64,000 bases of DNA from positions 1 to 64,000 of the forward strand of contig NZ_JAAXOQ010000024.1 in NCBI RefSeq assembly GCF_012396015.1. Reading direction: 5' to 3'. Position numbers and translations under genes: made by a program. The stretch is from Tsukamurella spumae (lineage in GTDB: Bacteria > Actinomycetota > Actinomycetes > Mycobacteriales > Mycobacteriaceae). This document shows positions 1 through 64,000 of the stretch, piece after piece (position 1 is the stretch's first letter; each line of letters opens with the position of its first letter). The notes under the pieces were generated by a model. That model searched no databases. It was given only the letters and a program-made list of their open reading frames with translations, and was not told where the DNA came from.

Positions 1-360
1 GTTGCCGTCTGGTTGGCCTTGTGAGCGACGTTCAGCGGACCGATGGGTTCCGGGGCGGGCGGCACCTCTGGCGCGGTTGCAGGGGCCGCAGACGACGTCT
101 ATGTCGCGGAGGCGGATGGGGAGTCCGCGGGCCTTGCGGTCCCATGCGGCTGGGGTGTGGTCGGCCTGTAGGTCGTCGGTCGCGCCGCAGTCGGTGCAGA
201 ACGGCTGCAGGCGGCGGGCGCGGCGGGACAGGTTGCGCCACGCGGCATCGTATCCGCGGGCGGCGGGGGTCCGCTCCGGGGCCTCCGGGGGCTGGCAGGT
301 GGGGCAGCGGATACCGGTGGGGACGACGTCGCCGCAGTCGATGCATGGGCGTGCGGTCAT
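1..360 (-). CDS. HNH endonuclease (3' end outside window)
   Basis: Reading leftward from ATG at 360, the frame stays open for 120 codons to the window edge, so the C-terminus is missing. The N-terminus has a zinc-ribbon pattern (CIDCG then CPTC). Next come FCTDCGATDDLQADH around residues 54-68 and VVCGPCNRARG around residues 90-100, which is the Cys-x2-Cys plus Asp-His plus Cys-x2-Cys-x-x-Ala arrangement of HNH nucleases. In phages such a nuclease usually sits beside terminase and helps cleave packaging DNA, so terminase genes may lie just beyond the edge. The start overlaps the stop of the upstream 52-residue gene by 4 nt. The family call is firm; the packaging role is inference. Confidence 0.82.
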   Translation of the reverse strand, partial: MTARPCIDCGDVVPTGIRCPTCQPPEAPERTPAARGYDAAWRNLSRRARRLQPFCTDCGATDDLQADHTPAAWDRKARGLPIRLRDIDVVCGPCNRARGAARPGTHRSAERRSQGQPDGN

Positions 361-515
361 CGTGTGCCCTTCTCGATGGCGTCGTGGATGCGGTCGGCCA
401 GCGCGCGTGCCTCCTGGTCGTTCATGAGCCAGTGGTCGTGGCCGAGTCGGATCTCGATGCGGTCGCCGCGGCGTCGGACTGTGCCACCGTCGCCGCCGAG
501 CTGCAGGCGCTTCAC
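357..515 (-). CDS. small protein of the phage-like element, unknown function
   Basis: A 52-residue product starting with GTG at 515, whose start overlaps the upstream stop (GTGA) and whose stop overlaps the ATG of the HNH gene (ATGA). It begins VKRLQLGGDGGTVRRRGDR, basic at the N-terminus, and ends in an acidic helix-like stretch (NDQEARALADRIHDAIEKG). I do not recognise a family. The double translational coupling inside the operon is the main support that it is a gene. Confidence 0.6.
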   Translation of the reverse strand: MKRLQLGGDGGTVRRRGDRIEIRLGHDHWLMNDQEARALADRIHDAIEKGTR

Positions 516-865
516 TCGTCGGCACCGAGGGTGCGGTGGGCGTTGTCCCGCGCGTCGAGCAGGCCGGCGCGCAGCCGGAGCCCTGCGGCATCGCACGCCT
601 CGAGGACCGGGCCGAGGATGCATCGGACGGTGAGCGACAGGGCGGCGGTGGCGAGGTACCCGAAGTACTCCGGGTCGTGGCGGGATAGCCACTCGACGGA
701 CACGCGGTCGGTGGCGTCGTCGTCACCAGCGGACGCGGCCATGTCGTACATCAGCAGCGTGGCGTCGGACTGCAGGCGGTCCACGTTCACGCGGCCGATG
801 GGCATGCCCTGCTCGTCGGAGATGAAGAACTCGGCGGGCGGATTGTGGGGGTCGAACTCGTTCAT
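512..865 (-). CDS. hypothetical protein of the phage-like element
   Basis: A 117-residue product starting at ATG 865, overlapping the stop of the 51-residue zinc-finger gene by 4 nt and overlapping the GTG of the next gene at its own stop. The reading frame stays open far upstream (to 1333), but the junction overlap and the sequence GGAAGGGAACCCC before the ATG favour 865. The N-terminus is acidic (MNEFDPHNPPAEFFISDEQ). The C-terminal half looks helical with one hydrophobic patch (LATAALSLTVRCILGPVLEA) that could be amphipathic rather than membrane-spanning. No family recognised. Confidence 0.7.
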   Translation of the reverse strand: MNEFDPHNPPAEFFISDEQGMPIGRVNVDRLQSDATLLMYDMAASAGDDDATDRVSVEWLSRHDPEYFGYLATAALSLTVRCILGPVLEACDAAGLRLRAGLLDARDNAHRTLGADE

Positions 866-1017
866 GGGGTTCCCTTCCTCGGGGCAGTGATGTTCGTTCG
901 GCAGTTGGTGTGCTCGCGCTCGCAGCCCGGGTACACGGACCACAGGCAGTACGGGCACAGGGATCCGACGGGCGGGCGCACGCGCGGGCCGGTCGGGATC
1001 GGCGGGTAGTTGGTCAT
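862..1017 (-). CDS. 51-residue zinc-finger-like protein
   Basis: It starts at ATG 1017, overlapping the upstream stop (ATGA), and ends overlapping the next ATG by 4 nt. It carries CPYCLWSVYPGCEREHTNC (residues 21-39), a Cys-x2-Cys followed by Cys and His/Cys ligands, so a single zinc-binding knuckle is likely. The upstream 213-residue protein ends in a related motif (CPVCHWPVYPGNAGDHTGGC), so the two may share an ancestor: this small gene could be a duplicated, detached copy of that C-terminal finger. Function unknown; DNA binding or protein contact are both possible. Confidence 0.68.
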   Translation of the reverse strand: MTNYPPIPTGPRVRPPVGSLCPYCLWSVYPGCEREHTNCRTNITAPRKGTP

Positions 1018-1655
1018 GCGGCGGGCGGCCTCCGGTTGATCGTGCGGGGGCAGCCGCCGGTGTGATCGCCGGCGTTGCCCGGGTACACGGGCCAATGGCA
1101 GACGGGGCAGATGGAGCCCTCAGCGGGGAGGCTGGTGTCGGTAGTACTGACACCAGGTTCGGGGTCGGGCACCGACGCAAGCGAACGCTCAGAACTGGTC
1201 GCCTTAGTAAATGCCTGTCCTGTCCTGTCCTGTCCTGTGTTGTCGGTCGGGACGTCCCTGGGGATGTCCCCCGGGACAACAGGATCGGTGCTGGTGGGAA
1301 GGTCCGCAGCTTCCGCTTGGCGCTTGGCCTCACGCTGCCGACGCTTCTTCTCCCGTTCGTGCACGCGCGCCCGGTCGGCTGCCTCGAGCTGGGCGCGCGT
1401 CGTCTGGGTGTTCTCGTAGTCGGTGATGAGCCAGCCCTGCGACTGCGGGGTCCACAAGCCAGCGGCCACCAACTCGGACGGGGTGCCGCGCCGGAACCCA
1501 GGGATCAGGTTCAGGTCGTCGGGCAGCAGCACCCCGTCCGTGCGGTTGGACACCGACCACATGAGCGCGAGGCAGTACGAGCGGAACGCCTCGTCGGACG
1601 CGCGGGCGAAGCGAACGTCCATGAGCCAGCGTTCAGGTAGTCGTGCGTCGGTCAC
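1014..1655 (-). CDS. replication-initiator-like protein with C-terminal zinc finger
   Basis: A 213-residue product starting at GTG 1655, overlapping the upstream stop (GTGA). Residues 10-85 (WLMDVRFARASDEAFRSYCL ... WLITDYENTQTT) resemble the N-terminal winged-helix region of actinophage replisome-organiser or replication-initiation proteins. Residues 90-125 are a highly charged, coiled-coil-like stretch (REKKRRQREAKRQAEAADL). A Thr/Asp-rich linker follows, then a C-terminal Cys-x2-Cys ... His ... Cys knuckle. The linker is encoded by five tandem CCTGT units. A role in starting replication of the element is inference from position and fold-like features; the family match is only approximate. 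Confidence 0.6.
   Translation of the reverse strand: MTDARLPERWLMDVRFARASDEAFRSYCLALMWSVSNRTDGVLLPDDLNLIPGFRRGTPSELVAAGLWTPQSQGWLITDYENTQTTRAQLEAADRARVHEREKKRRQREAKRQAEAADLPTSTDPVVPGDIPRDVPTDNTGQDRTGQAFTKATSSERSLASVPDPEPGVSTTDTSLPAEGSICPVCHWPVYPGNAGDHTGGCPRTINRRPPAA
1214..1238. repeat. five tandem CCTGT units inside a coding region
   Basis: Five perfect head-to-tail copies of CCTGT (ACAGG on the coding strand) lie within the linker of the replication-like gene. The unit is not a multiple of three, so slippage changes the reading frame. Adding one unit would move translation into the frame that is open from 1333 down to 512. Confidence 0.9.
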
Positions 1656-1960
1656 TTCTCGTTCGACCTCCTGGGGCAGTCCCAGACGCGCTGAGGGCGG
1701 CCGGGGCGCCGGCGTGAGTCGGTCCAGCCGACGAACCGAATGCGGCCGTCGTGCACCACGCCCTGCACGTACCCACCGAGGACCTGCGGATGCTGGTCCA
1801 GCCATTCGCGGGTGGCCTTCGGGAGCTGGGTGTGGATCGCGTCGGCGTCGAACGGCCGGCCGTCGGCGATGACCTTGTTGATCGCCTTGCGGATCCGCTC
1901 ATGGTGTTTGAGCGTCAAGACGGTGGTGGATGCGGCTACTGCGGCCGCGGGCCCGGTCAT
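1652..1960 (-). CDS. hypothetical protein of the phage-like element
   Basis: A 102-residue product starting at ATG 1960, which overlaps the preceding stop by 4 nt; an in-frame ATG further upstream at 2017 lies inside the previous gene and is less likely. The middle reads as a small alpha/beta domain (LTLKHHERIRKAINKVIADG, then VLGGYVQGVVHDGRIRFVGW), with a basic, Arg/Pro-rich tail. Its stop overlaps the GTG of the replication-like gene. No family recognised. Coupled translation with the neighbours suggests a role in the element's early functions. Confidence 0.68.
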   Translation of the reverse strand: MTGPAAAVAASTTVLTLKHHERIRKAINKVIADGRPFDADAIHTQLPKATREWLDQHPQVLGGYVQGVVHDGRIRFVGWTDSRRRPGRPQRVWDCPRRSNEK

Positions 1961-2301
1961 GGCCGGAACCGTTCGTAGACGCTGTTGCAGTCGGGGCAGA
2001 TGATCCCCGGGACGCACTCAAGCGCCCCGCCCGCGGCACCCTTCCGCCACGTCTTGATCACGCCACAGAGCGCAGGTGCCGGCGTGCCGCTGTTGATGTT
2101 GGTCTTGCGGACGTAGTGCCTGAGCAGGTCGTCGAGGTCGTCGTCCGCCGGGGCCTGGTCCGCAGTCTGCTGCATGTGGCGGATTGCCTCATTCAGTACG
2201 TCGCCCGATCGCGCCAGGGTTCGGGTCAGTTCTTCGGTTGCCTGCTGGTAGGAGGCAAGCACCTGCGGGGTGATCGAGCTGTTGAACGGTGTCGTGCTCA
2301 C
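1957..2301 (-). CDS. hypothetical protein with C-terminal zinc ribbon
   Basis: A 114-residue product starting at ATG 2301, overlapping the stop of the 99-residue gene by 4 nt. The N-terminal 60 residues are helical and Gln/Thr-rich (ITPQVLASYQQATEELTRTL). The C-terminal part has Cys at about 79 and 95, then CPDC near residue 102, which would make a four-Cys zinc ribbon with CGVIKTWRKG as an unusual first knuckle. Probably a nucleic-acid- or protein-binding accessory of the element; the function cannot be named. Confidence 0.68.
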   Translation of the reverse strand: MSTTPFNSSITPQVLASYQQATEELTRTLARSGDVLNEAIRHMQQTADQAPADDDLDDLLRHYVRKTNINSGTPAPALCGVIKTWRKGAAGGALECVPGIICPDCNSVYERFRP

Positions 2302-2597
2302 TGGCCTGCCTCCTGCGACTCGATGTCTGCGAGAGCATCCGCGAGGGCGTGCAGATCCCCGACGTCGAACAGGATGTGCATCGGCTTGTCCGGGTCGGGT
2401 CCGGCGACCGTCGCGGTGACCGTCTTCCAGGTGGCATTGACGGTGATCGCGTACACGCTGCCGTCGATGCAGTCGACGGGCGAGGCGGGGGTGAACAGGC
2501 CGGCGATCTCGGCGCGCTGGGCCGGGTCGGTGACGCCGAAGTCGTCGAGTACCGCGTCGAGGGGGCGGGCCTGGGCGGGTTCGTTTACACTGGTCAT
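2298..2597 (-). CDS. hypothetical protein of the phage-like element
   Basis: A 99-residue product starting at ATG 2597, chosen because AGAAGGAA lies at ribosome-binding distance. It has an acidic N-terminus and a beta-rich middle (VDCIDGSVYAITVNATWKTV), then a helical acidic end (DLHALADALADIESQ). The same frame is also open back to a GTG at 2765 that overlaps the excisionase stop in a GTGA junction, giving a 155-residue alternative whose extra N-terminus (NRPQEHHCDLGEDYGAPV...) looks protein-like. Both starts are plausible. No family recognised. Confidence 0.65.
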   Translation of the reverse strand: MTSVNEPAQARPLDAVLDDFGVTDPAQRAEIAGLFTPASPVDCIDGSVYAITVNATWKTVTATVAGPDPDKPMHILFDVGDLHALADALADIESQEAGQ

Positions 2598-2761
2598 GAC
2601 TGGTTCCTTCTGTGAGTTCTGGTCGTTGGGCTCGGATCCGTTGCCGGCAAGCTGGTGATCCGGGCCCTTCGTGCTGTCGGGGGTGCGGCGCGGCCGGCTG
2701 TACTCGGTGACGGGCGCGCCGTAGTCCTCACCGAGGTCGCAGTGGTGTTCCTGCGGGCGGT

Positions 2762-2959
2762 TCACGCGGCCCCCGAAGGGTTCGAGGCGGCCTCTGCCTC
2801 CGCGATCCACGCGAGCACGACGCTCTTGCGCCACACGCGCCGCTTGCCGAGCTTGAAGCTCGCGGGCCCAGTACCGACGTGGGCGTAGTACCGCCACGTC
2901 CCTTCCGGAATCCCCGTCTCTCGCTGGCAGTCCTTGGCCTGCCAGAGTTCGTCCTCCAC
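2762..2959 (-). CDS. excisionase-like helix-turn-helix protein (AlpA/Xis type)
   Basis: A 65-residue protein starting at GTG 2959 with GGAGG seven bases upstream. The sequence LWQAKDCQRETGIPEGTWRY is a MerR/excisionase-type winged helix-turn-helix opening, followed by GPASFKLGKRRVWRKSVVLAWIAE, the usual wing and C-terminal helix of AlpA/Xis proteins. Such proteins bend attachment-site DNA with the integrase to promote excision, or act as small activators. It is the first gene of the leftward operon and diverges from the repressor, so the operator region at 2960-3082 probably controls it. Confidence 0.85.
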   Translation of the reverse strand: MEDELWQAKDCQRETGIPEGTWRYYAHVGTGPASFKLGKRRVWRKSVVLAWIAEAEAASNPSGAA

Positions 2960-2979
2960 GTCGGACCTCCATCCTTGTG

Positions 2980-2998
2980 ACGCTTGATCTTCAAGCGT
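2980..2998. promoter_or_regulatory. palindromic operator between xis-like and repressor genes
   Basis: ACGCTTGA-TCT-TCAAGCGT is a perfect 8-bp inverted repeat with a 3-nt spacer, just upstream of the excisionase-like gene. A related half site (ACGCTTGG) recurs at 3044-3051 overlapping the predicted -35 of the repressor gene. This arrangement suits a repressor that controls both divergent promoters, as in a lysogeny switch. That the adjacent XRE protein binds here is inference. Confidence 0.6.
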
Positions 2999-3047
2999 TC
3001 CGAGAATGAATCTAGATCACGCTCGCGCTTGCCGCAACTGGCAACGC

Positions 3048-3076
3048 TTGGAAACGATGCGCCTGGGGCATACGCT
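3048..3076 (+). promoter_or_regulatory. predicted promoter of the repressor gene, leaderless
   Basis: TTGGAA at 3048-3053 and TACGCT at 3071-3076 are separated by 17 bp. Transcription would begin about seven bases later, at or next to the ATG at 3083, so the mRNA would have no leader. There is no ribosome-binding motif before that ATG, which agrees. Confidence 0.5.
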
Positions 3077-3082
3077 GTCGCC

Positions 3083-3628
3083 ATGACGGATCACGCCGAG
3101 TGGGCCGAGGCGATGCAGCAGGCCCGTGCAGTCGAGGACGAAGAACTGAGAGCAGCCGCTGGGCTGGCAGAAGCGCAACTCGCGATCGAGGCCTACAAGG
3201 CGTTCACAGCCACCGAGGCTGCGTTCGGTGCCAAGGTGAAGCAGTGGCGTCGCGGTCGTGGCTGGTCGCAGGACGAACTGGCCAGTCGGATGACAGAGCT
3301 CGGTTTCGACATGCACCAGACCACGGTGGCGAAGATCGAGTCCGGAAATAGGCCGCTCCGCGTCGCTGAGGCGGCAGCCTTGGCGCACATCTTCGACGCA
3401 AACCCGCTAGCGGTGTTCTACAGCGCTGTCCCGGACGGTGCCGGGTGGAGTCGAGAGTCCATGCAGGAGCAGATGCTCGGTTACGAAGAGTCGATCGAGA
3501 ACGCGAAACGAACGCTCCGGTCGGCGGCGGAGACCGTTGCGTACTGGGAACAGGAGCGGGCAGCGATCGCGCTGCAGCTCCGCCTGGCCGCGGAGGCACA
3601 GGGCCGGGGCGACGATGACGACACGTAA
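3083..3628 (+). CDS. XRE-family helix-turn-helix repressor-like regulator
   Basis: A 181-residue protein with start at ATG 3083, although the frame is open back to 2984. Residues about 47-105 form an XRE helix-turn-helix (VKQWRRGRGWSQDELASRM ... TVAKIESGNRPL). The flanking N-terminal and C-terminal helices, the latter roughly residues 125-175 (YEESIENAKRTLRSAAETVA), look coiled-coil and probably mediate oligomerisation. No protease-sensitive LexA-type domain is present. It overlaps the integrase start by 14 nt, so repressor and integrase are probably co-transcribed. Most likely it keeps the element quiescent by binding the ACGCTTGA operators. Confidence 0.85.
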   Translation: MTDHAEWAEAMQQARAVEDEELRAAAGLAEAQLAIEAYKAFTATEAAFGAKVKQWRRGRGWSQDELASRMTELGFDMHQTTVAKIESGNRPLRVAEAAALAHIFDANPLAVFYSAVPDGAGWSRESMQEQMLGYEESIENAKRTLRSAAETVAYWEQERAAIALQLRLAAEAQGRGDDDDT

Positions 3629-4766
3629 TCGGCGGTCCGGGGTCGAGGACCGGTGGACCCGGGTCGACGGCCAACCGAGCGCGCGTCACGGCAAGGGCCT
3701 GCGGTGGATGGGCCGCTACGTCGACGACGAGGGCCGCGAGCACACCAAGGTGTTCCCACGCAGGGTCGACGCGAAGAAGTGGGTCGACGAACAGACTGCG
3801 GCGCTCGTCACCGGGGCCTGGATCTCTCCGGAGCGGGGAGCCGTGACGTTCGGAGCGTTCTACGCGGACTGGTCCGAACGGCAGGTGTGGGCACCGTCGA
3901 CGCGGCAGAATGCGAACGAGACGGCGGCCGGAGTGCCCTTCCGCGGGACCGCCCTCAGCGAGATCCGCCGCTCGCACATCGAGGCGTGGATCAAGGCGAT
4001 GAGCGAGCACCTGGCACCGACCACGATCAAGACGCGGGTCGTGATCGTCCGATCGGTGTTCCGGGCCGCGGTCGCCGACAAGCACATAGCGGCCGATCCC
4101 ACGGCGGGGGTCACACTCCCTCGCACCCGGCGTCGCGAGGCGGCCATGGTGATACCGAGCAGCGACGAGGTGGGCGCGCTCCTGAGGGCCGCACCGGAGG
4201 GGTTTCGGGCGTTCGTCGCGCTCTGCGCTTTCGCCGGCCTGCGCCCCGGTGAGGCACAGGGGTTGCAGGTGGGTGCGGTGGACTTCCTGCGGCGACGGAT
4301 CAACGTCGAGCGACAGATTCAGCGCGACGGATCTTCCGGCCGGCCCGCGACACCGAAATGGGGGTCCGAGCGCGTGGTGTTCGCGGCCGATGAACTCCTC
4401 GCAGAGCTCTCCGCTCACATCGCCACCCACCCACCCGCGGGCGACGGATGGCTGTTCCACGCCGACGGGGTGCCGTGGATCTACTCGAAGGTGGCGTACC
4501 GGTGGCGGCAGACTCTCGGCGCTGCTGGGCTCGACATGCAGGTTAAGTCACTGCGGCACTTCTATGCGTCGGGGTTGATCGCTGAGGGCTGCGACGTGGT
4601 GACCGTACAGCGCGCCATGGGGCACGCTACGGCGACGACGACGCTTTCGACGTACGCGCACCTGTGGCCCTCTGCGGAGGACCGGACGAGGGCTGCAGCG
4701 GGGTCGCTCGCACGGGCCGCGCTCGAGTCTCCTGCGGACTGCCTGCGGACTGGCGAGCATACGTAG
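3615..4766 (+). CDS. tyrosine recombinase / phage-type integrase
   Basis: A 383-residue site-specific recombinase starting at ATG 3615 inside the end of the repressor gene; the open frame extends upstream but that stretch is Arg/Ser noise. An N-terminal AP2-like arm-binding region ([18 protein letters not shown]) is followed by a SAM-like core-binding domain around residues 75-150. The catalytic domain has Arg in [12 protein letters not shown], Lys/Arg in [11 protein letters not shown], His in [10 protein letters not shown] and the nucleophile Tyr in STYAHL. The usual first His of the H-x-x-R box is replaced by Ser, which many integrases tolerate. It should integrate and excise the element at a site just to its right. 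Confidence 0.93.
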
Positions 4767-4781
4767 GCCGATTACCTGCGG
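4731..4781. repeat. direct repeats at integrase end, possible integrase arm sites
   Basis: CCTGCGGACTG occurs twice head-to-tail (4731-4741 and 4742-4752), and its first seven bases recur at 4775-4781. They span the last codons of the integrase and the first bases after it. Phage integrases often bind short direct repeats next to the core site, so these could be arm sites. The crossover core itself cannot be identified without the other end of the element. Confidence 0.45.
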
Positions 4782-4822
4782 TTTTACCAAGATCACACAC
4801 TAGCTTGGATACGCTGAACCGC

Positions 4823-5419
4823 GTGGACGACAAACTCGTATGGGTCGATTGTGAGATGACCGGCCTCGATCTGACCTCCGACCGCCTCATCGAAATCGCC
4901 GCGCTGGTGACCGACGGGGACCTGAACATCCTGGGTGAGGGCGTGGACCTGGTGATCCACGTGGACGACGACGCCCTCGCGGCGATGCCGCCCGTCGTGC
5001 AGGACATGCACGCCAAGTCCGGCCTGACCGAGGAGGTCCGCAGGTCGACGGTGACCGTGCGCGAAGCCGAGGAGGCCGTGCTGGCGTACCTCCGTGAGCA
5101 CATCGAGGCCGGCGCCGTCCCGCTCGCGGGCAATTCGATCGCCACCGACCGCAGGTTCATCGCTCAGGAGATGCCCGAGCTCGACGGGTTCCTCCACTAC
5201 CGCATGGTGGACGTCAGCTCGATCAAGGAGCTCTGCCGGCGCTGGTACCCCCGGATCTACTTCGGCCAGCCCGACAAGGGGCTCGCGCACCGCGCGCTGG
5301 CAGACATCCGCGAGTCGATCCGGGAGCTCAAGTACTACCGCGGAACGGCCTTCGTTCCCGCGCCGGGACCGTCGACCGACGAGATCTCCGCGGTGGTCAC
5401 GGAGCTGGGCCCGGCCTGA
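4823..5419 (+). CDS. orn: oligoribonuclease
   Basis: A 198-residue DEDDh 3'-5' exonuclease that degrades short RNA oligomers, including pGpG from cyclic di-GMP turnover, to mononucleotides in the cytoplasm. The start is GTG 4823 ([17 protein letters not shown]), which places the first DxE pair of the active site at residues 8-10. The remaining acidic residues follow in the mid-domain, and the last motif is [15 protein letters not shown] near residues 153-167. The C-terminal tail is Pro/Ser-rich. It stands alone upstream of tRNA-His, as in other Mycobacteriales, and the phage-like element ends immediately before its promoter, leaving only about 56 bp for one. Confidence 0.95.
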
Positions 5420-5520
5420 TCCCGCAGGTCGGACGGCCCGCCGGCATGGAAGCCATACCGATTAGCTTCCACCGGAGCCGTCGGGTAAAGTTCTTCGAGC
5501 CTGGCGATCCCAGGCACCTG

Positions 5521-5596
5521 GTGGGTGTAGTTCAGTTGGTAGAGCACCAGATTGTGATTCTGGCTGTCGCGGGTTCGAGTCCCGTCATCCACCCCA
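5521..5596 (+). tRNA. tRNA-His (GTG anticodon)
   Basis: The cloverleaf can be drawn directly: acceptor GTGGGTG pairs with CATCCAC, the anticodon loop is in CAGATTGTGATTCTG, and the T arm has GGTTCGAGTCC. The base before the stem (5520) is G opposite C73, the G-1:C73 pair that marks histidine tRNAs. CCA is encoded. Confidence 0.97.
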
Positions 5597-5603
5597 ATCG
5601 GTG

Positions 5604-5643
5604 AAGGCCGGTTGATCAGCAGCAATGCTGGTCGACCGGCCTT
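5604..5643 (+). terminator. hairpin terminator after tRNA-His
   Basis: AAGGCCGGTTGATCAGCA and TGCTGGTCGACCGGCCTT form an 18-bp stem (two G-U pairs) with a GCAA tetraloop, seven bases after the tRNA. There is no clear U run, as is common for actinobacterial terminators. Confidence 0.75.
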
Positions 5644-5809
5644 CGTCGTCTCGTCCGTCGCGGTCGCGGCGGCCGACGCTGCGGTGGCACCCATCGCCGC
5701 GCCGCCGGAAGGGCGAGAAGCAACTGCACCGTGCCGGGCAGGGCGCGGATCCTCGCAAGAGTGGGCATCAGTCGAGCCTAGCGGTGGCCGGGGATGATCT
5801 ACTTGCCGT

Positions 5810-6109
5810 GTGACTTCGCAAGACTCGACTAACCATGATGACACCACGCCGACGCCCGACGCCGCTCCGATGCCCGCGCAGGCGCGCGCCGCGGCCGCAC
5901 CGAAGCCCCGGCAGGTGACGCTCGGGCACATCATCATCACGATCGCGGTGCTGATCAGCGGCCTGCTCGCCTGGCACCCGTGGCAGCAGCCGCCGAAAGC
6001 CACCTCGGACCCGGCGATTCTCGGCGAGCACGCCGAGAAGGGCGGGAAGGTCCGCTGCTACGCGAACGACGCGAACATGTCCTGCGTCTTCATCCCCGAC
6101 GTGAAATAG
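5810..6109 (+). CDS. small single-pass membrane protein, unknown function
   Basis: About 99 residues from a GTG start at 5810. The N-terminal 35 residues are disordered and rich in Ala, Pro and Thr. One transmembrane helix follows (LGHIIITIAVLISGLLAW, about residues 38-55), then a short external tail with two cysteines (KVRCYANDANMSCVFIPDVK) that could form a disulfide. No family recognised. It stands alone between tRNA-His and the protease gene, with a strong hairpin after its stop. The start is uncertain because no convincing ribosome-binding site precedes it. Confidence 0.6.
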   Translation: MTSQDSTNHDDTTPTPDAAPMPAQARAAAAPKPRQVTLGHIIITIAVLISGLLAWHPWQQPPKATSDPAILGEHAEKGGKVRCYANDANMSCVFIPDVK

Positions 6110-6116
6110 CCGAGCG

Positions 6117-6148
6117 GGGCTCACCCGTGCCCACCCACGGGTGAGCCC
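6117..6148. terminator. hairpin after the small membrane gene
   Basis: GGGCTCACCCGTG and CACGGGTGAGCCC are a perfect 13-bp inverted repeat with a 6-nt loop, starting eight bases after the upstream stop. No U run follows. It most likely ends transcription of the membrane-protein gene. The stretch from 6149 to 6330 holds no gene; a 9-bp inverted pair GGCAACACG/CGTGTTGCC spans part of it. Confidence 0.7.
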
Positions 6149-6344
6149 GGGCGCCTCCGGCAACACGTGGGTCTCCGCCGAGAACCGGAGCTGGCCGTTC
6201 TTGCATCGTGTTGCCAGTGACGAAAGCCCAGTTCGGCACACTCATCTCGCTCGTGCGGAATGGTAAGCTCGGCGACGATTTCTGCGGCGCCTTCGATGCG
6301 CGCCGATTCACGACTGGAGACCGAGACCCTAGGAGGGTTCGACC

Positions 6345-7232
6345 TTGGCCGACGGGACGCGCACCAGTGCGGCACTGCGACGCGGAACGATCGGGGTGGT
6401 CACCGTTCTGGTATCGGGAGCACTGCTGATCCCCGCCTCCGCGACCGCGGCACCGTCGGCCCCCTCCCCGTCCGTTCCCTCCTCGCCGAAGCCGAGCGCG
6501 CCCGCGACGCCGAAGCCTGGCGTCCCGTCCGCGCCGAGGACGAGCGCACCGTCGACCCCGAGCGCCGCACCGACGCAGACCCCCGCCCCGAAGTCGGTGG
6601 CGCCGGGCGATCGCATCGACATCCTGCAGCGCTCGCTCGGTGGCGGCCGCTTCGAATCCCTGCAGTGCACCATGGGTTTCGCGGTCACCGCACCGAACGG
6701 CGAACGCCTCGGCGTCACGGCGGGGCACTGCGGTGCGCCGCAGCAGCCGGTCGGCGTGAAGAAGTGGATCGTCGGCGAGGTCGTGCAGTCGAACGCCCCG
6801 GAGGTCAAGGAGGATCCGAACCGTCCGGGGCACTACTCCCCCGTCGACCCGTTCGGTCCGGACTGGGCCACCTTCCGCCTGACCGATCCGCAGGTGAAGC
6901 TGCTGGCGTCCGCGCCCGGCCTGGCGCCGCGGTCCGTGGGCACCGCCCGGGTCGGTGATCCGGTGTGCCAGCTGGGCTCCGTGAACGGTCGACGGTGCGG
7001 CAAGGTCACCAAGGTCATGAACGACTGGATCGTCTCGGACATCGTCACCACGCAGGGCGACAGCGGCGGGCCGTTGGTGCGCACGTCCGACAACGCGGCG
7101 ATCGGGATCATCACCGACGCGGTCACGCTCACCGACCGCGACTCGGGGCAGGTGATGCAGCGGCTCACGCAGTACTACTCGCTGAACGCGGTGCTCCGCG
7201 CCGCGGGCGGCGCCCAGCTCGCGACGCGCTGA
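6345..7232 (+). CDS. secreted trypsin-like serine protease
   Basis: A 295-residue chymotrypsin-fold (S1) protease. Start TTG 6345 has AGGAGG at 8-nt spacing. A Sec signal peptide (residues 10-37, ending near ATAAPS) leads to a Pro/Ser/Ala-rich linker of about 50 residues. The catalytic domain runs from about residue 88 and shows His in VTAGHC, Asp in PDWATFRL and Ser in TQGDSGGPLV. Cysteine pairs near QCTMGF and the His box, and at CQLGSVNGRRCG, fit disulfides. The protein should be exported and act on the cell surface or in the medium; its substrate is unknown. It stands alone, with a hairpin before its promoter region. Confidence 0.88.
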   Translation: MADGTRTSAALRRGTIGVVTVLVSGALLIPASATAAPSAPSPSVPSSPKPSAPATPKPGVPSAPRTSAPSTPSAAPTQTPAPKSVAPGDRIDILQRSLGGGRFESLQCTMGFAVTAPNGERLGVTAGHCGAPQQPVGVKKWIVGEVVQSNAPEVKEDPNRPGHYSPVDPFGPDWATFRLTDPQVKLLASAPGLAPRSVGTARVGDPVCQLGSVNGRRCGKVTKVMNDWIVSDIVTTQGDSGGPLVRTSDNAAIGIITDAVTLTDRDSGQVMQRLTQYYSLNAVLRAAGGAQLATR

Positions 7233-7280
7233 CACGCTGATCCCCGCGCGGCGGGGCTCGGATGTCATTACACTGCCGCC

Positions 7281-7760
7281 ATGGCGATCCTGGACGATCT
7301 CAAGACCCGGTTCCTGCAGCTCGGCAAGCACAAGGCGGTGTCCCGCATGGTGCGCGCCACCGTGCCGCTGGACAAGGCCGTCACCCGGATCAGCGGCGGC
7401 GCGGTGCACCTCATCCCCGAGGCGCTGCTCCCCCAGCTCACTCTCACCACCGTGGGCAAACGCAGCGGACTGGCCCGCTCGGTGCCCCTGCTGTACGTGC
7501 GCGACGGCGACGACTACGTGGTGATCGCGTCCAACTTCGGCCAGAAGAACCACCCGGCGTGGTCCTACAACCTCGAGGCGAACCCCGACGCGGAGGTCCT
7601 CCTGGGTACCCGCCGCACGGCGGTGCGGGCTCAGCGGGTCACCGAGTCGGACCGGAACCGACTGTGGCCCAGCATCGTCGCGGTGTGGCCCGCCTACGAC
7701 GACTACATCGATTGGGCCGGCGGCCGCACCATCAAGCTGTTCCGGCTCACGCCCCGCTGA
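7281..7760 (+). CDS. deazaflavin (F420)-dependent nitroreductase-family protein
   Basis: A 159-residue split-barrel protein of the Ddn/F420H2-dependent quinone reductase family. The recognisable stretch is LTLTTVGKRSGLARSVPLLY, then DDYVVIASNFGQKNHPAWSYNLEANPD, the phosphate- and deazaflavin-binding segment of this family. Length is typical. Such enzymes use reduced F420 to reduce quinones or electrophiles at the membrane; the substrate here is unknown. The N-terminal 40 residues are basic and amphipathic and could touch the membrane. Its 3' end overlaps the convergent PH-domain gene by 14 nt. Confidence 0.85.
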   Translation: MAILDDLKTRFLQLGKHKAVSRMVRATVPLDKAVTRISGGAVHLIPEALLPQLTLTTVGKRSGLARSVPLLYVRDGDDYVVIASNFGQKNHPAWSYNLEANPDAEVLLGTRRTAVRAQRVTESDRNRLWPSIVAVWPAYDDYIDWAGGRTIKLFRLTPR

Positions 7761-9276
7761 CCGCGGTCCCACTGCCGGTCAGGAAGGGCGTCACGATCTC
7801 GGGTTCGACGGTGCGCGCCGTGGCCGCGGCCCGGGAGGGTGTCACGTCGACGGCGCCGAACGCGCCCGCGGCCGTCGCCACCGTCAGTGTCGCGACGCGC
7901 GCCCGGCGCTGGAAGAAGGTCTCGGTGGTGACGAAACCGATCACGCCGTCGAACTCGAGGGCGGTCCGGGTGCGCGCCACGGTGCCCGCCCCGACGATGA
8001 CGAGCCGCTCGTCGGTGACGCTGCCCAGGTTCGCGTAGCGCACGCGCGCGCAGAGCACCGCCAGCCCCAGGACCACGACGACGCCCACCAGCGGCAGTAT
8101 CTTCCAGATCCACGTCCCCGGCACGACGACGGCGACGGCGATCAGCGCCGCAACGGGAATGACCGATGCCAGGAAGGCTCGGGTGTACCTGCGGCGCAGG
8201 GCCATCGGACCGTGCGCGACGAGCGGCGTCTCCACCGCGCCGCGCCGGCCCAGGATGGCGTCGGCGACGTGCACCGCCTCCGCGCGCGGCGCGGGCGGGA
8301 GCAGCGTCGGGTTGCGGTCGGTGCCCGTCGCGACGGCGCGCAGCTTCGCCCCGCCGGGGATCCGCATCAGCACCGGTTCGTGCAGCTGGACACCCCGGAC
8401 GCGCTTGCGCTCGATCGTGGCCGCCACGGTGGAGATGAGCCCCCGGGTCGTGTGCAGCGCACCGTCGGCGCGGCGGACCAGGCGGAAGCCCCAGAACGCG
8501 AGCACGTAGGCGACGACCGACACGAGCACCGAAAGCACGACGATCAGCACGATCGCGCCCGGAATGATCACGGCCGCACCGAGATCGAGGATCCTGGCGA
8601 ACCACGACTCCGCGAGCTCCGAGCCGCGCTCGCGCAGCCCCGCCTCGTCGACGATGCGGAACCCGATGCCCGCGCCGGCCGCCACCACGGCGAACCCGGT
8701 GAGCGAGAAGGGGGCGAAGCGGATCCAGCCCGGGCGCAGCCGCGCGAGCTCCTCTTCGGGCGGCTCGGGGATCGTGACGGGCGCGTTGTCGCCCTCGGCG
8801 TGCAGGTCCGGGTTCGACGGTGCCGCCGGAGCCGCCGTGCGCCGCAGCAGGTCCCGGCCCAGTTGCTCCGCGAGCGCGGCCGGGATCGGGTCGAGTACGA
8901 GCGCGGACTCCTTGCCGCCCACGCCGGTGCCGACGACGACCTTGCGCAGCGACAGGGCGCGCTCGATCGGCCCGGCGGTCACGTCCACGCTGCGGATCCG
9001 GTCACGGCGTGCCGTGGCAGAGATCCTGCGCACCAGTCCGTGCCGTAGTTCGAGCTGGTCCTCGGTGACGCGCCAGCGGGTGGTGAGCCACGGCAGGAGG
9101 CCGACCAGCACGCTGATCGCCACACCGGCGATGACGAAGAACACCGGTCCCACGGCGCGCCCCAGGAAGAAGACGCCGATCAGCGCCGGAATGAGCGACG
9201 GGATGGACTTGATCACCCGGGTCCCGATCCCCCACGGCGACAGCCGGTTCCACTCGGTCTCGTCAGGTCGCGTCAT
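7747..9276 (-). CDS. membrane protein with bacterial PH domains (YdbT-like)
   Basis: A 509-residue integral membrane protein. An N-terminal hairpin of two helices (ALIGVFFLGRAVGPVFFVIA) precedes a bPH2 domain (TRWRVTEDQLELRHGLVRRI, then DRIRSVDVTAGPIERAL). A second pair of helices lies around residues 205-270, followed by a second PH-like segment (GALHTTRGLISTVAATIERKRV) and a third after another helix pair near 370-400. This repeated membrane/PH layout is the YdbT (DUF304) pattern of Bacillus, whose YdbS-YdbT pair protects against bacteriocins. It overlaps the upstream small PH gene by 14 nt, so the two probably act together. Confidence 0.85.
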   Translation of the reverse strand: MTRPDETEWNRLSPWGIGTRVIKSIPSLIPALIGVFFLGRAVGPVFFVIAGVAISVLVGLLPWLTTRWRVTEDQLELRHGLVRRISATARRDRIRSVDVTAGPIERALSLRKVVVGTGVGGKESALVLDPIPAALAEQLGRDLLRRTAAPAAPSNPDLHAEGDNAPVTIPEPPEEELARLRPGWIRFAPFSLTGFAVVAAGAGIGFRIVDEAGLRERGSELAESWFARILDLGAAVIIPGAIVLIVVLSVLVSVVAYVLAFWGFRLVRRADGALHTTRGLISTVAATIERKRVRGVQLHEPVLMRIPGGAKLRAVATGTDRNPTLLPPAPRAEAVHVADAILGRRGAVETPLVAHGPMALRRRYTRAFLASVIPVAALIAVAVVVPGTWIWKILPLVGVVVVLGLAVLCARVRYANLGSVTDERLVIVGAGTVARTRTALEFDGVIGFVTTETFFQRRARVATLTVATAAGAFGAVDVTPSRAAATARTVEPEIVTPFLTGSGTAVSGA

Positions 9277-9805
9277 CAGCGTCCTCCGCCGCGCTCACGG
9301 TCAGGCTCGCCGCGATGGACTGCGCGGTCTCCGTCGGCAGGCCCGAGATCCGCACGGTGCCCGCAGACGAGGCCGTGGTCACCGTCACCGTCGAGAGGCC
9401 GAAGGCGCGCTCCAACGGTCCGGCGACGGTGTCGATCACCTGCACGCGTGAGACGGGGATCAGTACCCGCGTGCGGGTGAGCCAACCCGCCTGCGAGTAC
9501 ACCGCGACCGGGTTGATCTCCCAGCGGTGGAATGCGTACCGGAACCGCGGCATGACGATCAGGTGCGCCGCCGCGCCGACCGCGAGCACCAGGAAGGCCA
9601 GGACGGCGACGAACCACGGCACGGCGGGGATGACGGCGAGAACCACTGTGACCACGGGAATCACGACGCCCCAGCGGATCGCGGCGCGCACCGTCCACCA
9701 CGTCTTCGCGCGGGGCGAGACCTGATGGGCCGGTGGTCTGAGCACCTCGGCAGTGCCGGTGGCACCGGACGCTCCAGGGTCGACGGGGATTCCGGGGACG
9801 GCCAT
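9263..9805 (-). CDS. membrane PH-domain protein (YdbS-like)
   Basis: A 180-residue protein starting at ATG 9805; the frame extends upstream but the conserved part starts here. After a Pro-rich N-terminus come two transmembrane helices (VVIPVVTVVLAVIPAVPWFV and the following hydrophobic run, residues about 45-85). One bacterial PH domain follows (YAFHRWEINPVAVYSQAGWL, then VIPVSRVQVIDTVAGPLERAFG). This is the small partner in YdbS-YdbT pairs; the overlap with the 509-residue gene downstream supports a joint complex. The molecular role is not established outside Bacillus. Confidence 0.85.
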   Translation of the reverse strand: MAVPGIPVDPGASGATGTAEVLRPPAHQVSPRAKTWWTVRAAIRWGVVIPVVTVVLAVIPAVPWFVAVLAFLVLAVGAAAHLIVMPRFRYAFHRWEINPVAVYSQAGWLTRTRVLIPVSRVQVIDTVAGPLERAFGLSTVTVTTASSAGTVRISGLPTETAQSIAASLTVSAAEDADDAT

Positions 9806-9980
9806 GCGCCCAGCTAAGCAGAGGGTCCGGCGCGGTGCCAGCGCCCACGCGGTGGGCCAGGCGCGCGAGCTCGGCGACAAGCGCAGAAACACCACCTGAA
9901 CAGCCGATTTCATGTTTCCCGTTCCGTCTTGCTAGAGTACTTCAGCACGCAGCGAGCGAGAGCACGAGGCGAGCAAGTAC

Positions 9981-10056
<76 letters not shown>

Positions 10057-10069
10057 TAGGTGCAGGTAG

Positions 10070-10102
10070 AGGCCCGGGAGCGACTTCGCTCCGGGGCCTT
10101 TT
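10070..10102 (+). terminator. Rho-independent terminator after tRNA-Lys
   Basis: AGGCCCGGGAGCG pairs with CGCTCCGGGGCCT across an ACTT loop with one mismatch, and is followed by TTTT. It lies 14 bases after the tRNA. Confidence 0.85.
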
Positions 10103-10113
10103 CCGTACCTACT

Positions 10114-10230
10114 CCACCCGATACCCACCGAGCCCACCGCTATGTCGGGTTATGGGCCGCTATGTCGTTGAAGTCAGCGAGGTTCGGGCACGCCGTACGT
10201 AGCGATCAGGGTTCGGCGGGTATCGGGTGG
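10114..10230. repeat. spaced inverted repeat between tRNA-Lys and kinase gene
   Basis: CCACCCGATACCCACCG (10114-10130) and CGGCGGGTATCGGGTGG (10214-10230) are 17-bp inverted copies with one mismatch, 83 bp apart. The interval also repeats GCTATGTCG. It lies in the otherwise gene-free 10103-10259 stretch beside a tRNA end. It could be the trace of an insertion or a large hairpin at the kinase 3' end. Confidence 0.6.
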
Positions 10231-10259
10231 TGGCGCGAACGGCCGCGTGTCCACCGGCG

Positions 10260-11738
10260 CTATTCCCAGATGTAGGCGCCGGTCGGGCCGATCTTGCAAA
10301 TCGCAGTACCTTCGCCGTTCGTCCCCAATGCAGGCGCTTGAGCACCCGGGTTCGAGCAAGCCGTACCGATTCTCACGGGCGTTCGACGGCTGGCGGTCTT
10401 GCTGATCCACACGCCGTCCAGGCCGCTGCAGTACATCGTTCCGTCCGCGGAGTCTTGCTGAATCCCCGGGCTGCATGTCGCCCCCGCGACTTCCGACGGG
10501 ACGGCTGGAGCAGGAGCAGTTGTGGGCACCACCCGCAACGGCGTCGTCGTGATCGGCTCCGTTGTCACCACGGGTGCCGTGGTCGTTGCGATCGTCGACT
10601 GCGTCACGCTCACCGTCACAGTCGGCGCCGCCACCACGGACGTGGAGCTCGTCACCGCGGCCGGCGCCTCATCGCCGCCCGACCTGCTCACATAGACGCC
10701 GAGCACTGTCGCCGCGACCGCCAGCACAACCACGATCGCGGCGAGGATCGGCACCGTCCGCGACTTGCTGACCGACTCGACTGATGCAGCACGCAGGTGC
10801 GTGGCATCCGAGTCCGGCTCAGTAGCTCGGAGTTCCGTCACCGCGTCCGGTGCGATCTCCCGCTTCGGCACCGCCGGCACCACGATTGCACGCGAGTCGC
10901 CGAGCTGATCCCCCAGCGCGTCCCGCAGCGCATCGCCGAACTCGGCGCAGCTCTGGTACCGGTCGCCAGGCGCCTTCGCGAGCACCTTCGCGAACACCGC
11001 ATCGAGTTCGGTCGGCAGCTGCGGCGCGACCTCACTCATCGTCGGCGGCTGCTGCGTCAGGTGCGCGTTCATCAGCCCAGTGATCGACTTACCGCTGTAC
11101 GGCGACTGACCCGTCAACAGGTGGAAAGCGGTGCACCCCAGCGAATACACGTCCGCTCGGTTGTCGAGGTCCTCCCCCTCGATCGCCTCGGGCGAGATGT
11201 ACTGCATCGTCCCGACCGTGATCCCCGTCGACGTCAGGGATGTCGCCTCCCCCGCGGCCTTGGCGATCCCGAAGTCGGCGAGCTTCACTGCCTCGAGGTC
11301 GCCGCCGTCGACACCGAGCAGGATGTTGGCGGGCTTCACATCCCGGTGCGTGATCCGCTGCTTGCGCCACGCATAGTCCAGCGCCGCACCGGCCCCAGTG
11401 ATTAGCTCCAGCGCGAGGGTCGGATCCAGCGCACCGCCGGCCTTGATCAGTTCGGCAGCATCCGTCCCATCGACGTACTCCATCGTGATCCACAATCGGT
11501 TGTCGAACTCACCCCGGTCGTGGAGCGTGACGATGTTCGGGTGAGACAGCTGTGCTAGCAGATCAGCCTCACGCTGGAACCGCGTCTTGAAGTCGTCGTT
11601 ACGCGAGACGCCCGCGTCGAGCAGCTTCAACGCGTCCTGGCGCGGCAGGCGCGGGTGTTCGACCAGGAAAACCTGCCCCATCCCGCCAGCACCCAGCTGA
11701 CGGACGACGCGGTACCCGGCGATCTCAGTGATGCTCAC
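10260..11738 (-). CDS. transmembrane receptor serine/threonine protein kinase
   Basis: A 492-residue PknF/PknH-type kinase. The kinase domain spans about residues 1-265: glycine loop GAGGMGQVF, ATP-binding Lys in DALKLLDAG, catalytic THRDVKPANIL, DFGIAKAAG, an activation loop rich in Ser/Thr (TSLTSTGITVGTMQYISPE) and DVYSLGCTAFHLLTG. A juxtamembrane linker leads to one transmembrane helix (VPILAAIVVVLAVAATVLGV, near 328-347). The extracellular part has a Thr/Pro/Val-rich stalk and a small terminal domain with four cysteines (ATCSPG, YCSGLDG, ACSNPG, AICKIG), probably the sensor. It is a single gene, ending next to tRNA-Lys, and its codon use is less GC-extreme than its surroundings. Confidence 0.92.
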   Translation of the reverse strand: MSITEIAGYRVVRQLGAGGMGQVFLVEHPRLPRQDALKLLDAGVSRNDDFKTRFQREADLLAQLSHPNIVTLHDRGEFDNRLWITMEYVDGTDAAELIKAGGALDPTLALELITGAGAALDYAWRKQRITHRDVKPANILLGVDGGDLEAVKLADFGIAKAAGEATSLTSTGITVGTMQYISPEAIEGEDLDNRADVYSLGCTAFHLLTGQSPYSGKSITGLMNAHLTQQPPTMSEVAPQLPTELDAVFAKVLAKAPGDRYQSCAEFGDALRDALGDQLGDSRAIVVPAVPKREIAPDAVTELRATEPDSDATHLRAASVESVSKSRTVPILAAIVVVLAVAATVLGVYVSRSGGDEAPAAVTSSTSVVAAPTVTVSVTQSTIATTTAPVVTTEPITTTPLRVVPTTAPAPAVPSEVAGATCSPGIQQDSADGTMYCSGLDGVWISKTASRRTPVRIGTACSNPGAQAPALGTNGEGTAICKIGPTGAYIWE

Positions 11739-11883
11739 CGTCCGATTCTGGCAGGCGCCCGGCCAAAGGTGGCACTGAGGGCTCCCAGGTGAGACGGTGT
11801 TTCAACTAGGAAATGAGGAGCGGCTTCCCCCGGCGAACGATCCGACCCTTCAGTTATTAGCTACCGTAAGTTATTCTTCGATC

Positions 11884-11935
11884 GAGCCTGGGGAGCAACC
11901 ACCTCACCTGTCCCTGCAGCGTTCTCCCCAGGCTC
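11884..11935. terminator. inverted repeat downstream of small membrane gene
   Basis: GAGCCTGGGGAG and CTCCCCAGGCTC are perfect 12-bp inverted copies with a 28-nt loop, in the 224-bp gap between the kinase start and the convergent end of the 76-residue gene. A terminator for the leftward gene is the simplest reading, although no U run is present. The rest of 11739-11962 shows no gene. Confidence 0.5.
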
Positions 11936-11962
11936 TCACCCACCCCGAACGCCTCGAGCGAG

Positions 11963-12193
11963 TCAGTCGTCACCGTCGTCCCGGCCGGACCGGTAGCCGA
12001 ACGCCCCGGCGAGGGCGATACCCAGAGCCAGGCCGACCGGGATGCCCACGCCGATGTTGCCCATCGCGGTGCCGATCACCGCCCCCAGAACCACGCCGAG
12101 CGCGATTCCCAGGGCCAGTTTGTTGTAGCCCTTGTCGCTCCACGGCCCCTTCGGCCGGGCGCCGGACCCGCGTCGGTCACCGTCGTCGCTCAC
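11963..12193 (-). CDS. small glycine-zipper-like membrane protein
   Basis: A 76-residue product starting at GTG 12193. A charged N-terminus (SDDGDRRGSGARPKG) is followed by a long Gly/Ala/Leu/Ile-rich stretch, residues about 24-64, that would make two closely packed transmembrane helices (KLALGIALGVVLGAVIGTAM then GVGIPVGLALGIALAGAFGY). It ends in an acidic tail. The repeated G-x3-G spacing resembles glycine-zipper membrane proteins. Function unknown. It diverges from the L,D-transpeptidase gene with about 96 bp between starts, so an envelope role is possible but unproven. Confidence 0.7.
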   Translation of the reverse strand: MSDDGDRRGSGARPKGPWSDKGYNKLALGIALGVVLGAVIGTAMGNIGVGIPVGLALGIALAGAFGYRSGRDDGDD

Positions 12194-12289
12194 ACCCGCA
12201 CCGTACCGCCCCGACCCGCGCGGACACCGGTAGAATCAGGAGCAATCGGTCGTGCCGACCCCGTCGACATCCTCCTGGAGTGAAGAAGC

Positions 12290-13510
12290 ATGCGCATCCG
12301 CCCCGTCGTGTCCCGTCGCGCCCTGACGGTGGTGGCCGCAACGGCCGTCACCGCCGCCCTCGTCGCGAGCTGCACGACCTCGGCGAACGACGCGATGTCG
12401 CTGCCGGACGCGAGTCAGAAGATCACCGACTCGACGCCCTTCTTCGACCTACTGCGCCCGCAGATCACCTCGAGCGCCAGGAACGGCGCGGTCGACGTGC
12501 AGCCCGGGCTTCCGGTCAAGGTCACGGCCAGCGGCGGCACCCTCACCAAGGTCGTGATGACCAACCCGGACGGCAAGGAGGTGGCCGGCAAGCTCAGCGA
12601 GGACGGCCGCTCGTGGAGCAACTCCGAGGTGCTCGGCTACAACAAGCAGTACAAGCTGCGCGCGGAGGCCAACGGCATCGGCGGCGTGAACGTGGCCAAC
12701 GCGACCTTCAGCACCCAGTCGCCGAACAACCAGACCCAGGCCTACTTCAGCACCGTCGGCGAGCCCGTGGTGGGCGTCGGGCAGACGGTCGGCGTGAAGT
12801 TCGACGAGGCGATCAAGGACCGGGTCGCCGCGCAGCGCGCCATCACCGTCGTCACCGAGCCGCCGGTCGAGGGCGCGTTCTACTGGATCAGCCCGACCGA
12901 GGTGCGCTGGCGCCCGCAGAACTACTTCAAGCCCGGCACCAAGGTCAGCGTGGACGTGAAGATCTACGGCGTGGACCTCGGCAACGGCACTTTCGGCCAG
13001 AAGGACGCGTCGACGAAGTTCACCATCGGCGAGGAGACAATCGCGACCGTCTTCGACAAGGACAAGATCATCCGGATCAGCAAGGGCGGCAAGGTGGTCA
13101 AGACGATGCCCACCTCGATGGGCGAGCCCAACAACGCCACCCCCAACGGGATCTACATGATCGGCGACCACCGCGATCAGATGATCATGGACTCGTCCAC
13201 CTACGGCGTTCCGGTCAACTCCGCCAACGGATATCGCACCCTCGTGGACTACGCGACCCAGATGTCCTACAGCGGCATCTACGTGCACAGCGCGCCGTGG
13301 TCGATCAGCCAGCAGGGCGTGAGCAACGCCAGTCACGGCTGCCTCAACGTGAGCCCCGAGAACGCGCTCTGGTTCCTGCAGAACACGCGCCGGGGCGACA
13401 TCGTCAAGGTCAGCGACACCATCGCCACAACCCTGGAGGGTAACGACGGACTAGGCGACTGGAACGTCCCGTGGGAGGTCTGGCGCGCCGGCAACGCGAA
13501 GACCGGGTAG
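12290..13510 (+). CDS. lppS: L,D-transpeptidase lipoprotein (LdtMt2/LppS type)
   Basis: A 406-residue periplasmic enzyme that makes 3-3 (mDap-mDap) peptidoglycan cross-links, the major type in Mycobacteriales. The start ATG 12290 follows TGGAGTGAAGA. A lipoprotein signal has the lipobox LVASC with acceptor Cys 28. Two Ig-like domains occupy about residues 50-255. The YkuD catalytic domain follows, with YVHSAPWS and the SHGCLNVSP box carrying the nucleophile Cys near residue 350, then a short C-terminal subdomain (WNVPWEVWRAG) seen in LdtMt2. The position near bcp, acpS and fas matches M. tuberculosis lppS (Rv2518c). Its last 60 nt overlap the convergent ndh gene. Confidence 0.95.
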   Translation: MRIRPVVSRRALTVVAATAVTAALVASCTTSANDAMSLPDASQKITDSTPFFDLLRPQITSSARNGAVDVQPGLPVKVTASGGTLTKVVMTNPDGKEVAGKLSEDGRSWSNSEVLGYNKQYKLRAEANGIGGVNVANATFSTQSPNNQTQAYFSTVGEPVVGVGQTVGVKFDEAIKDRVAAQRAITVVTEPPVEGAFYWISPTEVRWRPQNYFKPGTKVSVDVKIYGVDLGNGTFGQKDASTKFTIGEETIATVFDKDKIIRISKGGKVVKTMPTSMGEPNNATPNGIYMIGDHRDQMIMDSSTYGVPVNSANGYRTLVDYATQMSYSGIYVHSAPWSISQQGVSNASHGCLNVSPENALWFLQNTRRGDIVKVSDTIATTLEGNDGLGDWNVPWEVWRAGNAKTG

Positions 13511-14767
13511 CGCCTCGGCGGCGTCCGCGGGAACGGGTTCGACGGTGACCGTCGGCGCACCGTCGAAGCCCGGACGGGCCGTGCCGACGAAGGCCCGCAG
13601 CCAGTCGACGAGAACCGCGACGCGGTTGCCCATGCCCGCCAAGTAGTACAGGTGCACGGCCAGCCAGCCGGCCCACGCGAGGACGCCGGTCATGCCCGGC
13701 AGGCCCATCGGCGGCTGGAGCACGGCGTGCGGGGTGTCGATCATCGCCATGCTGCCCTTGTCCAGGTAGCGGAAGTGCGTGCCGGGGCCCGTCTTTCCGC
13801 GGATCACGTCGGCGGCGTGCCGGCCCTGCTGCATCGCGACGGGGCTCTGCCCGGGCAGGCCGTTCAGGCTGGTCATGTCGCCGAGGGCGAAGACATCCGC
13901 GCGGCCGCCGACCGTGAGGTCCCGGTTGATGAGCAGCCGGCCCGCGCGGTCGGTCTCGCAACCCGTGGCCTCGGCGATCACGCCCGCGAGCGGGGTGGCC
14001 TTGACGCCGGCCGACCAGACGACGGTGCCGGCCTCGATCTCGCGCTCGGCCCCGGTCTTGTCCTTGACGGTGACGGTCTCGCCCTCGATCGCGGTCACGA
14101 ACGTACCGGTGTGCACCTGCACGCCGGCCTTCTCCAGCGCGGCCCGGGTGAAGCCCGAGAGGGTGCCGCCGTAGACGGGCAGCACCTCGTCGGCGCCCTC
14201 GACCAGGTGGATGCGGACCTGCGCGTCGTCGTGGAAACGGCGGGCGAGCTCGGCGACCTGGCCCGCGACCTCGACGCCGGTGGCGCCGGCGCCCACCACC
14301 ACGAAGGTGCGGGCCGGGCTCTCGGCGGGTGCGGCGAACGCGGCGCGCATGCGTTCGCGGAGGTTCTCGGCGTCCTCCAGGGTCTTGAGGGCGAAGGTGC
14401 GGCTCTCCCACTCGTCGTGACCGAAGTACGCCTGCGCGGCGCCGGCGGCGACGATGAGGTAGGTGTAGCCGATCTGCTCGATGCCGTCCGCGGTAGCGTA
14501 GGTGACCACCTTGCGCTCGGCGTCGACCTCGGTGACGTACCCGGTGATCGCCTCGACGGTGCGCCGACCGCGGAGCACGTCCGCAATGGGCGGCGCGATG
14601 CGCGCACCCGTGGTGACGCCGGTGGCCACCTGGTACAGCAGCGGCTGGAAGAGGTGGGTGCCGTTCGCCGAGATCAGGGTCGTCTCGATGTCCGACTTGG
14701 CGAGCTGCTTCGCGGCGGCGAGGCCACCGAATCCCGAGCCGATCACCACGACATGAGTGCTGCGCAT
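13451..14767 (-). CDS. ndh: type II NADH dehydrogenase
   Basis: A 438-residue non-proton-pumping NADH:menaquinone oxidoreductase of the membrane face. The start ATG 14767 has AAGGAGGAG upstream. The FAD Rossmann motif is VIGSGFGGLAAAKQL (residues 6-20), the NADH motif VVGAGATGVEVAGQV (near 165-180), and the second FAD contact ADVFALGDMTSLNG (near 300). The quinone-site signature is the AMQQGRHAADVI region, and a C-terminal hydrophobic anchor VLAWAGWLAVHLYYLAGMGN follows. It is divergent from a LysR regulator across 124 bp with clear inverted repeats, so that regulator probably controls it. The 3' end overlaps the transpeptidase gene by 60 nt. Confidence 0.93.
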   Translation of the reverse strand: MRSTHVVVIGSGFGGLAAAKQLAKSDIETTLISANGTHLFQPLLYQVATGVTTGARIAPPIADVLRGRRTVEAITGYVTEVDAERKVVTYATADGIEQIGYTYLIVAAGAAQAYFGHDEWESRTFALKTLEDAENLRERMRAAFAAPAESPARTFVVVGAGATGVEVAGQVAELARRFHDDAQVRIHLVEGADEVLPVYGGTLSGFTRAALEKAGVQVHTGTFVTAIEGETVTVKDKTGAEREIEAGTVVWSAGVKATPLAGVIAEATGCETDRAGRLLINRDLTVGGRADVFALGDMTSLNGLPGQSPVAMQQGRHAADVIRGKTGPGTHFRYLDKGSMAMIDTPHAVLQPPMGLPGMTGVLAWAGWLAVHLYYLAGMGNRVAVLVDWLRAFVGTARPGFDGAPTVTVEPVPADAAEALPGLRVAGAPDLPRDVPVA

Positions 14768-14800
14768 GATCTTCTCCTCCTTCACGACGTCGTTGTCTAT

Positions 14801-14859
14801 TACCAGGCTGGTGCATGTGATCTGCCGCTTCAACCTGGTAGATCGCCTCCTTGGCGATC
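14801..14859. promoter_or_regulatory. inverted repeats in the ndh-lysR intergenic region
   Basis: Two palindromic pairs lie between the divergent genes: TACCAGG (14801-14807) with CCTGGTA (14834-14840), and GATCGCC-TCCTT-GGCGATC (14841-14859). LysR-type proteins bind dyads upstream of a divergent target and of their own gene, so these are the natural candidate sites. Which one is bound is unknown. Confidence 0.55.
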
Positions 14860-14891
14860 GCATCGATCTGTTCTGTTCATAGAATGGGGGT

Positions 14892-15755
14892 ATGGAGTTC
14901 CGTCAGCTCGAGTACCTCGTCGCCGTCGCGGATCACGGCGGCTTCTCCCGCGCGGCCAAGCAGTGCTTCGTCTCGCAGTCGGCGGTGAGCCATCAGATCG
15001 CCACGCTGGAGAAGGAGCTCGGCGCGGAGCTGTTCGAACGCGCCGGGCGCCGGGTCACCCTCACCGCCGCCGGCGACGCGCTGCTCTCCCGCGCCCGCGA
15101 GCTGCTCCGGCTGCGCGACGAGGCCGTCGACGCGGTGCGCCCCCGTCCGGACCGGATCCGGCTCGCCGCGAACATGTCCTTCGCCCACTCGGCGCTCGCC
15201 GCGACCGCGGCGGTGCGGGAGCGGCACCCCGGCGCGGAGATCGACTTCCTCCTCAAACCCTTCGCGCAGCGCATCGCCGCGGTCAGGTCGGGCGAGGCGG
15301 ACCTCGCCCTGATCCGCGGGCGGTTGGACGAGCCGGGCCTGTACCTCGAGCCGCTGTGGGTGGACAACCCCGTCGTCGCCTTCTCCACGCGGCACCCCCT
15401 GGCCGCACTCGGCCGCGCACCGTCGCCCCCCGAGCTCGCGGGCTACCCCCTGCTGCTCCCACCCGCGGACCGGCAGGTGCTGCTGCACCGCCTCGTCGCG
15501 AAGGTATTCGCGGCCGAGGGTCTCGAGGTCCGGCTCGGGCCGGAGATCCGCGACGGCCACCCCGTCGCCTTCGAGCTGGTCAACCACCCCGAGGGCTGGA
15601 CGCTCCTCTACGAGGACCCGCGCCAGCCCGGCATCGCGAGCCGCCCGGCGCCCGGGTTCACGCTGCCCGTCTCCGCGGTGCTGCGCACCGACGCGACGCC
15701 CAACCCGCTGGTCGCCGAGCTGCTGGTGGGCCTGTCGAACGGGTACCTCCGCTAG
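14892..15755 (+). CDS. LysR-family transcriptional regulator
   Basis: A 287-residue protein. The N-terminal winged helix-turn-helix is plain (MEFRQLEYLVAVADHGGFSR, then VSQSAVSHQIATLEKELGAELFER, residues 1-58). A linker helix and two effector-binding subdomains of the periplasmic-binding fold follow (IRLAANMSFAHSALAATAAV from about residue 92). It starts at ATG 14892 and is divergent from ndh. LysR proteins usually repress themselves and activate the neighbouring divergent gene in response to a small molecule, so ndh or a respiratory signal is the likely target. The ligand cannot be read from the sequence. Confidence 0.92.
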   Translation: MEFRQLEYLVAVADHGGFSRAAKQCFVSQSAVSHQIATLEKELGAELFERAGRRVTLTAAGDALLSRARELLRLRDEAVDAVRPRPDRIRLAANMSFAHSALAATAAVRERHPGAEIDFLLKPFAQRIAAVRSGEADLALIRGRLDEPGLYLEPLWVDNPVVAFSTRHPLAALGRAPSPPELAGYPLLLPPADRQVLLHRLVAKVFAAEGLEVRLGPEIRDGHPVAFELVNHPEGWTLLYEDPRQPGIASRPAPGFTLPVSAVLRTDATPNPLVAELLVGLSNGYLR

Positions 15756-15796
15756 GCCCGACGGTGCGCCGCCGCCGTGACCGATACGGTTACGGC

Positions 15797-16269
15797 ATGA
15801 CTACTTCCGCGCGCCTGCAGCCGGGTGATCCGGCACCGTCGTTCACCCTGCCCGACCAGGACGGCACGCCCGTCTCCCTCGCGGACTACCGCGGCCGGCG
15901 GGTGGTGCTGTACTTCTACCCCGCCGCGATGACGCCGGGCTGCACCAAGCAGGCCTGCGACTTCCGCGACAACCTGGCCGACTTCAGCGAGGCCGGCCTC
16001 GCGGTGCTGGCATCTCCCCGGACAAGCCGGAGAAGCTCAAGAAGTTCGTCGAGCGCGATGCCCTCACCTTCCCGCTCCTCTCGGACCCGGATAAGCACGT
16101 GCTTACCGAGTACGGGGCCTTCGGTGAGAAGATGATGTACGGCAAGACCGTGACGGGCGTGATCAGGTCGACGTTCGTCATCGACGCGGAGGGGAACATC
16201 GAGGTGGCGCAGTACAACGTGCGCGCCACCGGCCACGTCGCCAAGTTGCGCCGCGACCTGAAACTCTGA
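15797..16269 (+). pseudogene. bcp: bcp-type peroxiredoxin, disrupted by a 1-nt frameshift
   Basis: A thiol peroxidase that reduces peroxides with thioredoxin. The N-terminal frame begins MTTSARLQPGDPAPSFTLPD and carries the peroxidatic and resolving cysteines in TPGCTKQACDFRDN (Cys near 49 and 54). At about 16008-16011 the frame breaks: GTGCTGGCATCTCC lacks one G relative to the expected GTG-CTG-GGC-ATC-TCC. In the next frame the rest of the family sequence continues intact (ISPDKPEKLKKFVERDA to the YGKTVTGVIRSTFVID region) and stops at 16267-16269. All other family positions are conserved, so this is either a very recent mutation or a sequencing error. The order with lppS, acpS and fas matches M. 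tuberculosis. Confidence 0.9.
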
Positions 16270-16280
16270 GAGGACCAGCC

Positions 16281-17426
16281 TTGGAACGCACCGTCTACAC
16301 CGACGACCACCTGCAGTTCGGCTCCGCCGTGCGCGACTACCTGCACAAGCAGGTGCTGCCGCACGCCGAGCAGTACATCGACGACAAGCTGATCGCCCGG
16401 GACGTGTGGCGCGGCCTCGGCGAGCAGGGCGTTCTGGGCCTGGAGATCCCGGAGTCGTACGGCGGCGGCGAGGCGGGCGACTACCGGTTCAACGCCATCG
16501 CGCAGGAGGAACTCGCGGCCGTGTCGATGGCCTTCGCCAGCTCGGTGGGCATCGACTTCGACATCACCACGCCGTACATCGTGCGCCTGGGCACCGACGA
16601 GGCGAAGCAGCAGTGGCTGCCCGCCATCGCAGCGGGCGAGGCGGTGGCCGCCATCGGCATGACCGAGCCCTCCGCCGGCTCCGACCTCGCGGCCATCAAG
16701 TCGACCGCCGTGCGCAGCGGTGACGACTGGATCCTCAACGGCTCCAAGACCTTCATCACCAACGGGTACACCTGTGATGTCGCGGTGATCGCCGCGAAGA
16801 CGAACCCCGACGCCAAGGCGCGCGGCATCTCGCTGTTCGCCGTGGACTGCTCGCTTCCCGGCTTCGAGCGCGGCCGCAAGCTCGACAAGGTGGGACAGCC
16901 CGAGGCCGACACCGCGGAGCTCTTTTACTCCGACCTGCGGGTGCCCGCGAGCGCCCTGATCGGCGAGGTCGACCGCGGTTTCTACCACATGATGGAGAAG
17001 CTGCCGCAGGAGCGCATCGGCTCCGCGGTGGGCAACGTGGCACACGCCAAGCAGATCCTGGCCGAGACCATCGAGTACGCGCGCGAGCGCAAGGCCTTCG
17101 GTGCCTCGATCGGCTCGTTTCAGCACAACAAGTTCCTGCTCGCCGACCTGGTGACCCAGATCGAGATGGCGCAGGCCTACGTGGACCAGGCGGTCGTGGC
17201 GCACGCCGCTGGCACGCTCACCGCCGTGGACGCGGCGAAGGTCAAGTACATCTCCGCCGAGATCCAGAACAAGGTGCTGGACTCCTGCGTGCAGTTGCAC
17301 GGCGGGTACGGCTACATGCGCGAGTACCGCGCCGCCCGCGCGTGGATGGACGCCCGTGTCACCCGCATCTGGGCCGGCTCCTCCGAGATCATGAAGGAGA
17401 TCATCGGGCGCGACCTCGCGCTGTAG
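16281..17426 (+). CDS. acyl-CoA dehydrogenase
   Basis: A 381-residue FAD enzyme that introduces the alpha-beta double bond of acyl-CoA. Start TTG 16281 follows GAGAGGA 11 nt after the bcp stop, so the two are likely co-transcribed. Signature motifs are GMTEPSAGSDLAAIKSTA (residues 130-147), WILNGSKTFITNG (about 153-165), QERIGSAVGNVAHA, and the C-terminal LHGGYGYMREYRAARAWMD followed by RIWAGSSEIMKEIIGRDL. The catalytic base is probably the Glu of YMREY, the position used by medium- and short-chain family members. The specific acyl substrate is unknown. It ends convergently with the carboxylase gene. Confidence 0.92.
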   Translation: MERTVYTDDHLQFGSAVRDYLHKQVLPHAEQYIDDKLIARDVWRGLGEQGVLGLEIPESYGGGEAGDYRFNAIAQEELAAVSMAFASSVGIDFDITTPYIVRLGTDEAKQQWLPAIAAGEAVAAIGMTEPSAGSDLAAIKSTAVRSGDDWILNGSKTFITNGYTCDVAVIAAKTNPDAKARGISLFAVDCSLPGFERGRKLDKVGQPEADTAELFYSDLRVPASALIGEVDRGFYHMMEKLPQERIGSAVGNVAHAKQILAETIEYARERKAFGASIGSFQHNKFLLADLVTQIEMAQAYVDQAVVAHAAGTLTAVDAAKVKYISAEIQNKVLDSCVQLHGGYGYMREYRAARAWMDARVTRIWAGSSEIMKEIIGRDLAL

Positions 17427-17462
17427 GTCGCTTCGACGGTTGCCATAGGGTTCCGGCGCACG

Positions 17463-17519
17463 ACTCTCGAATTCTGTCCGGATCGGACAGCGTGTCCACA
17501 GCGGACAGAATCCGAGAGT
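17463..17519. repeat. 18-bp inverted repeat containing four TGTCC/GGACA boxes
   Basis: ACTCTCGAATTCTGTCCG (17463-17480) and CGGACAGAATCCGAGAGT (17502-17519) are inverted copies with one mismatch. Inside the loop is a second small dyad, GGACA-GCG-TGTCC, so the 57-bp element has four GGACA/TGTCC boxes. It sits between two convergent genes, outside any coding region. It could be an extended cruciform terminator or a protein-binding element. Confidence 0.75.
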
Positions 17520-17609
17520 GCCATGCGCGCCGAACCCTCGCGGTCACGACGAACCTCGGCGGCTACCAGGACTCTCCGCGCATCCGCACTTCCACGTCCG
17601 CTGGAACGC

Positions 17610-17646
17610 CGAAGGGCACCGTCGGGAATCCCGACGGTGCCCTTCG
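17610..17646 (-). terminator. hairpin terminator after the fused carboxylase gene
   Basis: CGAAGGGCACCGTCGGG and CCCGACGGTGCCCTTCG form a perfect 17-bp stem with an AAT loop, 11 nt beyond the leftward stop at 17657. No U run follows. The two arms each contain the window's iterated 9-mer (GCACCGTCG/CGACGGTGC). Confidence 0.82.
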
Positions 17647-17656
17647 TGCGTGAGAC

Positions 17657-20600
17657 CTACTGCGCGGCCTCGATCACCGAGATGATCTTCGGACGCAGGT
17701 CGGCGGCGGCGATGATCTCGTCGACGGACCCGACCTCGACGGCGCGGCGGATGCTGTGCACCCCGTCGAACTCGGACGCGACCTCGCCCAGCTTCTCGGC
17801 GCGGACGGAACCCCGCACCTCGTCGAGCTCGGCGAGCAGCGCGGCGCGCTCGGTGCCCGTGGCCTCGCTGACCTGGGCCTCGAGCTCGGTGACGCGGTCG
17901 TCGCCGGCCGTGCGGGCGTTGACCTCACCGGAGAACACCACAGCCGCGGCGGGGGCGCCGCCGAGCACCGAGGCGAACGAGCCCTCGATGGCCAGCACCG
18001 TCATGTTCGGGTTCAGCTGCTTGCTGAAGACCACGAACGCGCCGCCGTGGTAGCGCGAGATCACGCAGAACACGATCGGGCCGGAGAAGTTGACGATCGC
18101 CCGGCCGATCTCCGCGCCGTACTCCAGCTGCAGCTTGCGCAGCGACTCGGGCGAACCGTCGAAGCCCGACAGGTTCGCGAGCACCACCAGCGGACGGTTG
18201 TCGCTGGCGCCGTTGATCGCGCGGGCCGCCTTCTTCGACGACTGCGGGAACAGCGTGCCGGCCGTGTACGTGTCCGGGCCGTCCGTGGCCGGGAAGCCCA
18301 GGCGCGGTACGGACTTCGACTCGATGCCCAGCAGGCAGACCGGGATGCCGCCGATGTGCACGTCCTGCACCACGGCCGTCTCGGCGTCGGCCATGCCGGC
18401 CCACCGCTCGAGCACCTCGTGATCCTGGTCCGACAGCGCCCGCATCACGGTGCGGATGTCGAAGGGCTTCTTGCGATCCGGGTTCTTCTCCGCGGAGAAG
18501 ATGTCGCCGACGGTCGTGAAATCACTGTCCGCCAGCACATGCGGGAACACCGTGATGTCGCGCTCCGCCAGATCCGTCGTGGAAGCGCGGCGCGGGGCCT
18601 GCTCGCCGGGGGCGATGTAGGTGTGCGCGTAGTGCTCCATCAGGATCTTGTGCGCGCCCATCAGATCGGCGGCCCAGTACTGCGCCTGGCCGTTCGGACC
18701 CATGATCCGGTCGTAGCCGCCGATGCCGAAGTTGTCCTCGGCCGAGACGCCGCCGGAGAAGTCCAGCGACTGCTTGCCGGTGAGCACCATGGCCGACTCC
18801 GGCGTCATGATCAGCACGCCCTTGGTGTGCATGAGCATCGTGGCCTCGGCGTTCCAGTACGGCTGCGCGCCCACGTTGATGCCGGCGGAGACGATGTTGA
18901 TCTCGCCGCCCTGCTGGGTGAACTCGACGATCTTCTTGAGCGACGCGGCCACCCAGTCCATGTTCTCGGTGCCCGAGTCCATGGAGATGCGCGCACCGGC
19001 CGACAGGGCGTACCACTCGACGGGCAGCTCCATCCGGTGCGCGAGGTCGATCGCCGCGCTGATCCGGCGGCACTCCGCCTCGGCGAGCGCGCCCAGCGAC
19101 TTCGTCGGATCGCCCAGCAGCAGAACGCGCTTGACGCCCTCGGGGTGCAGATCGGTGGGCGTCGAGATCACACCCACGACGATGCCCGCCGTGTTGCGGC
19201 CCTTCGGCCGGTCGGTCTGGACCAGCACGTCGGCGATGTCACCCTCGGCCAGCTCGTACTCGACGAAGTCGCCCAGCACGGAGGTGAGCTCGTACGGGTA
19301 CGCGGTGTTGCGGCTCGCGGCGCGCAGCACCTTCTGCCGGTAGCCGTCGATCGGCTCCACGACGTCCGCGACATCCTCGACGGGGGCGCCGATGTGCAGG
19401 TCGGCACGGCCCGTGGGGCTGAACGACACCCGCACCTCGGTCTTGACCAGATCGCCGGTGGACTCGTCGCGCCGGCGGCCGATGAGCAGCACCTCCTCCA
19501 GGCCCGCGCCCTCCGAGGTCGACTCGATGTGCCCGGCCAGCGCCTCGAGCTCGGCATCGCTGAGATCCACCGGCGGCCAGATGTACATGACGATCCGGTT
19601 GGTGGGCAGCCGCTTGGCGCTGGGCCGCCCGGCCTGGGCCCGGCGGATCGAGTCCACGCACGTGGCGAGCGCGATCTCGGCCGTCGGCAGGGCCAGCAGG
19701 CGGCCCTTGTCGTCGCGCACCGCGGCCAGATCGCGGACCTGCGCGAAGGCGACCAGGCGATCGTCGGCCGGATTGTCCTTGGCGACGGCGCGATACAGGT
19801 ACACCTCCTCGTCGTCCGACGAGGTCAGGCGGGTCAGATCGAAGCGGCGCAGCCGCTCGAGCTGCATGCGCTGCGCGATGTACGGGTGCAGGCCACGGAT
19901 CAGGCGGTCCTCGGTGACCCCGTTGGTGGCCGCGCGGAAGGTGAAGTGGTGGTGCATGACCGCGCCGCCGCTGCCCGCGACGGTGACCGTCACGCGACGC
20001 ACCTGCGCCGGCAGCGGATGCGCCGACAGCACGCTGTCGAACGCGGCCACCATCTCGTCCTGGTCGTCGGGCTGCTGCTCCCAACTCAGGTAGATGTCCG
20101 CGTCCACGGACGCGGCGCCGCCGGCCACCGTCGCCAGACCGGCGACGGCGTCGCTGAGCCCGTCGAAGGAGACCGCGGCGGAGGCGAGCAGGGCACCGTC
20201 GCGCTCGGCGACGACCCACTCCGTACCGGCCGCGTCCTGCGTGCGGACCTCCGTCAGGCCCTTGTTGCCGTAGTAGCGGCGGGTCAGGACCTCGAGCATG
20301 ACGCCGTTGCCCGTCGGGTGGTCCCCCGCCAGGCGCTCGCCCAGCAGCAGGACCAGAGGCTCGGTGCTACGCACCATCTCCGCGATCCGCTCGGAACGAT
20401 CGGCGGCCGTGGGGTTCTGGTCGAGGTGCGTCAGATGGGCGCGCACGGCCGAGTAGACGCCCTCGCGGTTGCCCAGCAGCAGCGGCTGGCCGAACCACGC
20501 GAACACCACGCCGCGCGCCAGGTCGGCGATGACCGGGTAACGCGACTGAGTCGCGTCGATCAGCCGCTCGAGCACGGCGCGCGCGTCGTCGCCCTGCTCG

Positions 20601-23119
20601 GTCGACGGTGCCGGCTCGCGCAGCCACTTGCGCAGCAACGCGGTGATCACGCGGACGCCGACCTTCGGGCGCTGCTGCGCCAGGAAGATCCGGAACACCG
20701 CGGACTCGAGCTCCGGCGTGCGGTCCAGCTCGGTGACGCCGTAATGGGCGAGCGCGGCCGCCAGCTTCGCGCGGTACGAATCGGGCAGGCCGGCGCGGTC
20801 CGCATCGAGGCTGCGCAGGTACGTGTGGAAGTGCTCACGCGGGCTGTGCACCTCGTCGTCGCCGGCCACCGAGCGGCGCAGGCCCAGCTCGGCCAAGTCT
20901 GCGAAGACCCCGGCCAGGGCCAGCTCCTCCGGCGCCGGAGCGGCGCCCTCGAGCTCCGCGGCCACGCGGTCCACGAGGTACGCGTCGAGCAGGCGGCTCT
21001 CGTCGGCGGGATCGACGTCGTAGCCCAACAGCTGGTTGCGCAGGGCCTCGCGCCCGTCGGCCGCGCGCTCGACGGCGCCGACCTTCGCGGGCTCCTCCGG
21101 CAGGTCGATCGGGCCCGCCGCGGAAGCGGCGTCCTCCTCGGCACCGTCGCCGAGGGGCTCGAGACGCAGCAGCGGCGCGCCGGCCTCGACCTGGCTGCCG
21201 ACGGTGACCGAGGACTCCTTGAGCCGCGCCGAGAACGGCGCACGGAGCACCGTCTCCATCTTCATGGATTCGAGCACGAGGAGCGGGGCACCGGCCTCGA
21301 CCTCGTCGCCCACGGCCAGCGGCACGGCGACCACGAGGGCCGGCGCGGGCGAGCGGACCACGCCGCCCTCGTCGCGGCTGACGCGGTGGGTGACCCCGTC
21401 CACGTCGACCACGTGGACCGGGCCGTGGGTGCCGGTGGTGAGCCGGTAGCGGACGCCGTTGACGACGGCCTGCCCGGTGTGCGAGTCGAACCGCTCGAGC
21501 TCGACGTCGGCGGTGCGGGTCTCCGCGCCGGTGTCGATGACGAGGCGGAAGGTGTGCGCGCCGATCCGCGCCACCCGGACGCGGTAGCTCGCGCCGCGCA
21601 GCTTGAAGTCGAGGGGGGTGCCGCTCTCGTGCTGCACCTGCGGACGGCCGCCCGACGCGGTGGTCAGGAGGCGGGTGAGCTCGGTGCGCTCCTCGTCCTC
21701 GTAGGCATCGATCGCGGCGGAGGCCAGCGCGACGGACGTGTGCCGGTCCGCCACCAGGCGCCCCTCGCCCCGCACCCGGTCGATCCAGCCGGTGTCGGCG
21801 CTGCCGTCGATCACCTCGGGCTGGCCCAGCAGGTCCAGCACGAAGCTCTTGTTGGTGGCGCCGCCCTCGATGATGACGCGGGTCTCGTTCATGGCGCGGC
21901 GCAGCCGGCCCAGGGCCTGGTCGCGGTCGCTGCCGTAGGCGATGACCTTGGCGATCATCGAGTCGAAGTCGGCGGGGATGGTGTCGCCCTGCGAGACGCC
22001 GGTGTCGATCCGGATGCCCGGGCCGGCCGGCAGGTCGAGCAGCGCGATGCGGCCGGGGGCGGGCGCGAAGTCGCGGTCCGGGTCCTCGGCGTTCAGGCGC
22101 GCCTCGATGGCGTGCCCCCGCTCGACCGGACGCGCACCGTCGAGCTTGCCGCCCGAGGCGACGTGCAGCTGCGCACGGACCAGGTCGAAGTCGTTGGTGA
22201 CCTCGGTGATCGGGTGTTCCACCTGCAGGCGGGTGTTCACCTCGAGGAAGGCGAGCAGATCATCGCCCGGGTGGTACAGGAATTCGACGGTGGCGGCGCC
22301 GCGGTAGCCGACCTTGATCGCGAGCCGCTCGGCGGACTCCTTGAGCCGCTGCACCTGCTCGGGGCCGAGCACCGGCGAGGCGGACTCCTCGATGACCTTC
22401 TGGTTGCGGCGCTGCACCGAACAGTCACGGACGCCGAGGGCCCACGCGGTCTCGCCGTCGGAGATCACCTGGACCTCGACGTGCCGAGCGCCGGTGACCA
22501 GGCGCTCCAGGAACACCACGCCGCTGCCGAAGGCGCGCTCCGCCTCGTCGCGGGTGCGCACGTAGGCGTCCTCGAGGTCCGCGTCGGAGGCGACCATGCG
22601 GATGCCGCGACCGCCGCCACCGGCGGTGGCCTTGAGCATGAGCGGGTAGCCGATGTCCTTCGCCTTGGCCTTGGCCTCCTCGAGCGTCTCGACGGGGCCG
22701 CGGCTCCACGGCGCGACGGGGACGCCGACCTCCTCCGCGATGAGCTTCGCACCGATCTTGTCGCCCAGCTGGCGCATCGCCTCGGGGCTCGGCCCGACGA
22801 AGACGACGCCCACCTCGGCGCACTTCTCCGCGAAGACGGGATCCTCGGCGACGAAGCCCCAGCCGACCCACGCCGCGTCGGCGCCGGTCTCCTGCAGGGC
22901 CTTGCCGAGCAGCTCGTAGTTCAGGTACGGGCGTGCCGCTGCGGGGCCCAGGTCGTACGCGATGTCGGCCTCGCGGACGAAGGTCGCGGTGCGATCGACG
23001 TCGGTGTAGAGGGCGACGGTCTCGATCTGCTGCCCGGTCTCGGCGGCCAGGTCGCGGACCGCGTGGATGAGGCGCATCGCGGCCTCACCTCGGTTCACGA
23101 TGGCGATTCGGCTGAACAC
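17657..23119 (-). CDS. single-chain acetyl/propionyl-CoA carboxylase (BC-BCCP-CT fusion)
   Basis: A 1,820-residue biotin-dependent carboxylase with all activities on one chain, supplying malonyl-CoA or methylmalonyl-CoA. Start GTG 23119 follows AAAGGGAA. The biotin carboxylase domain takes up residues 1-450: ATP-grasp loop ATAGGGGRGIRMV near 165-177 and EVNTRLQVEHPITEV near 293-307. The biotin attachment Lys is in LESMKMETV near 617. A long central region of about 600 residues follows, then the carboxyltransferase halves (residues about 1270-1800; NTAGIVVGVIS, ISMDSGTENMDW, LSGFDGSPESLRKLQLEYGA, GGAFVVFSK). This layout resembles eukaryotic ACC rather than the usual split AccA/AccD subunits. 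It lies directly downstream of acpS and fas, so providing malonyl-CoA for FAS-I is the likely job. Confidence 0.92.
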   Translation of the reverse strand: MFSRIAIVNRGEAAMRLIHAVRDLAAETGQQIETVALYTDVDRTATFVREADIAYDLGPAAARPYLNYELLGKALQETGADAAWVGWGFVAEDPVFAEKCAEVGVVFVGPSPEAMRQLGDKIGAKLIAEEVGVPVAPWSRGPVETLEEAKAKAKDIGYPLMLKATAGGGGRGIRMVASDADLEDAYVRTRDEAERAFGSGVVFLERLVTGARHVEVQVISDGETAWALGVRDCSVQRRNQKVIEESASPVLGPEQVQRLKESAERLAIKVGYRGAATVEFLYHPGDDLLAFLEVNTRLQVEHPITEVTNDFDLVRAQLHVASGGKLDGARPVERGHAIEARLNAEDPDRDFAPAPGRIALLDLPAGPGIRIDTGVSQGDTIPADFDSMIAKVIAYGSDRDQALGRLRRAMNETRVIIEGGATNKSFVLDLLGQPEVIDGSADTGWIDRVRGEGRLVADRHTSVALASAAIDAYEDEERTELTRLLTTASGGRPQVQHESGTPLDFKLRGASYRVRVARIGAHTFRLVIDTGAETRTADVELERFDSHTGQAVVNGVRYRLTTGTHGPVHVVDVDGVTHRVSRDEGGVVRSPAPALVVAVPLAVGDEVEAGAPLLVLESMKMETVLRAPFSARLKESSVTVGSQVEAGAPLLRLEPLGDGAEEDAASAAGPIDLPEEPAKVGAVERAADGREALRNQLLGYDVDPADESRLLDAYLVDRVAAELEGAAPAPEELALAGVFADLAELGLRRSVAGDDEVHSPREHFHTYLRSLDADRAGLPDSYRAKLAAALAHYGVTELDRTPELESAVFRIFLAQQRPKVGVRVITALLRKWLREPAPSTEQGDDARAVLERLIDATQSRYPVIADLARGVVFAWFGQPLLLGNREGVYSAVRAHLTHLDQNPTAADRSERIAEMVRSTEPLVLLLGERLAGDHPTGNGVMLEVLTRRYYGNKGLTEVRTQDAAGTEWVVAERDGALLASAAVSFDGLSDAVAGLATVAGGAASVDADIYLSWEQQPDDQDEMVAAFDSVLSAHPLPAQVRRVTVTVAGSGGAVMHHHFTFRAATNGVTEDRLIRGLHPYIAQRMQLERLRRFDLTRLTSSDDEEVYLYRAVAKDNPADDRLVAFAQVRDLAAVRDDKGRLLALPTAEIALATCVDSIRRAQAGRPSAKRLPTNRIVMYIWPPVDLSDAELEALAGHIESTSEGAGLEEVLLIGRRRDESTGDLVKTEVRVSFSPTGRADLHIGAPVEDVADVVEPIDGYRQKVLRAASRNTAYPYELTSVLGDFVEYELAEGDIADVLVQTDRPKGRNTAGIVVGVISTPTDLHPEGVKRVLLLGDPTKSLGALAEAECRRISAAIDLAHRMELPVEWYALSAGARISMDSGTENMDWVAASLKKIVEFTQQGGEINIVSAGINVGAQPYWNAEATMLMHTKGVLIMTPESAMVLTGKQSLDFSGGVSAEDNFGIGGYDRIMGPNGQAQYWAADLMGAHKILMEHYAHTYIAPGEQAPRRASTTDLAERDITVFPHVLADSDFTTVGDIFSAEKNPDRKKPFDIRTVMRALSDQDHEVLERWAGMADAETAVVQDVHIGGIPVCLLGIESKSVPRLGFPATDGPDTYTAGTLFPQSSKKAARAINGASDNRPLVVLANLSGFDGSPESLRKLQLEYGAEIGRAIVNFSGPIVFCVISRYHGGAFVVFSKQLNPNMTVLAIEGSFASVLGGAPAAAVVFSGEVNARTAGDDRVTELEAQVSEATGTERAALLAELDEVRGSVRAEKLGEVASEFDGVHSIRRAVEVGSVDEIIAAADLRPKIISVIEAAQ

Positions 23120-23186
23120 TCGCTTGTTCCCTTTCGGTTCAACTGGTGCGTGACGCGGCCCCGCCTTCGGTGGGACCGTCCCGCTC

Positions 23187-23570
23187 TTAAGTTCTCTCGA
23201 TCACCGCGAACGCCGCCGCGGTGTCACCGTCGTGGGTGAGTGACACGTGGATCGTCGCGCCCTCCCCGAGGTCGGCGGCGATCCGCCCGTGCACCCGCAC
23301 CGCGGGACGCCCCCAGGCGTCCGAGACGACCTCCACCTCTCGCGCCCCGACCTCCTTCTCGGCGGGACGCTGCGCGTAGAAGCTCGACGAGAACGCCTTG
23401 AACACGGCCTCTTTGGCCGCCCAGCGGGCGGCCAAAGAACGCACGTCGCCCGCGGCGTCCCGTCGTTCCCCGGGGCTGAAGGACGAGAGCATCGTGGTCC
23501 CGGGTTGCGCGAGTTGCTCCGCGAACCCGGGCACGTGCACCACGTCGATCCCGATCCCCACCACGGCCAT
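23187..23570 (-). CDS. acpS: holo-[acyl-carrier-protein] synthase
   Basis: A 127-residue 4'-phosphopantetheinyl transferase that moves the pantetheine arm from CoA to the serine of the carrier domain of the adjacent FAS-I. GIGIDVVHV (residues 5-13) holds the Mg-binding Asp and RWAAKEAVFKAF (near 49-60) the Lys/Glu pair; both are diagnostic of AcpS. The C-terminus IHVSLTHDGDTAAAFAV matches the family. It starts at ATG 23570, 18 nt after the fas stop, so fas and acpS are a transcription unit, as in Mycobacterium (Rv2524c-Rv2523c). Confidence 0.95.
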   Translation of the reverse strand: MAVVGIGIDVVHVPGFAEQLAQPGTTMLSSFSPGERRDAAGDVRSLAARWAAKEAVFKAFSSSFYAQRPAEKEVGAREVEVVSDAWGRPAVRVHGRIAADLGEGATIHVSLTHDGDTAAAFAVIERT

Positions 23571-23588
23571 GGCGGAAAGCCTACTGCG

Positions 23589-26500
23589 CTACCGGCACCC
23601 GTCGGCGCAGTACGTGCCGTCCGGGCCCAGCCGCTCGCTGTCGTCCAGCAGCAGCGCCGCCTCGTTCCGATCCGTGACCTCCGAGGAGACGTCCGTGCCG
23701 AACCGCCGGCCCGCCGGGGGCTTGCGGTACAGGTCGGACCGGCCGCACATCGCCGACAGCACCGCGCGCCGACCCGCGACCTCGCGCTCACGCGCGGTCC
23801 GCAGGTACTCCGCCCGCGCCTGCTCGTCGAGCGAGGCCAGGAACGCGTCGCGGTGCACGACCGCGATGAGGCCGGACACGTGGCCGAAGCCGAGCGAGGT
23901 GAGCAGGCCGGCCTTCGGGCGGAAGGCGTCGTCGAACCGGTGCGTCTCGCGCAGCCAGACGAGGTGCGGGTACTTGCGCATCTCGTCGTCGACGCAGTCG
24001 AGGCTGCGGTTCGGCGGGAGCACCTGCTCGGTGAGCATCTGGCACATGCCGATCAGCTGGAACGCGGCGGCGCCGCCCTTCGCGTGGCCGGTCAGCGACT
24101 TCTGCGAGACCACGAAGAGCGGGGCGCCCTCGCTGCGGCCGATCGAGTCGGCGATCCGCTCGTGCAGGTTCGCCTCGTTCGGATCGTTCGCGTTGGTCGA
24201 CGTGTCGTGCTTGCTGATGATCGAGACATCGTCGGCGGACACGCCCAGCTGCCGCAGGCTACGGGCGATCGGCGCCTCCGGACCGCCGGCGGCCACGGAC
24301 AGCGCGCCCATGCCGGGGGCCGGGATGGAGGTGTGCACGCCGTCGCCGAAGCTCTGCGCCCACGCCACCACGCCGAGGACGGGCAGGCCCATCTTCGCCG
24401 CGATGTCGCCGCGGGCCAGCAGCACCGTGCCGCCGCCGTTGGACTCGACGAAACCGCCGCGACGGCGGTCGTTGGCGCGGGAGAAGCGGCGCGGGCTGAT
24501 GCCCTTGGCCAGCATCTTCTCGCTGTCCGCGGTGGCCTGCATCATGCCGAAGCCCGTGATGCCCTCGATCGACAGGTCGTCGAAGCCGCCGGTCACCGCG
24601 AACAGGGCCTTGCCGACCTTGATCTTGTCGACGCCCTCCTCGACCGAGACCGCCGCCGTGGCGCACGCCGCCACCGGGTGGATCATCGCGCCGTAGCTGC
24701 CGATGTAGCTCTGCACCACGTGCGCGGCGACGACGTTCGGCAGGGCTTCCTGCAGGATGTCGTTCTGGTTCGGCTCGCCGAGCAGGGTGTTGATGAACAG
24801 GTCGCGCATCGAGCTCATGCCGCCCATGCCCGTGCCCTGCGTGTTGGCCACGTGCGAGGGGTGCACGTACTCCATCAGCTCGGCCGGCTCGAAGCCCGCG
24901 GAGATGAACGCGTCCACGGTGGCCACCAGGTTCCACAGGGCCAGGCGGTCGACCGACTCCATCATCTCGGGCGTGACGCCCCAGTGCGTCGGGTCGAAGC
25001 CGTCCGGGATCTGGCCGCCGACGCTGCGCAGCAGCTTGGTGCGACGCGGCACGCGGATCTCGGTGCCCGCCTTGCGGGTCACGTTCCACTCCCCCGACTC
25101 CATCGCCACCGCGCGGGTGTTCTCCGGGTCGGCGTCGACGAACGCACGGGCCTCGGCCTCGTTCGCCACCACGAAGGACATGTCCTCGGGCAGGAAGACC
25201 GACACCAGCAGCGGCGCCGTCTTGTCGATGATGTCGCCGTCGTCGCTGAACTCGCGGATGCCGCAGCGCTCCACGACCGCGTCGTGGTACTTGTCGGCCA
25301 GCTCCGCCTCGGGCACCAGGTCGCCCGACTCGGCGTCGTACCAGCCCGGCTCCGGGTCGTTCTCCCAGGTGATCATGCCGGTCACCCACGCCAGCTCGGC
25401 GACGCCGGCCGCCGAGAGACGCTCGTCGACCTCCATCTCGAACCGGGTGCGCGAGCTGCCGTACGGGCCGACCTCGCCGGCGCCGACGATGACGACCATG
25501 TCCTCGGGACGCGCGTCGATCGGGCCCCAGTTCGGATCGCCCAGGGTCGCGACCGGGGCACCGGGCAGCGCCGCGATGGCACCGTCGTCCTCGGACTCCG
25601 CGGCCTCGGCCAGGCGGGCCTCCATGGCCTGCTCGGCGAGCGCCTTCATGTCGAGGCTGACGCCGCCCAGGCCGCCCGTCAGGTCGTCGAACAGCGGAGC
25701 CGTCGCGGCCCGCTCCCGCGCCTCGGGGCTGGCATTGGCCAGCAGCTTGTCGGCCATCTCGAAGGTGGACCAGGTGCGCACACCGGCGGCCTCGACGGCC
25801 TCGACGAGGGGGTCGTTACCGCCCATCAGGCCCGTGCCGCGGACCCAGCCGATGATGGCGTGCGCCAGCGTGACCCGCTCCGACCAGGACTTCTCCGCGT
25901 TCCAGCGGGTGACCAGCGCGTCCAGGGAGGCCTTCGCCTCGCCGTAGGCACCGTCGCCGCCGAACATGCCGCGGTTGGGCGAGCCGGGCAGCACCACGTG
26001 CAGCCGCGACGCGAGATCGACGTCCTTGCCGATCGCGGCGAGCCCGGCGATCAGCCGCTCCACCGTCCACAGCAGGATCTTCATCTCCAGCTCGGCGCGG
26101 GGGCCCGCATCCGACATGTCGCCGGACACCCGCGGCGCCGCGAACGGGAACAGCAGGGTCGGGTTCAGCGCCTCCTTGTGGACCACCGTGTACGGGCCCA
26201 CCGTCTCGGCCTGCCGCTCGCCGATCCACTCGACGAGGGCGTCGACATCGGCGTAGCTGGACATGTTGGCCGGGACCACCCACAGCGCCGCGTCCGTGCG
26301 GGCGCTCGTGCGGTAGAGCTCCTTGAAGAAGGTCAGGCGCTTGTCGTCGAGCCGGCTCGTCGTGGCGATGACGGTGGCGCCGCCCGCGAGCAGTCGCCCG
26401 GCGACCGCCGCCGCGATCGACCCGGCGGAAGCGCCGGTGACCACGGCGACCTCGCCGTCGTAGATCCCGGGCTCGGGAGTGGACTCGGCGAGCTCCGCCA

Positions 26501-29500
26501 GGAACCTGTAGGCCGCGGCGTGCTCGGTGCGACCGACCTCGATGGCCTTCTGCTCCCACCAGCGCGCCTGGTCCAGGAGCGCCTTGCCGGCGCCCTTGGC
26601 GGTCTCCAGAATGTGCTTGCTGTAGGTCGGGAAGGTCGACGGGTCCATGTTCCACACGCGGAGCAGATCCTCGCGGGCGCTGGCCCAGCGATCGTCGAGC
26701 AGCACGGCCTTGTTCGCGTCGAACGCCGGCGCGACCGCGGTCGCCCAGTCGTCGCCGAGTTCGGTGGCGATCAGCGCGGCGAGCCGCTCCGACTCGTCGT
26801 CGAGCGCGGGCAGGCCGCCCTGCTCGTCCTCGAGACCCAGCTTGCTCAGCAGCACGCGGGCCGACGCCGCGAGGGCACCGTCGGGGCCGGTGATCGCGGA
26901 GGTGAACTCAGCGAGCGCCGCCGCGTCGACGGTGGCGCCGCCGCCCCCGCCGCCGGCGGAGGGCTTGCCCACGGGCACGCCCTGCGCGGCGCCGACCTCG
27001 GCGATCGCGCGGTCGAGCAGCGCGTCGAGCGCGGCCGCGTTGGACACGGGACCGTCGAGCAGCGTCGCGAGGTCGCCGCCGCGGACCGACGCGCCCTCGC
27101 GGGTGCCGGTCGCCAGCGCGAGCACGGTGTGCTGCGCCCAGCCCGGGCCCAGCTCCCAGGTGCCGGTCACGTACTCGGTGATGTAGTTCGGGCGCTTGCC
27201 GGTCGAGCCCAGGAGCTTGCGCAGCTGGTTGCCGACGGTCTCGGAGAGCACCGGGCCGAGCGGCTTGTAGGTGCGCGCCAGCTTGGTGACGGTGCCGGCG
27301 AGCGTGGGCAGGTCGGCCTCCGCGGCACCGTCGATGGCGCCCAGGTTGAGCTCGCTGCCCAGGTCGAGCAGGAGCTGGTTGCGGCGCGAGCTGACGCCGT
27401 CGCACAGCGTCTCGATGGTGTCGGTCTTCTCCAGCTGGTCCGGACGCATCTTGGTCCAGATCGCGATCATGGCGCGCGTGGCGTCCGCGGCGTCGAAGCC
27501 GAGGTCGGCCGGGCGGGGGCCGCCCGACGGTGCGCTCGCCACCGGGGCGGCGGTCGGTGCGGCCGCGGGGGCCGACGGTGCCGCGGCCTCGGCCGCGTCG
27601 CCACCCTCGACGGTGTCCTCCTCGGCGACGTCCTCGTCGGTCGCGAAGACCTTCGCGGCGTCACGCTCGGCGTTGAGGACCGTCGCGGCGGCGCGCTGGT
27701 AGGACGCGAGCGCCAGCGTGCGGCTGGCGAGGTTCGCGAGCGTCGGGGCGGACGCGAGGCCCACCTCGATGAACCGCTCGACCCCCAGGCCGCCGTGGTC
27801 GGTGTCGATGAGCAGCTGATCCTGCGTCTCGATCCACCGCACCGGGCTGGCGAACTGCCAGGCCAGCAGCTCGATGAGCAGCGTGCGGGCGGTCGCCATC
27901 GGGTTCTTCGCGGCCGCGTCCCAGTCCGCGACGAGCGCGCGGACCGGCTCGCTGGGCACGACGTCGAGGATCGACAGCGCGAAGTCGGCGGTCAGCTCGA
28001 ACGGTCGGGCCACCAGGTTCGGCAGATACTTGCCGACCAGCTTGGTGTAGTCGAACTCGGCGGGCACCAGCTCCTGCAGGCGCTCCGCGAACTCCGGCAC
28101 GCCGGCGCGGAGCACCGACGAGTGGAACGGGATGTCGATGCCCGGCACCTGCTGGAAGGCCTTCGGGCTGCTGGTGCGCTCGGCGATGGCGCGCTCCAGC
28201 GCGGCCAGGCCGGCGCTGTTGCCGACCACGACGTACTGGGCACCGCGCAGATTCAAGTTCACGATTTCTGCGAACTCGTCCGCACCCTCCAGGTTGCCCT
28301 CGACCCAGTCGGTCAGCTCGGCGTCGTCGACGTCGAACAGCTCGGGGCGCAGCGCGGCCATCGAGTACGGGCTGCGGCCCTGCTCGTCGCGGGGCACCAG
28401 CTGCTGCATGATGCGGCCGCGGTGGAAGACGGTCTCGAGGATCGTGCCCAGCGGCAGCACGCCGGCGGAGGCCAGCGCGTTGTACTCGCCGACGGAGTGA
28501 CCGGCGATGATCGGCGCGTCCACGCGGGCGCCGGCCTCGGCCAGCTCCGCGAGCTGGGCGCAGGCGACGGTGGCCATCGCGACCTGAGTGAACTCGGTCA
28601 GGTACAGGACGCCGTCCGGATGGGTGTAGACGGTGCCGTTGGCGCGGATGGACAGCGGGTTGTCCCGGACCACGGCGAGGATGGAGAAGCCGAGGTGCTC
28701 GCGGGTGTGCGCGTCGGCGGCGTCCCAGATCTCGCGGGCGGCCTTGCTGCGCGAGCGCTGGGCCAGGCCCATGCCCTTGCCCTGGATGCCCTGGCCGGGG
28801 AAGACGTACGCGGTGACCGCGGGGAAGGCGACGGCCGAGGCGGCCATCACCAGATCCTCGCCGACGCGGGCGGTGACCTCGAGGAGCTCGCCGCCGCGGT
28901 CGATGCCGACGCGCTCGACGGTGAACTGGACCTCGTCGCCCGGCAGGACCATGCCCAGGAAGCGAGTGGTCCAGCCGCGGATCTTGCGGTGCATGACATC
29001 GCCGTTGGAGGCGGACGCCACCTGCTGCGCAGCGGCCGAGAGCCACATGCCGTGGACGATCGGGCCGGGCAGGCCGGCCAGGCTCGCCGCGACCTGCGAG
29101 GTGTGGATGGGGTTGAAATCGCCCGACACGGCGGCGAAGCCGCTCATGTCCTGCGGGGCGTTCACGACCGCCTGGCGGACGCGCTTGCGCGGCGTCTCGG
29201 TGGCGGTCTCGCCGCGCGCGCCGCCCGCGGGCTGCGGGTCGGCCAGCTCGGCGGAGCCGGTGCGGCCGCGGATCGCGAACCGCTCGGTCATGACCACCGC
29301 CGGGGCGTCGGCGCCCGGCGAGCGCACGTCGATGCCGATGGTGACCACGGTGCCGATCTCGGTGGCGGTCACGTCCTCGAGACGCGCAGTGGCGCGGTAG
29401 GCACCGGGGGCGGGGTTGGCGGCGAGCTCGATCGCGTGATCGAGGTGCACCAGGTCGAGCATGCCCTCGACCACGGGACGGCCCTCGGCCGTGGTGGCGG

Positions 29501-32500
29501 CGCCGACCACGGCGAAGGACGCGGGCCAGCACAGGCCGACGAAGGCGTCCGGCACGGCCAGCTGCTCGTCGCCGTACAGCGCCGAGAGGCCGACCGGGAG
29601 GCTGTCCGCGGTGATCGCCGCGTGGTCGGCGGCGTCCTCGGCGCGGAACTCGAAATCGACCACGGCGGCACCGTCGGAAACGGCGGGCAGGTCGCCCGCG
29701 GCCGCCAGGGCGACCAGCTTGGACATGGCCTCGCTGGCCTCGCCGAGCTCGATGACGGGCACGCCGCCGTCGGCGCAGCTGTCCGGCACCTGGATCGGGA
29801 TGACGAGCTCGGTGCCCGACACGGGGACCTGGAGCACGACGGCGTTCGGGCCGGTCACGACGACGCGCGCACCGGACGTGGCCTGCACGGCCGAGGCGAC
29901 GTCACCGTCGACCGAGACCGTCCAGGTGCTGCCGGCACCGAGCCGCGCGATGGGGCTGTGCACGAGGCGGCCGGCCCACAGCACGTTGGTTGCGGCGAGC
30001 GCGCGCGCCAGCGGCACGGACTCGACGCCCGGCACCACGCGACGGCCTGCGACGGCCTGCGCGACGGCGCCCTCGCCGATGCGGCGGCGCACCAGCTCTG
30101 CCTCGAACCGGTTCAGCAGATCGCCCACGGGCTCGTCGACCCGGGTGATGCCGGCGACGGCCTCGGGGCCGGGAATGATGCACACCTCGTCGGCGGAGTA
30201 CCGCGGCGAGTGGGCCTGCCAGAGCGAATCGGAGCGCCACCAGCGGCGGACGTCCTTGTCGACGACGGGGACGAAGTTGACCGGCTTGCCCGGGGTGCGG
30301 CAGAGCGAGACGAAGAAGGGCACGTCGGCCGGGTGCAGGCGGGTCGACGATGCCGCCGGGTAGCGCTGCAGAAGCTGCTCGAGCGCGGCGTAGGCGTCGT
30401 CGGTGGCGGAGACATCGGCGAAGGCGGTCTCGATGGGGCCGCGATCCTCGTCGGCGAGGCGGGCCTCGGCGCGGTGCAGCATCGACAGGAACCGGTCCTG
30501 GTGCGTGATGTCGAGCCAGCCGTAGTCGCCGAAGGCGCTCGGATCGGCGGAGGCGACCTGCTCGCGGGTGCCCACCGACAGCTCGAGGTAACGCTCGAGC
30601 CACTGCGCGTAGGTCATGGCGTCGGCATCGCCGAAGTAGGGCTTGGCGGTGCCGGCCATCGCGGCGACGATCTCGTCGCGGCGCTCGGCGACCGCATCGC
30701 CGTCACCGGCGACCTCGTCGAGCAGGCGGCCGCACGCCGAGGCGGCGTTGTCGATCTCGTGGATGTCCGCGCCCAGCTGGCTGCGGCCGGAGGCCATGCC
30801 GCCGCCGGCGTGCCCGGCGCCGATCCACGCGGGCGTGCCGGGGATCTCGGCGAGCAGACGCTTCACATCGTCCGAGGTGGTGGCCTCGAGCGTGGCCATC
30901 GCGGCGGTGCCGACCAGGATGCCGTCGACCGGCATGGCGGGAGCGCCGTACTTGCGCGACCACTCGCCGGAGAGGTACTCGGCCGCCAGCTCGGGCGTGC
31001 CGATGCCGCCGCCGACGGCGAGCACGATGTTATTGCGGTCGCGCAGCTCGGCGTAGGTGGCGAGCAGCAGCTCGTCCAGGTCCTCCCACGAGTGGTGGCC
31101 GCCGGCCTTGCCGCCCTCGACGTGCACGATGACGGGGTACTGCGGGACCTCCGCGGCGATGCGCGCCACCTGGCGGATCTGCTCGACGGTGCCCGGCTTG
31201 AACGCGACGTGGCGCATGCCGGCGTCGGTGAGCTCCTCGACGAGGGCCGTGGCCTCCTCCAGCTCGGGGATGCCGGCGGTGATGATCACGCCGTCGAGCG
31301 GGGCGCCCGCAGCGCGGGCCTTCTGCACGATCCGCTTGCCGCCGAGCTGCAGCTTCCACAGGTACGGGTCGAGGAACAGGGAGTTGAACTGGGCGGCGCG
31401 ACCCGGCTCGAGCAGCGCGGTCAGCTTCTCGACGTTGTCGGCGAAGATCGGCTCGGTCACCTGGCCGCCGCCGGCGAGCTCGGCCCAGTGGCCGGCGTTC
31501 GCGGCCGCGGCGACGATGCCGGGATCGACGGTGGTCGGGGTCATGCCCGCCAGCAGGATCGGGCTGCGGCCGGTGAGCTCGGTGAAGCGGGTGGACAGCA
31601 CGGTGCGGCCGTCGGGCAGCGAGACCACCCGCGGCGAGAACTCCGACCAGGCCAGCGGGAGCTCGGGCACGCCGCCGGGCGAGAAGAGGTTGCGGGCACC
31701 GCGCAGCGTGGTGGCGGGGACGAGGCCCACGCCGCGGCCGCGCGCGGGGGCGGCCGAGAGCTTGGTAGCGATGTCCTCGGGCCCGAGGTCGATCAGCCAG
31801 CGCGCGCCCTTGGCGATCGCACCCTCGACGTCGGCGACCCAGTCGACCTGCTCGACGAGCACGGCGGCGGCCAGGCGGCCGGCGACCTCGACGTCGAGGC
31901 CGCAGCGCTGCGCCCACTTGGTGACCAGCGCGACGCCCTCGGCGAGAGCGGGGTGGTGGAAGCCGATGTCGACCGCCACGTCCTCGAACTTCGGCGCGAA
32001 GGCGGCGCCGCCGGTGAGCTTCTCCTTGCGCTCCACCTCCTCGGTCTCGGCGACGGACTCACAGAACTCGCGGAAGCCCGCGAGCAGCTTGGGGGTGCCG
32101 GTCAGCACGAAGGAGCTGCGGTTGTTGCGCACGGCGAGCACGGGACCGCAGGCGTCGAAGGCGACGGTGGCGGTGAAGTCCGCGAGCAGGGCCTCGAGCT
32201 TGTCCTGACGGACGCCGACCACGGCCATCATCGGGGTCGCGCCACCGAGGGCGACGAGGCCCCGGCGTCGTGCGACCACGCGGCCCGCGGCGCCGATCAG
32301 GCGCGCGATGGCGAGCAGGTCGCCCTCGCTGCCGCGCGAGGCGAACGCCGAGACGGCGAGCTGGCCCTGCGAGTGACCGATCACCGCGACGGGCGGCACG
32401 TCCCACGGGTCGAGCCCCTGGGCCTCGAGCCCGTACAGGGCGACGAGCTGGCTGAACAGCACACCGGGAACGGAGAAGACGGCACCGTCGACCTGCGGCG

Positions 32501-32888
32501 CGAGGACGCGGCGCGCGCCGGGCGCGGCCGGGGCGGCCTCCTCGCCCTCCTCGTCGGGGGTCTCGGCCTCGGAGGCGGCGATCGACGCGTCGCGCCAGCG
32601 CATCGGGTCGAAGGTCAGGGCCTGGGCACGCAGCAGCTCGGCGCGGACCGGCTCGAGCGCGCTGTCCGCCCGCGCGACGAAGCCGTCGAACTTCTCGCGG
32701 TACTCGGGATCGTCGGCGAGGCCGGTCTGCTCCAGGAGGGAGACGAGGCCGGGCAGCCACGGGCCGCCCTGTCCGCCGAAGGTCAGGGCGTACTGCTCCC
32801 CCGCTGCCAATCTGTCGACCAGTGCGTCGTTGCTCCGCGGGCCTTTGGCCGCACGCGTGTTCGCGGTGACGAAATCGTCGACAGTCAT
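23589..32888 (-). CDS. fas: type I fatty acid synthase
   Basis: A 3,099-residue multifunctional synthase making C16-C26 acyl-CoAs, precursors of membrane lipids and of mycolic acid chains. Start ATG 32888 has GAGGAG upstream. Domains in order: acetyltransferase (GHSQGQLAVSAF near 170), enoyl reductase (LAGMTPTTVDPG from about 445), dehydratase (SGDFNPIHTSQVAASLAG near 1262), malonyl/palmitoyl transferase (AGHSVGEYNALAS near 1466), acyl carrier (phosphopantetheine Ser in DGVSSRRNQLLL near 1833), ketoreductase (VVTGASAGSIAAAVAG near 2153) and ketosynthase (Cys in AACATAAVSVEEG near 2741, His in ISKHDTSTNANDPN near 2898, Lys in GHAKGGAA near 2933). Length and order match mycobacterial FAS-I. The acpS gene follows at once. 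Confidence 0.97.
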   Translation of the reverse strand: MTVDDFVTANTRAAKGPRSNDALVDRLAAGEQYALTFGGQGGPWLPGLVSLLEQTGLADDPEYREKFDGFVARADSALEPVRAELLRAQALTFDPMRWRDASIAASEAETPDEEGEEAAPAAPGARRVLAPQVDGAVFSVPGVLFSQLVALYGLEAQGLDPWDVPPVAVIGHSQGQLAVSAFASRGSEGDLLAIARLIGAAGRVVARRRGLVALGGATPMMAVVGVRQDKLEALLADFTATVAFDACGPVLAVRNNRSSFVLTGTPKLLAGFREFCESVAETEEVERKEKLTGGAAFAPKFEDVAVDIGFHHPALAEGVALVTKWAQRCGLDVEVAGRLAAAVLVEQVDWVADVEGAIAKGARWLIDLGPEDIATKLSAAPARGRGVGLVPATTLRGARNLFSPGGVPELPLAWSEFSPRVVSLPDGRTVLSTRFTELTGRSPILLAGMTPTTVDPGIVAAAANAGHWAELAGGGQVTEPIFADNVEKLTALLEPGRAAQFNSLFLDPYLWKLQLGGKRIVQKARAAGAPLDGVIITAGIPELEEATALVEELTDAGMRHVAFKPGTVEQIRQVARIAAEVPQYPVIVHVEGGKAGGHHSWEDLDELLLATYAELRDRNNIVLAVGGGIGTPELAAEYLSGEWSRKYGAPAMPVDGILVGTAAMATLEATTSDDVKRLLAEIPGTPAWIGAGHAGGGMASGRSQLGADIHEIDNAASACGRLLDEVAGDGDAVAERRDEIVAAMAGTAKPYFGDADAMTYAQWLERYLELSVGTREQVASADPSAFGDYGWLDITHQDRFLSMLHRAEARLADEDRGPIETAFADVSATDDAYAALEQLLQRYPAASSTRLHPADVPFFVSLCRTPGKPVNFVPVVDKDVRRWWRSDSLWQAHSPRYSADEVCIIPGPEAVAGITRVDEPVGDLLNRFEAELVRRRIGEGAVAQAVAGRRVVPGVESVPLARALAATNVLWAGRLVHSPIARLGAGSTWTVSVDGDVASAVQATSGARVVVTGPNAVVLQVPVSGTELVIPIQVPDSCADGGVPVIELGEASEAMSKLVALAAAGDLPAVSDGAAVVDFEFRAEDAADHAAITADSLPVGLSALYGDEQLAVPDAFVGLCWPASFAVVGAATTAEGRPVVEGMLDLVHLDHAIELAANPAPGAYRATARLEDVTATEIGTVVTIGIDVRSPGADAPAVVMTERFAIRGRTGSAELADPQPAGGARGETATETPRKRVRQAVVNAPQDMSGFAAVSGDFNPIHTSQVAASLAGLPGPIVHGMWLSAAAQQVASASNGDVMHRKIRGWTTRFLGMVLPGDEVQFTVERVGIDRGGELLEVTARVGEDLVMAASAVAFPAVTAYVFPGQGIQGKGMGLAQRSRSKAAREIWDAADAHTREHLGFSILAVVRDNPLSIRANGTVYTHPDGVLYLTEFTQVAMATVACAQLAELAEAGARVDAPIIAGHSVGEYNALASAGVLPLGTILETVFHRGRIMQQLVPRDEQGRSPYSMAALRPELFDVDDAELTDWVEGNLEGADEFAEIVNLNLRGAQYVVVGNSAGLAALERAIAERTSSPKAFQQVPGIDIPFHSSVLRAGVPEFAERLQELVPAEFDYTKLVGKYLPNLVARPFELTADFALSILDVVPSEPVRALVADWDAAAKNPMATARTLLIELLAWQFASPVRWIETQDQLLIDTDHGGLGVERFIEVGLASAPTLANLASRTLALASYQRAAATVLNAERDAAKVFATDEDVAEEDTVEGGDAAEAAAPSAPAAAPTAAPVASAPSGGPRPADLGFDAADATRAMIAIWTKMRPDQLEKTDTIETLCDGVSSRRNQLLLDLGSELNLGAIDGAAEADLPTLAGTVTKLARTYKPLGPVLSETVGNQLRKLLGSTGKRPNYITEYVTGTWELGPGWAQHTVLALATGTREGASVRGGDLATLLDGPVSNAAALDALLDRAIAEVGAAQGVPVGKPSAGGGGGGATVDAAALAEFTSAITGPDGALAASARVLLSKLGLEDEQGGLPALDDESERLAALIATELGDDWATAVAPAFDANKAVLLDDRWASAREDLLRVWNMDPSTFPTYSKHILETAKGAGKALLDQARWWEQKAIEVGRTEHAAAYRFLAELAESTPEPGIYDGEVAVVTGASAGSIAAAVAGRLLAGGATVIATTSRLDDKRLTFFKELYRTSARTDAALWVVPANMSSYADVDALVEWIGERQAETVGPYTVVHKEALNPTLLFPFAAPRVSGDMSDAGPRAELEMKILLWTVERLIAGLAAIGKDVDLASRLHVVLPGSPNRGMFGGDGAYGEAKASLDALVTRWNAEKSWSERVTLAHAIIGWVRGTGLMGGNDPLVEAVEAAGVRTWSTFEMADKLLANASPEARERAATAPLFDDLTGGLGGVSLDMKALAEQAMEARLAEAAESEDDGAIAALPGAPVATLGDPNWGPIDARPEDMVVIVGAGEVGPYGSSRTRFEMEVDERLSAAGVAELAWVTGMITWENDPEPGWYDAESGDLVPEAELADKYHDAVVERCGIREFSDDGDIIDKTAPLLVSVFLPEDMSFVVANEAEARAFVDADPENTRAVAMESGEWNVTRKAGTEIRVPRRTKLLRSVGGQIPDGFDPTHWGVTPEMMESVDRLALWNLVATVDAFISAGFEPAELMEYVHPSHVANTQGTGMGGMSSMRDLFINTLLGEPNQNDILQEALPNVVAAHVVQSYIGSYGAMIHPVAACATAAVSVEEGVDKIKVGKALFAVTGGFDDLSIEGITGFGMMQATADSEKMLAKGISPRRFSRANDRRRGGFVESNGGGTVLLARGDIAAKMGLPVLGVVAWAQSFGDGVHTSIPAPGMGALSVAAGGPEAPIARSLRQLGVSADDVSIISKHDTSTNANDPNEANLHERIADSIGRSEGAPLFVVSQKSLTGHAKGGAAAFQLIGMCQMLTEQVLPPNRSLDCVDDEMRKYPHLVWLRETHRFDDAFRPKAGLLTSLGFGHVSGLIAVVHRDAFLASLDEQARAEYLRTAREREVAGRRAVLSAMCGRSDLYRKPPAGRRFGTDVSSEVTDRNEAALLLDDSERLGPDGTYCADGCR

Positions 32889-33197
32889 GAATCTCCTCGG
32901 TTCAAATTCACAGCGCGCCGCTATGACGGCACGTCCGCGGCAGGCCCGCGGAAAACCCGTATTCCATGAGACCACAGGTTTCGCGATACCTCTGACGTGC
33001 GGATTTGTAACCAGCGGGTATACCCACGAGTAGCTTGGGGATATCGATTCACGGGTGTATCCGAGCGCTGATACACGCGTGAATCCATGCAGGTCTTCCG
33101 GCACGTGACGGCATTCACCGATGTTTCCCGCCAGTAGCAGTTGTTATCGAATCGTTACCATCACAGGGGCCGACGCGCCGCTCGGTAGGCTGAGCCG
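32889..33197. promoter_or_regulatory. fas-cobB divergent region with FasR-like palindromes
   Basis: This 309-bp stretch has no gene. It holds a 14-bp inverted repeat with one mismatch, TTCACGGGTGTATC (33048-33061) and GATACACGCGTGAA (33070-33083) around an 8-bp spacer, and a perfect palindrome GGGTATACCC at 33016-33025. In mycobacteria the TetR activator FasR binds inverted repeats upstream of fas and responds to long acyl-CoA. Position, about 130-195 bp before the fas start, and symmetry make these good candidates for such a site. The binding protein is inference. Confidence 0.6.
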
Positions 33198-34016
33198 ATG
33201 CAGCCCGGTATGCGCCCCTCCGACCGTCCCGATACCGTGCCCGCGCCGCCCGCCGTCGCCGAGCTCGTGCGCTCCGCCGAGACCGTCGCGGTCCTCACCG
33301 GGGCGGGGATGAGCCGCGAGTCGGGGATCTCGACCTTCCGCGAGGCGCAGACCGGGCTCTGGGAGCGGTACGACCCGGAGGAGATCGCCTCCGTCGACGG
33401 CTGGTCGCGCGACAGGGAACTGGTCTGGGGCTGGTACCAGTGGCGCGCGCACGTGGCGCGCCGGGCGGAACCGAACGACGGTCACTTCGCGCTCGCCGAG
33501 CTCGCCGCCGGCCGGGCCGTCTCCATCGCCACGCAGAACGTCGACGACCTGCACGAACGCGCCGGCTCGCGCACGGTCTCGCACCTGCACGGCAGCCTCT
33601 TCGCGCCGCGTTGCGAGCACTGCGACACCCCCTATCTGGGCGTGGACGCCTTCCTGCCCGACGGTGCCGATGTCTCCCCCGAGCTGCGCACCACGCCGCC
33701 CACCTGCATGCACTGCCTCTCCGCGGTGCGGCCGGGCATCGTCTGGTTCGGCGAGGCCCTCCCGATGGACGCCTGGGCCCGGGCGGAGGCCGCGGTGCTC
33801 ACCGCCGACGTGGTGCTGGTGGTCGGGACGTCCGGCCTCGTCCACCCCGCCGCACGGCTACCCGAGTTGGCGCTGGAGACCGGTATCCCGGTGATCGAGA
33901 TCAATCCCGAGCCCACGCCGTTGAGTGCTGCCGCGACGCACACCTGGCGCGGCACGGCCGCGACGACGCTGCCCGCGCTGGTCGCCGCAGTCACCGCGGA
34001 GACTGCTCCGTCCTGA
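33198..34016 (+). CDS. cobB: NAD-dependent protein deacylase (sirtuin)
   Basis: A 272-residue Sir2 protein that removes acetyl or succinyl groups from lysines using NAD. The NAD loop is TGAGMSRESGISTFRE (residues 34-49), the catalytic region TQNVDDLHERAG and HLHGSLF (His near 134), and the zinc ribbon has two Cys-x2-Cys pairs (CEHCD and CMHCLS). The end of the Rossmann fold is VVGTSGLVHPAA. The Tyr and Arg of WGWYQWRAH sit where class III sirtuins bind succinyl-lysine, which suggests desuccinylase activity. It is divergent from fas and overlaps the convergent type VII-like gene by 26 nt. Confidence 0.93.
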   Translation: MQPGMRPSDRPDTVPAPPAVAELVRSAETVAVLTGAGMSRESGISTFREAQTGLWERYDPEEIASVDGWSRDRELVWGWYQWRAHVARRAEPNDGHFALAELAAGRAVSIATQNVDDLHERAGSRTVSHLHGSLFAPRCEHCDTPYLGVDAFLPDGADVSPELRTTPPTCMHCLSAVRPGIVWFGEALPMDAWARAEAAVLTADVVLVVGTSGLVHPAARLPELALETGIPVIEINPEPTPLSAAATHTWRGTAATTLPALVAAVTAETAPS

Positions 34017-35328
34017 CCGGCGGAGCGGGCGGCCGGGCCGGGTCCGGCGCACCGTCGGACCGCCACTGCCCGATGACCCCCGGACCGACCAGTGGCATGT
34101 CCCCGACCAGCTCCTCGCCGTTGCGGCGGTCGATCAGGTAGGCCGGCACGCGGTGCCGGCCGTCGCCCTGACCGCGTTGTCCGGCGCCGCCCGCCGGCGG
34201 GATCCCGTACGGACCCGACGCGGGTCGCGCGCCCGTGGTCGGGACGCCCGCGCCCGCCGCGGTCGTCGTGGTGGCCGAGCGGAGGGCGGGCGCGTCCTGC
34301 CGCAGTCCCAACGGCGACGCGGCCCGCGCGAGGTCCGGGGTACGCCCGCCCACTCCCCCGACGGGGCTCCGCGACGTGGGCGTCATCGGCACGGCGGCCG
34401 CCGGGGTGAGGAGCCCGGACTGCGGCCGGTCGGCGGCGTCGGTCGGGGCGGGGTCAGCGGTGGGGTCGGCGGTGAGCGGGACCGTTCCGGCACCGGGGGC
34501 CTCGGCCGCGGTGGGCGAGCCCGCCCCGGAGCCCACTCCCGTCCCCGTGCCGGTTCCGCCCGCGCCCGTTCCGGTCCCGGTGTCGCCGCCCTTCCCCGCG
34601 CCCGCCCCGGCTGCCGCGGAGTCGTTCCCCGCGTCCGCGGTATCCGTCCGGACCGGGCCGGTCCCGGTGCCGGTGTTCTCGTTCCCCGTGCCCGACGGTG
34701 CGCCGCCCCCTCCCGTCGTCCCGTCGCCCGGGCCCGAGCCGACCGACGGGACCTCGGCGTCCACCGGCGGGGCGTCGACGGACGGCGACCGATCACCCCT
34801 GCGGTCGGCGTCCCGCCCGAAGCCGATCCGGGTGACCTCCGCGCCGAGCGGCATCGAGGCCGCATCCGCCTGGACGGGGGCCGTGTACGTCGCCCGCAGC
34901 TCGGCCGCGACCGCGGCGCCCACGCCGCCCGTGGTCGCGCCCCCGGCCCGGCCGTCCCGCGCGCCGATCCCCGGATCCGCGAGGTCACTGAACCTCGTGG
35001 TGGTCGCGGTCGCGGCGCTCGACAGTCCCGTCAGCTGCCGCACCGTCCCGGCGATCTCCTTGTCGACGAGATAGGAGGCCGTGGCGAACCGGCCGACCTG
35101 CTGGAAACCCGCATCCGCCGCCTCCCCCTTCCAGCGCGGTACCAGCGCGGCGATGTCCCGTTCCAGCTCAGCCACGCTCTGCGCGTGCGCGGCCCCCGCC
35201 TGGCCGATGGCCCGGGCGTCCGCCGCGATGCCGCCGCCCGACAGCTTCCTGGCGATCGCCCGGATCTCCGACGCCGCCATCTCCTCGAACGGGGTGCTGC
35301 CGATGTCGCGAAAACCCTCCATGTCCAT
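33991..35328 (-). CDS. WXG/PPE-like type VII secretion substrate candidate
   Basis: About 445 residues from ATG 35328 (in-frame GTG 35337 and ATG 35322 are alternatives; no clear ribosome site). The N-terminal 110 residues are helical and contain LVPRWKGEAADAGFQQVGRF, a W-x-G turn like that of WXG100 and EspB proteins, followed by a second helix (YLVDKEIAGTVRQLTGLSSA). Residues about 165-380 are low-complexity, Gly/Thr/Pro/Ala-rich. The C-terminal end (VPAYLIDRRNGEELVGDMPL) is a compact motif I associate with actinobacterial ESX-related proteins. No signal peptide is visible, which fits type VII export. No ESX apparatus genes are in the window. Role unknown. Confidence 0.7.
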   Translation of the reverse strand: MDMEGFRDIGSTPFEEMAASEIRAIARKLSGGGIAADARAIGQAGAAHAQSVAELERDIAALVPRWKGEAADAGFQQVGRFATASYLVDKEIAGTVRQLTGLSSAATATTTRFSDLADPGIGARDGRAGGATTGGVGAAVAAELRATYTAPVQADAASMPLGAEVTRIGFGRDADRRGDRSPSVDAPPVDAEVPSVGSGPGDGTTGGGGAPSGTGNENTGTGTGPVRTDTADAGNDSAAAGAGAGKGGDTGTGTGAGGTGTGTGVGSGAGSPTAAEAPGAGTVPLTADPTADPAPTDAADRPQSGLLTPAAAVPMTPTSRSPVGGVGGRTPDLARAASPLGLRQDAPALRSATTTTAAGAGVPTTGARPASGPYGIPPAGGAGQRGQGDGRHRVPAYLIDRRNGEELVGDMPLVGPGVIGQWRSDGAPDPARPPAPPVRTEQSPR

Positions 35329-35407
35329 TGGACGCACCAGCGTCCCGTCCGGTTCCCACTCCCGTCGAATCCCGGACGGAACCGATCACGGGGCTGGTGC
35401 GTCCAAT
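35327..35407. promoter_or_regulatory. mirrored 15-bp repeat between divergent genes
   Basis: ATTGGACGCACCAGC (35327-35341) and GCTGGTGCGTCCAAT (35393-35407) are perfect inverted copies 51 bp apart; a shorter CGGTTCC/GGAACCG dyad lies between them. The left arm runs into the start codon of the WXG-like gene and the right arm lies 48 bp before the next gene, so both divergent transcripts would begin with the same sequence. A shared operator is the likely reading. Confidence 0.65.
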
Positions 35408-35454
35408 TGATAGGAGCGCGCTCACCGGAGGCGCCTCGATGCGAGGAGGGTGCC

Positions 35455-35835
35455 ATGGCGGACGGTGAGCTGACGCAGATCATCGAGGCCGCCCGCGACG
35501 GCATCGCGGACCGCCCGAACATGGTGTCCGACGGGAACCCGCAGGAGGAACTCGCCCGCGCCCTGGAACGCCACGCTGATCGGTTGGCGAAAGCGGCAGA
35601 GGAGATGTCAGACGTGGGCTCACTGAACTACCTCGGTCCGACGGTGGAGGGCGAGTCAGCAACCCACAACATTCGCCTCGGTGCCGTCGAACACGAGCGC
35701 TCGCTGTACAACACCTTTCTCGCCCAGGCAGTCGAGGCCCGCTCCTTGGCAACCACGTACCGCGAGATCGGCCGGTGGATCCTGCGCACCGAAGGCGCCA
35801 GCGAGGACCAGATCAACCACGTGATTGGCCGCTGA
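35455..35835 (+). CDS. small helical protein, possible ESX-associated partner
   Basis: A 126-residue, almost entirely helical protein without signal peptide or cysteines. Start ATG 35455 has GAGGAGGG upstream. Two long amphipathic helices are suggested by ELARALERHADRLAKAAEEM (residues 30-49) and SLYNTFLAQAVEARSLATTY (near 83-102), the size and layout of WXG100/EspC-like proteins, though no W-x-G motif is present. It diverges from the large WXG-like gene and is followed without a gap by a lipoprotein gene (TGA-GTG). Function unknown; a chaperone or co-secreted partner is possible. Confidence 0.65.
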   Translation: MADGELTQIIEAARDGIADRPNMVSDGNPQEELARALERHADRLAKAAEEMSDVGSLNYLGPTVEGESATHNIRLGAVEHERSLYNTFLAQAVEARSLATTYREIGRWILRTEGASEDQINHVIGR

Positions 35836-36423
35836 GTGGGCCTGAGGAGTATCGCTCTCACCCTCGTTGGAGCACTGGTGTTGGTCGGCTGCAACGCCAC
35901 GGTCCCGGGCGAGCCGATCACTTCCAATAAGGCCAGCACTTTGACCAAGCCCCTGCCGTTCACCCCGACGATCAAGGAACGCACCAACGACCGCACCGAC
36001 GGAACGAGCTTCGAACCCTGCAGCGCCTACACCGATGGCGAACTCCGTGCCCTCGACATCAACCCCGCAACCGTCGAAGACGCGGCGAAGGTGGATTCTG
36101 CCAACTATCGAGGTTGTCATTGGCGCGGTAACGACTACAGCGTCGCACGCGGCGGCACACAGTACTCGCAGGTCGTCGGTCTCGAAATGACCCTCGATGA
36201 GTACAAGCGCTACATGAAAACTCTGCCGTGGCAGGCAGATCGCACTGCACACGGCCGTTCTCTCGCCGTCGTGGCCGAGAACAACTACTGCATCGCGGTG
36301 TTTCGCGCGGAACTGTCAATCGTCACGACCAGGTCATCGTCCACCAACCCCTCCCCGGGGCGCACCGTCGAATGTGAACGGGCGGTGGCGTTCGCGTCCC
36401 TCGCCATCACCAAGGCACCGTAG
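35836..36423 (+). CDS. DUF3558-like lipoprotein
   Basis: A 195-residue lipoprotein starting at GTG 35836, directly after the preceding stop, so translation is probably coupled. Signal peptide ends in the lipobox LVLVGC (Cys near 19). The mature part has the DUF3558 pattern: an early SFEPCSAYTDGELRALDINP, a middle YRGCHWRG and a late NYCIAVFR Cys. The family is common on mycolata surfaces and its function is undetermined. GC content and codon bias drop across this gene and the one before it compared with fas, which may mean a transferred segment. Confidence 0.78.
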   Translation: MGLRSIALTLVGALVLVGCNATVPGEPITSNKASTLTKPLPFTPTIKERTNDRTDGTSFEPCSAYTDGELRALDINPATVEDAAKVDSANYRGCHWRGNDYSVARGGTQYSQVVGLEMTLDEYKRYMKTLPWQADRTAHGRSLAVVAENNYCIAVFRAELSIVTTRSSSTNPSPGRTVECERAVAFASLAITKAP

Positions 36424-36466
36424 CGAGCCGACCCGCGTCCGCGCCGGAGGCGATTAGGGTGAACGG

Positions 36467-37291
36467 GTGAACGAGACGATCTCCATGCCCGACCGCGACA
36501 CGGTCCTGTGCATGTCGCTGTCCGGCCGGCCGAGCAACATCGGTACCCGATTCCACAACTTCCTGTACCGGGAGCTGAGCCTGAACTACGTCTACAAGGC
36601 CTTCACCACCACCGATCTGCCGGCGGCGATCGGCGGGGTGCGGGCGCTGGGCATCCGTGGCTGCGCGATCTCGATGCCCTTCAAGGAGGCGGTGATCGAG
36701 CTGGTGGACGTCATGGAGCCGTCGGCGACGGCGATCGACTCGGTGAACACCATCGTCAACGTCGACGGTGTGCTGCACGCCTATAACACGGACTACGCGG
36801 CGGTGGCCTCACTGCTCGCGTCGAATGCGGTGGACCCGGCGCTGCCCGCCGCGGTCGCCGGCTCGGGCGGCATGGCGAAGGCCGTCGTCGCGGCGCTGCG
36901 CGATCACGGCTGCTCCGACGTGACGGTCGTCGCGCGCAACGCGGAGGCGGGCTCCGCGCTCGCGGGGCAGTACGGTTTCCGGCACGCGACCGCTACGCCC
37001 GACGGTGCCCGGGTCCTCGTCAATGCCACGCCCGTCGGGATGGCGGGCGGTCCGGCCGCCGACGATCTGTCGTTCCCGGCGGCGCTGATCGAGGCGGCCG
37101 ACACCGTCTTCGACGTGGTCGCGATGCCGCCGGAGACGCCGCTGGTCCGCGCCGGACGGGCGGCCGGCGCGACGGTGATCACCGGCGCCGAGGTGATCGC
37201 CCTGCAGGCCGCCGAGCAGTTCGTGCTCTACACCGGCGTGCGGCCCGACCCGGACCTGGTGCGTCGCGCCTCGGAGTACTCGCGCTCCTAG
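36467..37291 (+). CDS. shikimate 5-dehydrogenase-like (AroE family) oxidoreductase
   Basis: A 274-residue protein from GTG 36467. The substrate domain carries RGCAISMPFKEAVIELVD with the catalytic Lys of the family, then IDSVNTIVNVDGVLHAYNTDY, where AroE has NT and D residues that bind shikimate. The NADP Rossmann domain has AVAGSGGMAKAVVAALRDHG (Gly-rich loop) and VLVNATPVGM. The first motif, LSGRPSNIGTRFHN, departs from the usual SxS shikimate-binding pair, so it may act on a related substrate (quinate or aminoshikimate). It lies between two lipoprotein genes; no other aromatic pathway gene is near. Confidence 0.82.
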   Translation: MNETISMPDRDTVLCMSLSGRPSNIGTRFHNFLYRELSLNYVYKAFTTTDLPAAIGGVRALGIRGCAISMPFKEAVIELVDVMEPSATAIDSVNTIVNVDGVLHAYNTDYAAVASLLASNAVDPALPAAVAGSGGMAKAVVAALRDHGCSDVTVVARNAEAGSALAGQYGFRHATATPDGARVLVNATPVGMAGGPAADDLSFPAALIEAADTVFDVVAMPPETPLVRAGRAAGATVITGAEVIALQAAEQFVLYTGVRPDPDLVRRASEYSRS

Positions 37292-37304
37292 TATCTTTCG
37301 ACAC

Positions 37305-37961
37305 ATGAATCGCACGTGCTCGATCGCCATGGTCGCCGCGTCCCTGGTCGCGACCACGGCGGTCACGAGCTGCTCCAGCACGCCGGACATCACGTTCGGC
37401 TCCCCGATCACCACGGGCGCGCCGATCTCGGTCCCCGCGGGCGAGGTCGCGTTCTCCCAGTGGCCCGACACGTGCACGCTGCTCTCCGACGCCGAGATCA
37501 CCGCGATCCTGCCGCAGGCGACCGACATCACGCGCAAGCCGAAGAAGATCGTGCTCCTCGGGCGTCTGGGCACCCTCAACCCCGATCTGACGGTGTCGGG
37601 CGGATCGTCCGGAGGTGAGCTCCCGAGGGGCACCTGCGCCTACAGCTTCACGCTCCCCAACGAGCACGACCTGAAGGGACTCGCCTTCCTCGAGGTCAGT
37701 CTCCCGGCGATCTCGACGCCGGCGAACATCGCGCAGTACTACGACGAACAGCTCTCTACGCACGGCAAGCACCTCGACGTGGGGTCCGCGTGGGGTCCGC
37801 AGCGCTGCGACGTGCGGACCGAGAGCGTCATCGAGGCCGTGTGCCAATCCGGCCGCTTCTACTTCGAGGTCAGCACGGAGGCCGAGCGCACCTCGAACGA
37901 CGACTGGCGCGAGAAGGTCCTCAAGCCGGCCGTCCAGACCCTCGCGACCCACCTGCGCTAG
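37305..37961 (+). CDS. lipoprotein, DUF3558-like
   Basis: A 218-residue lipoprotein starting at ATG 37305, 13 nt after the AroE-like gene. The signal peptide ends in the lipobox AVTSC (Cys near 23). The mature protein shows WPDTCTLLSDAEITAILPQA, GTCAYSFTLP, PQRCDVRT and EAVCQSG, a four-Cys pattern like the DUF3558 surface lipoproteins of mycolata. Length is at the upper end for that family. Probably anchored outside the cytoplasmic membrane; function unknown. It ends convergently 15 nt before the helicase-nuclease gene. Confidence 0.78.
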   Translation: MNRTCSIAMVAASLVATTAVTSCSSTPDITFGSPITTGAPISVPAGEVAFSQWPDTCTLLSDAEITAILPQATDITRKPKKIVLLGRLGTLNPDLTVSGGSSGGELPRGTCAYSFTLPNEHDLKGLAFLEVSLPAISTPANIAQYYDEQLSTHGKHLDVGSAWGPQRCDVRTESVIEAVCQSGRFYFEVSTEAERTSNDDWREKVLKPAVQTLATHLR

Positions 37962-37976
37962 TCGCAGCGGTCGGGC

Positions 37977-40900
37977 TCACTCGGTGTCGATGTCGAGCCC
38001 CACGGGCTCCCACAACTCCACGGAACCGTCGGAGGCCCGCTCGCCGACGGTGAGCGCCCGCTGCAGGGTCAGGGGGTGCACGCCGCGCCGGTCCAGGGCC
38101 TTGAGCACCACGGCCATCGCGGCATCGGCGTCGGTGGCGAACACGGACTCGCGGATGCGGACGAACTCCCACCCGCACCGTCGGAGCTCCCGCTCCCGCT
38201 CGATGTCGGACCGGGCCTGCTCGGGCGTCGAGGCGAAATCGGCGCTGTCGCACTCGACGGCGAGCTTGCCCTGTTCGCCGGTGACGACGAGGTCGATGGC
38301 GCGGTTGTTCACCACGACCTTCGGGTTCACGTGGTAGCCCATGTCCCGCAGCCGCACGAACACCTGCTGCTCGAAGAGGTTGTCGAAGGGCTCGACGCGC
38401 CGGTCGACCGGCACATCCGCCGGCATCGGCTGCGCCACTTCGACATCGGCGCGCGTGATGTACCGCAGTAGCGAGGCGCGCAGGTCGGCGGGCTTGAGGT
38501 CCTGCTCGGCGACGGACGTGAACAGCCACATCTGGTCGCGGGCGCGCGACGCGGCGACGTTGAACCGGCGCTGGAAGTCCCGCCCCGTCAGCGCGCGGAA
38601 CCGGTACTCGGGCGCGACGACCATCGACAGCATCATCACGTCGCGCTCGTCGCCCTGGAAGTCGGGCGGCGTGCCCACCCGCAGCCGGCGGGCGTCCCAC
38701 TCGTCGGGGTCGATCGCCTCGCGCAGGCGCCGGTACAGCTCGTCGACCTGGCCCTGCCCCTGCAGCACGATGACGCCGAAGGTGCGGCCCGCGTACAGCG
38801 GATCGGCGAAGCAGCGGACCAACTGGTCCACGATGGCCTGGGCCTCCGTGGGATTGCTGATCCGGGCCCCCTCGCCCACGACCTCGGCCTTCGGGACGTG
38901 CGTGACGCGCAGCGGGACCGGACGGTCGGCGCCGTAGTGCCGCACCGGGATCAACGGGGCGTCACTGTAGAACTGCCGCGAGGAGAAGTCGATGATCTCG
39001 GGCATGCAGCGGAAGTGCTCGCGCAGCCGCACGGTGTGCCCGAACCGGGTGCGCAGCAGCGTGAACAGGCTGGACCGCGGGGTCAGCGAGTCGCGCAGGT
39101 AGGGCGGGATGTCGGGCAACTGGGCGTCGAGCCGGTCGAAGACCTGGTCGAGGCTGACGCCGGTGAACGACGAGGGGGCGCACTGGTTCTCGTCGCCGAC
39201 CACGATCACGCGCGGCGCGAGCCATAGCAGGAAGGAACTGGTGATGTCCGCCTGGCTGGCCTCGTCGACGATCACGACGTCGAAGGCGTTGCGCTCCGGC
39301 GAGATCGACGCCACGACCTGCGAGATGGGCATGATCCAGGCCGGTACCGCGGACTGCGCCTGGCGCATCGCCTCGCGCGCTGCGACCCGGAAGCGTTCGG
39401 CGTGCCGCCCCGATCCGCGCCCGATCGACGACACGTGGTCACGGTAGGCGTGCAACGCCTGGATCTCGTCGAAGGTCATGCGCCGCAGGCACTGCCGCCA
39501 TGCGCTCGCCGTCGCGATCCGGGTCGTGTAGTGCGCGACGTCCTGTTCCGCGGCCTGCAGATCGGCGTCGAGTTGGGCGTCGTCGCCGGGGTGGACGCGG
39601 GAGGCGGCCCACGAGACCGCGCGGCGCCACGACCAGGCCGCGGCCAGCTCGGGTACGCGTGCGTCCCATACGGGGTCGTCGGCGGTGCGGGCCACCAGAT
39701 CGAACAGCGCGGGCGCCTTGGTCCGCAGGCGCAGGGCCAGCAGGTCGAGGGCGCCGCGGTCGTCGCGGTCGGTGCGGGCGGCGTCCCACGCGCGGCGCGC
39801 GTCCCGGATCGGGCCGTAGGTGTACTGGCGCAACGCCGCCACCATCGCGTCGCCCTCCGGCGACGGTCCGCGTTCCACGATCTCCTGCACCCGCACCCGC
39901 ACGGCGTCGAGCCGGCTGTGCGCGTCGCGGGCACCCGCTGCGGCGGAGATCGCCACCACCTGCTTCGCGGTCTGCTCCGTCTCGGTGAGGTCCTTGGGGC
40001 GAGGGGCGTGCTCCGAGATCGCCTGCATCGCCTCGACGAGCCGGTCGCGCTCGGACACCAGCCGCACCACCGTGCGAGCACGCAGCAGCTGATCCGCGGC
40101 CTGGCTCAGCCGCTCGCTGCGCCCGCGGGTGGCGGTGCGGCCGGACGGGTCGGTGGCGGGCGCCTCGAGCCCGAGGGCGCGGAGCACATCGCCGACCCGA
40201 CCGATGACGTCCTCGACCCGCAGGTGCATCACCGCGGCCCGCAGGTGCTTGCCGTCCGTACCCTCGACACCGTCGACGACGATGCCGAGGCCCGTCTCCT
40301 CGAAGGCCTTCTGCTCGGGCCGGCGGAACCGCTTGCGCGCGACATTGCCGGCCGCGAGGTGCCGGGAGTAGTCCTCGATCGCGGCCCGGTCGTTGGCGTC
40401 CGGGGTGTCGCTGAGTTCGACGGTGGCGCCGTCGAGTTCGCCGTCCGCGTTGCGCGCCGTCGCGATCTGCTCCTCGAGCCCGGTCAGCCGCGACGCGAGG
40501 TGCGCGCGGTCGCCGATGAGCATGTCCTCGGCGAGCAACTGCGCGGACGGCGGGTAGCGCCGCACCCGGTCGACGAGCTCGCGGATCAGGTCGGCGCGGG
40601 CCCGGATCACGGTGAGCCGGTCGGCGTCGACGCCGCCGAGCACGTGGGCGAGCGCGTTGTCCCCGCCCTCGGCGAGGGGCGAGTCCACGAGGCGGCCGGT
40701 CAGCTCCTCGAGGTCGTCGGCGTCGGGGATCTCCGAGAGGTCCGGCAGGTTGTGGGTCAGGCGGCGCGAGAACAGGTCGTCGTTGCGGCGCAAGAGCGCG
40801 ACCAGCCGGTCGAACTCCCGGGTGTCGAGCGGGGGCACGGCACCGTCGACGGGGCCGGGCAACCAGGAGTACGTGTCGGCGTCCCGTCGGACCTGCGCGA

Positions 40901-42194
40901 CGATCTCGGCGGGCTTGCCGGAGTACGCCGAGGTCAGCCAGTCCGAGTCCTCGGTCTCGGCGGTGCGCAGCGACCAGACCTCGCGCACCAGGTCCTCGCG
41001 GCGGGCGACGGCCCGGTCGCGCTTCGCGCGCAGGTCGCGCAGCTCGGCGTCGGCGAGGGCCTCGGAGTAGGTCGACTTGCGGGTGGCGATCTCGGTGACG
41101 GAGGCGGCGAGCGACGCCGAGCCGTCCTTGGTGACATCGGTGACCGACACGACGAGCTGGCGCACCTCCGGCGGCAGCTTGTCCTCCAGCACGGCGAGTG
41201 CCTGCGCCTTCTCGGAGACGACGAGTACCCGCTGGCCCTTCGCGAGGAGCGCGGCCAGCAGGTTCGCGATGGTGTGCGTCTTGCCGGTCCCGGGCGGCCC
41301 CTCGACGACGACGCCGGAGTCGGCGCCCATGTGCGCCAGGATGTCCCGCTGCTCGACATTGGAGGGCAGCACGTAGTACGCCTCGTCGAGCAGGTCCAGC
41401 GGACTCATCGCACCGTCGACGGCGAGCTGCCGGATCCGCTCCTCCGAGCTCACGCCTTCCACGAGCTGCGCGAGGCCGATCGGCACGGGCCGATCGGGGT
41501 CGGCGACGTCGGCCTTCATCGCGTCGTAGAAGCCCAGGAGCGGCGCGGATCCGCGGGTGCGCAGCACCAGCGCGGGGGCGAACTTGATGCTCGCTCCCCC
41601 CTCGCGCGACGCGGCGTCGAGCCAGGTCGCGGTGAACTTCTCGCACGCCGGGTCGAGCACGGTGCGGGCGGTCTCGCGCAGCTCGGCCTGCAGCGCGGCG
41701 GAGCCGGACAGGTCGAACGAGGGCAGGCCCGCGAGCAGCAGCGAGTCCTCGACGCGCGGCACGGAGTCGCGCGGAAGCACGACCGTCAGCTTCTTGCCGC
41801 GCCGGTCGCGCTCGAGCAGCACGGGCTGGGTGAGCAGGTGGGCGCGGATGGCGGTGTCGCCGTCGCGGGCGGTGAGCAACCCGGAGGCCAGCACCAGCTC
41901 GACCGATTCGGGGTGGTCGGCCAGTTCGTCGAACACGCGCAGCAGGCGCGCGTGCGGCGAATCGGGGGCGTCGTCCCGCGGCACGGTGAAGATGGTCGCG
42001 CCGGGCTTGGCGTCGGCGTCCCAGGTGTCGGTCAGCGCGCCCTCGCCGGTGAGCGGCAGCACGGCGAGGTGATCGTCCAGGTCGCGAGCGACCATCGAGC
42101 GGGACCGGATCAGCTCGTCCAAGTACTGCAACAGGCGGACGACCCGATCGCGACGCCCGTCCGGGCCGTCGCCCTGATCACCGGCGGCGGTCAT
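37977..42194 (-). CDS. superfamily 1 helicase with C-terminal MTES-type nuclease domain
   Basis: A 1,405-residue cytoplasmic protein starting at ATG 42194. A 290-residue N-terminal domain of unknown fold precedes Walker A EGPPGTGKTHTIANLL (near 297-312). A long helical insertion, residues 360-960, separates it from Walker B VIVDEASQADITSSF (DEAxQ, Upf1-like, near 973), then GDENQCAPSSFTG, LREHFRCMPEII, DFQGDERDVMMLS and RRFNVAASRARDQMW (motifs III-VI). The C-terminus has NRAIDLVVTGEQGKLAVECD near 1290-1310 and ERERELRRCGWEFVRIRES, the REase_MTES_1575/Vsr-like nuclease pattern. Such fusions occur in antiphage systems; a defence role here is inference. It is a single gene with a 16-bp palindrome over its promoter. 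Confidence 0.88.
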   Translation of the reverse strand: MTAAGDQGDGPDGRRDRVVRLLQYLDELIRSRSMVARDLDDHLAVLPLTGEGALTDTWDADAKPGATIFTVPRDDAPDSPHARLLRVFDELADHPESVELVLASGLLTARDGDTAIRAHLLTQPVLLERDRRGKKLTVVLPRDSVPRVEDSLLLAGLPSFDLSGSAALQAELRETARTVLDPACEKFTATWLDAASREGGASIKFAPALVLRTRGSAPLLGFYDAMKADVADPDRPVPIGLAQLVEGVSSEERIRQLAVDGAMSPLDLLDEAYYVLPSNVEQRDILAHMGADSGVVVEGPPGTGKTHTIANLLAALLAKGQRVLVVSEKAQALAVLEDKLPPEVRQLVVSVTDVTKDGSASLAASVTEIATRKSTYSEALADAELRDLRAKRDRAVARREDLVREVWSLRTAETEDSDWLTSAYSGKPAEIVAQVRRDADTYSWLPGPVDGAVPPLDTREFDRLVALLRRNDDLFSRRLTHNLPDLSEIPDADDLEELTGRLVDSPLAEGGDNALAHVLGGVDADRLTVIRARADLIRELVDRVRRYPPSAQLLAEDMLIGDRAHLASRLTGLEEQIATARNADGELDGATVELSDTPDANDRAAIEDYSRHLAAGNVARKRFRRPEQKAFEETGLGIVVDGVEGTDGKHLRAAVMHLRVEDVIGRVGDVLRALGLEAPATDPSGRTATRGRSERLSQAADQLLRARTVVRLVSERDRLVEAMQAISEHAPRPKDLTETEQTAKQVVAISAAAGARDAHSRLDAVRVRVQEIVERGPSPEGDAMVAALRQYTYGPIRDARRAWDAARTDRDDRGALDLLALRLRTKAPALFDLVARTADDPVWDARVPELAAAWSWRRAVSWAASRVHPGDDAQLDADLQAAEQDVAHYTTRIATASAWRQCLRRMTFDEIQALHAYRDHVSSIGRGSGRHAERFRVAAREAMRQAQSAVPAWIMPISQVVASISPERNAFDVVIVDEASQADITSSFLLWLAPRVIVVGDENQCAPSSFTGVSLDQVFDRLDAQLPDIPPYLRDSLTPRSSLFTLLRTRFGHTVRLREHFRCMPEIIDFSSRQFYSDAPLIPVRHYGADRPVPLRVTHVPKAEVVGEGARISNPTEAQAIVDQLVRCFADPLYAGRTFGVIVLQGQGQVDELYRRLREAIDPDEWDARRLRVGTPPDFQGDERDVMMLSMVVAPEYRFRALTGRDFQRRFNVAASRARDQMWLFTSVAEQDLKPADLRASLLRYITRADVEVAQPMPADVPVDRRVEPFDNLFEQQVFVRLRDMGYHVNPKVVVNNRAIDLVVTGEQGKLAVECDSADFASTPEQARSDIERERELRRCGWEFVRIRESVFATDADAAMAVVLKALDRRGVHPLTLQRALTVGERASDGSVELWEPVGLDIDTE

Positions 42195-42238
42195 GCGCTC
42201 CTCGAGTCTGTCGGGTCGGCGGCAGCCGACTCTCGGTG

Positions 42239-42254
42239 TAGTCCGGCCGGACTA
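42239..42254. promoter_or_regulatory. 16-bp palindrome over the helicase-nuclease promoter
   Basis: TAGTCCGGCCGGACTA is a perfect palindrome 45 bp before the leftward start at 42194. It overlaps a possible leftward -10 (TATAGT, 42251-42256). This suggests an operator that blocks transcription; the regulator is not obvious nearby. Confidence 0.6.
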
Positions 42255-42302
42255 TACCTTGACTAAAGGTTAATACATGTCGGCGCGTACGCCGAGCGGT
42301 CA

Positions 42303-44114
42303 TTACCTCTTCCGGCCCGCGCGGAAGCGCTGCTTGCCCCCGGTCGGGCGGCCCGACGGTACGCCGGGGTCCGGTTCGAGGTTGATCAACTGCCCTGAAA
42401 TGCGGGTTCGCTCCAAGGCGTCGAACACGTCGCGCCCCAGATCGTCCGGCAGCTCGACGATGCTGTGGTCCGGCCGGATGCTGATATGTCCGAAATCACT
42501 GCGCCGGAGGCCGCCCTCGTTGGCGATCGCGCCCACGATCTGCGACGGGGTGGCGTGCTGGCGCTTCCCGACGGCGATCCGGTACGGCATCATCGGCCGC
42601 CCCGTCTTGCGGTGGGTCGACGGCTCGCGGTCGCGATCGCGGTCCCGGCCGCGCGCGGGACGCGCGTCGCGGTCACCGAAGTCGCGGTCCTTGCGGTCGC
42701 GCGCATTGCGCTCGCGCTCCGGGGGGTCGGGCTTGAGCAGGAACGAGGCACCGTCGCGCGACTGCAGCGCGAGCGCCGCCGCGACGTCGACCAGGGGCAC
42801 GTCGTTGGCGCCCACGTAGTCCTCGATGAGCCGCCGGAACATCTGCAGGTGGTCGTTGCTGAGGTTCTCGGTGATCGAATCGCCGAACTTCTCGACGCGG
42901 TGCGCGTTGACGTCCTCGACGGACGGCAGGCCCATCTCGGTGAGCGGCTGCCGGGTGGCCTTCTCGATCGCGCGCAGCAGGTGCCGCTCGCGGGGCGTGA
43001 CGAACAACAGCGCGTCGCCCTTGCGGCCGGCGCGGCCGGTGCGGCCGATGCGGTGCACGTACGACTCGGTGTCGTGCGGGATGTCGTAATTGACGACGTG
43101 GCTGATCCGCTCCACGTCGAGGCCGCGGGCCGCGACATCGGTCGCCACGAGGATGTCGATCTTGCCGTCCTTGAGCTGGCCGATCGTGCGCTCGCGCTGC
43201 GCCTGCACGATGTCGCCGTTGATGGCGGCCGCCGCGTGCCCGCGGGCGCGCAGCTTCTCGGCGAGCTCCTCGGTGGCGGACTTGGTGCGGACGAAGATGA
43301 TCATCCCGTCGAACTCCTCCACCTCGAGGAGGCGGGTGAGCGCGTCCAGCTTGCGCTGGTGCGCGACCTGCAGGTAGCGCTGCGTGATGTTCGACGCCGT
43401 CGCGGTCTTCGCCTTGACGGTGACCTCGACCGGGTCGTGCAGGTACTTCTTCGAGATTTTCCGGATACCCGCGGGCATCGTGGCGGAGAACAGCGCGACC
43501 TGCTTGAACTCCGGGGTGTCGGCGAGGATCCGCTCGACGTCCTCCTGGAAGCCCATGGTGAGCATCTCATCGGCCTCGTCGAGGACCAGGAACTCGAGGT
43601 TCGACAGGTCGAGCGTGCCCTTGGAGAGATGGTCGATCACGCGGCCAGGGGTGCCGACGATGATCTGCGCACCGCGACGCAGACCCGAGAGCTGCACGCC
43701 GTAGCTCTGCCCGCCGTAGATCGGCAGCACGGTGATGTCGGGCATGTGCACGGCATACTTGCCGAAGGCCTCGGACACCTGCAGCGCCAGCTCGCGCGTG
43801 GGCGCCAGGACCAGGGCCTGCGGCTTGCGGTTGGCGCCGTCGATCTTGGACAGCACCGGGACCGCGAACGCCGCGGTCTTACCGGTGCCGGTCTGGGCGA
43901 GGCCCACGACATCGTTGCCCGAGAGCAGGGGCGGGATCGTGGCGGCCTGGATGGGCGACGGGTTCTCGTACCCGACCTCGGCGAGGGCACGCAGGACGCG
44001 CTCGTCAATGCCGAGGTCGAGGAAGCTCACCGGCTCGGCGGCAGAATCGGAAGCCTGCGCATCACTGTCGGCGGAGACGGGGGCGGTGCGCTCGGCACCG
44101 AATTCTTCAGACAT
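42303..44114 (-). CDS. deaD: DEAD-box ATP-dependent RNA helicase
   Basis: A 603-residue RNA-unwinding enzyme used in ribosome assembly and mRNA turnover, especially in the cold. Motifs in order: Q motif PSPIQAATI, Walker A AQTGTGKTAAF, PTRELALQV, GTPGR, DEADEML, SATMP, IIFVRTKSATEEL and HRIGRTGRAGRKG. After residue 440 comes an Arg/Asp-rich basic stretch (RDRKDRDFGDRDARPARGRD), then a C-terminal DbpA-type RNA-binding domain (VGAIANEGGLRRSDFGHISI). This makes it the CsdA/DeaD type. It starts at ATG 44114, divergent from the acyl-CoA ligase gene. Confidence 0.95.
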   Translation of the reverse strand: MSEEFGAERTAPVSADSDAQASDSAAEPVSFLDLGIDERVLRALAEVGYENPSPIQAATIPPLLSGNDVVGLAQTGTGKTAAFAVPVLSKIDGANRKPQALVLAPTRELALQVSEAFGKYAVHMPDITVLPIYGGQSYGVQLSGLRRGAQIIVGTPGRVIDHLSKGTLDLSNLEFLVLDEADEMLTMGFQEDVERILADTPEFKQVALFSATMPAGIRKISKKYLHDPVEVTVKAKTATASNITQRYLQVAHQRKLDALTRLLEVEEFDGMIIFVRTKSATEELAEKLRARGHAAAAINGDIVQAQRERTIGQLKDGKIDILVATDVAARGLDVERISHVVNYDIPHDTESYVHRIGRTGRAGRKGDALLFVTPRERHLLRAIEKATRQPLTEMGLPSVEDVNAHRVEKFGDSITENLSNDHLQMFRRLIEDYVGANDVPLVDVAAALALQSRDGASFLLKPDPPERERNARDRKDRDFGDRDARPARGRDRDRDREPSTHRKTGRPMMPYRIAVGKRQHATPSQIVGAIANEGGLRRSDFGHISIRPDHSIVELPDDLGRDVFDALERTRISGQLINLEPDPGVPSGRPTGGKQRFRAGRKR

Positions 44115-44221
44115 TGTTTCGCCAGCATATGCGGTGTACCCCGGACACGCGAAACACCAGCAGATTCGGACATCCTCCGATAGGTTGTCTGAAGTTCACT
44201 ATCGCCCCCGAGGAGAAGCTC

Positions 44222-46000
44222 TTGCGCATCGAGGCCACCGCCGCCACCCGGTCCCACTCCGCATCCGACAACCTGACCACGAAGGTCCGAGCGTTGGTCG
44301 AGTCGACCCCGTCGTTCGAGCTGTTCCTGCGCCCCTCCGGCGAGGGCTGGTCGCCCGTCACCGCACAGCAGTTCAACGACCAGCTGACCGCCGTGGGCAA
44401 GGGCCTGATGGCCCGCGGGATCGAGACCGGCACCCGCATCGCGCTCATGAGCCCCACCCGGTACGAGTGGGCCCTCCTCGACTACGCCAACTGGTCCGTC
44501 GGCGGTTCGACGGTGGCGGTCTACGAGTCGAACTCGGCCGCCCAGGTCGAGCACATCCTCTCCGATTCGGGCTCGATCGCGCTGATCACGGACACCCGCG
44601 CCACCGCGGACCGGATCGCCGCCGGCGTGCCCGCGGGCGTGCAGGTCTGGGTCATCGAGGAGGGGCTCGTCGACGCCCTCGTCGCCGACGGTGCCGCTGT
44701 CGCCGACGAGGCCTACCTCGCCCGCGCCACCTCGGTGGACTCCACCGCCGAGGCCACGCTGGTCTACACGTCCGGCACCACCGGCAAGCCCAAGGGGGTC
44801 GTGCTGACCCACGACAACCTGCTCTCCGAGTACGACGCGATCCACCAGGGCCTGAGCGAGATGACCGGGCCCGGGGACAGCACCGTCATGTTCCTGCCGC
44901 TCGCGCACATCTTCGCCCGCGCGATCTCCGTGGCCGCCGTTCAGCACGGCATCCGGGTGGCGCACACCGCGGACCTGTCCAACATCACCGGCCTGTTCGG
45001 CGAGCTCAAGCCGTCCTACATCCTGAGCGTGCCCCGCGTGTTCGAGAAGGTCTACAACACGATGAGCAGCAAGGCCGAGGAGGGCGGCAAGGGCAAGATC
45101 TTCGGCGCCGCGGTGGAGACCTCGATCGACTACAGCAAGGCCCTCGAGTCCGGCGGCCCCGGGCTGGTGCTCAAACTCAAGCACGCACTGTTCGACAAGC
45201 TGGTCTATTCCAAGCTGCGTGAGGCCCTCGGCGGCAACTGCACGTGCGCCGTATCGGGCGGCGCTCCCCTGGGTGCGCGCCTCGGCCACTTCTTCCGCGG
45301 CGCCGGCGTCACCGTGTACGAGGGCTACGGCCTCTCCGAGACCAGCGCCGCGATCACCTGCAACAGCCCCTCCGAGCAGCGCGTGGGCACCGTCGGGCGG
45401 CCGCTCCCGGGCCACGAGGTGGCGGTCGCCGATGACGGCGAGATCCTGCTCCGCGGCCCGGTCGTCTTCGGTGGGTACTGGGGCCTGCCCGAGGCCACGG
45501 CCGAGGCGCTGCAGGACGGCTGGTTCCACACGGGCGACCTCGGCTCGCTGGACGCCGACGGCTACCTGTCGATCACCGGCCGCAAGAAGGAGATCCTGGT
45601 GACCGCCGCGGGCAAGAACATCGCGCCCGCGCAGACCGAGGATGCGCTCCGCCAGCACCCGCTGGTCTCGCAGGCCATGCTCCTCGGCGACAAGAAGCCC
45701 TTCGTGGCGGCACTGATCACCCTCGACGCCGAGGCCCTGCCCGGCTGGCTGTCGGCGCACGGACTGCCCGCGGACACCTCGATGGAGGACGCCGTCGCGA
45801 ACGAGACCTTGCAGGCCGAGATCACCTCCGCAGTGAACACCGCGAACTCGCTGGTCTCCAAGGCCGAGCAGGTCAAGAAGTGGCGGGTCCTGACCAGCGA
45901 CTTCACCATCGACGGCGGCGAGCTCACACCCACGCTCAAGGTCAAGCGGAACGTGGTGATGGATCAGCGCGCCGCCGACATCGCCGAGATCTACAGCTGA
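44222..46000 (+). CDS. long-chain fatty-acid--CoA ligase (FadD15-like)
   Basis: A 592-residue AMP-forming acyl-CoA synthetase that activates fatty acids with ATP and CoA. Start TTG 44222 has GAGGAGAA upstream; the frame is open back to 44114 but that part overlaps the helicase promoter. Motifs: P-loop LVYTSGTTGKPKGVVLTHDN (near 180-200), FLPLAHIFARAI, YEGYGLSETSAAITCN (A5), WFHTGDLGSLDADGYL (A7-A8 hinge) and the A10 lysine region ELTPTLKVKRNVV. The pattern matches long-chain FadD15-type enzymes. A strong bidirectional hairpin follows. Confidence 0.93.
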   Translation: MRIEATAATRSHSASDNLTTKVRALVESTPSFELFLRPSGEGWSPVTAQQFNDQLTAVGKGLMARGIETGTRIALMSPTRYEWALLDYANWSVGGSTVAVYESNSAAQVEHILSDSGSIALITDTRATADRIAAGVPAGVQVWVIEEGLVDALVADGAAVADEAYLARATSVDSTAEATLVYTSGTTGKPKGVVLTHDNLLSEYDAIHQGLSEMTGPGDSTVMFLPLAHIFARAISVAAVQHGIRVAHTADLSNITGLFGELKPSYILSVPRVFEKVYNTMSSKAEEGGKGKIFGAAVETSIDYSKALESGGPGLVLKLKHALFDKLVYSKLREALGGNCTCAVSGGAPLGARLGHFFRGAGVTVYEGYGLSETSAAITCNSPSEQRVGTVGRPLPGHEVAVADDGEILLRGPVVFGGYWGLPEATAEALQDGWFHTGDLGSLDADGYLSITGRKKEILVTAAGKNIAPAQTEDALRQHPLVSQAMLLGDKKPFVAALITLDAEALPGWLSAHGLPADTSMEDAVANETLQAEITSAVNTANSLVSKAEQVKKWRVLTSDFTIDGGELTPTLKVKRNVVMDQRAADIAEIYS

Positions 46001-46013
46001 CCCTCGGATACGC

Positions 46014-46051
46014 GAAACGCCGCCCACTGGATCGGGAGTGGGCGGCGTTTC
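46014..46051. terminator. bidirectional hairpin terminator
   Basis: GAAACGCCGCCCACT and AGTGGGCGGCGTTTC form a perfect 15-bp stem with an 8-nt loop. It lies between the convergent acyl-CoA ligase and DUF3817 genes. The A/T ends of the arms give short U runs in either direction, so it should serve both. Confidence 0.88.
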
Positions 46052-46064
46052 CCGTCGCAGGGCG

Positions 46065-46442
46065 TCAGAGGTCGAACTTCGCCCGGATCTCCGCCTCGTT
46101 CTTCTTCTCGAAGTAGAACGACGCGAACGGGATGGTGCCGGCGAGCAGCGTCAGGAAGAAGCGGAGCGCGGGCCAGCGCACCTTCATCCCGAGGTCCAAC
46201 GTGAACAGCAGGTAGATCACGTAGCCCCAGCCGTGCACTGCGCCGATGTACCAGAGCCAATCCGGCGCGGGCCAGTCGAAGAGGTTGGCGAAGACGTACT
46301 TGTAGATCAGCTCTGCGCACAGGATCAGCAGGAAGACACCGGTGAAGTTGGCCATGAAGCGGTATCGACCGAGCGCGCCCTTGATCTGGGTGCGGCGCTT
46401 GTCCGCCAGTTGCTGCGAGGTCGGCTTGACTGCTTCGGTCAC
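46065..46442 (-). CDS. DUF3817 integral membrane protein (Rv1342c-like)
   Basis: A 125-residue protein starting at GTG 46442, overlapping the stop of the upstream gene in a GTGA junction. After a cytoplasmic N-terminus (TEAVKPTSQQLADKRRTQ) there are three transmembrane helices: FMANFTGVFLLILCAELIYK, WLWYIGAVHGWGYVIYLLFT and PALRFFLTLLAGTIPFASFY, then a charged tail. This is the DUF3817 pattern. In M. tuberculosis the same pair (Rv1343c-Rv1342c) lies beside rdgB and rph, as here. Function unknown. Confidence 0.88.
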   Translation of the reverse strand: MTEAVKPTSQQLADKRRTQIKGALGRYRFMANFTGVFLLILCAELIYKYVFANLFDWPAPDWLWYIGAVHGWGYVIYLLFTLDLGMKVRWPALRFFLTLLAGTIPFASFYFEKKNEAEIRAKFDL

Positions 46443-46873
46443 TTCTTCTCCTCGATCTTCTCGCTCGTCGCCAGGTCGGCGAGGAGTCGGTTGTACTCGT
46501 CGTGTGCCGGGTCGTCGGGTGCGGCTTCCGGGGCCGACGGTGCGGCCGCCCGGCTCGGCAGGAACCCGTCCGGGATGGCGGTGAGCTTCGTGGTGACCGG
46601 CTTCGGCACAGGCCGGTCCTCGACCGCCGTGCCGGCCTCCTCGACCTCGAGCTGCTCCTGCAGCGCGGCCTCGTCCTCGAGCTGCACGAAGCGCCGGTAG
46701 CCCCAGATGAAGGCCACCGCGAACAGCGGCCACTGCATCGCGTAGCCGAGGTTGCGGGCGGATCCGGCGGTCGACTCGAAACGCCCCCACTGCCACCAGC
46801 CGAGCGCCAGGCACGCCACGGCGGCGACCACGACGAACGCGATCAGTGCGGGACGGTGGCGACGACGTTTCAC
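46439..46873 (-). CDS. LprD-like membrane protein (Rv1343c-like)
   Basis: A 144-residue protein starting at GTG 46873; the frame is open further upstream but that stretch is only the antisense of tRNA-Leu. The basic start KRRRHRPA leads to helix LIAFVVVAAVACLALGWWQW, then a periplasmic loop, a second helix YAMQWPLFAVAFIWGYRRF and an acidic cytoplasmic tail rich in Glu/Ala (ALQEQLEVEEAGTAVED). The WWQW-RFESTAGSARN stretch resembles the start of SURF1-like and LprD proteins. It is translationally coupled to the DUF3817 gene. Function unknown. Confidence 0.82.
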   Translation of the reverse strand: MKRRRHRPALIAFVVVAAVACLALGWWQWGRFESTAGSARNLGYAMQWPLFAVAFIWGYRRFVQLEDEAALQEQLEVEEAGTAVEDRPVPKPVTTKLTAIPDGFLPSRAAAPSAPEAAPDDPAHDEYNRLLADLATSEKIEEKK

Positions 46874-46958
46874 GCCCTCGACGGTACCCGTCGCGGCGAC
46901 GACGTCCGAAAACCGGTATCGTGACCTGCGCCGCAGCAGGTACGGTTCGCTGTCGCAC

Positions 46959-47040
<82 letters not shown>

Positions 47041-47044
47041 CCCG

Positions 47045-47479
47045 TCACGCTTGCGGCGTCCGCCGCGACTCTCCCCCACCATCCGCGGAACCGGCCTCGC
47101 GCCCCCAACGGATCAGGAACGCGACCACCCCGAACACCACCGCAATGACCATCGTCTGTGCGAGTCCGGCACCGCCGCTAGCGGTCTCACCGTTCGAGAT
47201 CGACTTCAAGACCGACGCAGCGGCGACCATGAGACCGACATCGGCCAACCCCAGCAGGCCGGAAGCGACGAACCCCAGCCGATCGGCGACGATACCGATC
47301 ATCCACAGTCCGATCCCCGCCGACGCACAAGCGGCGAGACCGATGAACACCAGGTCGAGTCGCACGTTGGCGACCCTGGATGCAGTCACCCTGTTGAAGC
47401 TCGACATGAGCACGACGGCGACAAGCGGTAGAGCGAGCGCCAGGGCCACCGACGCACCCGAGCCGCGATCATCATTCAT
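47045..47479 (-). CDS. four-helix membrane protein, unknown function
   Basis: A 144-residue product from ATG 47479 (an in-frame GTG at 47485 is an alternative). Four hydrophobic segments are visible: ASVALALALPLVAVVLMSSF, LVFIGLAACASAGIGLWMIG, GFVASGLLGLADVGLMVAAA and GLAQTMVIAVVFGVVAFLIR, with a charged C-terminus. The stop lies two bases from the end of tRNA-Leu, on the opposite strand, so any readthrough would be antisense to the tRNA. TATATT about ten bases before the start suggests a leaderless message. GC content is lower than in neighbours. No family recognised. Confidence 0.68.
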   Translation of the reverse strand: MNDDRGSGASVALALALPLVAVVLMSSFNRVTASRVANVRLDLVFIGLAACASAGIGLWMIGIVADRLGFVASGLLGLADVGLMVAAASVLKSISNGETASGGAGLAQTMVIAVVFGVVAFLIRWGREAGSADGGGESRRTPQA

Positions 47480-47533
47480 GTACACAAATATAGACTGTTC
47501 GATGTCACACCGCGCGGATCCTGCCGCGTCTTG

Positions 47534-47803
47534 TCAGGAGATCGGGATCTCCTTGATCTTCGAGTCCGGCTTCCCAACGGTCTTGCAGTACAGGATCGCC
47601 TGCTGCTGAAGGCCGCTCACGACGAGGGCCGAGGGCTCGTCGCCGTGCTTGTCCTTGTACAACGACGTCACCTGCTCACGCTGGTCCGAATCGGACATCT
47701 TCAGGTAGTTCTGGCAGGTGGTGTCACCGCCCTGCTTCGTGCATCCCGCGAGGACGAACACGATTGCGAGCAGGGCGCCGATACGAATTCGGGTTCCGGA
47801 CAT
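47534..47803 (-). CDS. small lipoprotein with HdeA-like C-terminal part
   Basis: An 89-residue lipoprotein starting at ATG 47803 with GAGGAG upstream. Lipobox FVLAGC (Cys 21). The mature portion TCQNYLKMSDSDQREQVTSL ... LQQQAILYCKTVG has two cysteines flanking a helical segment, like HdeA-type small periplasmic proteins and related actinobacterial lipoproteins, in which the Cys pair forms a disulfide. An acid-stress chaperone role would be inference only. It starts 10 nt after the LCP gene stop and is probably co-transcribed with it. Confidence 0.75.
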   Translation of the reverse strand: MSGTRIRIGALLAIVFVLAGCTKQGGDTTCQNYLKMSDSDQREQVTSLYKDKHGDEPSALVVSGLQQQAILYCKTVGKPDSKIKEIPIS

Positions 47804-47812
47804 GCGAACTCC

Positions 47813-49078
47813 TCAGTCCACGCAGGGGATCTGGCCGCCCCGCAGGGTGGTCCCGGCGTCGGGGGTGGGACCGTCGGACGGGGTGGGACCGTCGGACGGG
47901 GTGGGCGAGACGGTCGTCGTCGCGGGCGAGGCGGGCTGCGTGTAGCCGACGGGGTGCGGCGCCTGCGTGGTGCTGTCCGCCCCGGAGTCCGCCCCGGAGT
48001 CCGCCGACTCGTCGCTGCCGGGCACCGACTGCCCGAAGGCCTTCTGCACCTGCGCGCGGATGGCCACGGGGTCGATGATGTTCACCGCCTGCTCGTTCAC
48101 CGTGGCGTAGCCGCGCACGGGCAGCGTCGTGAAGGTGAGGTTCGTGCCGGCGATCTGGCCCGCCTGCTGCGCGAACTCCTGCAGGTTCCAACCGTCGGAG
48201 ACCACGACGTCCTTCTGCGCCACCGCGATCAGCGATTGCAGCTTGCGCACGTCGCCGAACACGCCCTGATCCTGCAGCTGGACCATGGCGCCCGCGATGA
48301 AGGCCTGCTGCCGGTGCGTGCGGTCGAGGTCACCGTCGGCGAGCCCGTGCCGCTGCCGGACGAAGGCCAGCGACTGCGCGGCGCTCAGCTTCTGCCGCCC
48401 CGCGGGGAAGGCCGCGCCGGAGTAGCTGTCGCGCACGGGATTGTTGAGGCACACCTCGACGCCACCGAGGGTCTGCGCGAGGTCGTAGAAGCCCACGAGG
48501 CTGACCTCGGCGAAGTGGTCGATCGGCACGCCGACCAGCCGCCCGACGGTGGCGATCGTCGCGGCGCGCGCCGACTCCCTGGCCCGGCTCTCGAGTTCCT
48601 TGCGGTCGGTGACTCCCTGGGCGACCAGCTTGTCCTCGACCTCCGCCTTGCGGGTGCCGTAGGCCTCCTTGATCTTTCCCTTCGTCCGCGATTCGACGCC
48701 GGCGAAGGTCACGTAGTCGTCGCGCGGAATGGAGAAGGCGGTGACCTTCTTGCCGTCCGCAGGGATGTGCATGAGGATCAGGGTGTTCGTGTTGTAGCCG
48801 CCGTTGTCACTGGTACCGGCGTGCAGCTGCTTGAGGACGTCTGACGGCAGATCGTCGCCGTTCTGGTCCTTCCGGGTGTCCAGGCCCATCAGCAGGATGT
48901 TCTTGGCGCCGCCGGTGGACCTCGCCACCTTCGCCTCGGCCAGGGCCCGCGAAACGTTGAAGCCGCCGATCACGAGGTTCGTGCTCCACCAGACGGTGCC
49001 GGTGACCGCGAGCACGAGCACCGACAGCAGCGCGATGGCCACACGAGCACCGCGGCCCGACGACGGTCTGCTGCTCAC
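47813..49078 (-). CDS. LytR-CpsA-Psr (LCP) cell-wall ligase
   Basis: A 421-residue membrane-anchored enzyme that attaches glycopolymers (in mycolata, arabinogalactan) to peptidoglycan. Start GTG 49078. One N-terminal transmembrane helix (VAIALLSVLVLAVTGTVWWS) precedes the LCP domain: NILLMGLDTRKD, NTNTLILMHIPADGKKVTAF, SIPRDDYVTFAG, KIKEAYGTRK, VGVPIDHFAEVSLVGFYDLA and QSLAFVRQRHGLADGDLDRT, with the Arg/Asp residues that hold the lipid pyrophosphate. After about residue 330 a Ser/Asp/Thr/Pro-rich tail with short tandem repeats replaces the LytR_C domain. It lies in a unit with rdgB upstream and a lipoprotein downstream. Confidence 0.93.
   Translation of the reverse strand: MSSRPSSGRGARVAIALLSVLVLAVTGTVWWSTNLVIGGFNVSRALAEAKVARSTGGAKNILLMGLDTRKDQNGDDLPSDVLKQLHAGTSDNGGYNTNTLILMHIPADGKKVTAFSIPRDDYVTFAGVESRTKGKIKEAYGTRKAEVEDKLVAQGVTDRKELESRARESARAATIATVGRLVGVPIDHFAEVSLVGFYDLAQTLGGVEVCLNNPVRDSYSGAAFPAGRQKLSAAQSLAFVRQRHGLADGDLDRTHRQQAFIAGAMVQLQDQGVFGDVRKLQSLIAVAQKDVVVSDGWNLQEFAQQAGQIAGTNLTFTTLPVRGYATVNEQAVNIIDPVAIRAQVQKAFGQSVPGSDESADSGADSGADSTTQAPHPVGYTQPASPATTTVSPTPSDGPTPSDGPTPDAGTTLRGGQIPCVD
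47863..47898. repeat. two tandem 18-bp units in the LCP tail
   Basis: GGGTGGGACCGTCGGACG occurs twice in tandem, encoding a repeated six-residue Ser-Asp-Gly-Pro-Thr-Pro unit in frame. Copy-number change would only lengthen or shorten the tail. Confidence 0.85.
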
Positions 49079-49105
49079 GACGCCACGGTACCGTGCCGCG
49101 CGGCC

Positions 49106-49723
49106 TTACTCCGGGACGCGCGCCGCCAGCTCGCGGAGCGGTTCCACCAGCGAACTCAGTGCTCGCGCACGATGACTCACGGCATTCTTCTCGTCCGGGG
49201 ACATTTCCGCCGCGGTCACCGCCGAGCCGTCGGGGAGGAACACCGGGTCGTACCCGAAGCCCCCGTCGCCCCGGGGCTCGCGCAGGATCGTGCCCCGCCA
49301 GACACCGCGCACCGTCGACTCCCCGGCATCGGAGACGAGTGCGCAGGCGGAGACGAACTCCCCGCCCCGCCGCGCGGCGGGTACGTCGGAGAGCTGCGCG
49401 AGCAGCAGCGCGGTGTTCGCCGGATCGTCTCCGTGGCGCCCGGACCAGCGGGCGGACAGCACGCCCGGCATGCCGTTCAGCGCGTCGACGCAGATCCCCG
49501 AATCGTCCGCGAGACACGGCAGGCCGGTCCGCTCGTACCCCTGTCGGGCCTTGATCAGCGCGTTGCCCTCGAACGACGGTGCGTCCTCCGGCAGTTCCTC
49601 GAAGGGCTCGACCTCGTCGAGGCCCACGACCTCCAGCCCGACGATGCCCGCGTCCGCCACGACCTGCCGCAACTCGCGCAGCTTCTTGGCGTTCCGGGAC
49701 GCGAGCAGCAAGCGCGAGGTCAC
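49106..49723 (-). CDS. rdgB: RdgB/HAM1 non-canonical purine NTP pyrophosphatase
   Basis: A 205-residue enzyme that hydrolyses dITP, XTP and ITP to keep them out of nucleic acids. Start GTG 49723 overlaps the rph stop (GTGA). Family motifs: [15 protein letters not shown] (residues 5-19), [60 protein letters not shown] and [11 protein letters not shown]. Length is standard. The rph-rdgB coupling is common in actinobacteria and equals Rv1340-Rv1341. Confidence 0.96.
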
Positions 49724-50502
49724 TGACCGAACTTCTTCTTCTGCTCGCCCTCGAACTCCGGCAGCACGCCGGGGTACGGCGCCGCGAGCGCCTCCTTCTG
49801 CACGGCGAACAGTCGCTCCGTGCCGGCGATCGCGGAATCGAGCATCCAGTCGAGCGTGGTGCGGGCGAAGGTCGCGCCCTCGCCGGTGCCCTGCACCTCG
49901 ACCAGCGTGCCGGTGTCCGTGGCGACGACGTTCATGTCCACCTCGGCGCGCGAATCCTCCTCGTACGGCAGGTCCAGCCGGACGCGCCCGTCGACGACGC
50001 CCACCGAGACCGCGGCGATGGCGCACGAGATCGGCTGCGGGTCGGTCAGTTTCCCCGCCGCGCCGAGGTAGGTCACCGCGTCGCACAGCGCGACATAGGC
50101 GCCGGTGATCGACGCGGTCCGCGTGCCGCCGTCGGCCTGCAGGACGTCGCAGTCGATGGCGATCGTGTTCTCGCCCAGTGCCGCGAGGTCGATGCACGCG
50201 CGCAGCGACCGCCCGATCAGCCGGGAGATCTCGTGGGTGCGTCCGCCCACCTTGCCCTTGGTGGACTCACGACGGCTGCGCTCGTGGGTGGCGCCGGGGA
50301 GCATCGAGTACTCGGCGGTCAGCCACCCCTGCCCCGAGCCGCGGCGCCATCCCGGCACGCCCAGCTCGACGCTGGCGGTGCACAGCACCTTGGTGTTGCC
50401 GAACTCCACCAGCACCGAGCCCGCTGGGTTCTGGGTGAATCCCCGGGTGATGGTCACGGGGCGGAGTTCGTCGTCGGCCCTGCCGTCTGCGCGTCTGCTC
50501 AC
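49720..50502 (-). CDS. rph: ribonuclease PH
   Basis: A 260-residue phosphate-dependent 3'-5' exonuclease that trims tRNA 3' ends. Start GTG 50502. Motifs include [78 protein letters not shown] and [20 protein letters not shown]; the active-site Arg and Asp residues and the phosphate-binding GTR are present. It is coupled to rdgB by overlap and lies 35 nt after the metallo-beta-lactamase-fold gene. Confidence 0.97.
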
Positions 50503-50537
50503 GCGCCCAGCCTATCGCCTACGACGGTGCCGGGTCG

Positions 50538-51299
50538 TCAGAGCTCGAAGACGTCGCCGCCCGTCACCGCGTCGACGGGGCCGTCGTAGGTGGAGCGGGC
50601 CTCCGCGAGCACGGCCTCGCGCGAGGTCCACGGCGGGATGTGGGTGAGGAGCAGGCGCCCGACGCCGGCGTCCGTGGCGGCCTGCCCCGCCTCCACGCCC
50701 GAAAGATGCACCCCGAGCGGTCGGTTCGCGGGGTCGTGGGTCCAGCTGGCCTCGGCGAGCAGGACGTCGGCACCGCGCGCCACCTCGACGAGGTTCTCGC
50801 ACACCCCGGTGTCACCGGTGTAGGCGAGGATCTTGCCGCTGGGCGCGGTGATCCGCAGGCCGTGCGACTCCGGCGGATGGAACATGCGGAAGGGCCGCAC
50901 GGTGAAGCCGCCGATCGTGTGGTCCTCCCCCTCGGCCCAGGCGGAGAAGTCGAAGGTGTCCGAGATGTCGTCGAGCATCGCCGCCGACTCGGCCGAAGCG
51001 CGCCCGATCCGCTCGGGGGTGTCGGCGGGCCCGATCAGGCGCGCGCGACCCGCGGCGGGCGTCGGGTGGTAGCGCCGCCACACCAGCAGGGAGGGCAGGT
51101 CGAGGCAGTGATCCGCGTGCAGGTGCGAGAGCATCACCGTCGCCGTGTTCGGGTCCACTCGCTGCTGTAACTCACCCAGGACGCCGGGGCCGAAGTCCAT
51201 GACCACCGGGTCGTGCCCGTCCACCTCCAGGAGGTAGCCCGCGCAGGCCGCCCGTGGACCGCCGACGCTGCCGGAACACCCGAGGATGGTGAGACGCAT
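50538..51299 (-). CDS. metallo-beta-lactamase-fold phosphodiesterase (Rv1339-like)
   Basis: A 253-residue hydrolase from ATG 51299 (ATG 51308, three codons earlier in frame, is an alternative). MRLTILGCSGSVGGPRAACA opens the fold. The metal site is VMLSHLHADHCLDLPSLLVW (HxHxDH), with the further ligands in ILAYTGDTGVCENLVEV and LLLTHIPPW. It belongs to the RNase Z-like group. M. tuberculosis Rv1339, in the same gene position, has been reported as an atypical cyclic AMP phosphodiesterase, so that is the best guess; tRNA maturation is less likely. It precedes rph in one transcription unit. Confidence 0.88.
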   Translation of the reverse strand: MRLTILGCSGSVGGPRAACAGYLLEVDGHDPVVMDFGPGVLGELQQRVDPNTATVMLSHLHADHCLDLPSLLVWRRYHPTPAAGRARLIGPADTPERIGRASAESAAMLDDISDTFDFSAWAEGEDHTIGGFTVRPFRMFHPPESHGLRITAPSGKILAYTGDTGVCENLVEVARGADVLLAEASWTHDPANRPLGVHLSGVEAGQAATDAGVGRLLLTHIPPWTSREAVLAEARSTYDGPVDAVTGGDVFEL

Positions 51300-51327
51300 G
51301 AAGCTCATGCTGCCAGATCCGCGATCG

Positions 51328-51984
51328 TCACGTGGCGATCGCGCCCACCTGCCGTGAATTCCCGGCACCCGGGCGGGTTCGGCCGCGGCGGCCGACGAGC
51401 ACCGCGGCGATGATGCCGCCGATCGCTCCCCACAGATGCCCCTGCCACGAAACACCGGGCTGACCGGGGAGAACGCCCCACAACATGCCGCCGTAGAGGA
51501 CCATGAGCACCACACCGACGACGAGGTCGAGTGCCTTGTGCGTGAACAGTCCGCGCAGTGCCAGGTAGGTCATCCAACCGAACAGGACCCCGGAGAGTCC
51601 GATCACGACGGTGCCGCTCCCGCCGGTGAGCCAGACGCCGATGCCCGCCACCACCCAGATGATCGCGGTGGCGATCAGGAACCGGCCCGCTCCCGCGGCC
51701 AGACCGACGAAGCCGAGGATCAGGGCCGGGACGCTGTTGGCGGCCAGGTGCTCCCACCCGCCGTGCAGAAGCGGCGCCATCACGACGCCCCGGACCACGC
51801 CGTCGCCGGAGCGCGGGTGGATCCCCCACTGGTCCAGGGAGTTGCCGAGTACGGTGTCGATCCCCTCGAGCACCCACAGCGCCGCCACGAAGACGATGAT
51901 CAGGACGGCCGAGCGCCCCGCCGTACTGCCGGCGACCCGGCTCGACAGGGAGCGCGGCGCACCGTCGTTGCTGGGAACCGTCAT
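51328..51984 (-). CDS. rhomboid-family intramembrane serine protease
   Basis: A 218-residue protein starting at ATG 51984 with GAGGAGG upstream. Six transmembrane segments are apparent. HGGWEHLAANSVPALILGFV carries the His/Asn of the second helix, GLSGVLFGWMTYLALRG the catalytic Ser (GxSG), and WQGHLWGAIGGIIAAV the catalytic His. The C-terminus is short and basic. Equivalent to Rv1337, in the same order after cysM. It cleaves membrane proteins inside the bilayer; substrates are unknown. Confidence 0.93.
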   Translation of the reverse strand: MTVPSNDGAPRSLSSRVAGSTAGRSAVLIIVFVAALWVLEGIDTVLGNSLDQWGIHPRSGDGVVRGVVMAPLLHGGWEHLAANSVPALILGFVGLAAGAGRFLIATAIIWVVAGIGVWLTGGSGTVVIGLSGVLFGWMTYLALRGLFTHKALDLVVGVVLMVLYGGMLWGVLPGQPGVSWQGHLWGAIGGIIAAVLVGRRGRTRPGAGNSRQVGAIAT

Positions 51985-52018
51985 GGCGACCTCCTCGCGC
52001 GAGCGGGCACCGGGCCGA

Positions 52019-52987
<969 letters not shown>

Positions 52988-53260
52988 CTATCCGCCTGCA
53001 ACCGCGGGAAGCACCGTGACGGTCCCGCCGTCGGCGACGGGCGTGTCCAGGCCGCCGGTGAACCGCACGTCCTCGTCGTCGACGTAGACGTTGACGAACC
53101 GGTGCAGCGCGCCGTCGGCGATCAGCCGGTCCTTGATCCCGGCGTGCCGCGATTCGAGGTCGTCGATGACGGCCCCCAGCGTGGCCCCGGAGGCGGGCAC
53201 GCGCTTCGCGTCGCCCGTGAGCGGGCGCAGGATGGTCGGGATGGAGACGGTGACGGACAT
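52988..53260 (-). CDS. cysO: CysO sulfur-carrier protein
   Basis: A 90-residue ubiquitin-like (MoaD/ThiS-type) carrier ending in VAGG. The C-terminal Gly-Gly is activated to a thiocarboxylate that donates sulfur to CysM, after which Mec releases the cysteine. The start ATG 53260 shares one base with the mec stop (TGATG), and the stop abuts cysM, so mec, cysO and cysM are translated as a unit. It corresponds to Rv1335. Confidence 0.96.
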   Translation of the reverse strand: MSVTVSIPTILRPLTGDAKRVPASGATLGAVIDDLESRHAGIKDRLIADGALHRFVNVYVDDEDVRFTGGLDTPVADGGTVTVLPAVAGG

Positions 53261-53682
53261 CAGTCCTCCTCGATGTGGACGGGCTCTTCGGTGATCACGG
53301 AATCGACGATGGAGAAGCTGCGGACCTCCGCATCGGGCCCCAGCTCGTCGCGGGTGGAGATCAGCACGTAGTGCGCGTTCGGCTCGGACGCGAACCGCGC
53401 GTCGGTGCGCGAGGGATACGCCTCGGTGGCGGTGTGCGAGTGGTAGATCACGACCGGCTCCTCGTCGCGCTCGTCCATGCCGCGCCAGACGCGCAGCTGC
53501 TCGCCCGAGTCGAACCGGTAGAAGGTGGGCGAGCGCTCGGCGTTGAGCATCTCGATGAACCGCTCGGGCCGGTCGGAGCCCTCGGGCCCGGCGATCACGC
53601 CGCACGCCTCGTCCGGGTGGTCGCGGCGCGCGTGCGCGATCATCTTCTCCACCAGCTCACGCCGGATGTGCAGGCCCGTCAC
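53260..53682 (-). CDS. mec: Mec, JAMM-type CysO-cysteine peptidase
   Basis: A 140-residue zinc metallopeptidase that cleaves cysteine from the CysO-cysteine adduct. Start GTG 53682. The JAMM signature is VVIYHSHTATEAYPSRTD (HxH-x7-SxxD, near 77-94), with the catalytic Glu in the early DHPDEACGVIAG segment. Length is typical. It overlaps cysO by one base and corresponds to Rv1334. The three-gene route gives oxidant-resistant cysteine supply. Confidence 0.95.
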   Translation of the reverse strand: MTGLHIRRELVEKMIAHARRDHPDEACGVIAGPEGSDRPERFIEMLNAERSPTFYRFDSGEQLRVWRGMDERDEEPVVIYHSHTATEAYPSRTDARFASEPNAHYVLISTRDELGPDAEVRSFSIVDSVITEEPVHIEED

Positions 53683-53710
53683 GCACCCTGCAACCGCGCC
53701 CGGGCGCGGG

Positions 53711-54319
53711 CTATTCCGGCTCGCGCTCGAGCATCACCGACACCAGCACGTCCAGCAGGGCCGAGAGCCAGTGGTAGACGTCCACGTGCCCCGCACGCGT
53801 CGGATCGTCCGACGACGGCCCGTCGGGCAGGTCCGCCGTGATGCCGAGCAGCGTGCCCAGCGCGAGGCGCAGGTCGTTGACGCAGGTCAGCCAGTCCTGC
53901 GCCTCGCTCTCGGTGAGGGTGACGGTGCCGGCCCGTTCGGGAAGGGTCGCGAGCACGGTCTGCGCCGCGGCCCGCTTCGCGTCGATCACCTCGGGCTCGT
54001 TGAGGGAGCGCAGCGCGCCGTTGAGGTCCTTGGCGAACTCGCCCGACGGTGCGTCCTCCGCGCCCGGCGCGTTCGCGTCGGGCCGGTAGAAGTCCGGCAG
54101 CAGCCGCCGCAGCACCGTCTCCGGGGGCGGCTCGGAGTGCCCCGTCCGCAGCCCGGTGAGTTCGGCCAGCTCGTCGTGGGGGGCGGAGTCCTCACGCTCG
54201 TCGAACAGCTCGATCAGGGAGCCGACGAGGGACCGGACGAGGCCGACCTCCTCCGGATCCATCTTCGAGACGAAGCGGACATCCCCGCGTACGCCCCGCT
54301 TGACCTGCCAGTTACGCAC
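53711..54319 (-). CDS. DUF2017 protein (Rv1332-like)
   Basis: A 202-residue mainly helical soluble protein from GTG 54319, directly adjacent to the clpS stop. It opens with MRNWQVKRGVRGDVRFVSKM and contains EVGLVRSLVGSLIELFDERE, PDFYRPDANAPG, and a C-terminal YHWLSALLDVLVSVMLER. These match DUF2017, always next to clpS in actinobacteria. The conserved pairing suggests a part in ClpS/ClpC-mediated N-degron proteolysis, but no function is established. Confidence 0.88.
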   Translation of the reverse strand: MRNWQVKRGVRGDVRFVSKMDPEEVGLVRSLVGSLIELFDEREDSAPHDELAELTGLRTGHSEPPPETVLRRLLPDFYRPDANAPGAEDAPSGEFAKDLNGALRSLNEPEVIDAKRAAAQTVLATLPERAGTVTLTESEAQDWLTCVNDLRLALGTLLGITADLPDGPSSDDPTRAGHVDVYHWLSALLDVLVSVMLEREPE

Positions 54320-54667
54320 TCAGCTGTCACGCTGCATCGTCGCCCACAGACCGGCCGCATGCAGCTTGCGGACGTCCCCCTCGACCTTGTCTCGGTCGCC
54401 CGTGGAGACCACGGCCTTCCCCTCCGTGTGCACCTGCATCATCAGTTCCTTGGCCTTGTCGGTGCTGTACCCGAACAACTTCCGCAGCACGAAGGTGACG
54501 TACGACATCAGGTTCACCGGATCGTCCCAGACGACGGTGACCCAGGGCTTGTCGATCGCCTCGTCGGTCCGGCGCTCGAGCACCGCCGACGTACCCGGCT
54601 GGGCAGCAGTGGAACCTCCGCCCGGACCCCCGGCACTTCCCGGGGCCGCTGCGCTGCTGTCGGTCAT
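54320..54667 (-). CDS. clpS: ATP-dependent Clp protease adaptor ClpS
   Basis: A 115-residue adaptor that hands N-degron substrates to the Clp unfoldase. Start ATG 54667. A disordered Gly/Ser/Ala-rich N-terminus of 35 residues precedes the folded core [20 protein letters not shown] with the DDPVN substrate pocket, then [20 protein letters not shown] and [18 protein letters not shown]. The end [15 protein letters not shown] matches the family. Only 18 bp separate its start from the divergent pncB start. Confidence 0.95.
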
Positions 54668-54685
54668 GGTTCTAGGGTACCCAGT

Positions 54686-56020
54686 GTGACGGTAGATGAA
54701 AACGGGCCCGACTCCCCCTCGCGGAGCTCCGCCCTGCTCACCGATCAGTACGAACTGACGATGCTGGCGGCGGCCCTGCGGGACGGCACCGCGCACCGTC
54801 CGTGCGTCTTCGAGGTGTTCGCCCGCCGCCTGCCCACGGGGCGCCGGTACGGCGTGGTCGCGGGTACCGCCCGCGTCCTCGACGAGCTGCGACGGTTCCG
54901 ATTCGGGCCCGACGAGCTCGCGGTCGTCGAGCGCTTCCTCGACGCGGACACGCTGGCCTGGCTGCGGGACTACCGCTTCACCGGCGAGATCGACGGCTAT
55001 CGCGAGGGCGAGCTGTACTTCCCCGGCTCCCCGCTCCTGACGGTGCGCGCGAGCTTCGCCGAGGGCGTGATCCTCGAGACGCTGATCCTGTCGATCCTCA
55101 ACCACGACAGCGCGATCGCCTCCGCCGCGGCGCGCATGGTGTCCGCGGCGGCGGGCCGCCCGCTCATCGAGATGGGCTCGCGGCGCACGCACGAGCAGGC
55201 CGCGGTGGCATCGGCCCGCGCCGCGTACCTCGCCGGCTTCACCACGACCTCGAACATGGAGGCCGCCCGGACCTACGGCGTACCGTCGGGCGGCACGGCG
55301 GCGCACGCCTTCACCCTGCTGCACACGGGCCCGGACGGCCCGGACGAGGAGGCCGCGTTCGTGGCCCAGGTCGCTGCGCAGGGCGCCGGCACGACGCTGC
55401 TGGTGGACACCTACGACATCACCGAGGGCGTCAACCGCGCCGTGCGCGCGGCGGGACCGGAGCTCGGCGGCGTGCGGATCGACTCGGGCGATCTCGGCAT
55501 CATCACCCGCCAGGTCCGGGCACAGCTCGACGGCCTGGGCGCGACGCGGACGAAGATCGTCGTCTCGGGAGACCTCGACGAGTACGCGATCGGGGCGTTG
55601 CGCGCCGAGCCCATCGACGTCTACGGCGTCGGCACCTCGCTGGTCACCGGCTCGGGCGCGCCCACGGCGGGGATGGTCTACAAGCTCGTGGAGGTCGACG
55701 GCCTGCCGGTCGCGAAACGCAGCTCGCACAAGGAGACCCAGGGCGGGGAGAAGCGCGCGGTCCGGCTCGCGCGCAGCACCGGCACGATCGTCGAGGAGGT
55801 GCTGTTCCGGCCCGGCGCGACACCGACGGTGCCCGCACACCTGTCCGCGACGCCGCTGCAGATCCCGCTGGTGCGCGGCGGCGACCAGGTCGACGGGCTG
55901 CCGACCCTCGAGGACGCGCGGGCGCACCTGCGCGACGCCCTGGTGACGCTGCCGTGGGAGGGCCTGGGCCTGTCCAACGGCGAGCCGGCGATCCCGACGC
56001 GGTTCGAGGAGCGCCGATGA
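54686..56020 (+). CDS. pncB: nicotinate phosphoribosyltransferase
   Basis: A 444-residue enzyme converting nicotinate and PRPP to nicotinate mononucleotide in NAD salvage. Start GTG 54686. Key segments are [53 protein letters not shown] with the catalytic His, the [23 protein letters not shown] region, [16 protein letters not shown], and [17 protein letters not shown]. The C-terminal part has [11 protein letters not shown] and [13 protein letters not shown]. It overlaps pncA by 4 nt (ATGA), so the two salvage steps are translated together. Confidence 0.96.
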
Positions 56021-56565
56021 GCGCCGCATTGATCGTCGTGGACGTGCAGAACGACTTCTGCGAGGGCGGGTCGCTGGCGGTGGCCGGCGGTGCCGCGGTG
56101 GCGCGCGCGATCCACGACGACCTCCTGGAGCACTATCCGACGATCGTCGCGACCCGGGACTGGCACATCGATCCCGGCGCACACTTCTCCGCGACGCCCG
56201 ACTACGTGGACTCCTGGCCCGTGCACTGCCGGGCGCGCACCGAGGGCGCGCAGTTCCACCCGAATCTGCGCCTGCCGCTGCGGGTACCGGTGTTCAGCAA
56301 GGGCGCCTACTCGGCCGCGTACTCGGGCTTCGAGGGACATGACGCCGACGGCGCCTCCCTCGCCGAATGGCTGGCGGCGCACGATGTCTCGTCGATCGAC
56401 GTGGTCGGCATCGCCACCGACCACTGCGTGCGCGCCACGGCCCTCGACGGCGCGTCCGCGGGCCTGACGGTGCGCGTCCTCGCGGACTACACCGCGGGCG
56501 TCGCGAAGGCCTCGACCGAGGCGGCCCTGGCGGAGTTCGTCGCCGCCGGGATCACGGTGGCCTGA
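56017..56565 (+). CDS. pncA: nicotinamidase
   Basis: A 182-residue cysteine hydrolase turning nicotinamide into nicotinate, the substrate of PncB encoded just upstream; it also activates pyrazinamide. Start ATG 56017 overlaps the pncB stop. The catalytic triad is Asp 8 in [14 protein letters not shown], Lys in PVFSKGAYS (near 95) and Cys in [13 protein letters not shown] (near 136). Metal ligands lie in [12 protein letters not shown]. The length matches PncA. Its stop lies three bases from the end of the convergent VapC-like gene. Confidence 0.95.
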
Positions 56566-56568
56566 GAG

Positions 56569-57030
56569 TCATTCGCCGGATTCGTCGCCGGGGTCCGCGG
56601 GGTCGTCGCCGGGATCCGGGAGGTCGTCCGGGTAGACGATGTCGATCTCGCGGATCGACTTCGGGAAGTCCTTGCGGTTGTTGGTCAGGAAGCGATCGGC
56701 ACCCGCGGCGATCGCCGTCGCGAGGTGCACCGAATCCGCGGCTCTGAGCTTGTACTCGATCGCCAGCGCCAGCGCCAGCTGTGCGGTGGAGTCGTCGACG
56801 GGGTGGAGATCGAGGCGGCCGACCAGCTCGAGGAGCCTCCGCGAATCCGGGGAAGACGGATCGAGCCGCATGGGTTTCGCGAGGACCTCCGACAGGAGGA
56901 TCAGAGAACCGACTCCGGCGATCCCGTCAGGAGCGTCCGGAAACAGCCGCAGTATCCGGCGCCCCAACGGGTGCCCGACCTGTCCGGCGTAGATGACGAC
57001 GTCTGCGTCGAACGCGACGAGCGGGTTCAC
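56569..57030 (-). CDS. vapC: PIN-domain toxin (VapC family)
   Basis: A 153-residue PIN-domain ribonuclease starting at GTG 57030, overlapping the antitoxin stop by 4 nt. Acidic active-site residues are visible: Asp in LVAFDADVVIYAG, Glu in LILLSEVLAKPMRL, Asp in RAADSVHLATAIAAG and Asp in RFLTNNRKDFP. VapC toxins cut tRNA or rRNA when their antitoxin is lost. The C-terminal tail is unusually acidic and Pro/Asp-rich (YPDDLPDPGDDPADPGDE). Confidence 0.9.
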   Translation of the reverse strand: MNPLVAFDADVVIYAGQVGHPLGRRILRLFPDAPDGIAGVGSLILLSEVLAKPMRLDPSSPDSRRLLELVGRLDLHPVDDSTAQLALALAIEYKLRAADSVHLATAIAAGADRFLTNNRKDFPKSIREIDIVYPDDLPDPGDDPADPGDESGE

Positions 57031-57311
57031 CGCGCCTGCCGGTCGGCGTGGATCTCCCGGACGAGCTCATCCGCCCGTTCGACGGAGATCCCCTGCGTGA
57101 GCGGACGCCGCCGGGCCGCTTCGAGGCGCGCGCCGATCTCGTCCGCCGCCGCCCACGCGGCCGCAGAGCGAGGCGAGCGCAACGCGTCGGGCGAGACGAG
57201 CACAGCGACCACGCGTCCGTGCCGCGTGATCTGCACCTGCTCCCCCGCCTCGACACGGTCCAATTGCGCAGGCAGGGTCTGCCGCGCCTCACTCGCACTG
57301 ACGGTGGTCAC
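57027..57311 (-). CDS. Phd/YefM-family antitoxin
   Basis: A 94-residue antitoxin starting at GTG 57311. The N-terminal DNA-binding fold is TTVSASEARQTLPAQLDRVE ... QVQITRHGRVVAVLVSP, typical of Phd/YefM proteins. The C-terminal half (EARRRPLTQGISVERADELV) would wrap and neutralise the toxin. It precedes the VapC-like toxin with a 4-nt overlap, the normal antitoxin-first order. A palindrome just upstream is the expected autoregulatory operator. Confidence 0.88.
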   Translation of the reverse strand: MTTVSASEARQTLPAQLDRVEAGEQVQITRHGRVVAVLVSPDALRSPRSAAAWAAADEIGARLEAARRRPLTQGISVERADELVREIHADRQAR

Positions 57312-57318
57312 CGACCGA

Positions 57319-57346
57319 TTGTACGACTCCGTACATGGTCGTACAA
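57319..57346. promoter_or_regulatory. palindromic operator of the toxin-antitoxin pair
   Basis: TTGTACGAC (57319-57327) and GTCGTACAA (57338-57346) are perfect 9-bp inverted copies, with a nested GTACGACTCCGTAC. The element starts seven bases before the antitoxin start. Antitoxins of this family repress their own promoter through such sites. It also touches the end of the neighbouring hydrolase gene. Confidence 0.75.
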
Positions 57347-57351
57347 CTGAG

Positions 57352-58323
57352 CTACGACGGTTGCCCGGCCTGGACGGCCGACAGTTCAGCGAGCAGCTCG
57401 TCGGGGTACTCCATCGGCAGCGAGTGCGTCCCGTCCGGCCAGACCCGGACCGTCGCGTTCGGGAGGGTACGGGCCCGCTGCTCGGCGGCAGCGGTGTCGG
57501 TGACCGCGCTCCGGCCGGCGAGTCCGACGAAGACGGGCATCGCGAGCCGGGCGAGCGCGGCATCGTCGAGCTGGACGGGCGTCGGGAGCGCGGCGCGGTA
57601 CCCCGCCGCGCCGGCGTCGATCATGGCGCCGATCGGGCTGCCGGTGGCGTCGGCCTCGTCGGCCCCGCCGATGGACGAGAGCCCCTTCCGCCGCCACGAC
57701 TCGGGCAAGAAGGGCAGCGCCGAGGGCAACGTCGCGACGTACATCTGCCAGCGCAGCCCGGCGAAGACTTCGATCGGCTCCCACAGTGTCAGGGTGGCCA
57801 CCCGGTCGGGGTGGCGCGCCGCGAGGTTCGCGGCGCTCCACGCCCCGAAGGAGTGCCCGACGAGGTGTGCGCGGCCGATCCCGAGGGCCGTCATCGTCTC
57901 CGCGAGCCAGGCCGCCTGGTCGTCGGCGCCGGCCAGCGGCCGGTCCTGCACGCTCCTGCCCGCGTCGCCCAGCGCGTCGACGGCGTAGACCTCCCGATCG
58001 CGCAGGCGCGCCAGCATGTCCGCCCACATGGGGACGCCCGACGACCGGCCCGGCACCAGCAGGATCGGCGCGCCCCCGGGCCGGGACGTCCCGAACCGGT
58101 AGGCGCGGACGATGCCGTATCCGGTGCGCACGTCCCGCGTCTCCGACGGTGCCGGCAGGTCGCGGAAGGCGCGGTCGTACCGCTCGAGGTAGGTCGCGCG
58201 CGCGTCCGCCGACCGCCAGTACCCGACGGGGCTCGGGTCGCGCACGAGATAGGCGCCCACCGCACCGAGGATCACCGTCGCGGCCGCCCCGACCACCACC
58301 GCTCGCCGGATCCGTCGTCCCAT
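57352..58323 (-). CDS. alpha/beta hydrolase, membrane-anchored or exported
   Basis: A 323-residue protein starting at ATG 58323 with AAGGAGG upstream. The N-terminal RRIRRAVVVGAAATVILGAVGAYLV is an uncleaved signal anchor or signal peptide. The hydrolase fold then shows ILLVPGRSSGVPMWADML (oxyanion region), the nucleophile elbow LVGHSFGAWSAANLAARHPD (Ser near 161), and the catalytic His in PDGTHSLPMEYPDELL; the acid is probably Asp in an intervening loop. The substrate is unknown. It diverges from a TetR regulator across 71 bp with tandem repeats, so it is probably controlled by that protein. Confidence 0.88.
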   Translation of the reverse strand: MGRRIRRAVVVGAAATVILGAVGAYLVRDPSPVGYWRSADARATYLERYDRAFRDLPAPSETRDVRTGYGIVRAYRFGTSRPGGAPILLVPGRSSGVPMWADMLARLRDREVYAVDALGDAGRSVQDRPLAGADDQAAWLAETMTALGIGRAHLVGHSFGAWSAANLAARHPDRVATLTLWEPIEVFAGLRWQMYVATLPSALPFLPESWRRKGLSSIGGADEADATGSPIGAMIDAGAAGYRAALPTPVQLDDAALARLAMPVFVGLAGRSAVTDTAAAEQRARTLPNATVRVWPDGTHSLPMEYPDELLAELSAVQAGQPS

Positions 58324-58341
58324 GGCACACCTCCTTAGCAG

Positions 58342-58381
58342 TGCATTCGCATTGTAACAAGTTCGCGATGCACTCGCATTG
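58342..58381. promoter_or_regulatory. tandem operator-like repeats between hydrolase and tetR
   Basis: TGCATTCGCATTG (58342-58354) and TGCACTCGCATTG (58369-58381) are near-identical direct repeats, 27 bp apart, filling the short gap between the two divergent genes. The repeat extends into TAAC/TACG on the right. Spacing of about two and a half helical turns fits two dimer sites for the adjacent TetR-family protein. Confidence 0.65.
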
Positions 58382-58394
58382 CTACGATCGACGG

Positions 58395-58940
58395 GTGCCG
58401 AAGCAGGTGGACCACGAGGAACGTCGCGCGGAGATCGACCGCATCGTGTGGGCGATCATCGCCGAGGACGGCATCGCCGCCGTCACCCTCCGCGCGATCG
58501 CGGCACGCGGAAACATCTCGATGGGCCGCATCCAGCACTACTTCCCCAACCGCGAGGCCATCGTGCGGCACGCGCTCACGTCGTACCTGGCGCTGGCGGA
58601 GCAGGCCCACCCCGTCCCGGACGACCCGGACGAGGCCCTGACGATGCTGCTCACCCACGCGATCCCCCGCGACGGGGCGCGTCGGCTCGGCGCGAAGATC
58701 TGGTACGCCTACCTCGCGGAGGCCGTCACCGACCCCGCCCTCCGGGCGATCGTCGACGAGACACTGCGCGGCGCCGAGGATCTCGCGACGAACCTGCTCG
58801 ACGGCGACCGCATGCGCGCGCGGGCCCTCCTCGCGGCCGCGGACGGCTTCGCCTACCGGGCGCTGATCGGGGTCGTCACCGCCGACGAGGCCGAGGCCGC
58901 CGTCCGCGACCTCGCCGGACTCAGCCGCGGATCCGGTTGA
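58395..58940 (+). CDS. TetR-family transcriptional regulator
   Basis: A 181-residue repressor starting at GTG 58395. The N-terminal helix-turn-helix is IVWAIIAEDGIAAVTLRAIA, then ARGNISMGRIQHYFPNREAI (residues 15-56). The C-terminal helical ligand-binding domain includes ALLAAADGFAYRALIGVV, resembling the BetI-type C-terminal domain. It diverges from the alpha/beta hydrolase and probably represses both genes through the TGCAYTCGCATTG repeats. The inducer is unknown. Its 3' end overlaps the convergent helix-turn-helix gene by 20 nt. Confidence 0.9.
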   Translation: MPKQVDHEERRAEIDRIVWAIIAEDGIAAVTLRAIAARGNISMGRIQHYFPNREAIVRHALTSYLALAEQAHPVPDDPDEALTMLLTHAIPRDGARRLGAKIWYAYLAEAVTDPALRAIVDETLRGAEDLATNLLDGDRMRARALLAAADGFAYRALIGVVTADEAEAAVRDLAGLSRGSG

Positions 58941-59310
58941 GGTAGTTGTAGACGGTGAACCGGGTCACGCCGAGCGCCTCGGCCACGGCCTCCGCCGACT
59001 TGCGATAGGCGAAGGCCCCGCGCTCCTCGAGCAGGCGGACGGCCCGCTGCTTCTCGGCCCGGCCGAGCTCACCCAGCGGCGAGCCGAGCTCGTCGGCGAC
59101 GCTCGCCAGCAGGGAGTCCAGGTCGCCCACGGGCGCCTCGGCCGGCGGTAGTCGCACGCCGCCGACGGTCTCGCCCTCCCACACCAGCGGGACGTCGCCT
59201 CGGCGCAGCGCATCCGGCGCCACGATCTCCGCTTCGAGCCGCTCCACGAGCCCGCGCACGGCCTCGACCAGGGGATGATCCCGTTCGGGGCCCGCTGCCG
59301 GCTCAGCCAT
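58921..59310 (-). CDS. helix-turn-helix regulator beside the urate operon
   Basis: A 129-residue protein starting at ATG 59310. The first 80 residues are an acidic sensor-like region (VRGLVERLEAEIVAPDALRR, then GGVRLPPAEAPVGDLDSLLA). The end has LGRAEKQRAVRLLEERGAFA followed by SAEAVAEALGVTRFTVYNYL, a YheO/TyrR-like helix-turn-helix (HTH_22). It overlaps the thiamine-binding-type gene by 8 nt. Standing divergent from the uricase operon, it may control purine catabolism; that is inference from position. Confidence 0.75.
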   Translation of the reverse strand: MAEPAAGPERDHPLVEAVRGLVERLEAEIVAPDALRRGDVPLVWEGETVGGVRLPPAEAPVGDLDSLLASVADELGSPLGELGRAEKQRAVRLLEERGAFAYRKSAEAVAEALGVTRFTVYNYLNRIRG

Positions 59311-59545
59311 CGGCGCGGTCGATCTGCAGGGTCACACGAGTGGCGCCGCCCGCGAACGCGCCGGCCAGCGCCTCGCGGAGGGCGTCGAGCACCGCGGCGG
59401 CCTCCCCGTCGACGGAGGTACCCAGGGGCCCGAAATCGTGGTCCAGACCCCGCGCGCGGAGCACCTCGACGGCCCGCACAGCGTGGGAGGGGACCGACCC
59501 CTCGCCCTCGAAGGGCTCGCTGGTGAATTCCGCGGTGAGACGCAT
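59303..59545 (-). CDS. thiamine-binding-type (DUF77/MTH1187) small protein
   Basis: An 80-residue protein starting at ATG 59545. MRLTAEFTSEPFEGEGSVPS, GLDHDFGPLGTSVDGEAAAV and a closing VTLQIDRADG match the small ferredoxin-fold DUF77/YqgV family, some members of which bind thiamine or hydroxymethylpyrimidine. It overlaps the downstream regulator gene and diverges from the OHCU decarboxylase gene by 113 bp. The link to purine breakdown is unclear; it could act as a ligand sensor for the regulator. Confidence 0.75.
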   Translation of the reverse strand: MRLTAEFTSEPFEGEGSVPSHAVRAVEVLRARGLDHDFGPLGTSVDGEAAAVLDALREALAGAFAGGATRVTLQIDRADG

Positions 59546-59571
59546 GTCCGCATCGTAGCCCCGACAAATTT

Positions 59572-59611
59572 TCAACAAACTGTTGACGTGACTCAGATCA
59601 CATGTCATTCT
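59572..59611 (+). promoter_or_regulatory. urate operon promoter with two palindromic sites
   Basis: TTGACG (59583-59588) fits a -35; a -10 at 17 bp spacing would be the weak CATTCT (59606-59611). CGTGA-CTCAGA-TCACA (59587-59602) matches the CRP/GlxR pattern TGTGA-N6-TCACA except for one base. Just before it, TCAACA-AAC-TGTTGA (59572-59586) is a second perfect dyad overlapping the -35. The first site recurs before the next operon; the second does not, so it may belong to a pathway-specific regulator. Confidence 0.65.
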
Positions 59612-59658
59612 TCGATGAGTGGAAAACTTCTTCCGCAGACCGAAAGAAGGCAGGTCAG

Positions 59659-60180
59659 ATGGACCTCGAAAGCTTCAACTCGGCACCTGAGGCCGATATC
59701 CGAGCGACTCTACTCGCGTGTTGCGATGTGCGCTCCTGGAGCGATGCGGTCATCGACGGACGGCCCTACGCCGACGCCTCCGACGCCCTCCGGGTGGCCG
59801 GCACCGCGGCCCTGGCGTTCACCCCGGCCGACGTGGATCGCGCACTCGCCGCGCACCCACGGATCGGTGAGCGCGCGGCGGGCGCCTCCGCCGAGGCCTC
59901 GTGGTCCCGCAAGGAGCAGTCGGGCGTCGCCACCGACGCGCAGACGCAGGCCGCCCTCCTCGCGGGCAACGGCGCCTACGAGGAGCGGTTCGACCGCGTC
60001 TTCCTCATCAACGCCGCGGGCCTGGACGCGACGACGGTCCTCGCCGAGTTGCACCGGCGCCTCGAGAACGCACCGGATGCCGAGGCCGCCGAGGTGGCCC
60101 GCGAACTGCGCGGCATCGCACTGCGCCGCCTGGCCCGCGTCCTGGATTTGGAAGACGAACTCGCAGAGAGGCGTTCATGA
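59659..60180 (+). CDS. OHCU decarboxylase (2-oxo-4-hydroxy-4-carboxy-5-ureidoimidazoline)
   Basis: A 173-residue enzyme for the third step of urate breakdown, making S-allantoin from OHCU. Start ATG 59659 has AAGAAGG at 8-nt spacing; an upstream in-frame ATG at 59602 lies in the promoter. The catalytic His is in ALAAHPRIGERAAG (near 60), followed by ASWSRKEQSGV and GNGAYEERFDRVFLINAAGL, the conserved core. It overlaps the next gene by 4 nt (ATGA), so decarboxylase and HIU hydrolase are coupled. Confidence 0.93.
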   Translation: MDLESFNSAPEADIRATLLACCDVRSWSDAVIDGRPYADASDALRVAGTAALAFTPADVDRALAAHPRIGERAAGASAEASWSRKEQSGVATDAQTQAALLAGNGAYEERFDRVFLINAAGLDATTVLAELHRRLENAPDAEAAEVARELRGIALRRLARVLDLEDELAERRS

Positions 60181-60524
60181 GCACCGTCACCACCCACGTC
60201 CTCGACACCGCGCGCGGTGTCCCGGCAGGCGGCGTACCGGTCCGGATGGACCGGATCGGCCCCGACGGCACCGTCGACCCCGTGGCGCACGGCGTCACGG
60301 ACGACGACGGGCGCGTCAAGGACCTCGGCCCCGACGACCTGCCGGCCGGCGTCTACCGACTCACCTTCGACGTCGCCGGCTACGCCGCGACCACCGGGCA
60401 GGAGAACTTCTTCCCCGAGGTCGCCATCACCTTCCGCCTGATCGCGGTCGACGGCGCCGTGCCCCATCACCACGTCCCCCTCCTGCTCAGCCCGTTCCAG
60501 TACTCCACCTACAAAGGAAGCTGA
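60177..60524 (+). CDS. 5-hydroxyisourate hydrolase
   Basis: A 115-residue transthyretin-like enzyme acting between uricase and OHCU decarboxylase. Start ATG 60177 overlaps the previous stop. The family signature THVLDTARGVPAGGVPVRMD opens the protein (His 7), and it closes with HHHVPLLLSPFQYSTYKGS. The terminal YRGS tetrapeptide of most HIU hydrolases is replaced by YKGS, a conservative change. It is followed five bases later by uricase. Confidence 0.95.
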   Translation: MSTVTTHVLDTARGVPAGGVPVRMDRIGPDGTVDPVAHGVTDDDGRVKDLGPDDLPAGVYRLTFDVAGYAATTGQENFFPEVAITFRLIAVDGAVPHHHVPLLLSPFQYSTYKGS

Positions 60525-60529
60525 CCATC

Positions 60530-61435
60530 ATGGCAATCCACCTGGGCCCCAACCAGTACGGCAAGGCCGAGAACCGTGTGGTGCGCATCTACCGCGATAC
60601 CCCTCGCCACACGATCCGCGACCTGAACGTCTCGTCCGCCCTCCGCGGCGACTTCACGGACGCGCACATCAGCGGCGACCAGTCCGCGGTTCTGCCCACC
60701 GACACCCAGAAGAACACCGCCTTCTCCTTCGCCAAGGAGAAGGGCGTGGGGGCCATCGAGGACTACGCCCTCACCCTGGGCGGTCATTTCATCGACTCCA
60801 CCCCCAAGGCCGACGGTGCCCGGATCGAGGTGCACGAGTACCCGTGGGACCGGATCCTGGTCGACGGCGCGGAGCACGACCACGCCTTCGTCCGCTCGGG
60901 CGGCGGCATCCGCTCGACCGTCGTCAACATCGATGGCCGCGGAGCGGACCGAAAGGCCCACGTGGTCACCGGCATTCACGACCTGACACTGCTCAAGTCG
61001 ACCGGCTCCGAGTTCCACGGCTTCCTCAAGGACAAGTACACGACGCTGCAGGAGACCGACGATCGGATCCTCGCGACCTCCCTGGTGGCGAAGTGGCGTT
61101 ACGCGCACACCGACGTGGACTGGGACGCCTCGTTCTCCTCGATCCGCGCGATCCTGCTCAAGCGCTTCGCGCAGATCCACAGCAAGGCCCTGCAGCAGAC
61201 CCTGTACGGCATGGGCGAGTCCGTGCTCGAGCAGCACCCCGAGGTCGCGGAGATCAAGTTCTCGGCGCCGAACAAGCACCACTTCCTCGTGGACCTCTCG
61301 CCCTTCGGCGTGGAGAACCCGGGCGAGGTCTTCATCGCCGCCGACCGCCCGTACGGCCTCATCGAGGCGAGCGTCGTCCGTGACGACGCCCCCGAGGCCG
61401 GCTCGGCGTGGCACGGCGTCCCCGGATTCTGCTAG
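60530..61435 (+). CDS. urate oxidase (uricase)
   Basis: A 301-residue cofactor-free oxidase turning urate into 5-hydroxyisourate. Start ATG 60530. Visible motifs are GPNQYGKAENRVVRIYRDTP with the catalytic Lys, LPTDTQKNTAFSFAKEKGVG with the catalytic Thr, TLLKSTGSEFHGFLKDKYTT, SLVAKWRY and PNKHHFLVDLSPFGVENPGE carrying the third catalytic His. Length is typical. It is the third gene of a four-gene unit with the permease. Confidence 0.96.
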   Translation: MAIHLGPNQYGKAENRVVRIYRDTPRHTIRDLNVSSALRGDFTDAHISGDQSAVLPTDTQKNTAFSFAKEKGVGAIEDYALTLGGHFIDSTPKADGARIEVHEYPWDRILVDGAEHDHAFVRSGGGIRSTVVNIDGRGADRKAHVVTGIHDLTLLKSTGSEFHGFLKDKYTTLQETDDRILATSLVAKWRYAHTDVDWDASFSSIRAILLKRFAQIHSKALQQTLYGMGESVLEQHPEVAEIKFSAPNKHHFLVDLSPFGVENPGEVFIAADRPYGLIEASVVRDDAPEAGSAWHGVPGFC

Positions 61436-61449
61436 TAGGGGCCGACGCG

Positions 61450-62832
61450 ATGACCACCGCCAGCGCCATCCTCGAGCGGCCCGAGGACGAGAGGCTCCCC
61501 CTCGGGCGCACCTTCATCTACGGGCTCCAACACATCCTCACGATGTACGGAGGCGTCATCGCTCCACCCCTGATCGTGGGTGGCGCGGCGGGGCTGTCCG
61601 CCACCGACATGGGCCTGCTGGTGACCGCCGGCCTGTTCGTCAGCGGCCTGGCCACGATCCTGCAGACCCTCGGGCTCGGCCCGTTCGGCGCGAGACTGCC
61701 CATCGTGCAGGGTCTCTCGTTCGCGAGCGTCTCGACGATGACGGCCATCGCCAAGGACGGCGGCGTGCGTCCGATCTTCGGCGCGATCATCGTCGCGGGC
61801 CTCATCGGCCTCGCACTGTCGACGATCTTCGCGAGGCTGATCCGTTACTTCCCACCGGTCGTCACGGGCACGATCATCACGGTCATCGGCCTGTCGCTGC
61901 TCCCGACCACGTTCACCTGGTCGATGGGCGGAGCCGGGGCCAAGGATCTCGGATCGACCGCCAACATCGGCCTCGCGGGGCTCACCCTGCTCATCATCCT
62001 GGTGATCAGCCGGCTCTTCCAGGGCGCGGTGTCACGACTGTCGATCCTCATCGGCATCGTGGTCGGAACGGGCATCGCCGCGATCTTCGGCAAGGTCGAC
62101 TTCTCCCGGGTCGGCACCGGTCCCGTGTTCGCTCTGCCGCCCGTGATGCACTTCGGGACGCCGACCTTCCAGATCGGCGCCATCATCTCGATGACCATCG
62201 TGATCCTCGTGATCATGACGGAGACCACGGCCGACATCCTCGCGATCGGTGAGATCGTGGGCACCCCCGTCGATGCCAAGCGGGTGGCGGCGGGCCTGCG
62301 CGCCGACATGCTCTCGACGACCGTGGCCCCGGCGTTCAGCGCCTTCCCGTGCAGCGCCTTCGCGCAGAACGTCGGGCTGGTCGCCCTGACGGGCATCAAG
62401 AGCCGCTACGTCGTGGCGATGGGCGGCGGCATCCTCGCCGTCCTGGGGCTGCTGCCCGTGGTGGGTCGCGTGATCGCCGCCATCCCGTATCCGGTCCTGG
62501 GCGGCGCCGGGATCGTGCTGTTCGGCTCCGTCGCGGCGAGCGGGATCAAGACACTCTCGCGAGTGGACTTCGACGGGAACCTGAACATGGTCATCGTGGC
62601 CGTCGCGCTCGGTATGGGGATGATCCCCGTTGCGGCGCCGACCTTCTGGAACCAGTTCCCGACGGCCGTCGGCACCATCATGCACTCGGGCATCAGTGCG
62701 GCGGCGGTGGTCGCGGTGGTCCTCAACTTCCTGTTCAACGAGATCAAGGCGGGCAACCGGCCCGACGTGTCCGTGTTCGCCGCCGTCCCGGACGAGCGCA
62801 GCAATCCACCGAAGCCCAGCAGCGATCACTGA
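61450..62832 (+). CDS. purine (urate/xanthine) permease, NCS2 family
   Basis: A 460-residue symporter with about 14 transmembrane segments starting at ATG 61450. Typical NCS2 features are YGLQHILTMYGGVIAPPLIV, PIVQGLSFASVSTM, the ITVIGLSLLPTTFTW region and the signature TETTADILAIGEIVG, followed by AFSAFPCSAFAQNVGLVALTGIKS. The QNVGLVALTG motif indicates uric acid/xanthine rather than uracil. It is 14 nt downstream of uricase and would import urate or xanthine for it. A strong hairpin follows. Confidence 0.94.
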   Translation: MTTASAILERPEDERLPLGRTFIYGLQHILTMYGGVIAPPLIVGGAAGLSATDMGLLVTAGLFVSGLATILQTLGLGPFGARLPIVQGLSFASVSTMTAIAKDGGVRPIFGAIIVAGLIGLALSTIFARLIRYFPPVVTGTIITVIGLSLLPTTFTWSMGGAGAKDLGSTANIGLAGLTLLIILVISRLFQGAVSRLSILIGIVVGTGIAAIFGKVDFSRVGTGPVFALPPVMHFGTPTFQIGAIISMTIVILVIMTETTADILAIGEIVGTPVDAKRVAAGLRADMLSTTVAPAFSAFPCSAFAQNVGLVALTGIKSRYVVAMGGGILAVLGLLPVVGRVIAAIPYPVLGGAGIVLFGSVAASGIKTLSRVDFDGNLNMVIVAVALGMGMIPVAAPTFWNQFPTAVGTIMHSGISAAAVVAVVLNFLFNEIKAGNRPDVSVFAAVPDERSNPPKPSSDH

Positions 62833-62867
62833 CCCGCCCGACCCGACCCGGCGGCACCGTCGCCCTC

Positions 62868-62903
62868 GAAGCCGGAGTGCGCCCCCACGCGCACTCCGGC
62901 TTC
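62868..62903 (+). terminator. hairpin terminator of the urate operon
   Basis: GAAGCCGGAGTGCGC and GCGCACTCCGGCTTC form a perfect 15-bp stem with a CCCCAC loop, 36 nt after the permease stop. No U run follows. It separates the urate unit from the next operon. Confidence 0.85.
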
Positions 62904-62942
62904 GTCGGCTCCGGGCCGGCTCGGATCCACCGGACGAAAGGG

Positions 62943-62971
62943 TTGACGTGACTCCCATCACATGCGACAAT
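62943..62971 (+). promoter_or_regulatory. glyoxylate operon promoter with CRP/GlxR-type site
   Basis: TTGACG (62943-62948), 17 bp, then GACAAT (62966-62971). CGTGA-CTCCCA-TCACA (62947-62962) matches the site before the urate operon in position and sequence. Downstream, both leaders also share TTCCG ... CGAAAG ... AGGTC, so about 80 bp look duplicated. The rest of 62833-63074 has no gene. Confidence 0.68.
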
Positions 62972-63074
62972 TCCATTGTACGGAAATGTTCTTTCCGACA
63001 GGCGAAAGCTAGCAGGTCGATTCGACCTCGCCGGAACCTGAACCGCCGTACGCCCTGCCTGAAGAAGGAGCCCC

Positions 63075-63908
63075 ATGAGCGCCAACGCCCTCGCCAAGTA
63101 CACGGTGAACTGCTCGATCCTGCTGACCGACCTGCCCGCCCCGGAGCGCCCCCGCGCCGTCCGCGAGGCGGGCTTCGAGGCCGTCGAGTTCTGGTGGCCG
63201 TTCGCGACCGCCGTCCCCGGGGACCGTCAGGTCGACGCCTTCGTGACCGCGATCGAGGACGCCGGCGTGCAGCTCACCGGCCTGAACTTCTTCGCGGGCG
63301 ATATGCCCGACGGCGACCGCGGCATCCTCTCCGATCCCGCCCGCACCGCCGAGTTCCGCGACAACATCGAGGCCACCGTCGGCATCGGCGAGCGCCTGGG
63401 CACCCCGGCCTTCAACGCCCTGTACGGCAACCGGATCAACGGTGTCGCGCCCGAGGAGCAGGACGCCGTCGCGGCGGAGAACCTCGCCGCGGCCGCCCGC
63501 GCCGCGGCGCGCATCGGCGCCGTCGTCCTGATCGAGCCCGTGAGCGGCGCGCCCCGGTACCCGCTCCGGACCGCCGCCGACGCGGTCGCGGTCATGGACC
63601 GGGTGCGCGACGAACACGGCACCGACGCGCTGCGCCTGCTCGCCGACCTGTACCACCTGCAGGTCAACGGCGACGACGTGAGCGCAGCGATCGACGCCCA
63701 TGCGGGCCGCATCGGGCACGTCCAGATCGCCGACGATCCGGGTCGCGGCGAGCCCGGCACCGGCACCCTCGACCTCGCCGGGCACCTCGCCCACCTCGAG
63801 CGCGTCGGCTACCGCGGCAGGATCGGCCTCGAATACAAGCAGAGCCTGAGCGACCCCTTCGCCTGGCTCCCCGTCGCCGAGCGCAGCGCCGTCATCGCCG
63901 CCCCCTGA
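63075..63908 (+). CDS. hyi: hydroxypyruvate isomerase
   Basis: A 277-residue TIM-barrel enzyme interconverting hydroxypyruvate and tartronate semialdehyde in glyoxylate assimilation. Start ATG 63075 has GAAGAAGGAG upstream. AKYTVNCSILLTDLPAPERP, GFEAVEFWWPFATAVPG, LTGLNFFAGDMPDGDRGILS, VVLIEPVSGAPRYPL (metal-binding Glu), LRLLADLYHLQVNGDD and IGHVQIADDPGRGEPGTGTL match the Hyi family. It precedes a tartronate semialdehyde reductase gene by 26 nt, the usual order of the gcl-hyi-glxR pathway. Confidence 0.92.
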   Translation: MSANALAKYTVNCSILLTDLPAPERPRAVREAGFEAVEFWWPFATAVPGDRQVDAFVTAIEDAGVQLTGLNFFAGDMPDGDRGILSDPARTAEFRDNIEATVGIGERLGTPAFNALYGNRINGVAPEEQDAVAAENLAAAARAAARIGAVVLIEPVSGAPRYPLRTAADAVAVMDRVRDEHGTDALRLLADLYHLQVNGDDVSAAIDAHAGRIGHVQIADDPGRGEPGTGTLDLAGHLAHLERVGYRGRIGLEYKQSLSDPFAWLPVAERSAVIAAP

Positions 63909-63934
63909 TCCCCTCCGCAGCAAAGGAACTCCTC

Positions 63935-64000
63935 ATGACGAACATCGCCTTCATCGGACTCGGCATCATGGGCAGCCCGATGGCCGTGCACCTGCAGAAC
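63935..64000 (+). CDS. tartronate semialdehyde reductase (5' end only)
   Basis: Only 22 codons are in the window, starting at ATG 63935. MTNIAFIGLGIMGSPMAVHL holds the NAD(P)-binding GLGIMG motif of the 3-hydroxyisobutyrate dehydrogenase family. After hydroxypyruvate isomerase, the expected member is 2-hydroxy-3-oxopropionate reductase, which makes D-glycerate from tartronate semialdehyde. The family assignment is firm; the exact substrate rests on context. Confidence 0.82.
   Translation, partial: MTNIAFIGLGIMGSPMAVHLQN

What the first reader, a model, noticed from the sequence alone, without database searches (positions are those of the whole stretch)
1..64000. A 9-bp word, GCACCGTCG/CGACGGTGC, is iterated throughout the window
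Reading by eye I count about 63 copies of the 8-mer GCACCGTC/GACGGTGC and about 49 of the 9-mer with the extra G or C. Assuming independent bases at about 70% GC, roughly 5 and 2 would be expected on both strands. Copies occur in different reading contexts: Ala-Pro-Ser at 6450 (protease), Asp-Gly-Ala at 33660 (sirtuin), Gly-Thr-Val-Asp at 60268 (HIU hydrolase), and non-coding in both arms of the hairpin at 17616 and 17633. Others are at 8816, 27574 and 40840. Use in several frames and outside genes argues against simple codon bias. Highly iterated words elsewhere serve as uptake signals, Chi or KOPS-like signals, methylation sites or HIP1-type repeats; I know of none reported for this word.
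Basis: partly seen in the sequence, partly recalled or inferred. Interest (0 to 1): 0.7.

Follow-up and report, generated by a model that had tools for sequence, protein, structure and literature searches.

The report
Genome-wide repeated DNA word in Tsukamurella
A nine-letter DNA word is repeated thousands of times through the genomes of one bacterial genus, in every reading frame and between genes, in a pattern that looks like the self-recognition tags some bacteria use when taking up DNA, though nobody has yet tested what reads it.

Summary
The genus is Tsukamurella. The excess is at the DNA level: all six gene-relative registers and intergenic DNA, 328 genic copies against 45 in synonymous-codon shuffles. 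It is the top 9-mer in five of six Tsukamurella samples and 0.8-1.8x expectation in seven other groups; a basal species shows a looser form. Spacing is random and replication-strand polarity absent, against KOPS and E. coli-type Chi. Copies are better conserved than their flanks yet sit in variable spots, and are sparse in inserted elements, as published for Neisseria DUS. Two methyltransferase families searched are not found in the window's genome. ComEC is in 16 of 16 genomes; the tad/flp locus is interrupted in 7 of 16. Best reading: a DNA-uptake-type self-recognition word in an actinobacterium. Function is inferred, not shown.

The parts
3891..3899 (+). word copy
6450..6458 (+). word copy, outside called genes
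6546..6554 (+). word copy, outside called genes
6990..6998 (-). word copy
7806..7814 (-). word copy
8459..8467 (+). word copy
8815..8823 (-). word copy
12750..12758 (+). word copy, outside called genes
13557..13565 (+). word copy
14020..14028 (-). word copy
14554..14562 (-). word copy
15417..15425 (+). word copy
15759..15767 (-). word copy, outside called genes
15833..15841 (+). word copy, outside called genes
17606..17651 (.). hairpin between convergent called genes, one word copy in each arm (terminator-like)
   Evidence: -44.1 kcal/mol for the 55-nt stretch; both copies intact in 4 of 7 relatives aligned there (G125, G030, G158, T. tyrosinosolvens), one changed in G137 and G070, both changed in a paired way in G086; G053 not aligned there
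17616..17624 (+). word copy, left arm of hairpin
17632..17640 (-). word copy, right arm of hairpin
20193..20201 (+). word copy
20603..20611 (-). word copy
21141..21149 (+). word copy
22134..22142 (+). word copy
25579..25587 (+). word copy
25948..25956 (+). word copy
26875..26883 (+). word copy
27325..27333 (+). word copy
27525..27533 (-). word copy
27573..27581 (-). word copy
29668..29676 (+). word copy
31184..31192 (-). word copy
32482..32490 (+). word copy
33659..33667 (-). word copy, in the sirtuin-like gene 33198-34016
34049..34057 (+). word copy
34693..34701 (-). word copy
36362..36370 (+). word copy, outside called genes
37000..37008 (-). word copy
38175..38183 (+). word copy
40840..40848 (+). 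word copy
41410..41418 (+). word copy
42748..42756 (+). word copy
44686..44694 (-). word copy
45387..45395 (+). word copy
46535..46543 (-). word copy
49309..49317 (+). word copy
49574..49582 (-). word copy
50522..50530 (-). word copy, outside called genes
51606..51614 (-). word copy
51959..51967 (+). word copy
52896..52904 (+). word copy
54044..54052 (-). word copy
55824..55832 (-). word copy
58144..58152 (-). word copy
60268..60276 (+). word copy, in gene 60177-60524 (hydroxyisourate hydrolase by gene order in L166)
60811..60819 (-). word copy
62854..62862 (+). word copy, outside called genes

Best explanation
GCACCGTCG (core CACCGTCG) is a genus-wide self-recognition word of Tsukamurella that most likely works as a DNA uptake sequence. 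Proposed mechanism: a DNA-binding component of a competence apparatus (Tad/Flp pilus plus ComEA/ComEC, as in Micrococcus luteus) prefers DNA that carries the word, so conspecific DNA is taken up and recombined more often, and copies accumulate and are kept by that bias (molecular drive) in permissive parts of the core genome. Shown here: a DNA-level, frame-independent, strand-independent, genus-specific word; random spacing; conservation within otherwise variable spots; low density in inserted elements; presence of ComEC and of tad genes. Inferred: that these bacteria take up DNA at all, that the word is what is recognised, and by which protein.
For: (1) 3,261 copies in 4.46 Mb, 0.73/kb. (2) All six gene-relative registers exceed synonymous shuffles (sense 63 vs 1.5, 90 vs 23, 7 vs 0.5; antisense 4 vs 0.2, 35 vs 8.8, 129 vs 10.8), sense 160 and antisense 168, 30 intergenic copies; the encoded tripeptides APS, DGA, GTV are 1.8-1.9x expected. 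(3) Top 9-mer by z-score in G000 (285 vs 38), G070 (206 vs 33), G053 (186 vs 32), a mixed Tsukamurella set (71 vs 14) and G168 (42 vs 9.9); in G198, 40 kb of genes, 9 vs 2.2, not ranked. Seven non-Tsukamurella groups are at 0.8-1.8x. 14 of 15 Tsukamurella lie at 0.26-0.82/kb and one at 0.165; by my reading of the tables none of 186 others in the family sample and 392 others in the class sample reaches 0.23/kb. (4) A dialect-like difference: in G168 ACACCGTCG (38/11.8) is as enriched as GCACCGTCG (42/11.9); in G000 the G form is 7.0x and the other three 2.7-3.4x. (5) Inside/flank substitution ratio 0.23-0.53 in 7 of 8 comparisons (medians of other frequent 9-mers 0.75-0.93), with flanks 1.26-1.52x more diverged than expected in 7 of 8; PMC2397512 reports such conserved words in permissive surroundings for Neisseria DUS and, preliminarily, H. 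influenzae USS (passages). (6) In the two closest lineages losses 1 seen vs 14.2 expected, gains 4 vs 1.2. (7) Elements inserted in tadA: 14 copies in the 120.6 kb read, 0.07-0.20/kb. (8) ComEC 16 of 16, a ComEA-like gene next to comEC in T. paurometabola, a tadA-tadB-tadC-flp-like cluster in the order PMC4322843 gives for M. luteus (passages). (9) Insertions recur in tadA/flp, as mobile elements do in competence genes (PMC4774983, passages).
Against: No held paper has both Tsukamurella and natural transformation. ComEC and secretion ATPases are not diagnostic: they ring in 10 of 14 and 14 of 14 control genomes. Word density does not track an uninterrupted tad locus. Phage TPA2 is enriched (17 vs 3.9 in genes), which a purely chromosomal drive would not predict. 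Inverted pairs are only 1.5-2.0x enriched. Against its 27 one-base variants, plain exact conservation is significantly higher only in the closest species (40/45 vs 83/114, p=0.035), not in six others, and lower in T. paurometabola (2/22 vs 19/63, p=0.08). The eight comparisons share branches, and G158 and the T. tyrosinosolvens record look like one species (same bases in the hairpin stretch). RecC is present in 16 of 16, so a recombination signal is possible.
Confidence: 0.45

Rival explanations
1. A genome-wide binding site for an unknown chromosomal protein (HIP1-like or nucleoid/repair function), kept by selection on each site and unrelated to DNA uptake.
For: DNA-level use, both orientations, random spacing and conservation fit any sequence-specific reader; uptake has not been shown in the genus.
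Against: By inference, about 3,000 randomly spaced sites in variable spots are easier to keep by a recombination bias than by selection on each; a genus-limited spread needs a genus-limited reader, and none was identified or searched for.
Confidence: 0.27
2. A Chi-like recombination signal read by RecBCD.
For: RecC (PF04257) in 16 of 16 genomes; frequent in native DNA, sparse in inserted elements.
Against: No leading-strand polarity: 97/206 in G053 (first gene reads as DnaA, recognised by me) and 109/218 in G070, whose origin was not located; best opposed halves within the null for both. E. coli Chi is polarised and about 1 per 5 kb (PMC8022716, passages); this word is 1 per 1.4 kb.
Confidence: 0.13
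3. A DNA methylation or restriction-protection site.
For: DNA methyltransferase families occur in the genus: PF00145 in 14 of 16 and PF01555 in 4 of 16 genomes.
Against: Neither of these two families is found in G000, which has 3,261 copies; restriction sites are usually avoided rather than enriched (general knowledge). Other methyltransferase families were not searched.
Confidence: 0.08
4. A by-product of codon, dipeptide or mutational bias.
For: Related 8-9-mers are also frequent; many GC-rich actinobacteria already have more copies than of the reversed control; the core is 1.8x in Mycobacterium-like and Gordonia/Williamsia samples.
Against: Synonymous shuffle 45 vs 328; all six registers and intergenic DNA; every one of the 27 one-base variants is far rarer, 0-114 vs 358.
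Confidence: 0.04

Closest known systems
Neisserial DNA uptake sequence (DUS) and its dialects
   Same: Thousands of copies, within and between genes, dialect-like change between clades, conserved copies in permissive core DNA, rare in acquired DNA, some inverted pairs in terminator-like hairpins (PMC2397512, PMC3630211, passages).
   Different: Different sequence; GC-rich Gram-positive host with tad/flp genes; inverted pairs only modestly enriched; uptake not shown.
Pasteurellaceae uptake signal sequence (USS)
   Same: A 9-base word (abstract in listing), conserved with less conserved surroundings in H. influenzae (PMC2397512 passages).
   Different: Flanks here carry almost no information; USS has extended flanks (recalled).
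Chi sites of RecBCD
   Same: Frequent in native DNA; RecC present in the genus.
   Different: No replication-strand polarity; 3-4 times denser than E. coli Chi.
HIP1 of cyanobacteria
   Same: Thousands of copies, function not settled (recalled).
   Different: HIP1 is a palindrome (recalled); this word is not.

Membership tests
DNA uptake sequence (DUS/USS) | Very high genomic copy number beyond composition | tested here: met
   3,261 vs 74 reversed; 328 vs 45 in synonymous shuffles
DNA uptake sequence (DUS/USS) | Orientation- and frame-independent, genic and intergenic | tested here: met
   sense 160, antisense 168, six registers, 30 intergenic
DNA uptake sequence (DUS/USS) | Copies conserved but in permissive core regions | tested here: met
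   inside/flank 0.23-0.53 in 7 of 8 comparisons, 0.79 in G053; but plain exact conservation beats one-base variants significantly only for G125
DNA uptake sequence (DUS/USS) | Rare in recently acquired DNA | tested here: inconclusive
   inserted elements 14 in 120.6 kb vs 8.6 expected by order-2 Markov; IS/mobilisation half of pTpau01 6 in 50 kb, TIN2 3 in 50 kb, TIN3 1 in 30 kb; but phage TPA2 17 in 50 kb and the NRPS half of pTpau01 38 in 49.8 kb
DNA uptake sequence (DUS/USS) | Inverted pairs at terminators common | tested here: inconclusive
   197 and 261 pairs vs 130 expected over 15 genomes; clear example at 17606-17651; association with terminators not counted
DNA uptake sequence (DUS/USS) | Word increases binding and uptake of DNA; cognate receptor | not testable with these tools
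   ComEC 16/16 and tad genes found, receptor unknown
Chi | Polarised on the leading strand | tested here: not met
   97/206, CI 0.40-0.54
Chi | RecBCD/AddAB present | tested here: met
   RecC family PF04257 in 16/16; RecB and RecD not searched
KOPS | Strong origin-to-terminus polarity | tested here: not met
HIP1 | Palindromic octamer (recalled) | tested here: not met
   the word and its reverse complement differ (sequence itself)
Methylation site | A methyltransferase shared by the genomes that carry the word | tested here: inconclusive
   PF01555 4/16, PF00145 14/16, neither in G000; other families not searched

The most novel reading that the evidence does not exclude
The first DNA uptake signal in Actinobacteria: Tsukamurella are naturally competent through a Tad/Flp pilus, recognise CACCGTCG-core DNA of their own kind, have clade-specific dialects of the word, and are in conflict with mobile elements that target tadA and flp to shut uptake down.
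Probability: 0.35. Interest if true: 0.92.

Novelty: new variant of a known kind. Interest (0 to 1): 0.72.

Why it matters
Sequence-specific uptake is established, as far as I know, only in Gram-negative families (Neisseriaceae, Pasteurellaceae). An uptake-type word with dialects in a GC-rich Gram-positive genus of the Mycobacteriales would make it possible to ask whether this trait arose independently, with a different receptor, and would point to natural transformation in a group in which I know of little evidence for it.

Tried and rejected
Codon or dipeptide bias: rejected by synonymous shuffles and by use of all six registers. Replication polarity: none. Regular spacing: none, copies are Poisson-like. 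Longer motif: flanks carry little information beyond C or G before the word and mostly A or G after it. RNA-level role: sense and antisense copies are about equal, 160 and 168. Idea that low word density goes with loss of the Tad pilus (G168, G198): dropped, because G053, G070, G113, G137, G158 and G188 also have tadA or flp interrupted at 0.43-0.62 copies/kb. Literature: one search found 159 papers that hold either string of bases, 25 of which I saw listed, with unrelated titles; one search found 0 papers with Tsukamurella and natural transformation; nothing on the word in the listed parts (30 of 111; 30 of 286; 15 of 1,689; 10 of 2,497). PMC2843746 was searched by passages only. Subscription papers are not covered.

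Limits: gene calls come from my own simple caller; copies in overlapping calls can count twice (328 + 30 + 1 against 358 copies). G201 was not in the word count and was left out of the pair sums (it has 25 and 38 pairs). Non-Tsukamurella control groups are small and mix species. One genome per species is held, so recombination within species could not be tested. Elements of G137, G188 and G158 share sequence, and of most inserts only part was read, so the 14 copies in 120.6 kb are not independent samples.
Full report
What is there. The window holds 53 copies of GCACCGTCG/CGACGGTGC (30 + and 23 -) and 70 of the 8-mer. The word is the most frequent 9-mer; Markov models of order 0-3 expect 2-8 and its one-base variants occur 0-17 times. 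The whole genome (4,461,018 bases, 79 contigs) has 1608 + 1653 copies against 34 + 40 of the reversed word.

Which organism. A relative of the same genus, G053, has a 4,379,918-base chromosome, the size published for T. paurometabola DSM 20162 with its 99,806-base plasmid (PMC3156402, passages; plasmid record). The window has the gene order of T. tyrosinosolvens NZ_LR134452.1, with 91% identity for one 1405-aa protein. The genus is therefore Tsukamurella.

DNA level, not protein level. In 464 kb (20 stretches of 20 kb plus the window), 328 copies lie in called genes in all six registers: sense 63, 90, 7 and antisense 4, 35, 129. Shuffling synonymous codons within genes gives 44.9 +/- 5.7, and each register is above its shuffle. 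30 copies are intergenic (0.56/kb against 0.80/kb genic), 1 spans a boundary. The tripeptides APS, DGA and GTV, which the word encodes, are 1.8-1.9 times more common than expected; other encoded ones range from 0.6 to 1.8. Flanks are nearly uninformative.

Taxonomic range. In 201 family genomes, the 15 Tsukamurella carry 827-4,002 copies; 14 of 15 are at 0.26-0.82/kb and G198 at 0.165/kb, while the 186 others stay below 0.23/kb by my reading of the table. So G198 alone would not stand out. In 394 genomes of the class none outside the genus exceeds about 0.18/kb in that sample. Against synonymous shuffles, Tsukamurella samples give 285/38, 206/33, 186/32 and 71/14 and 42/9.9 in G168, each the top 9-mer by z; G198 gives 9/2.2. 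Others: Mycobacterium-like 18/11.4, Gordonia/Williamsia 17/9.5, Rhodococcus/Dietzia/Hoyosella 2/1.6, Micromonosporaceae 6/7.4, Micrococcales 1/0.9, GC-rich proteobacteria 5/5.0, three other family genomes 7/3.8. The core CACCGTCG is mildly enriched in Mycobacterium-like (101/55) and Gordonia/Williamsia (47/26) samples, so the genus word may have grown from a weaker older bias.

Dialect-like difference. In basal G168 the core is the top 8-mer, and A or G before it are equally enriched (38/11.8 and 42/11.9); in G000 the G form is 7.0-fold and the other three 2.7-3.4-fold. In G198, with only 40 kb of genes, the G form leads (9/1.2).

Layout. Spacing does not differ clearly from random placement. 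Strand polarity is absent: G053, whose first gene reads as DnaA (recognised by me, not by a family search), has 97 of 206 sampled copies in the leading-strand sense (CI 0.40-0.54); G070, origin not located, 109 of 218; the best split into opposed halves is within the null for both. Inverted pairs with 2-24 bases between are enriched 1.5-fold (197) and 2.0-fold (261) over 130 expected in 15 genomes. One is the hairpin at 17606-17651 between convergent called genes; both copies are intact in 4 of 7 relatives aligned there.

Evolution. The window was aligned with eight sequences of relatives at 83-93% identity, 26-51 kb each; they share branches, and G158 and the T. tyrosinosolvens record look like one species. 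Within copies, substitutions relative to codon-matched sites are 0.21 for the closest species (8 vs 37.4), 0.59-0.73 for six others and 1.01 for G053; flanks are 0.93 for the closest and 1.26-1.52 for the other seven. The inside/flank ratio of the word (0.23-0.53 in seven, 0.79 in G053) compares with medians of 0.75-0.93 for other frequent 9-mers and 0.65-0.92 for the one-base variants; some other 9-mers are as low (3 of 55 to 9 of 127 in seven comparisons, 35 of 114 for G053). Plain exact conservation against one-base variants is significant only for the closest species and reversed, not significantly, for G053. With bases polarised by outgroup majority, the G000 and G125 branches show 1 loss against 14.2 expected and 4 gains against 1.2. 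PMC2397512 reports the same combination, conserved words in more divergent core surroundings, for Neisseria and, preliminarily, H. influenzae (passages).

Mobile DNA. The parts read of elements inserted in tadA hold 14 copies in 120.6 kb, against 8.6 from second-order Markov models. The IS/mobilisation half of pTpau01 has 6 in 50 kb, the half with NRPS genes 38 in 49.8 kb; phages TIN2 and TIN3 3 in 50 kb and 1 in 30 kb; phage TPA2 17 in 50 kb, a clear exception.

Possible machinery. ComEC is in 16 of 16 genomes, beside a ComEA-like gene in T. paurometabola; it also rings in 10 of 14 control genomes. A secretion ATPase of the TadA kind is found in 15 of 16, none in fragmented G198. In G000 it heads a tadA-tadB-tadC-flp-like cluster (Pfam T2SSE, T2SSF, T2SSF, DUF4244; the names of flp and tadE rest on position) with a TfoX_N-domain gene next to it. 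M. luteus transforms through such a cluster (PMC4322843, title and abstract in the listing and passages). In G070, G137, G188, G158, G113 and G168 tadA is interrupted at the same place, near codon 334 of 393, by an insert that begins TTATCTGTA; in the first five the rest of the cluster follows beyond 15-43 kb, in G168 tadB and tadC were not found and flp resumes after about 10 kb. In G053 and G188 the flp-like gene is split by about 12 kb, and in G168 its start is missing. So 7 of 16 have an interrupted tadA or flp, 8 do not, and G198 could not be judged. Ends read in G137 and G113 carry two tyrosine-recombinase genes, in G137 followed by a DUF6262 gene, which recalls Tn554 (from memory). Mobile elements often interrupt competence genes (PMC4774983, passages), so this is suggestive; but word density does not track tad integrity.

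Verdict. The word is real, genome-wide, genus-specific and selected or driven at the DNA level. I rate a DNA-uptake function 0.45, an unknown chromosomal reader 0.27, Chi-like 0.13, methylation 0.08, bias 0.04. None of these functions has been shown.

Noticed in passing
L265/L268, L258/L269, L263/L270, L264/L271, L256/L272, L237/L266: tadA is interrupted at the same place (near codon 334 of 393) in 6 of 16 Tsukamurella genomes by inserts of about 10-43 kb; the far ends read in G137 and G113 carry two tyrosine-recombinase genes, and the G188 insert holds multicopper-oxidase and P-type ATPase genes.
   Followed up: partly
L228/L273 (G053), L270 (G188), L266 (G168): The flp-like DUF4244 gene is split by about 12 kb in G053 and G188, and only its later part is found in G168.
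   Followed up: partly
L230:14053-14382: A TfoX_N-domain gene lies directly beside the tad cluster; the domain is known from competence regulators elsewhere (recalled), but is widespread.
   Followed up: no
L164 (phage TPA2): This phage of T. paurometabola is about 4-fold enriched in the word, unlike TIN2 and TIN3.
   Followed up: partly
L166 (NZ_LR134452.1): A 386-kb record filed as T. tyrosinosolvens plasmid 10 carries genes in the order of the window, such as urate catabolism, RNase PH and a type I polyketide synthase, so it may be a piece of chromosome.
   Followed up: no
L166:12368-12649 and the like region of the window: A gene annotated as entry exclusion lipoprotein TrbK lies among housekeeping genes; the name looks doubtful.
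   Followed up: no
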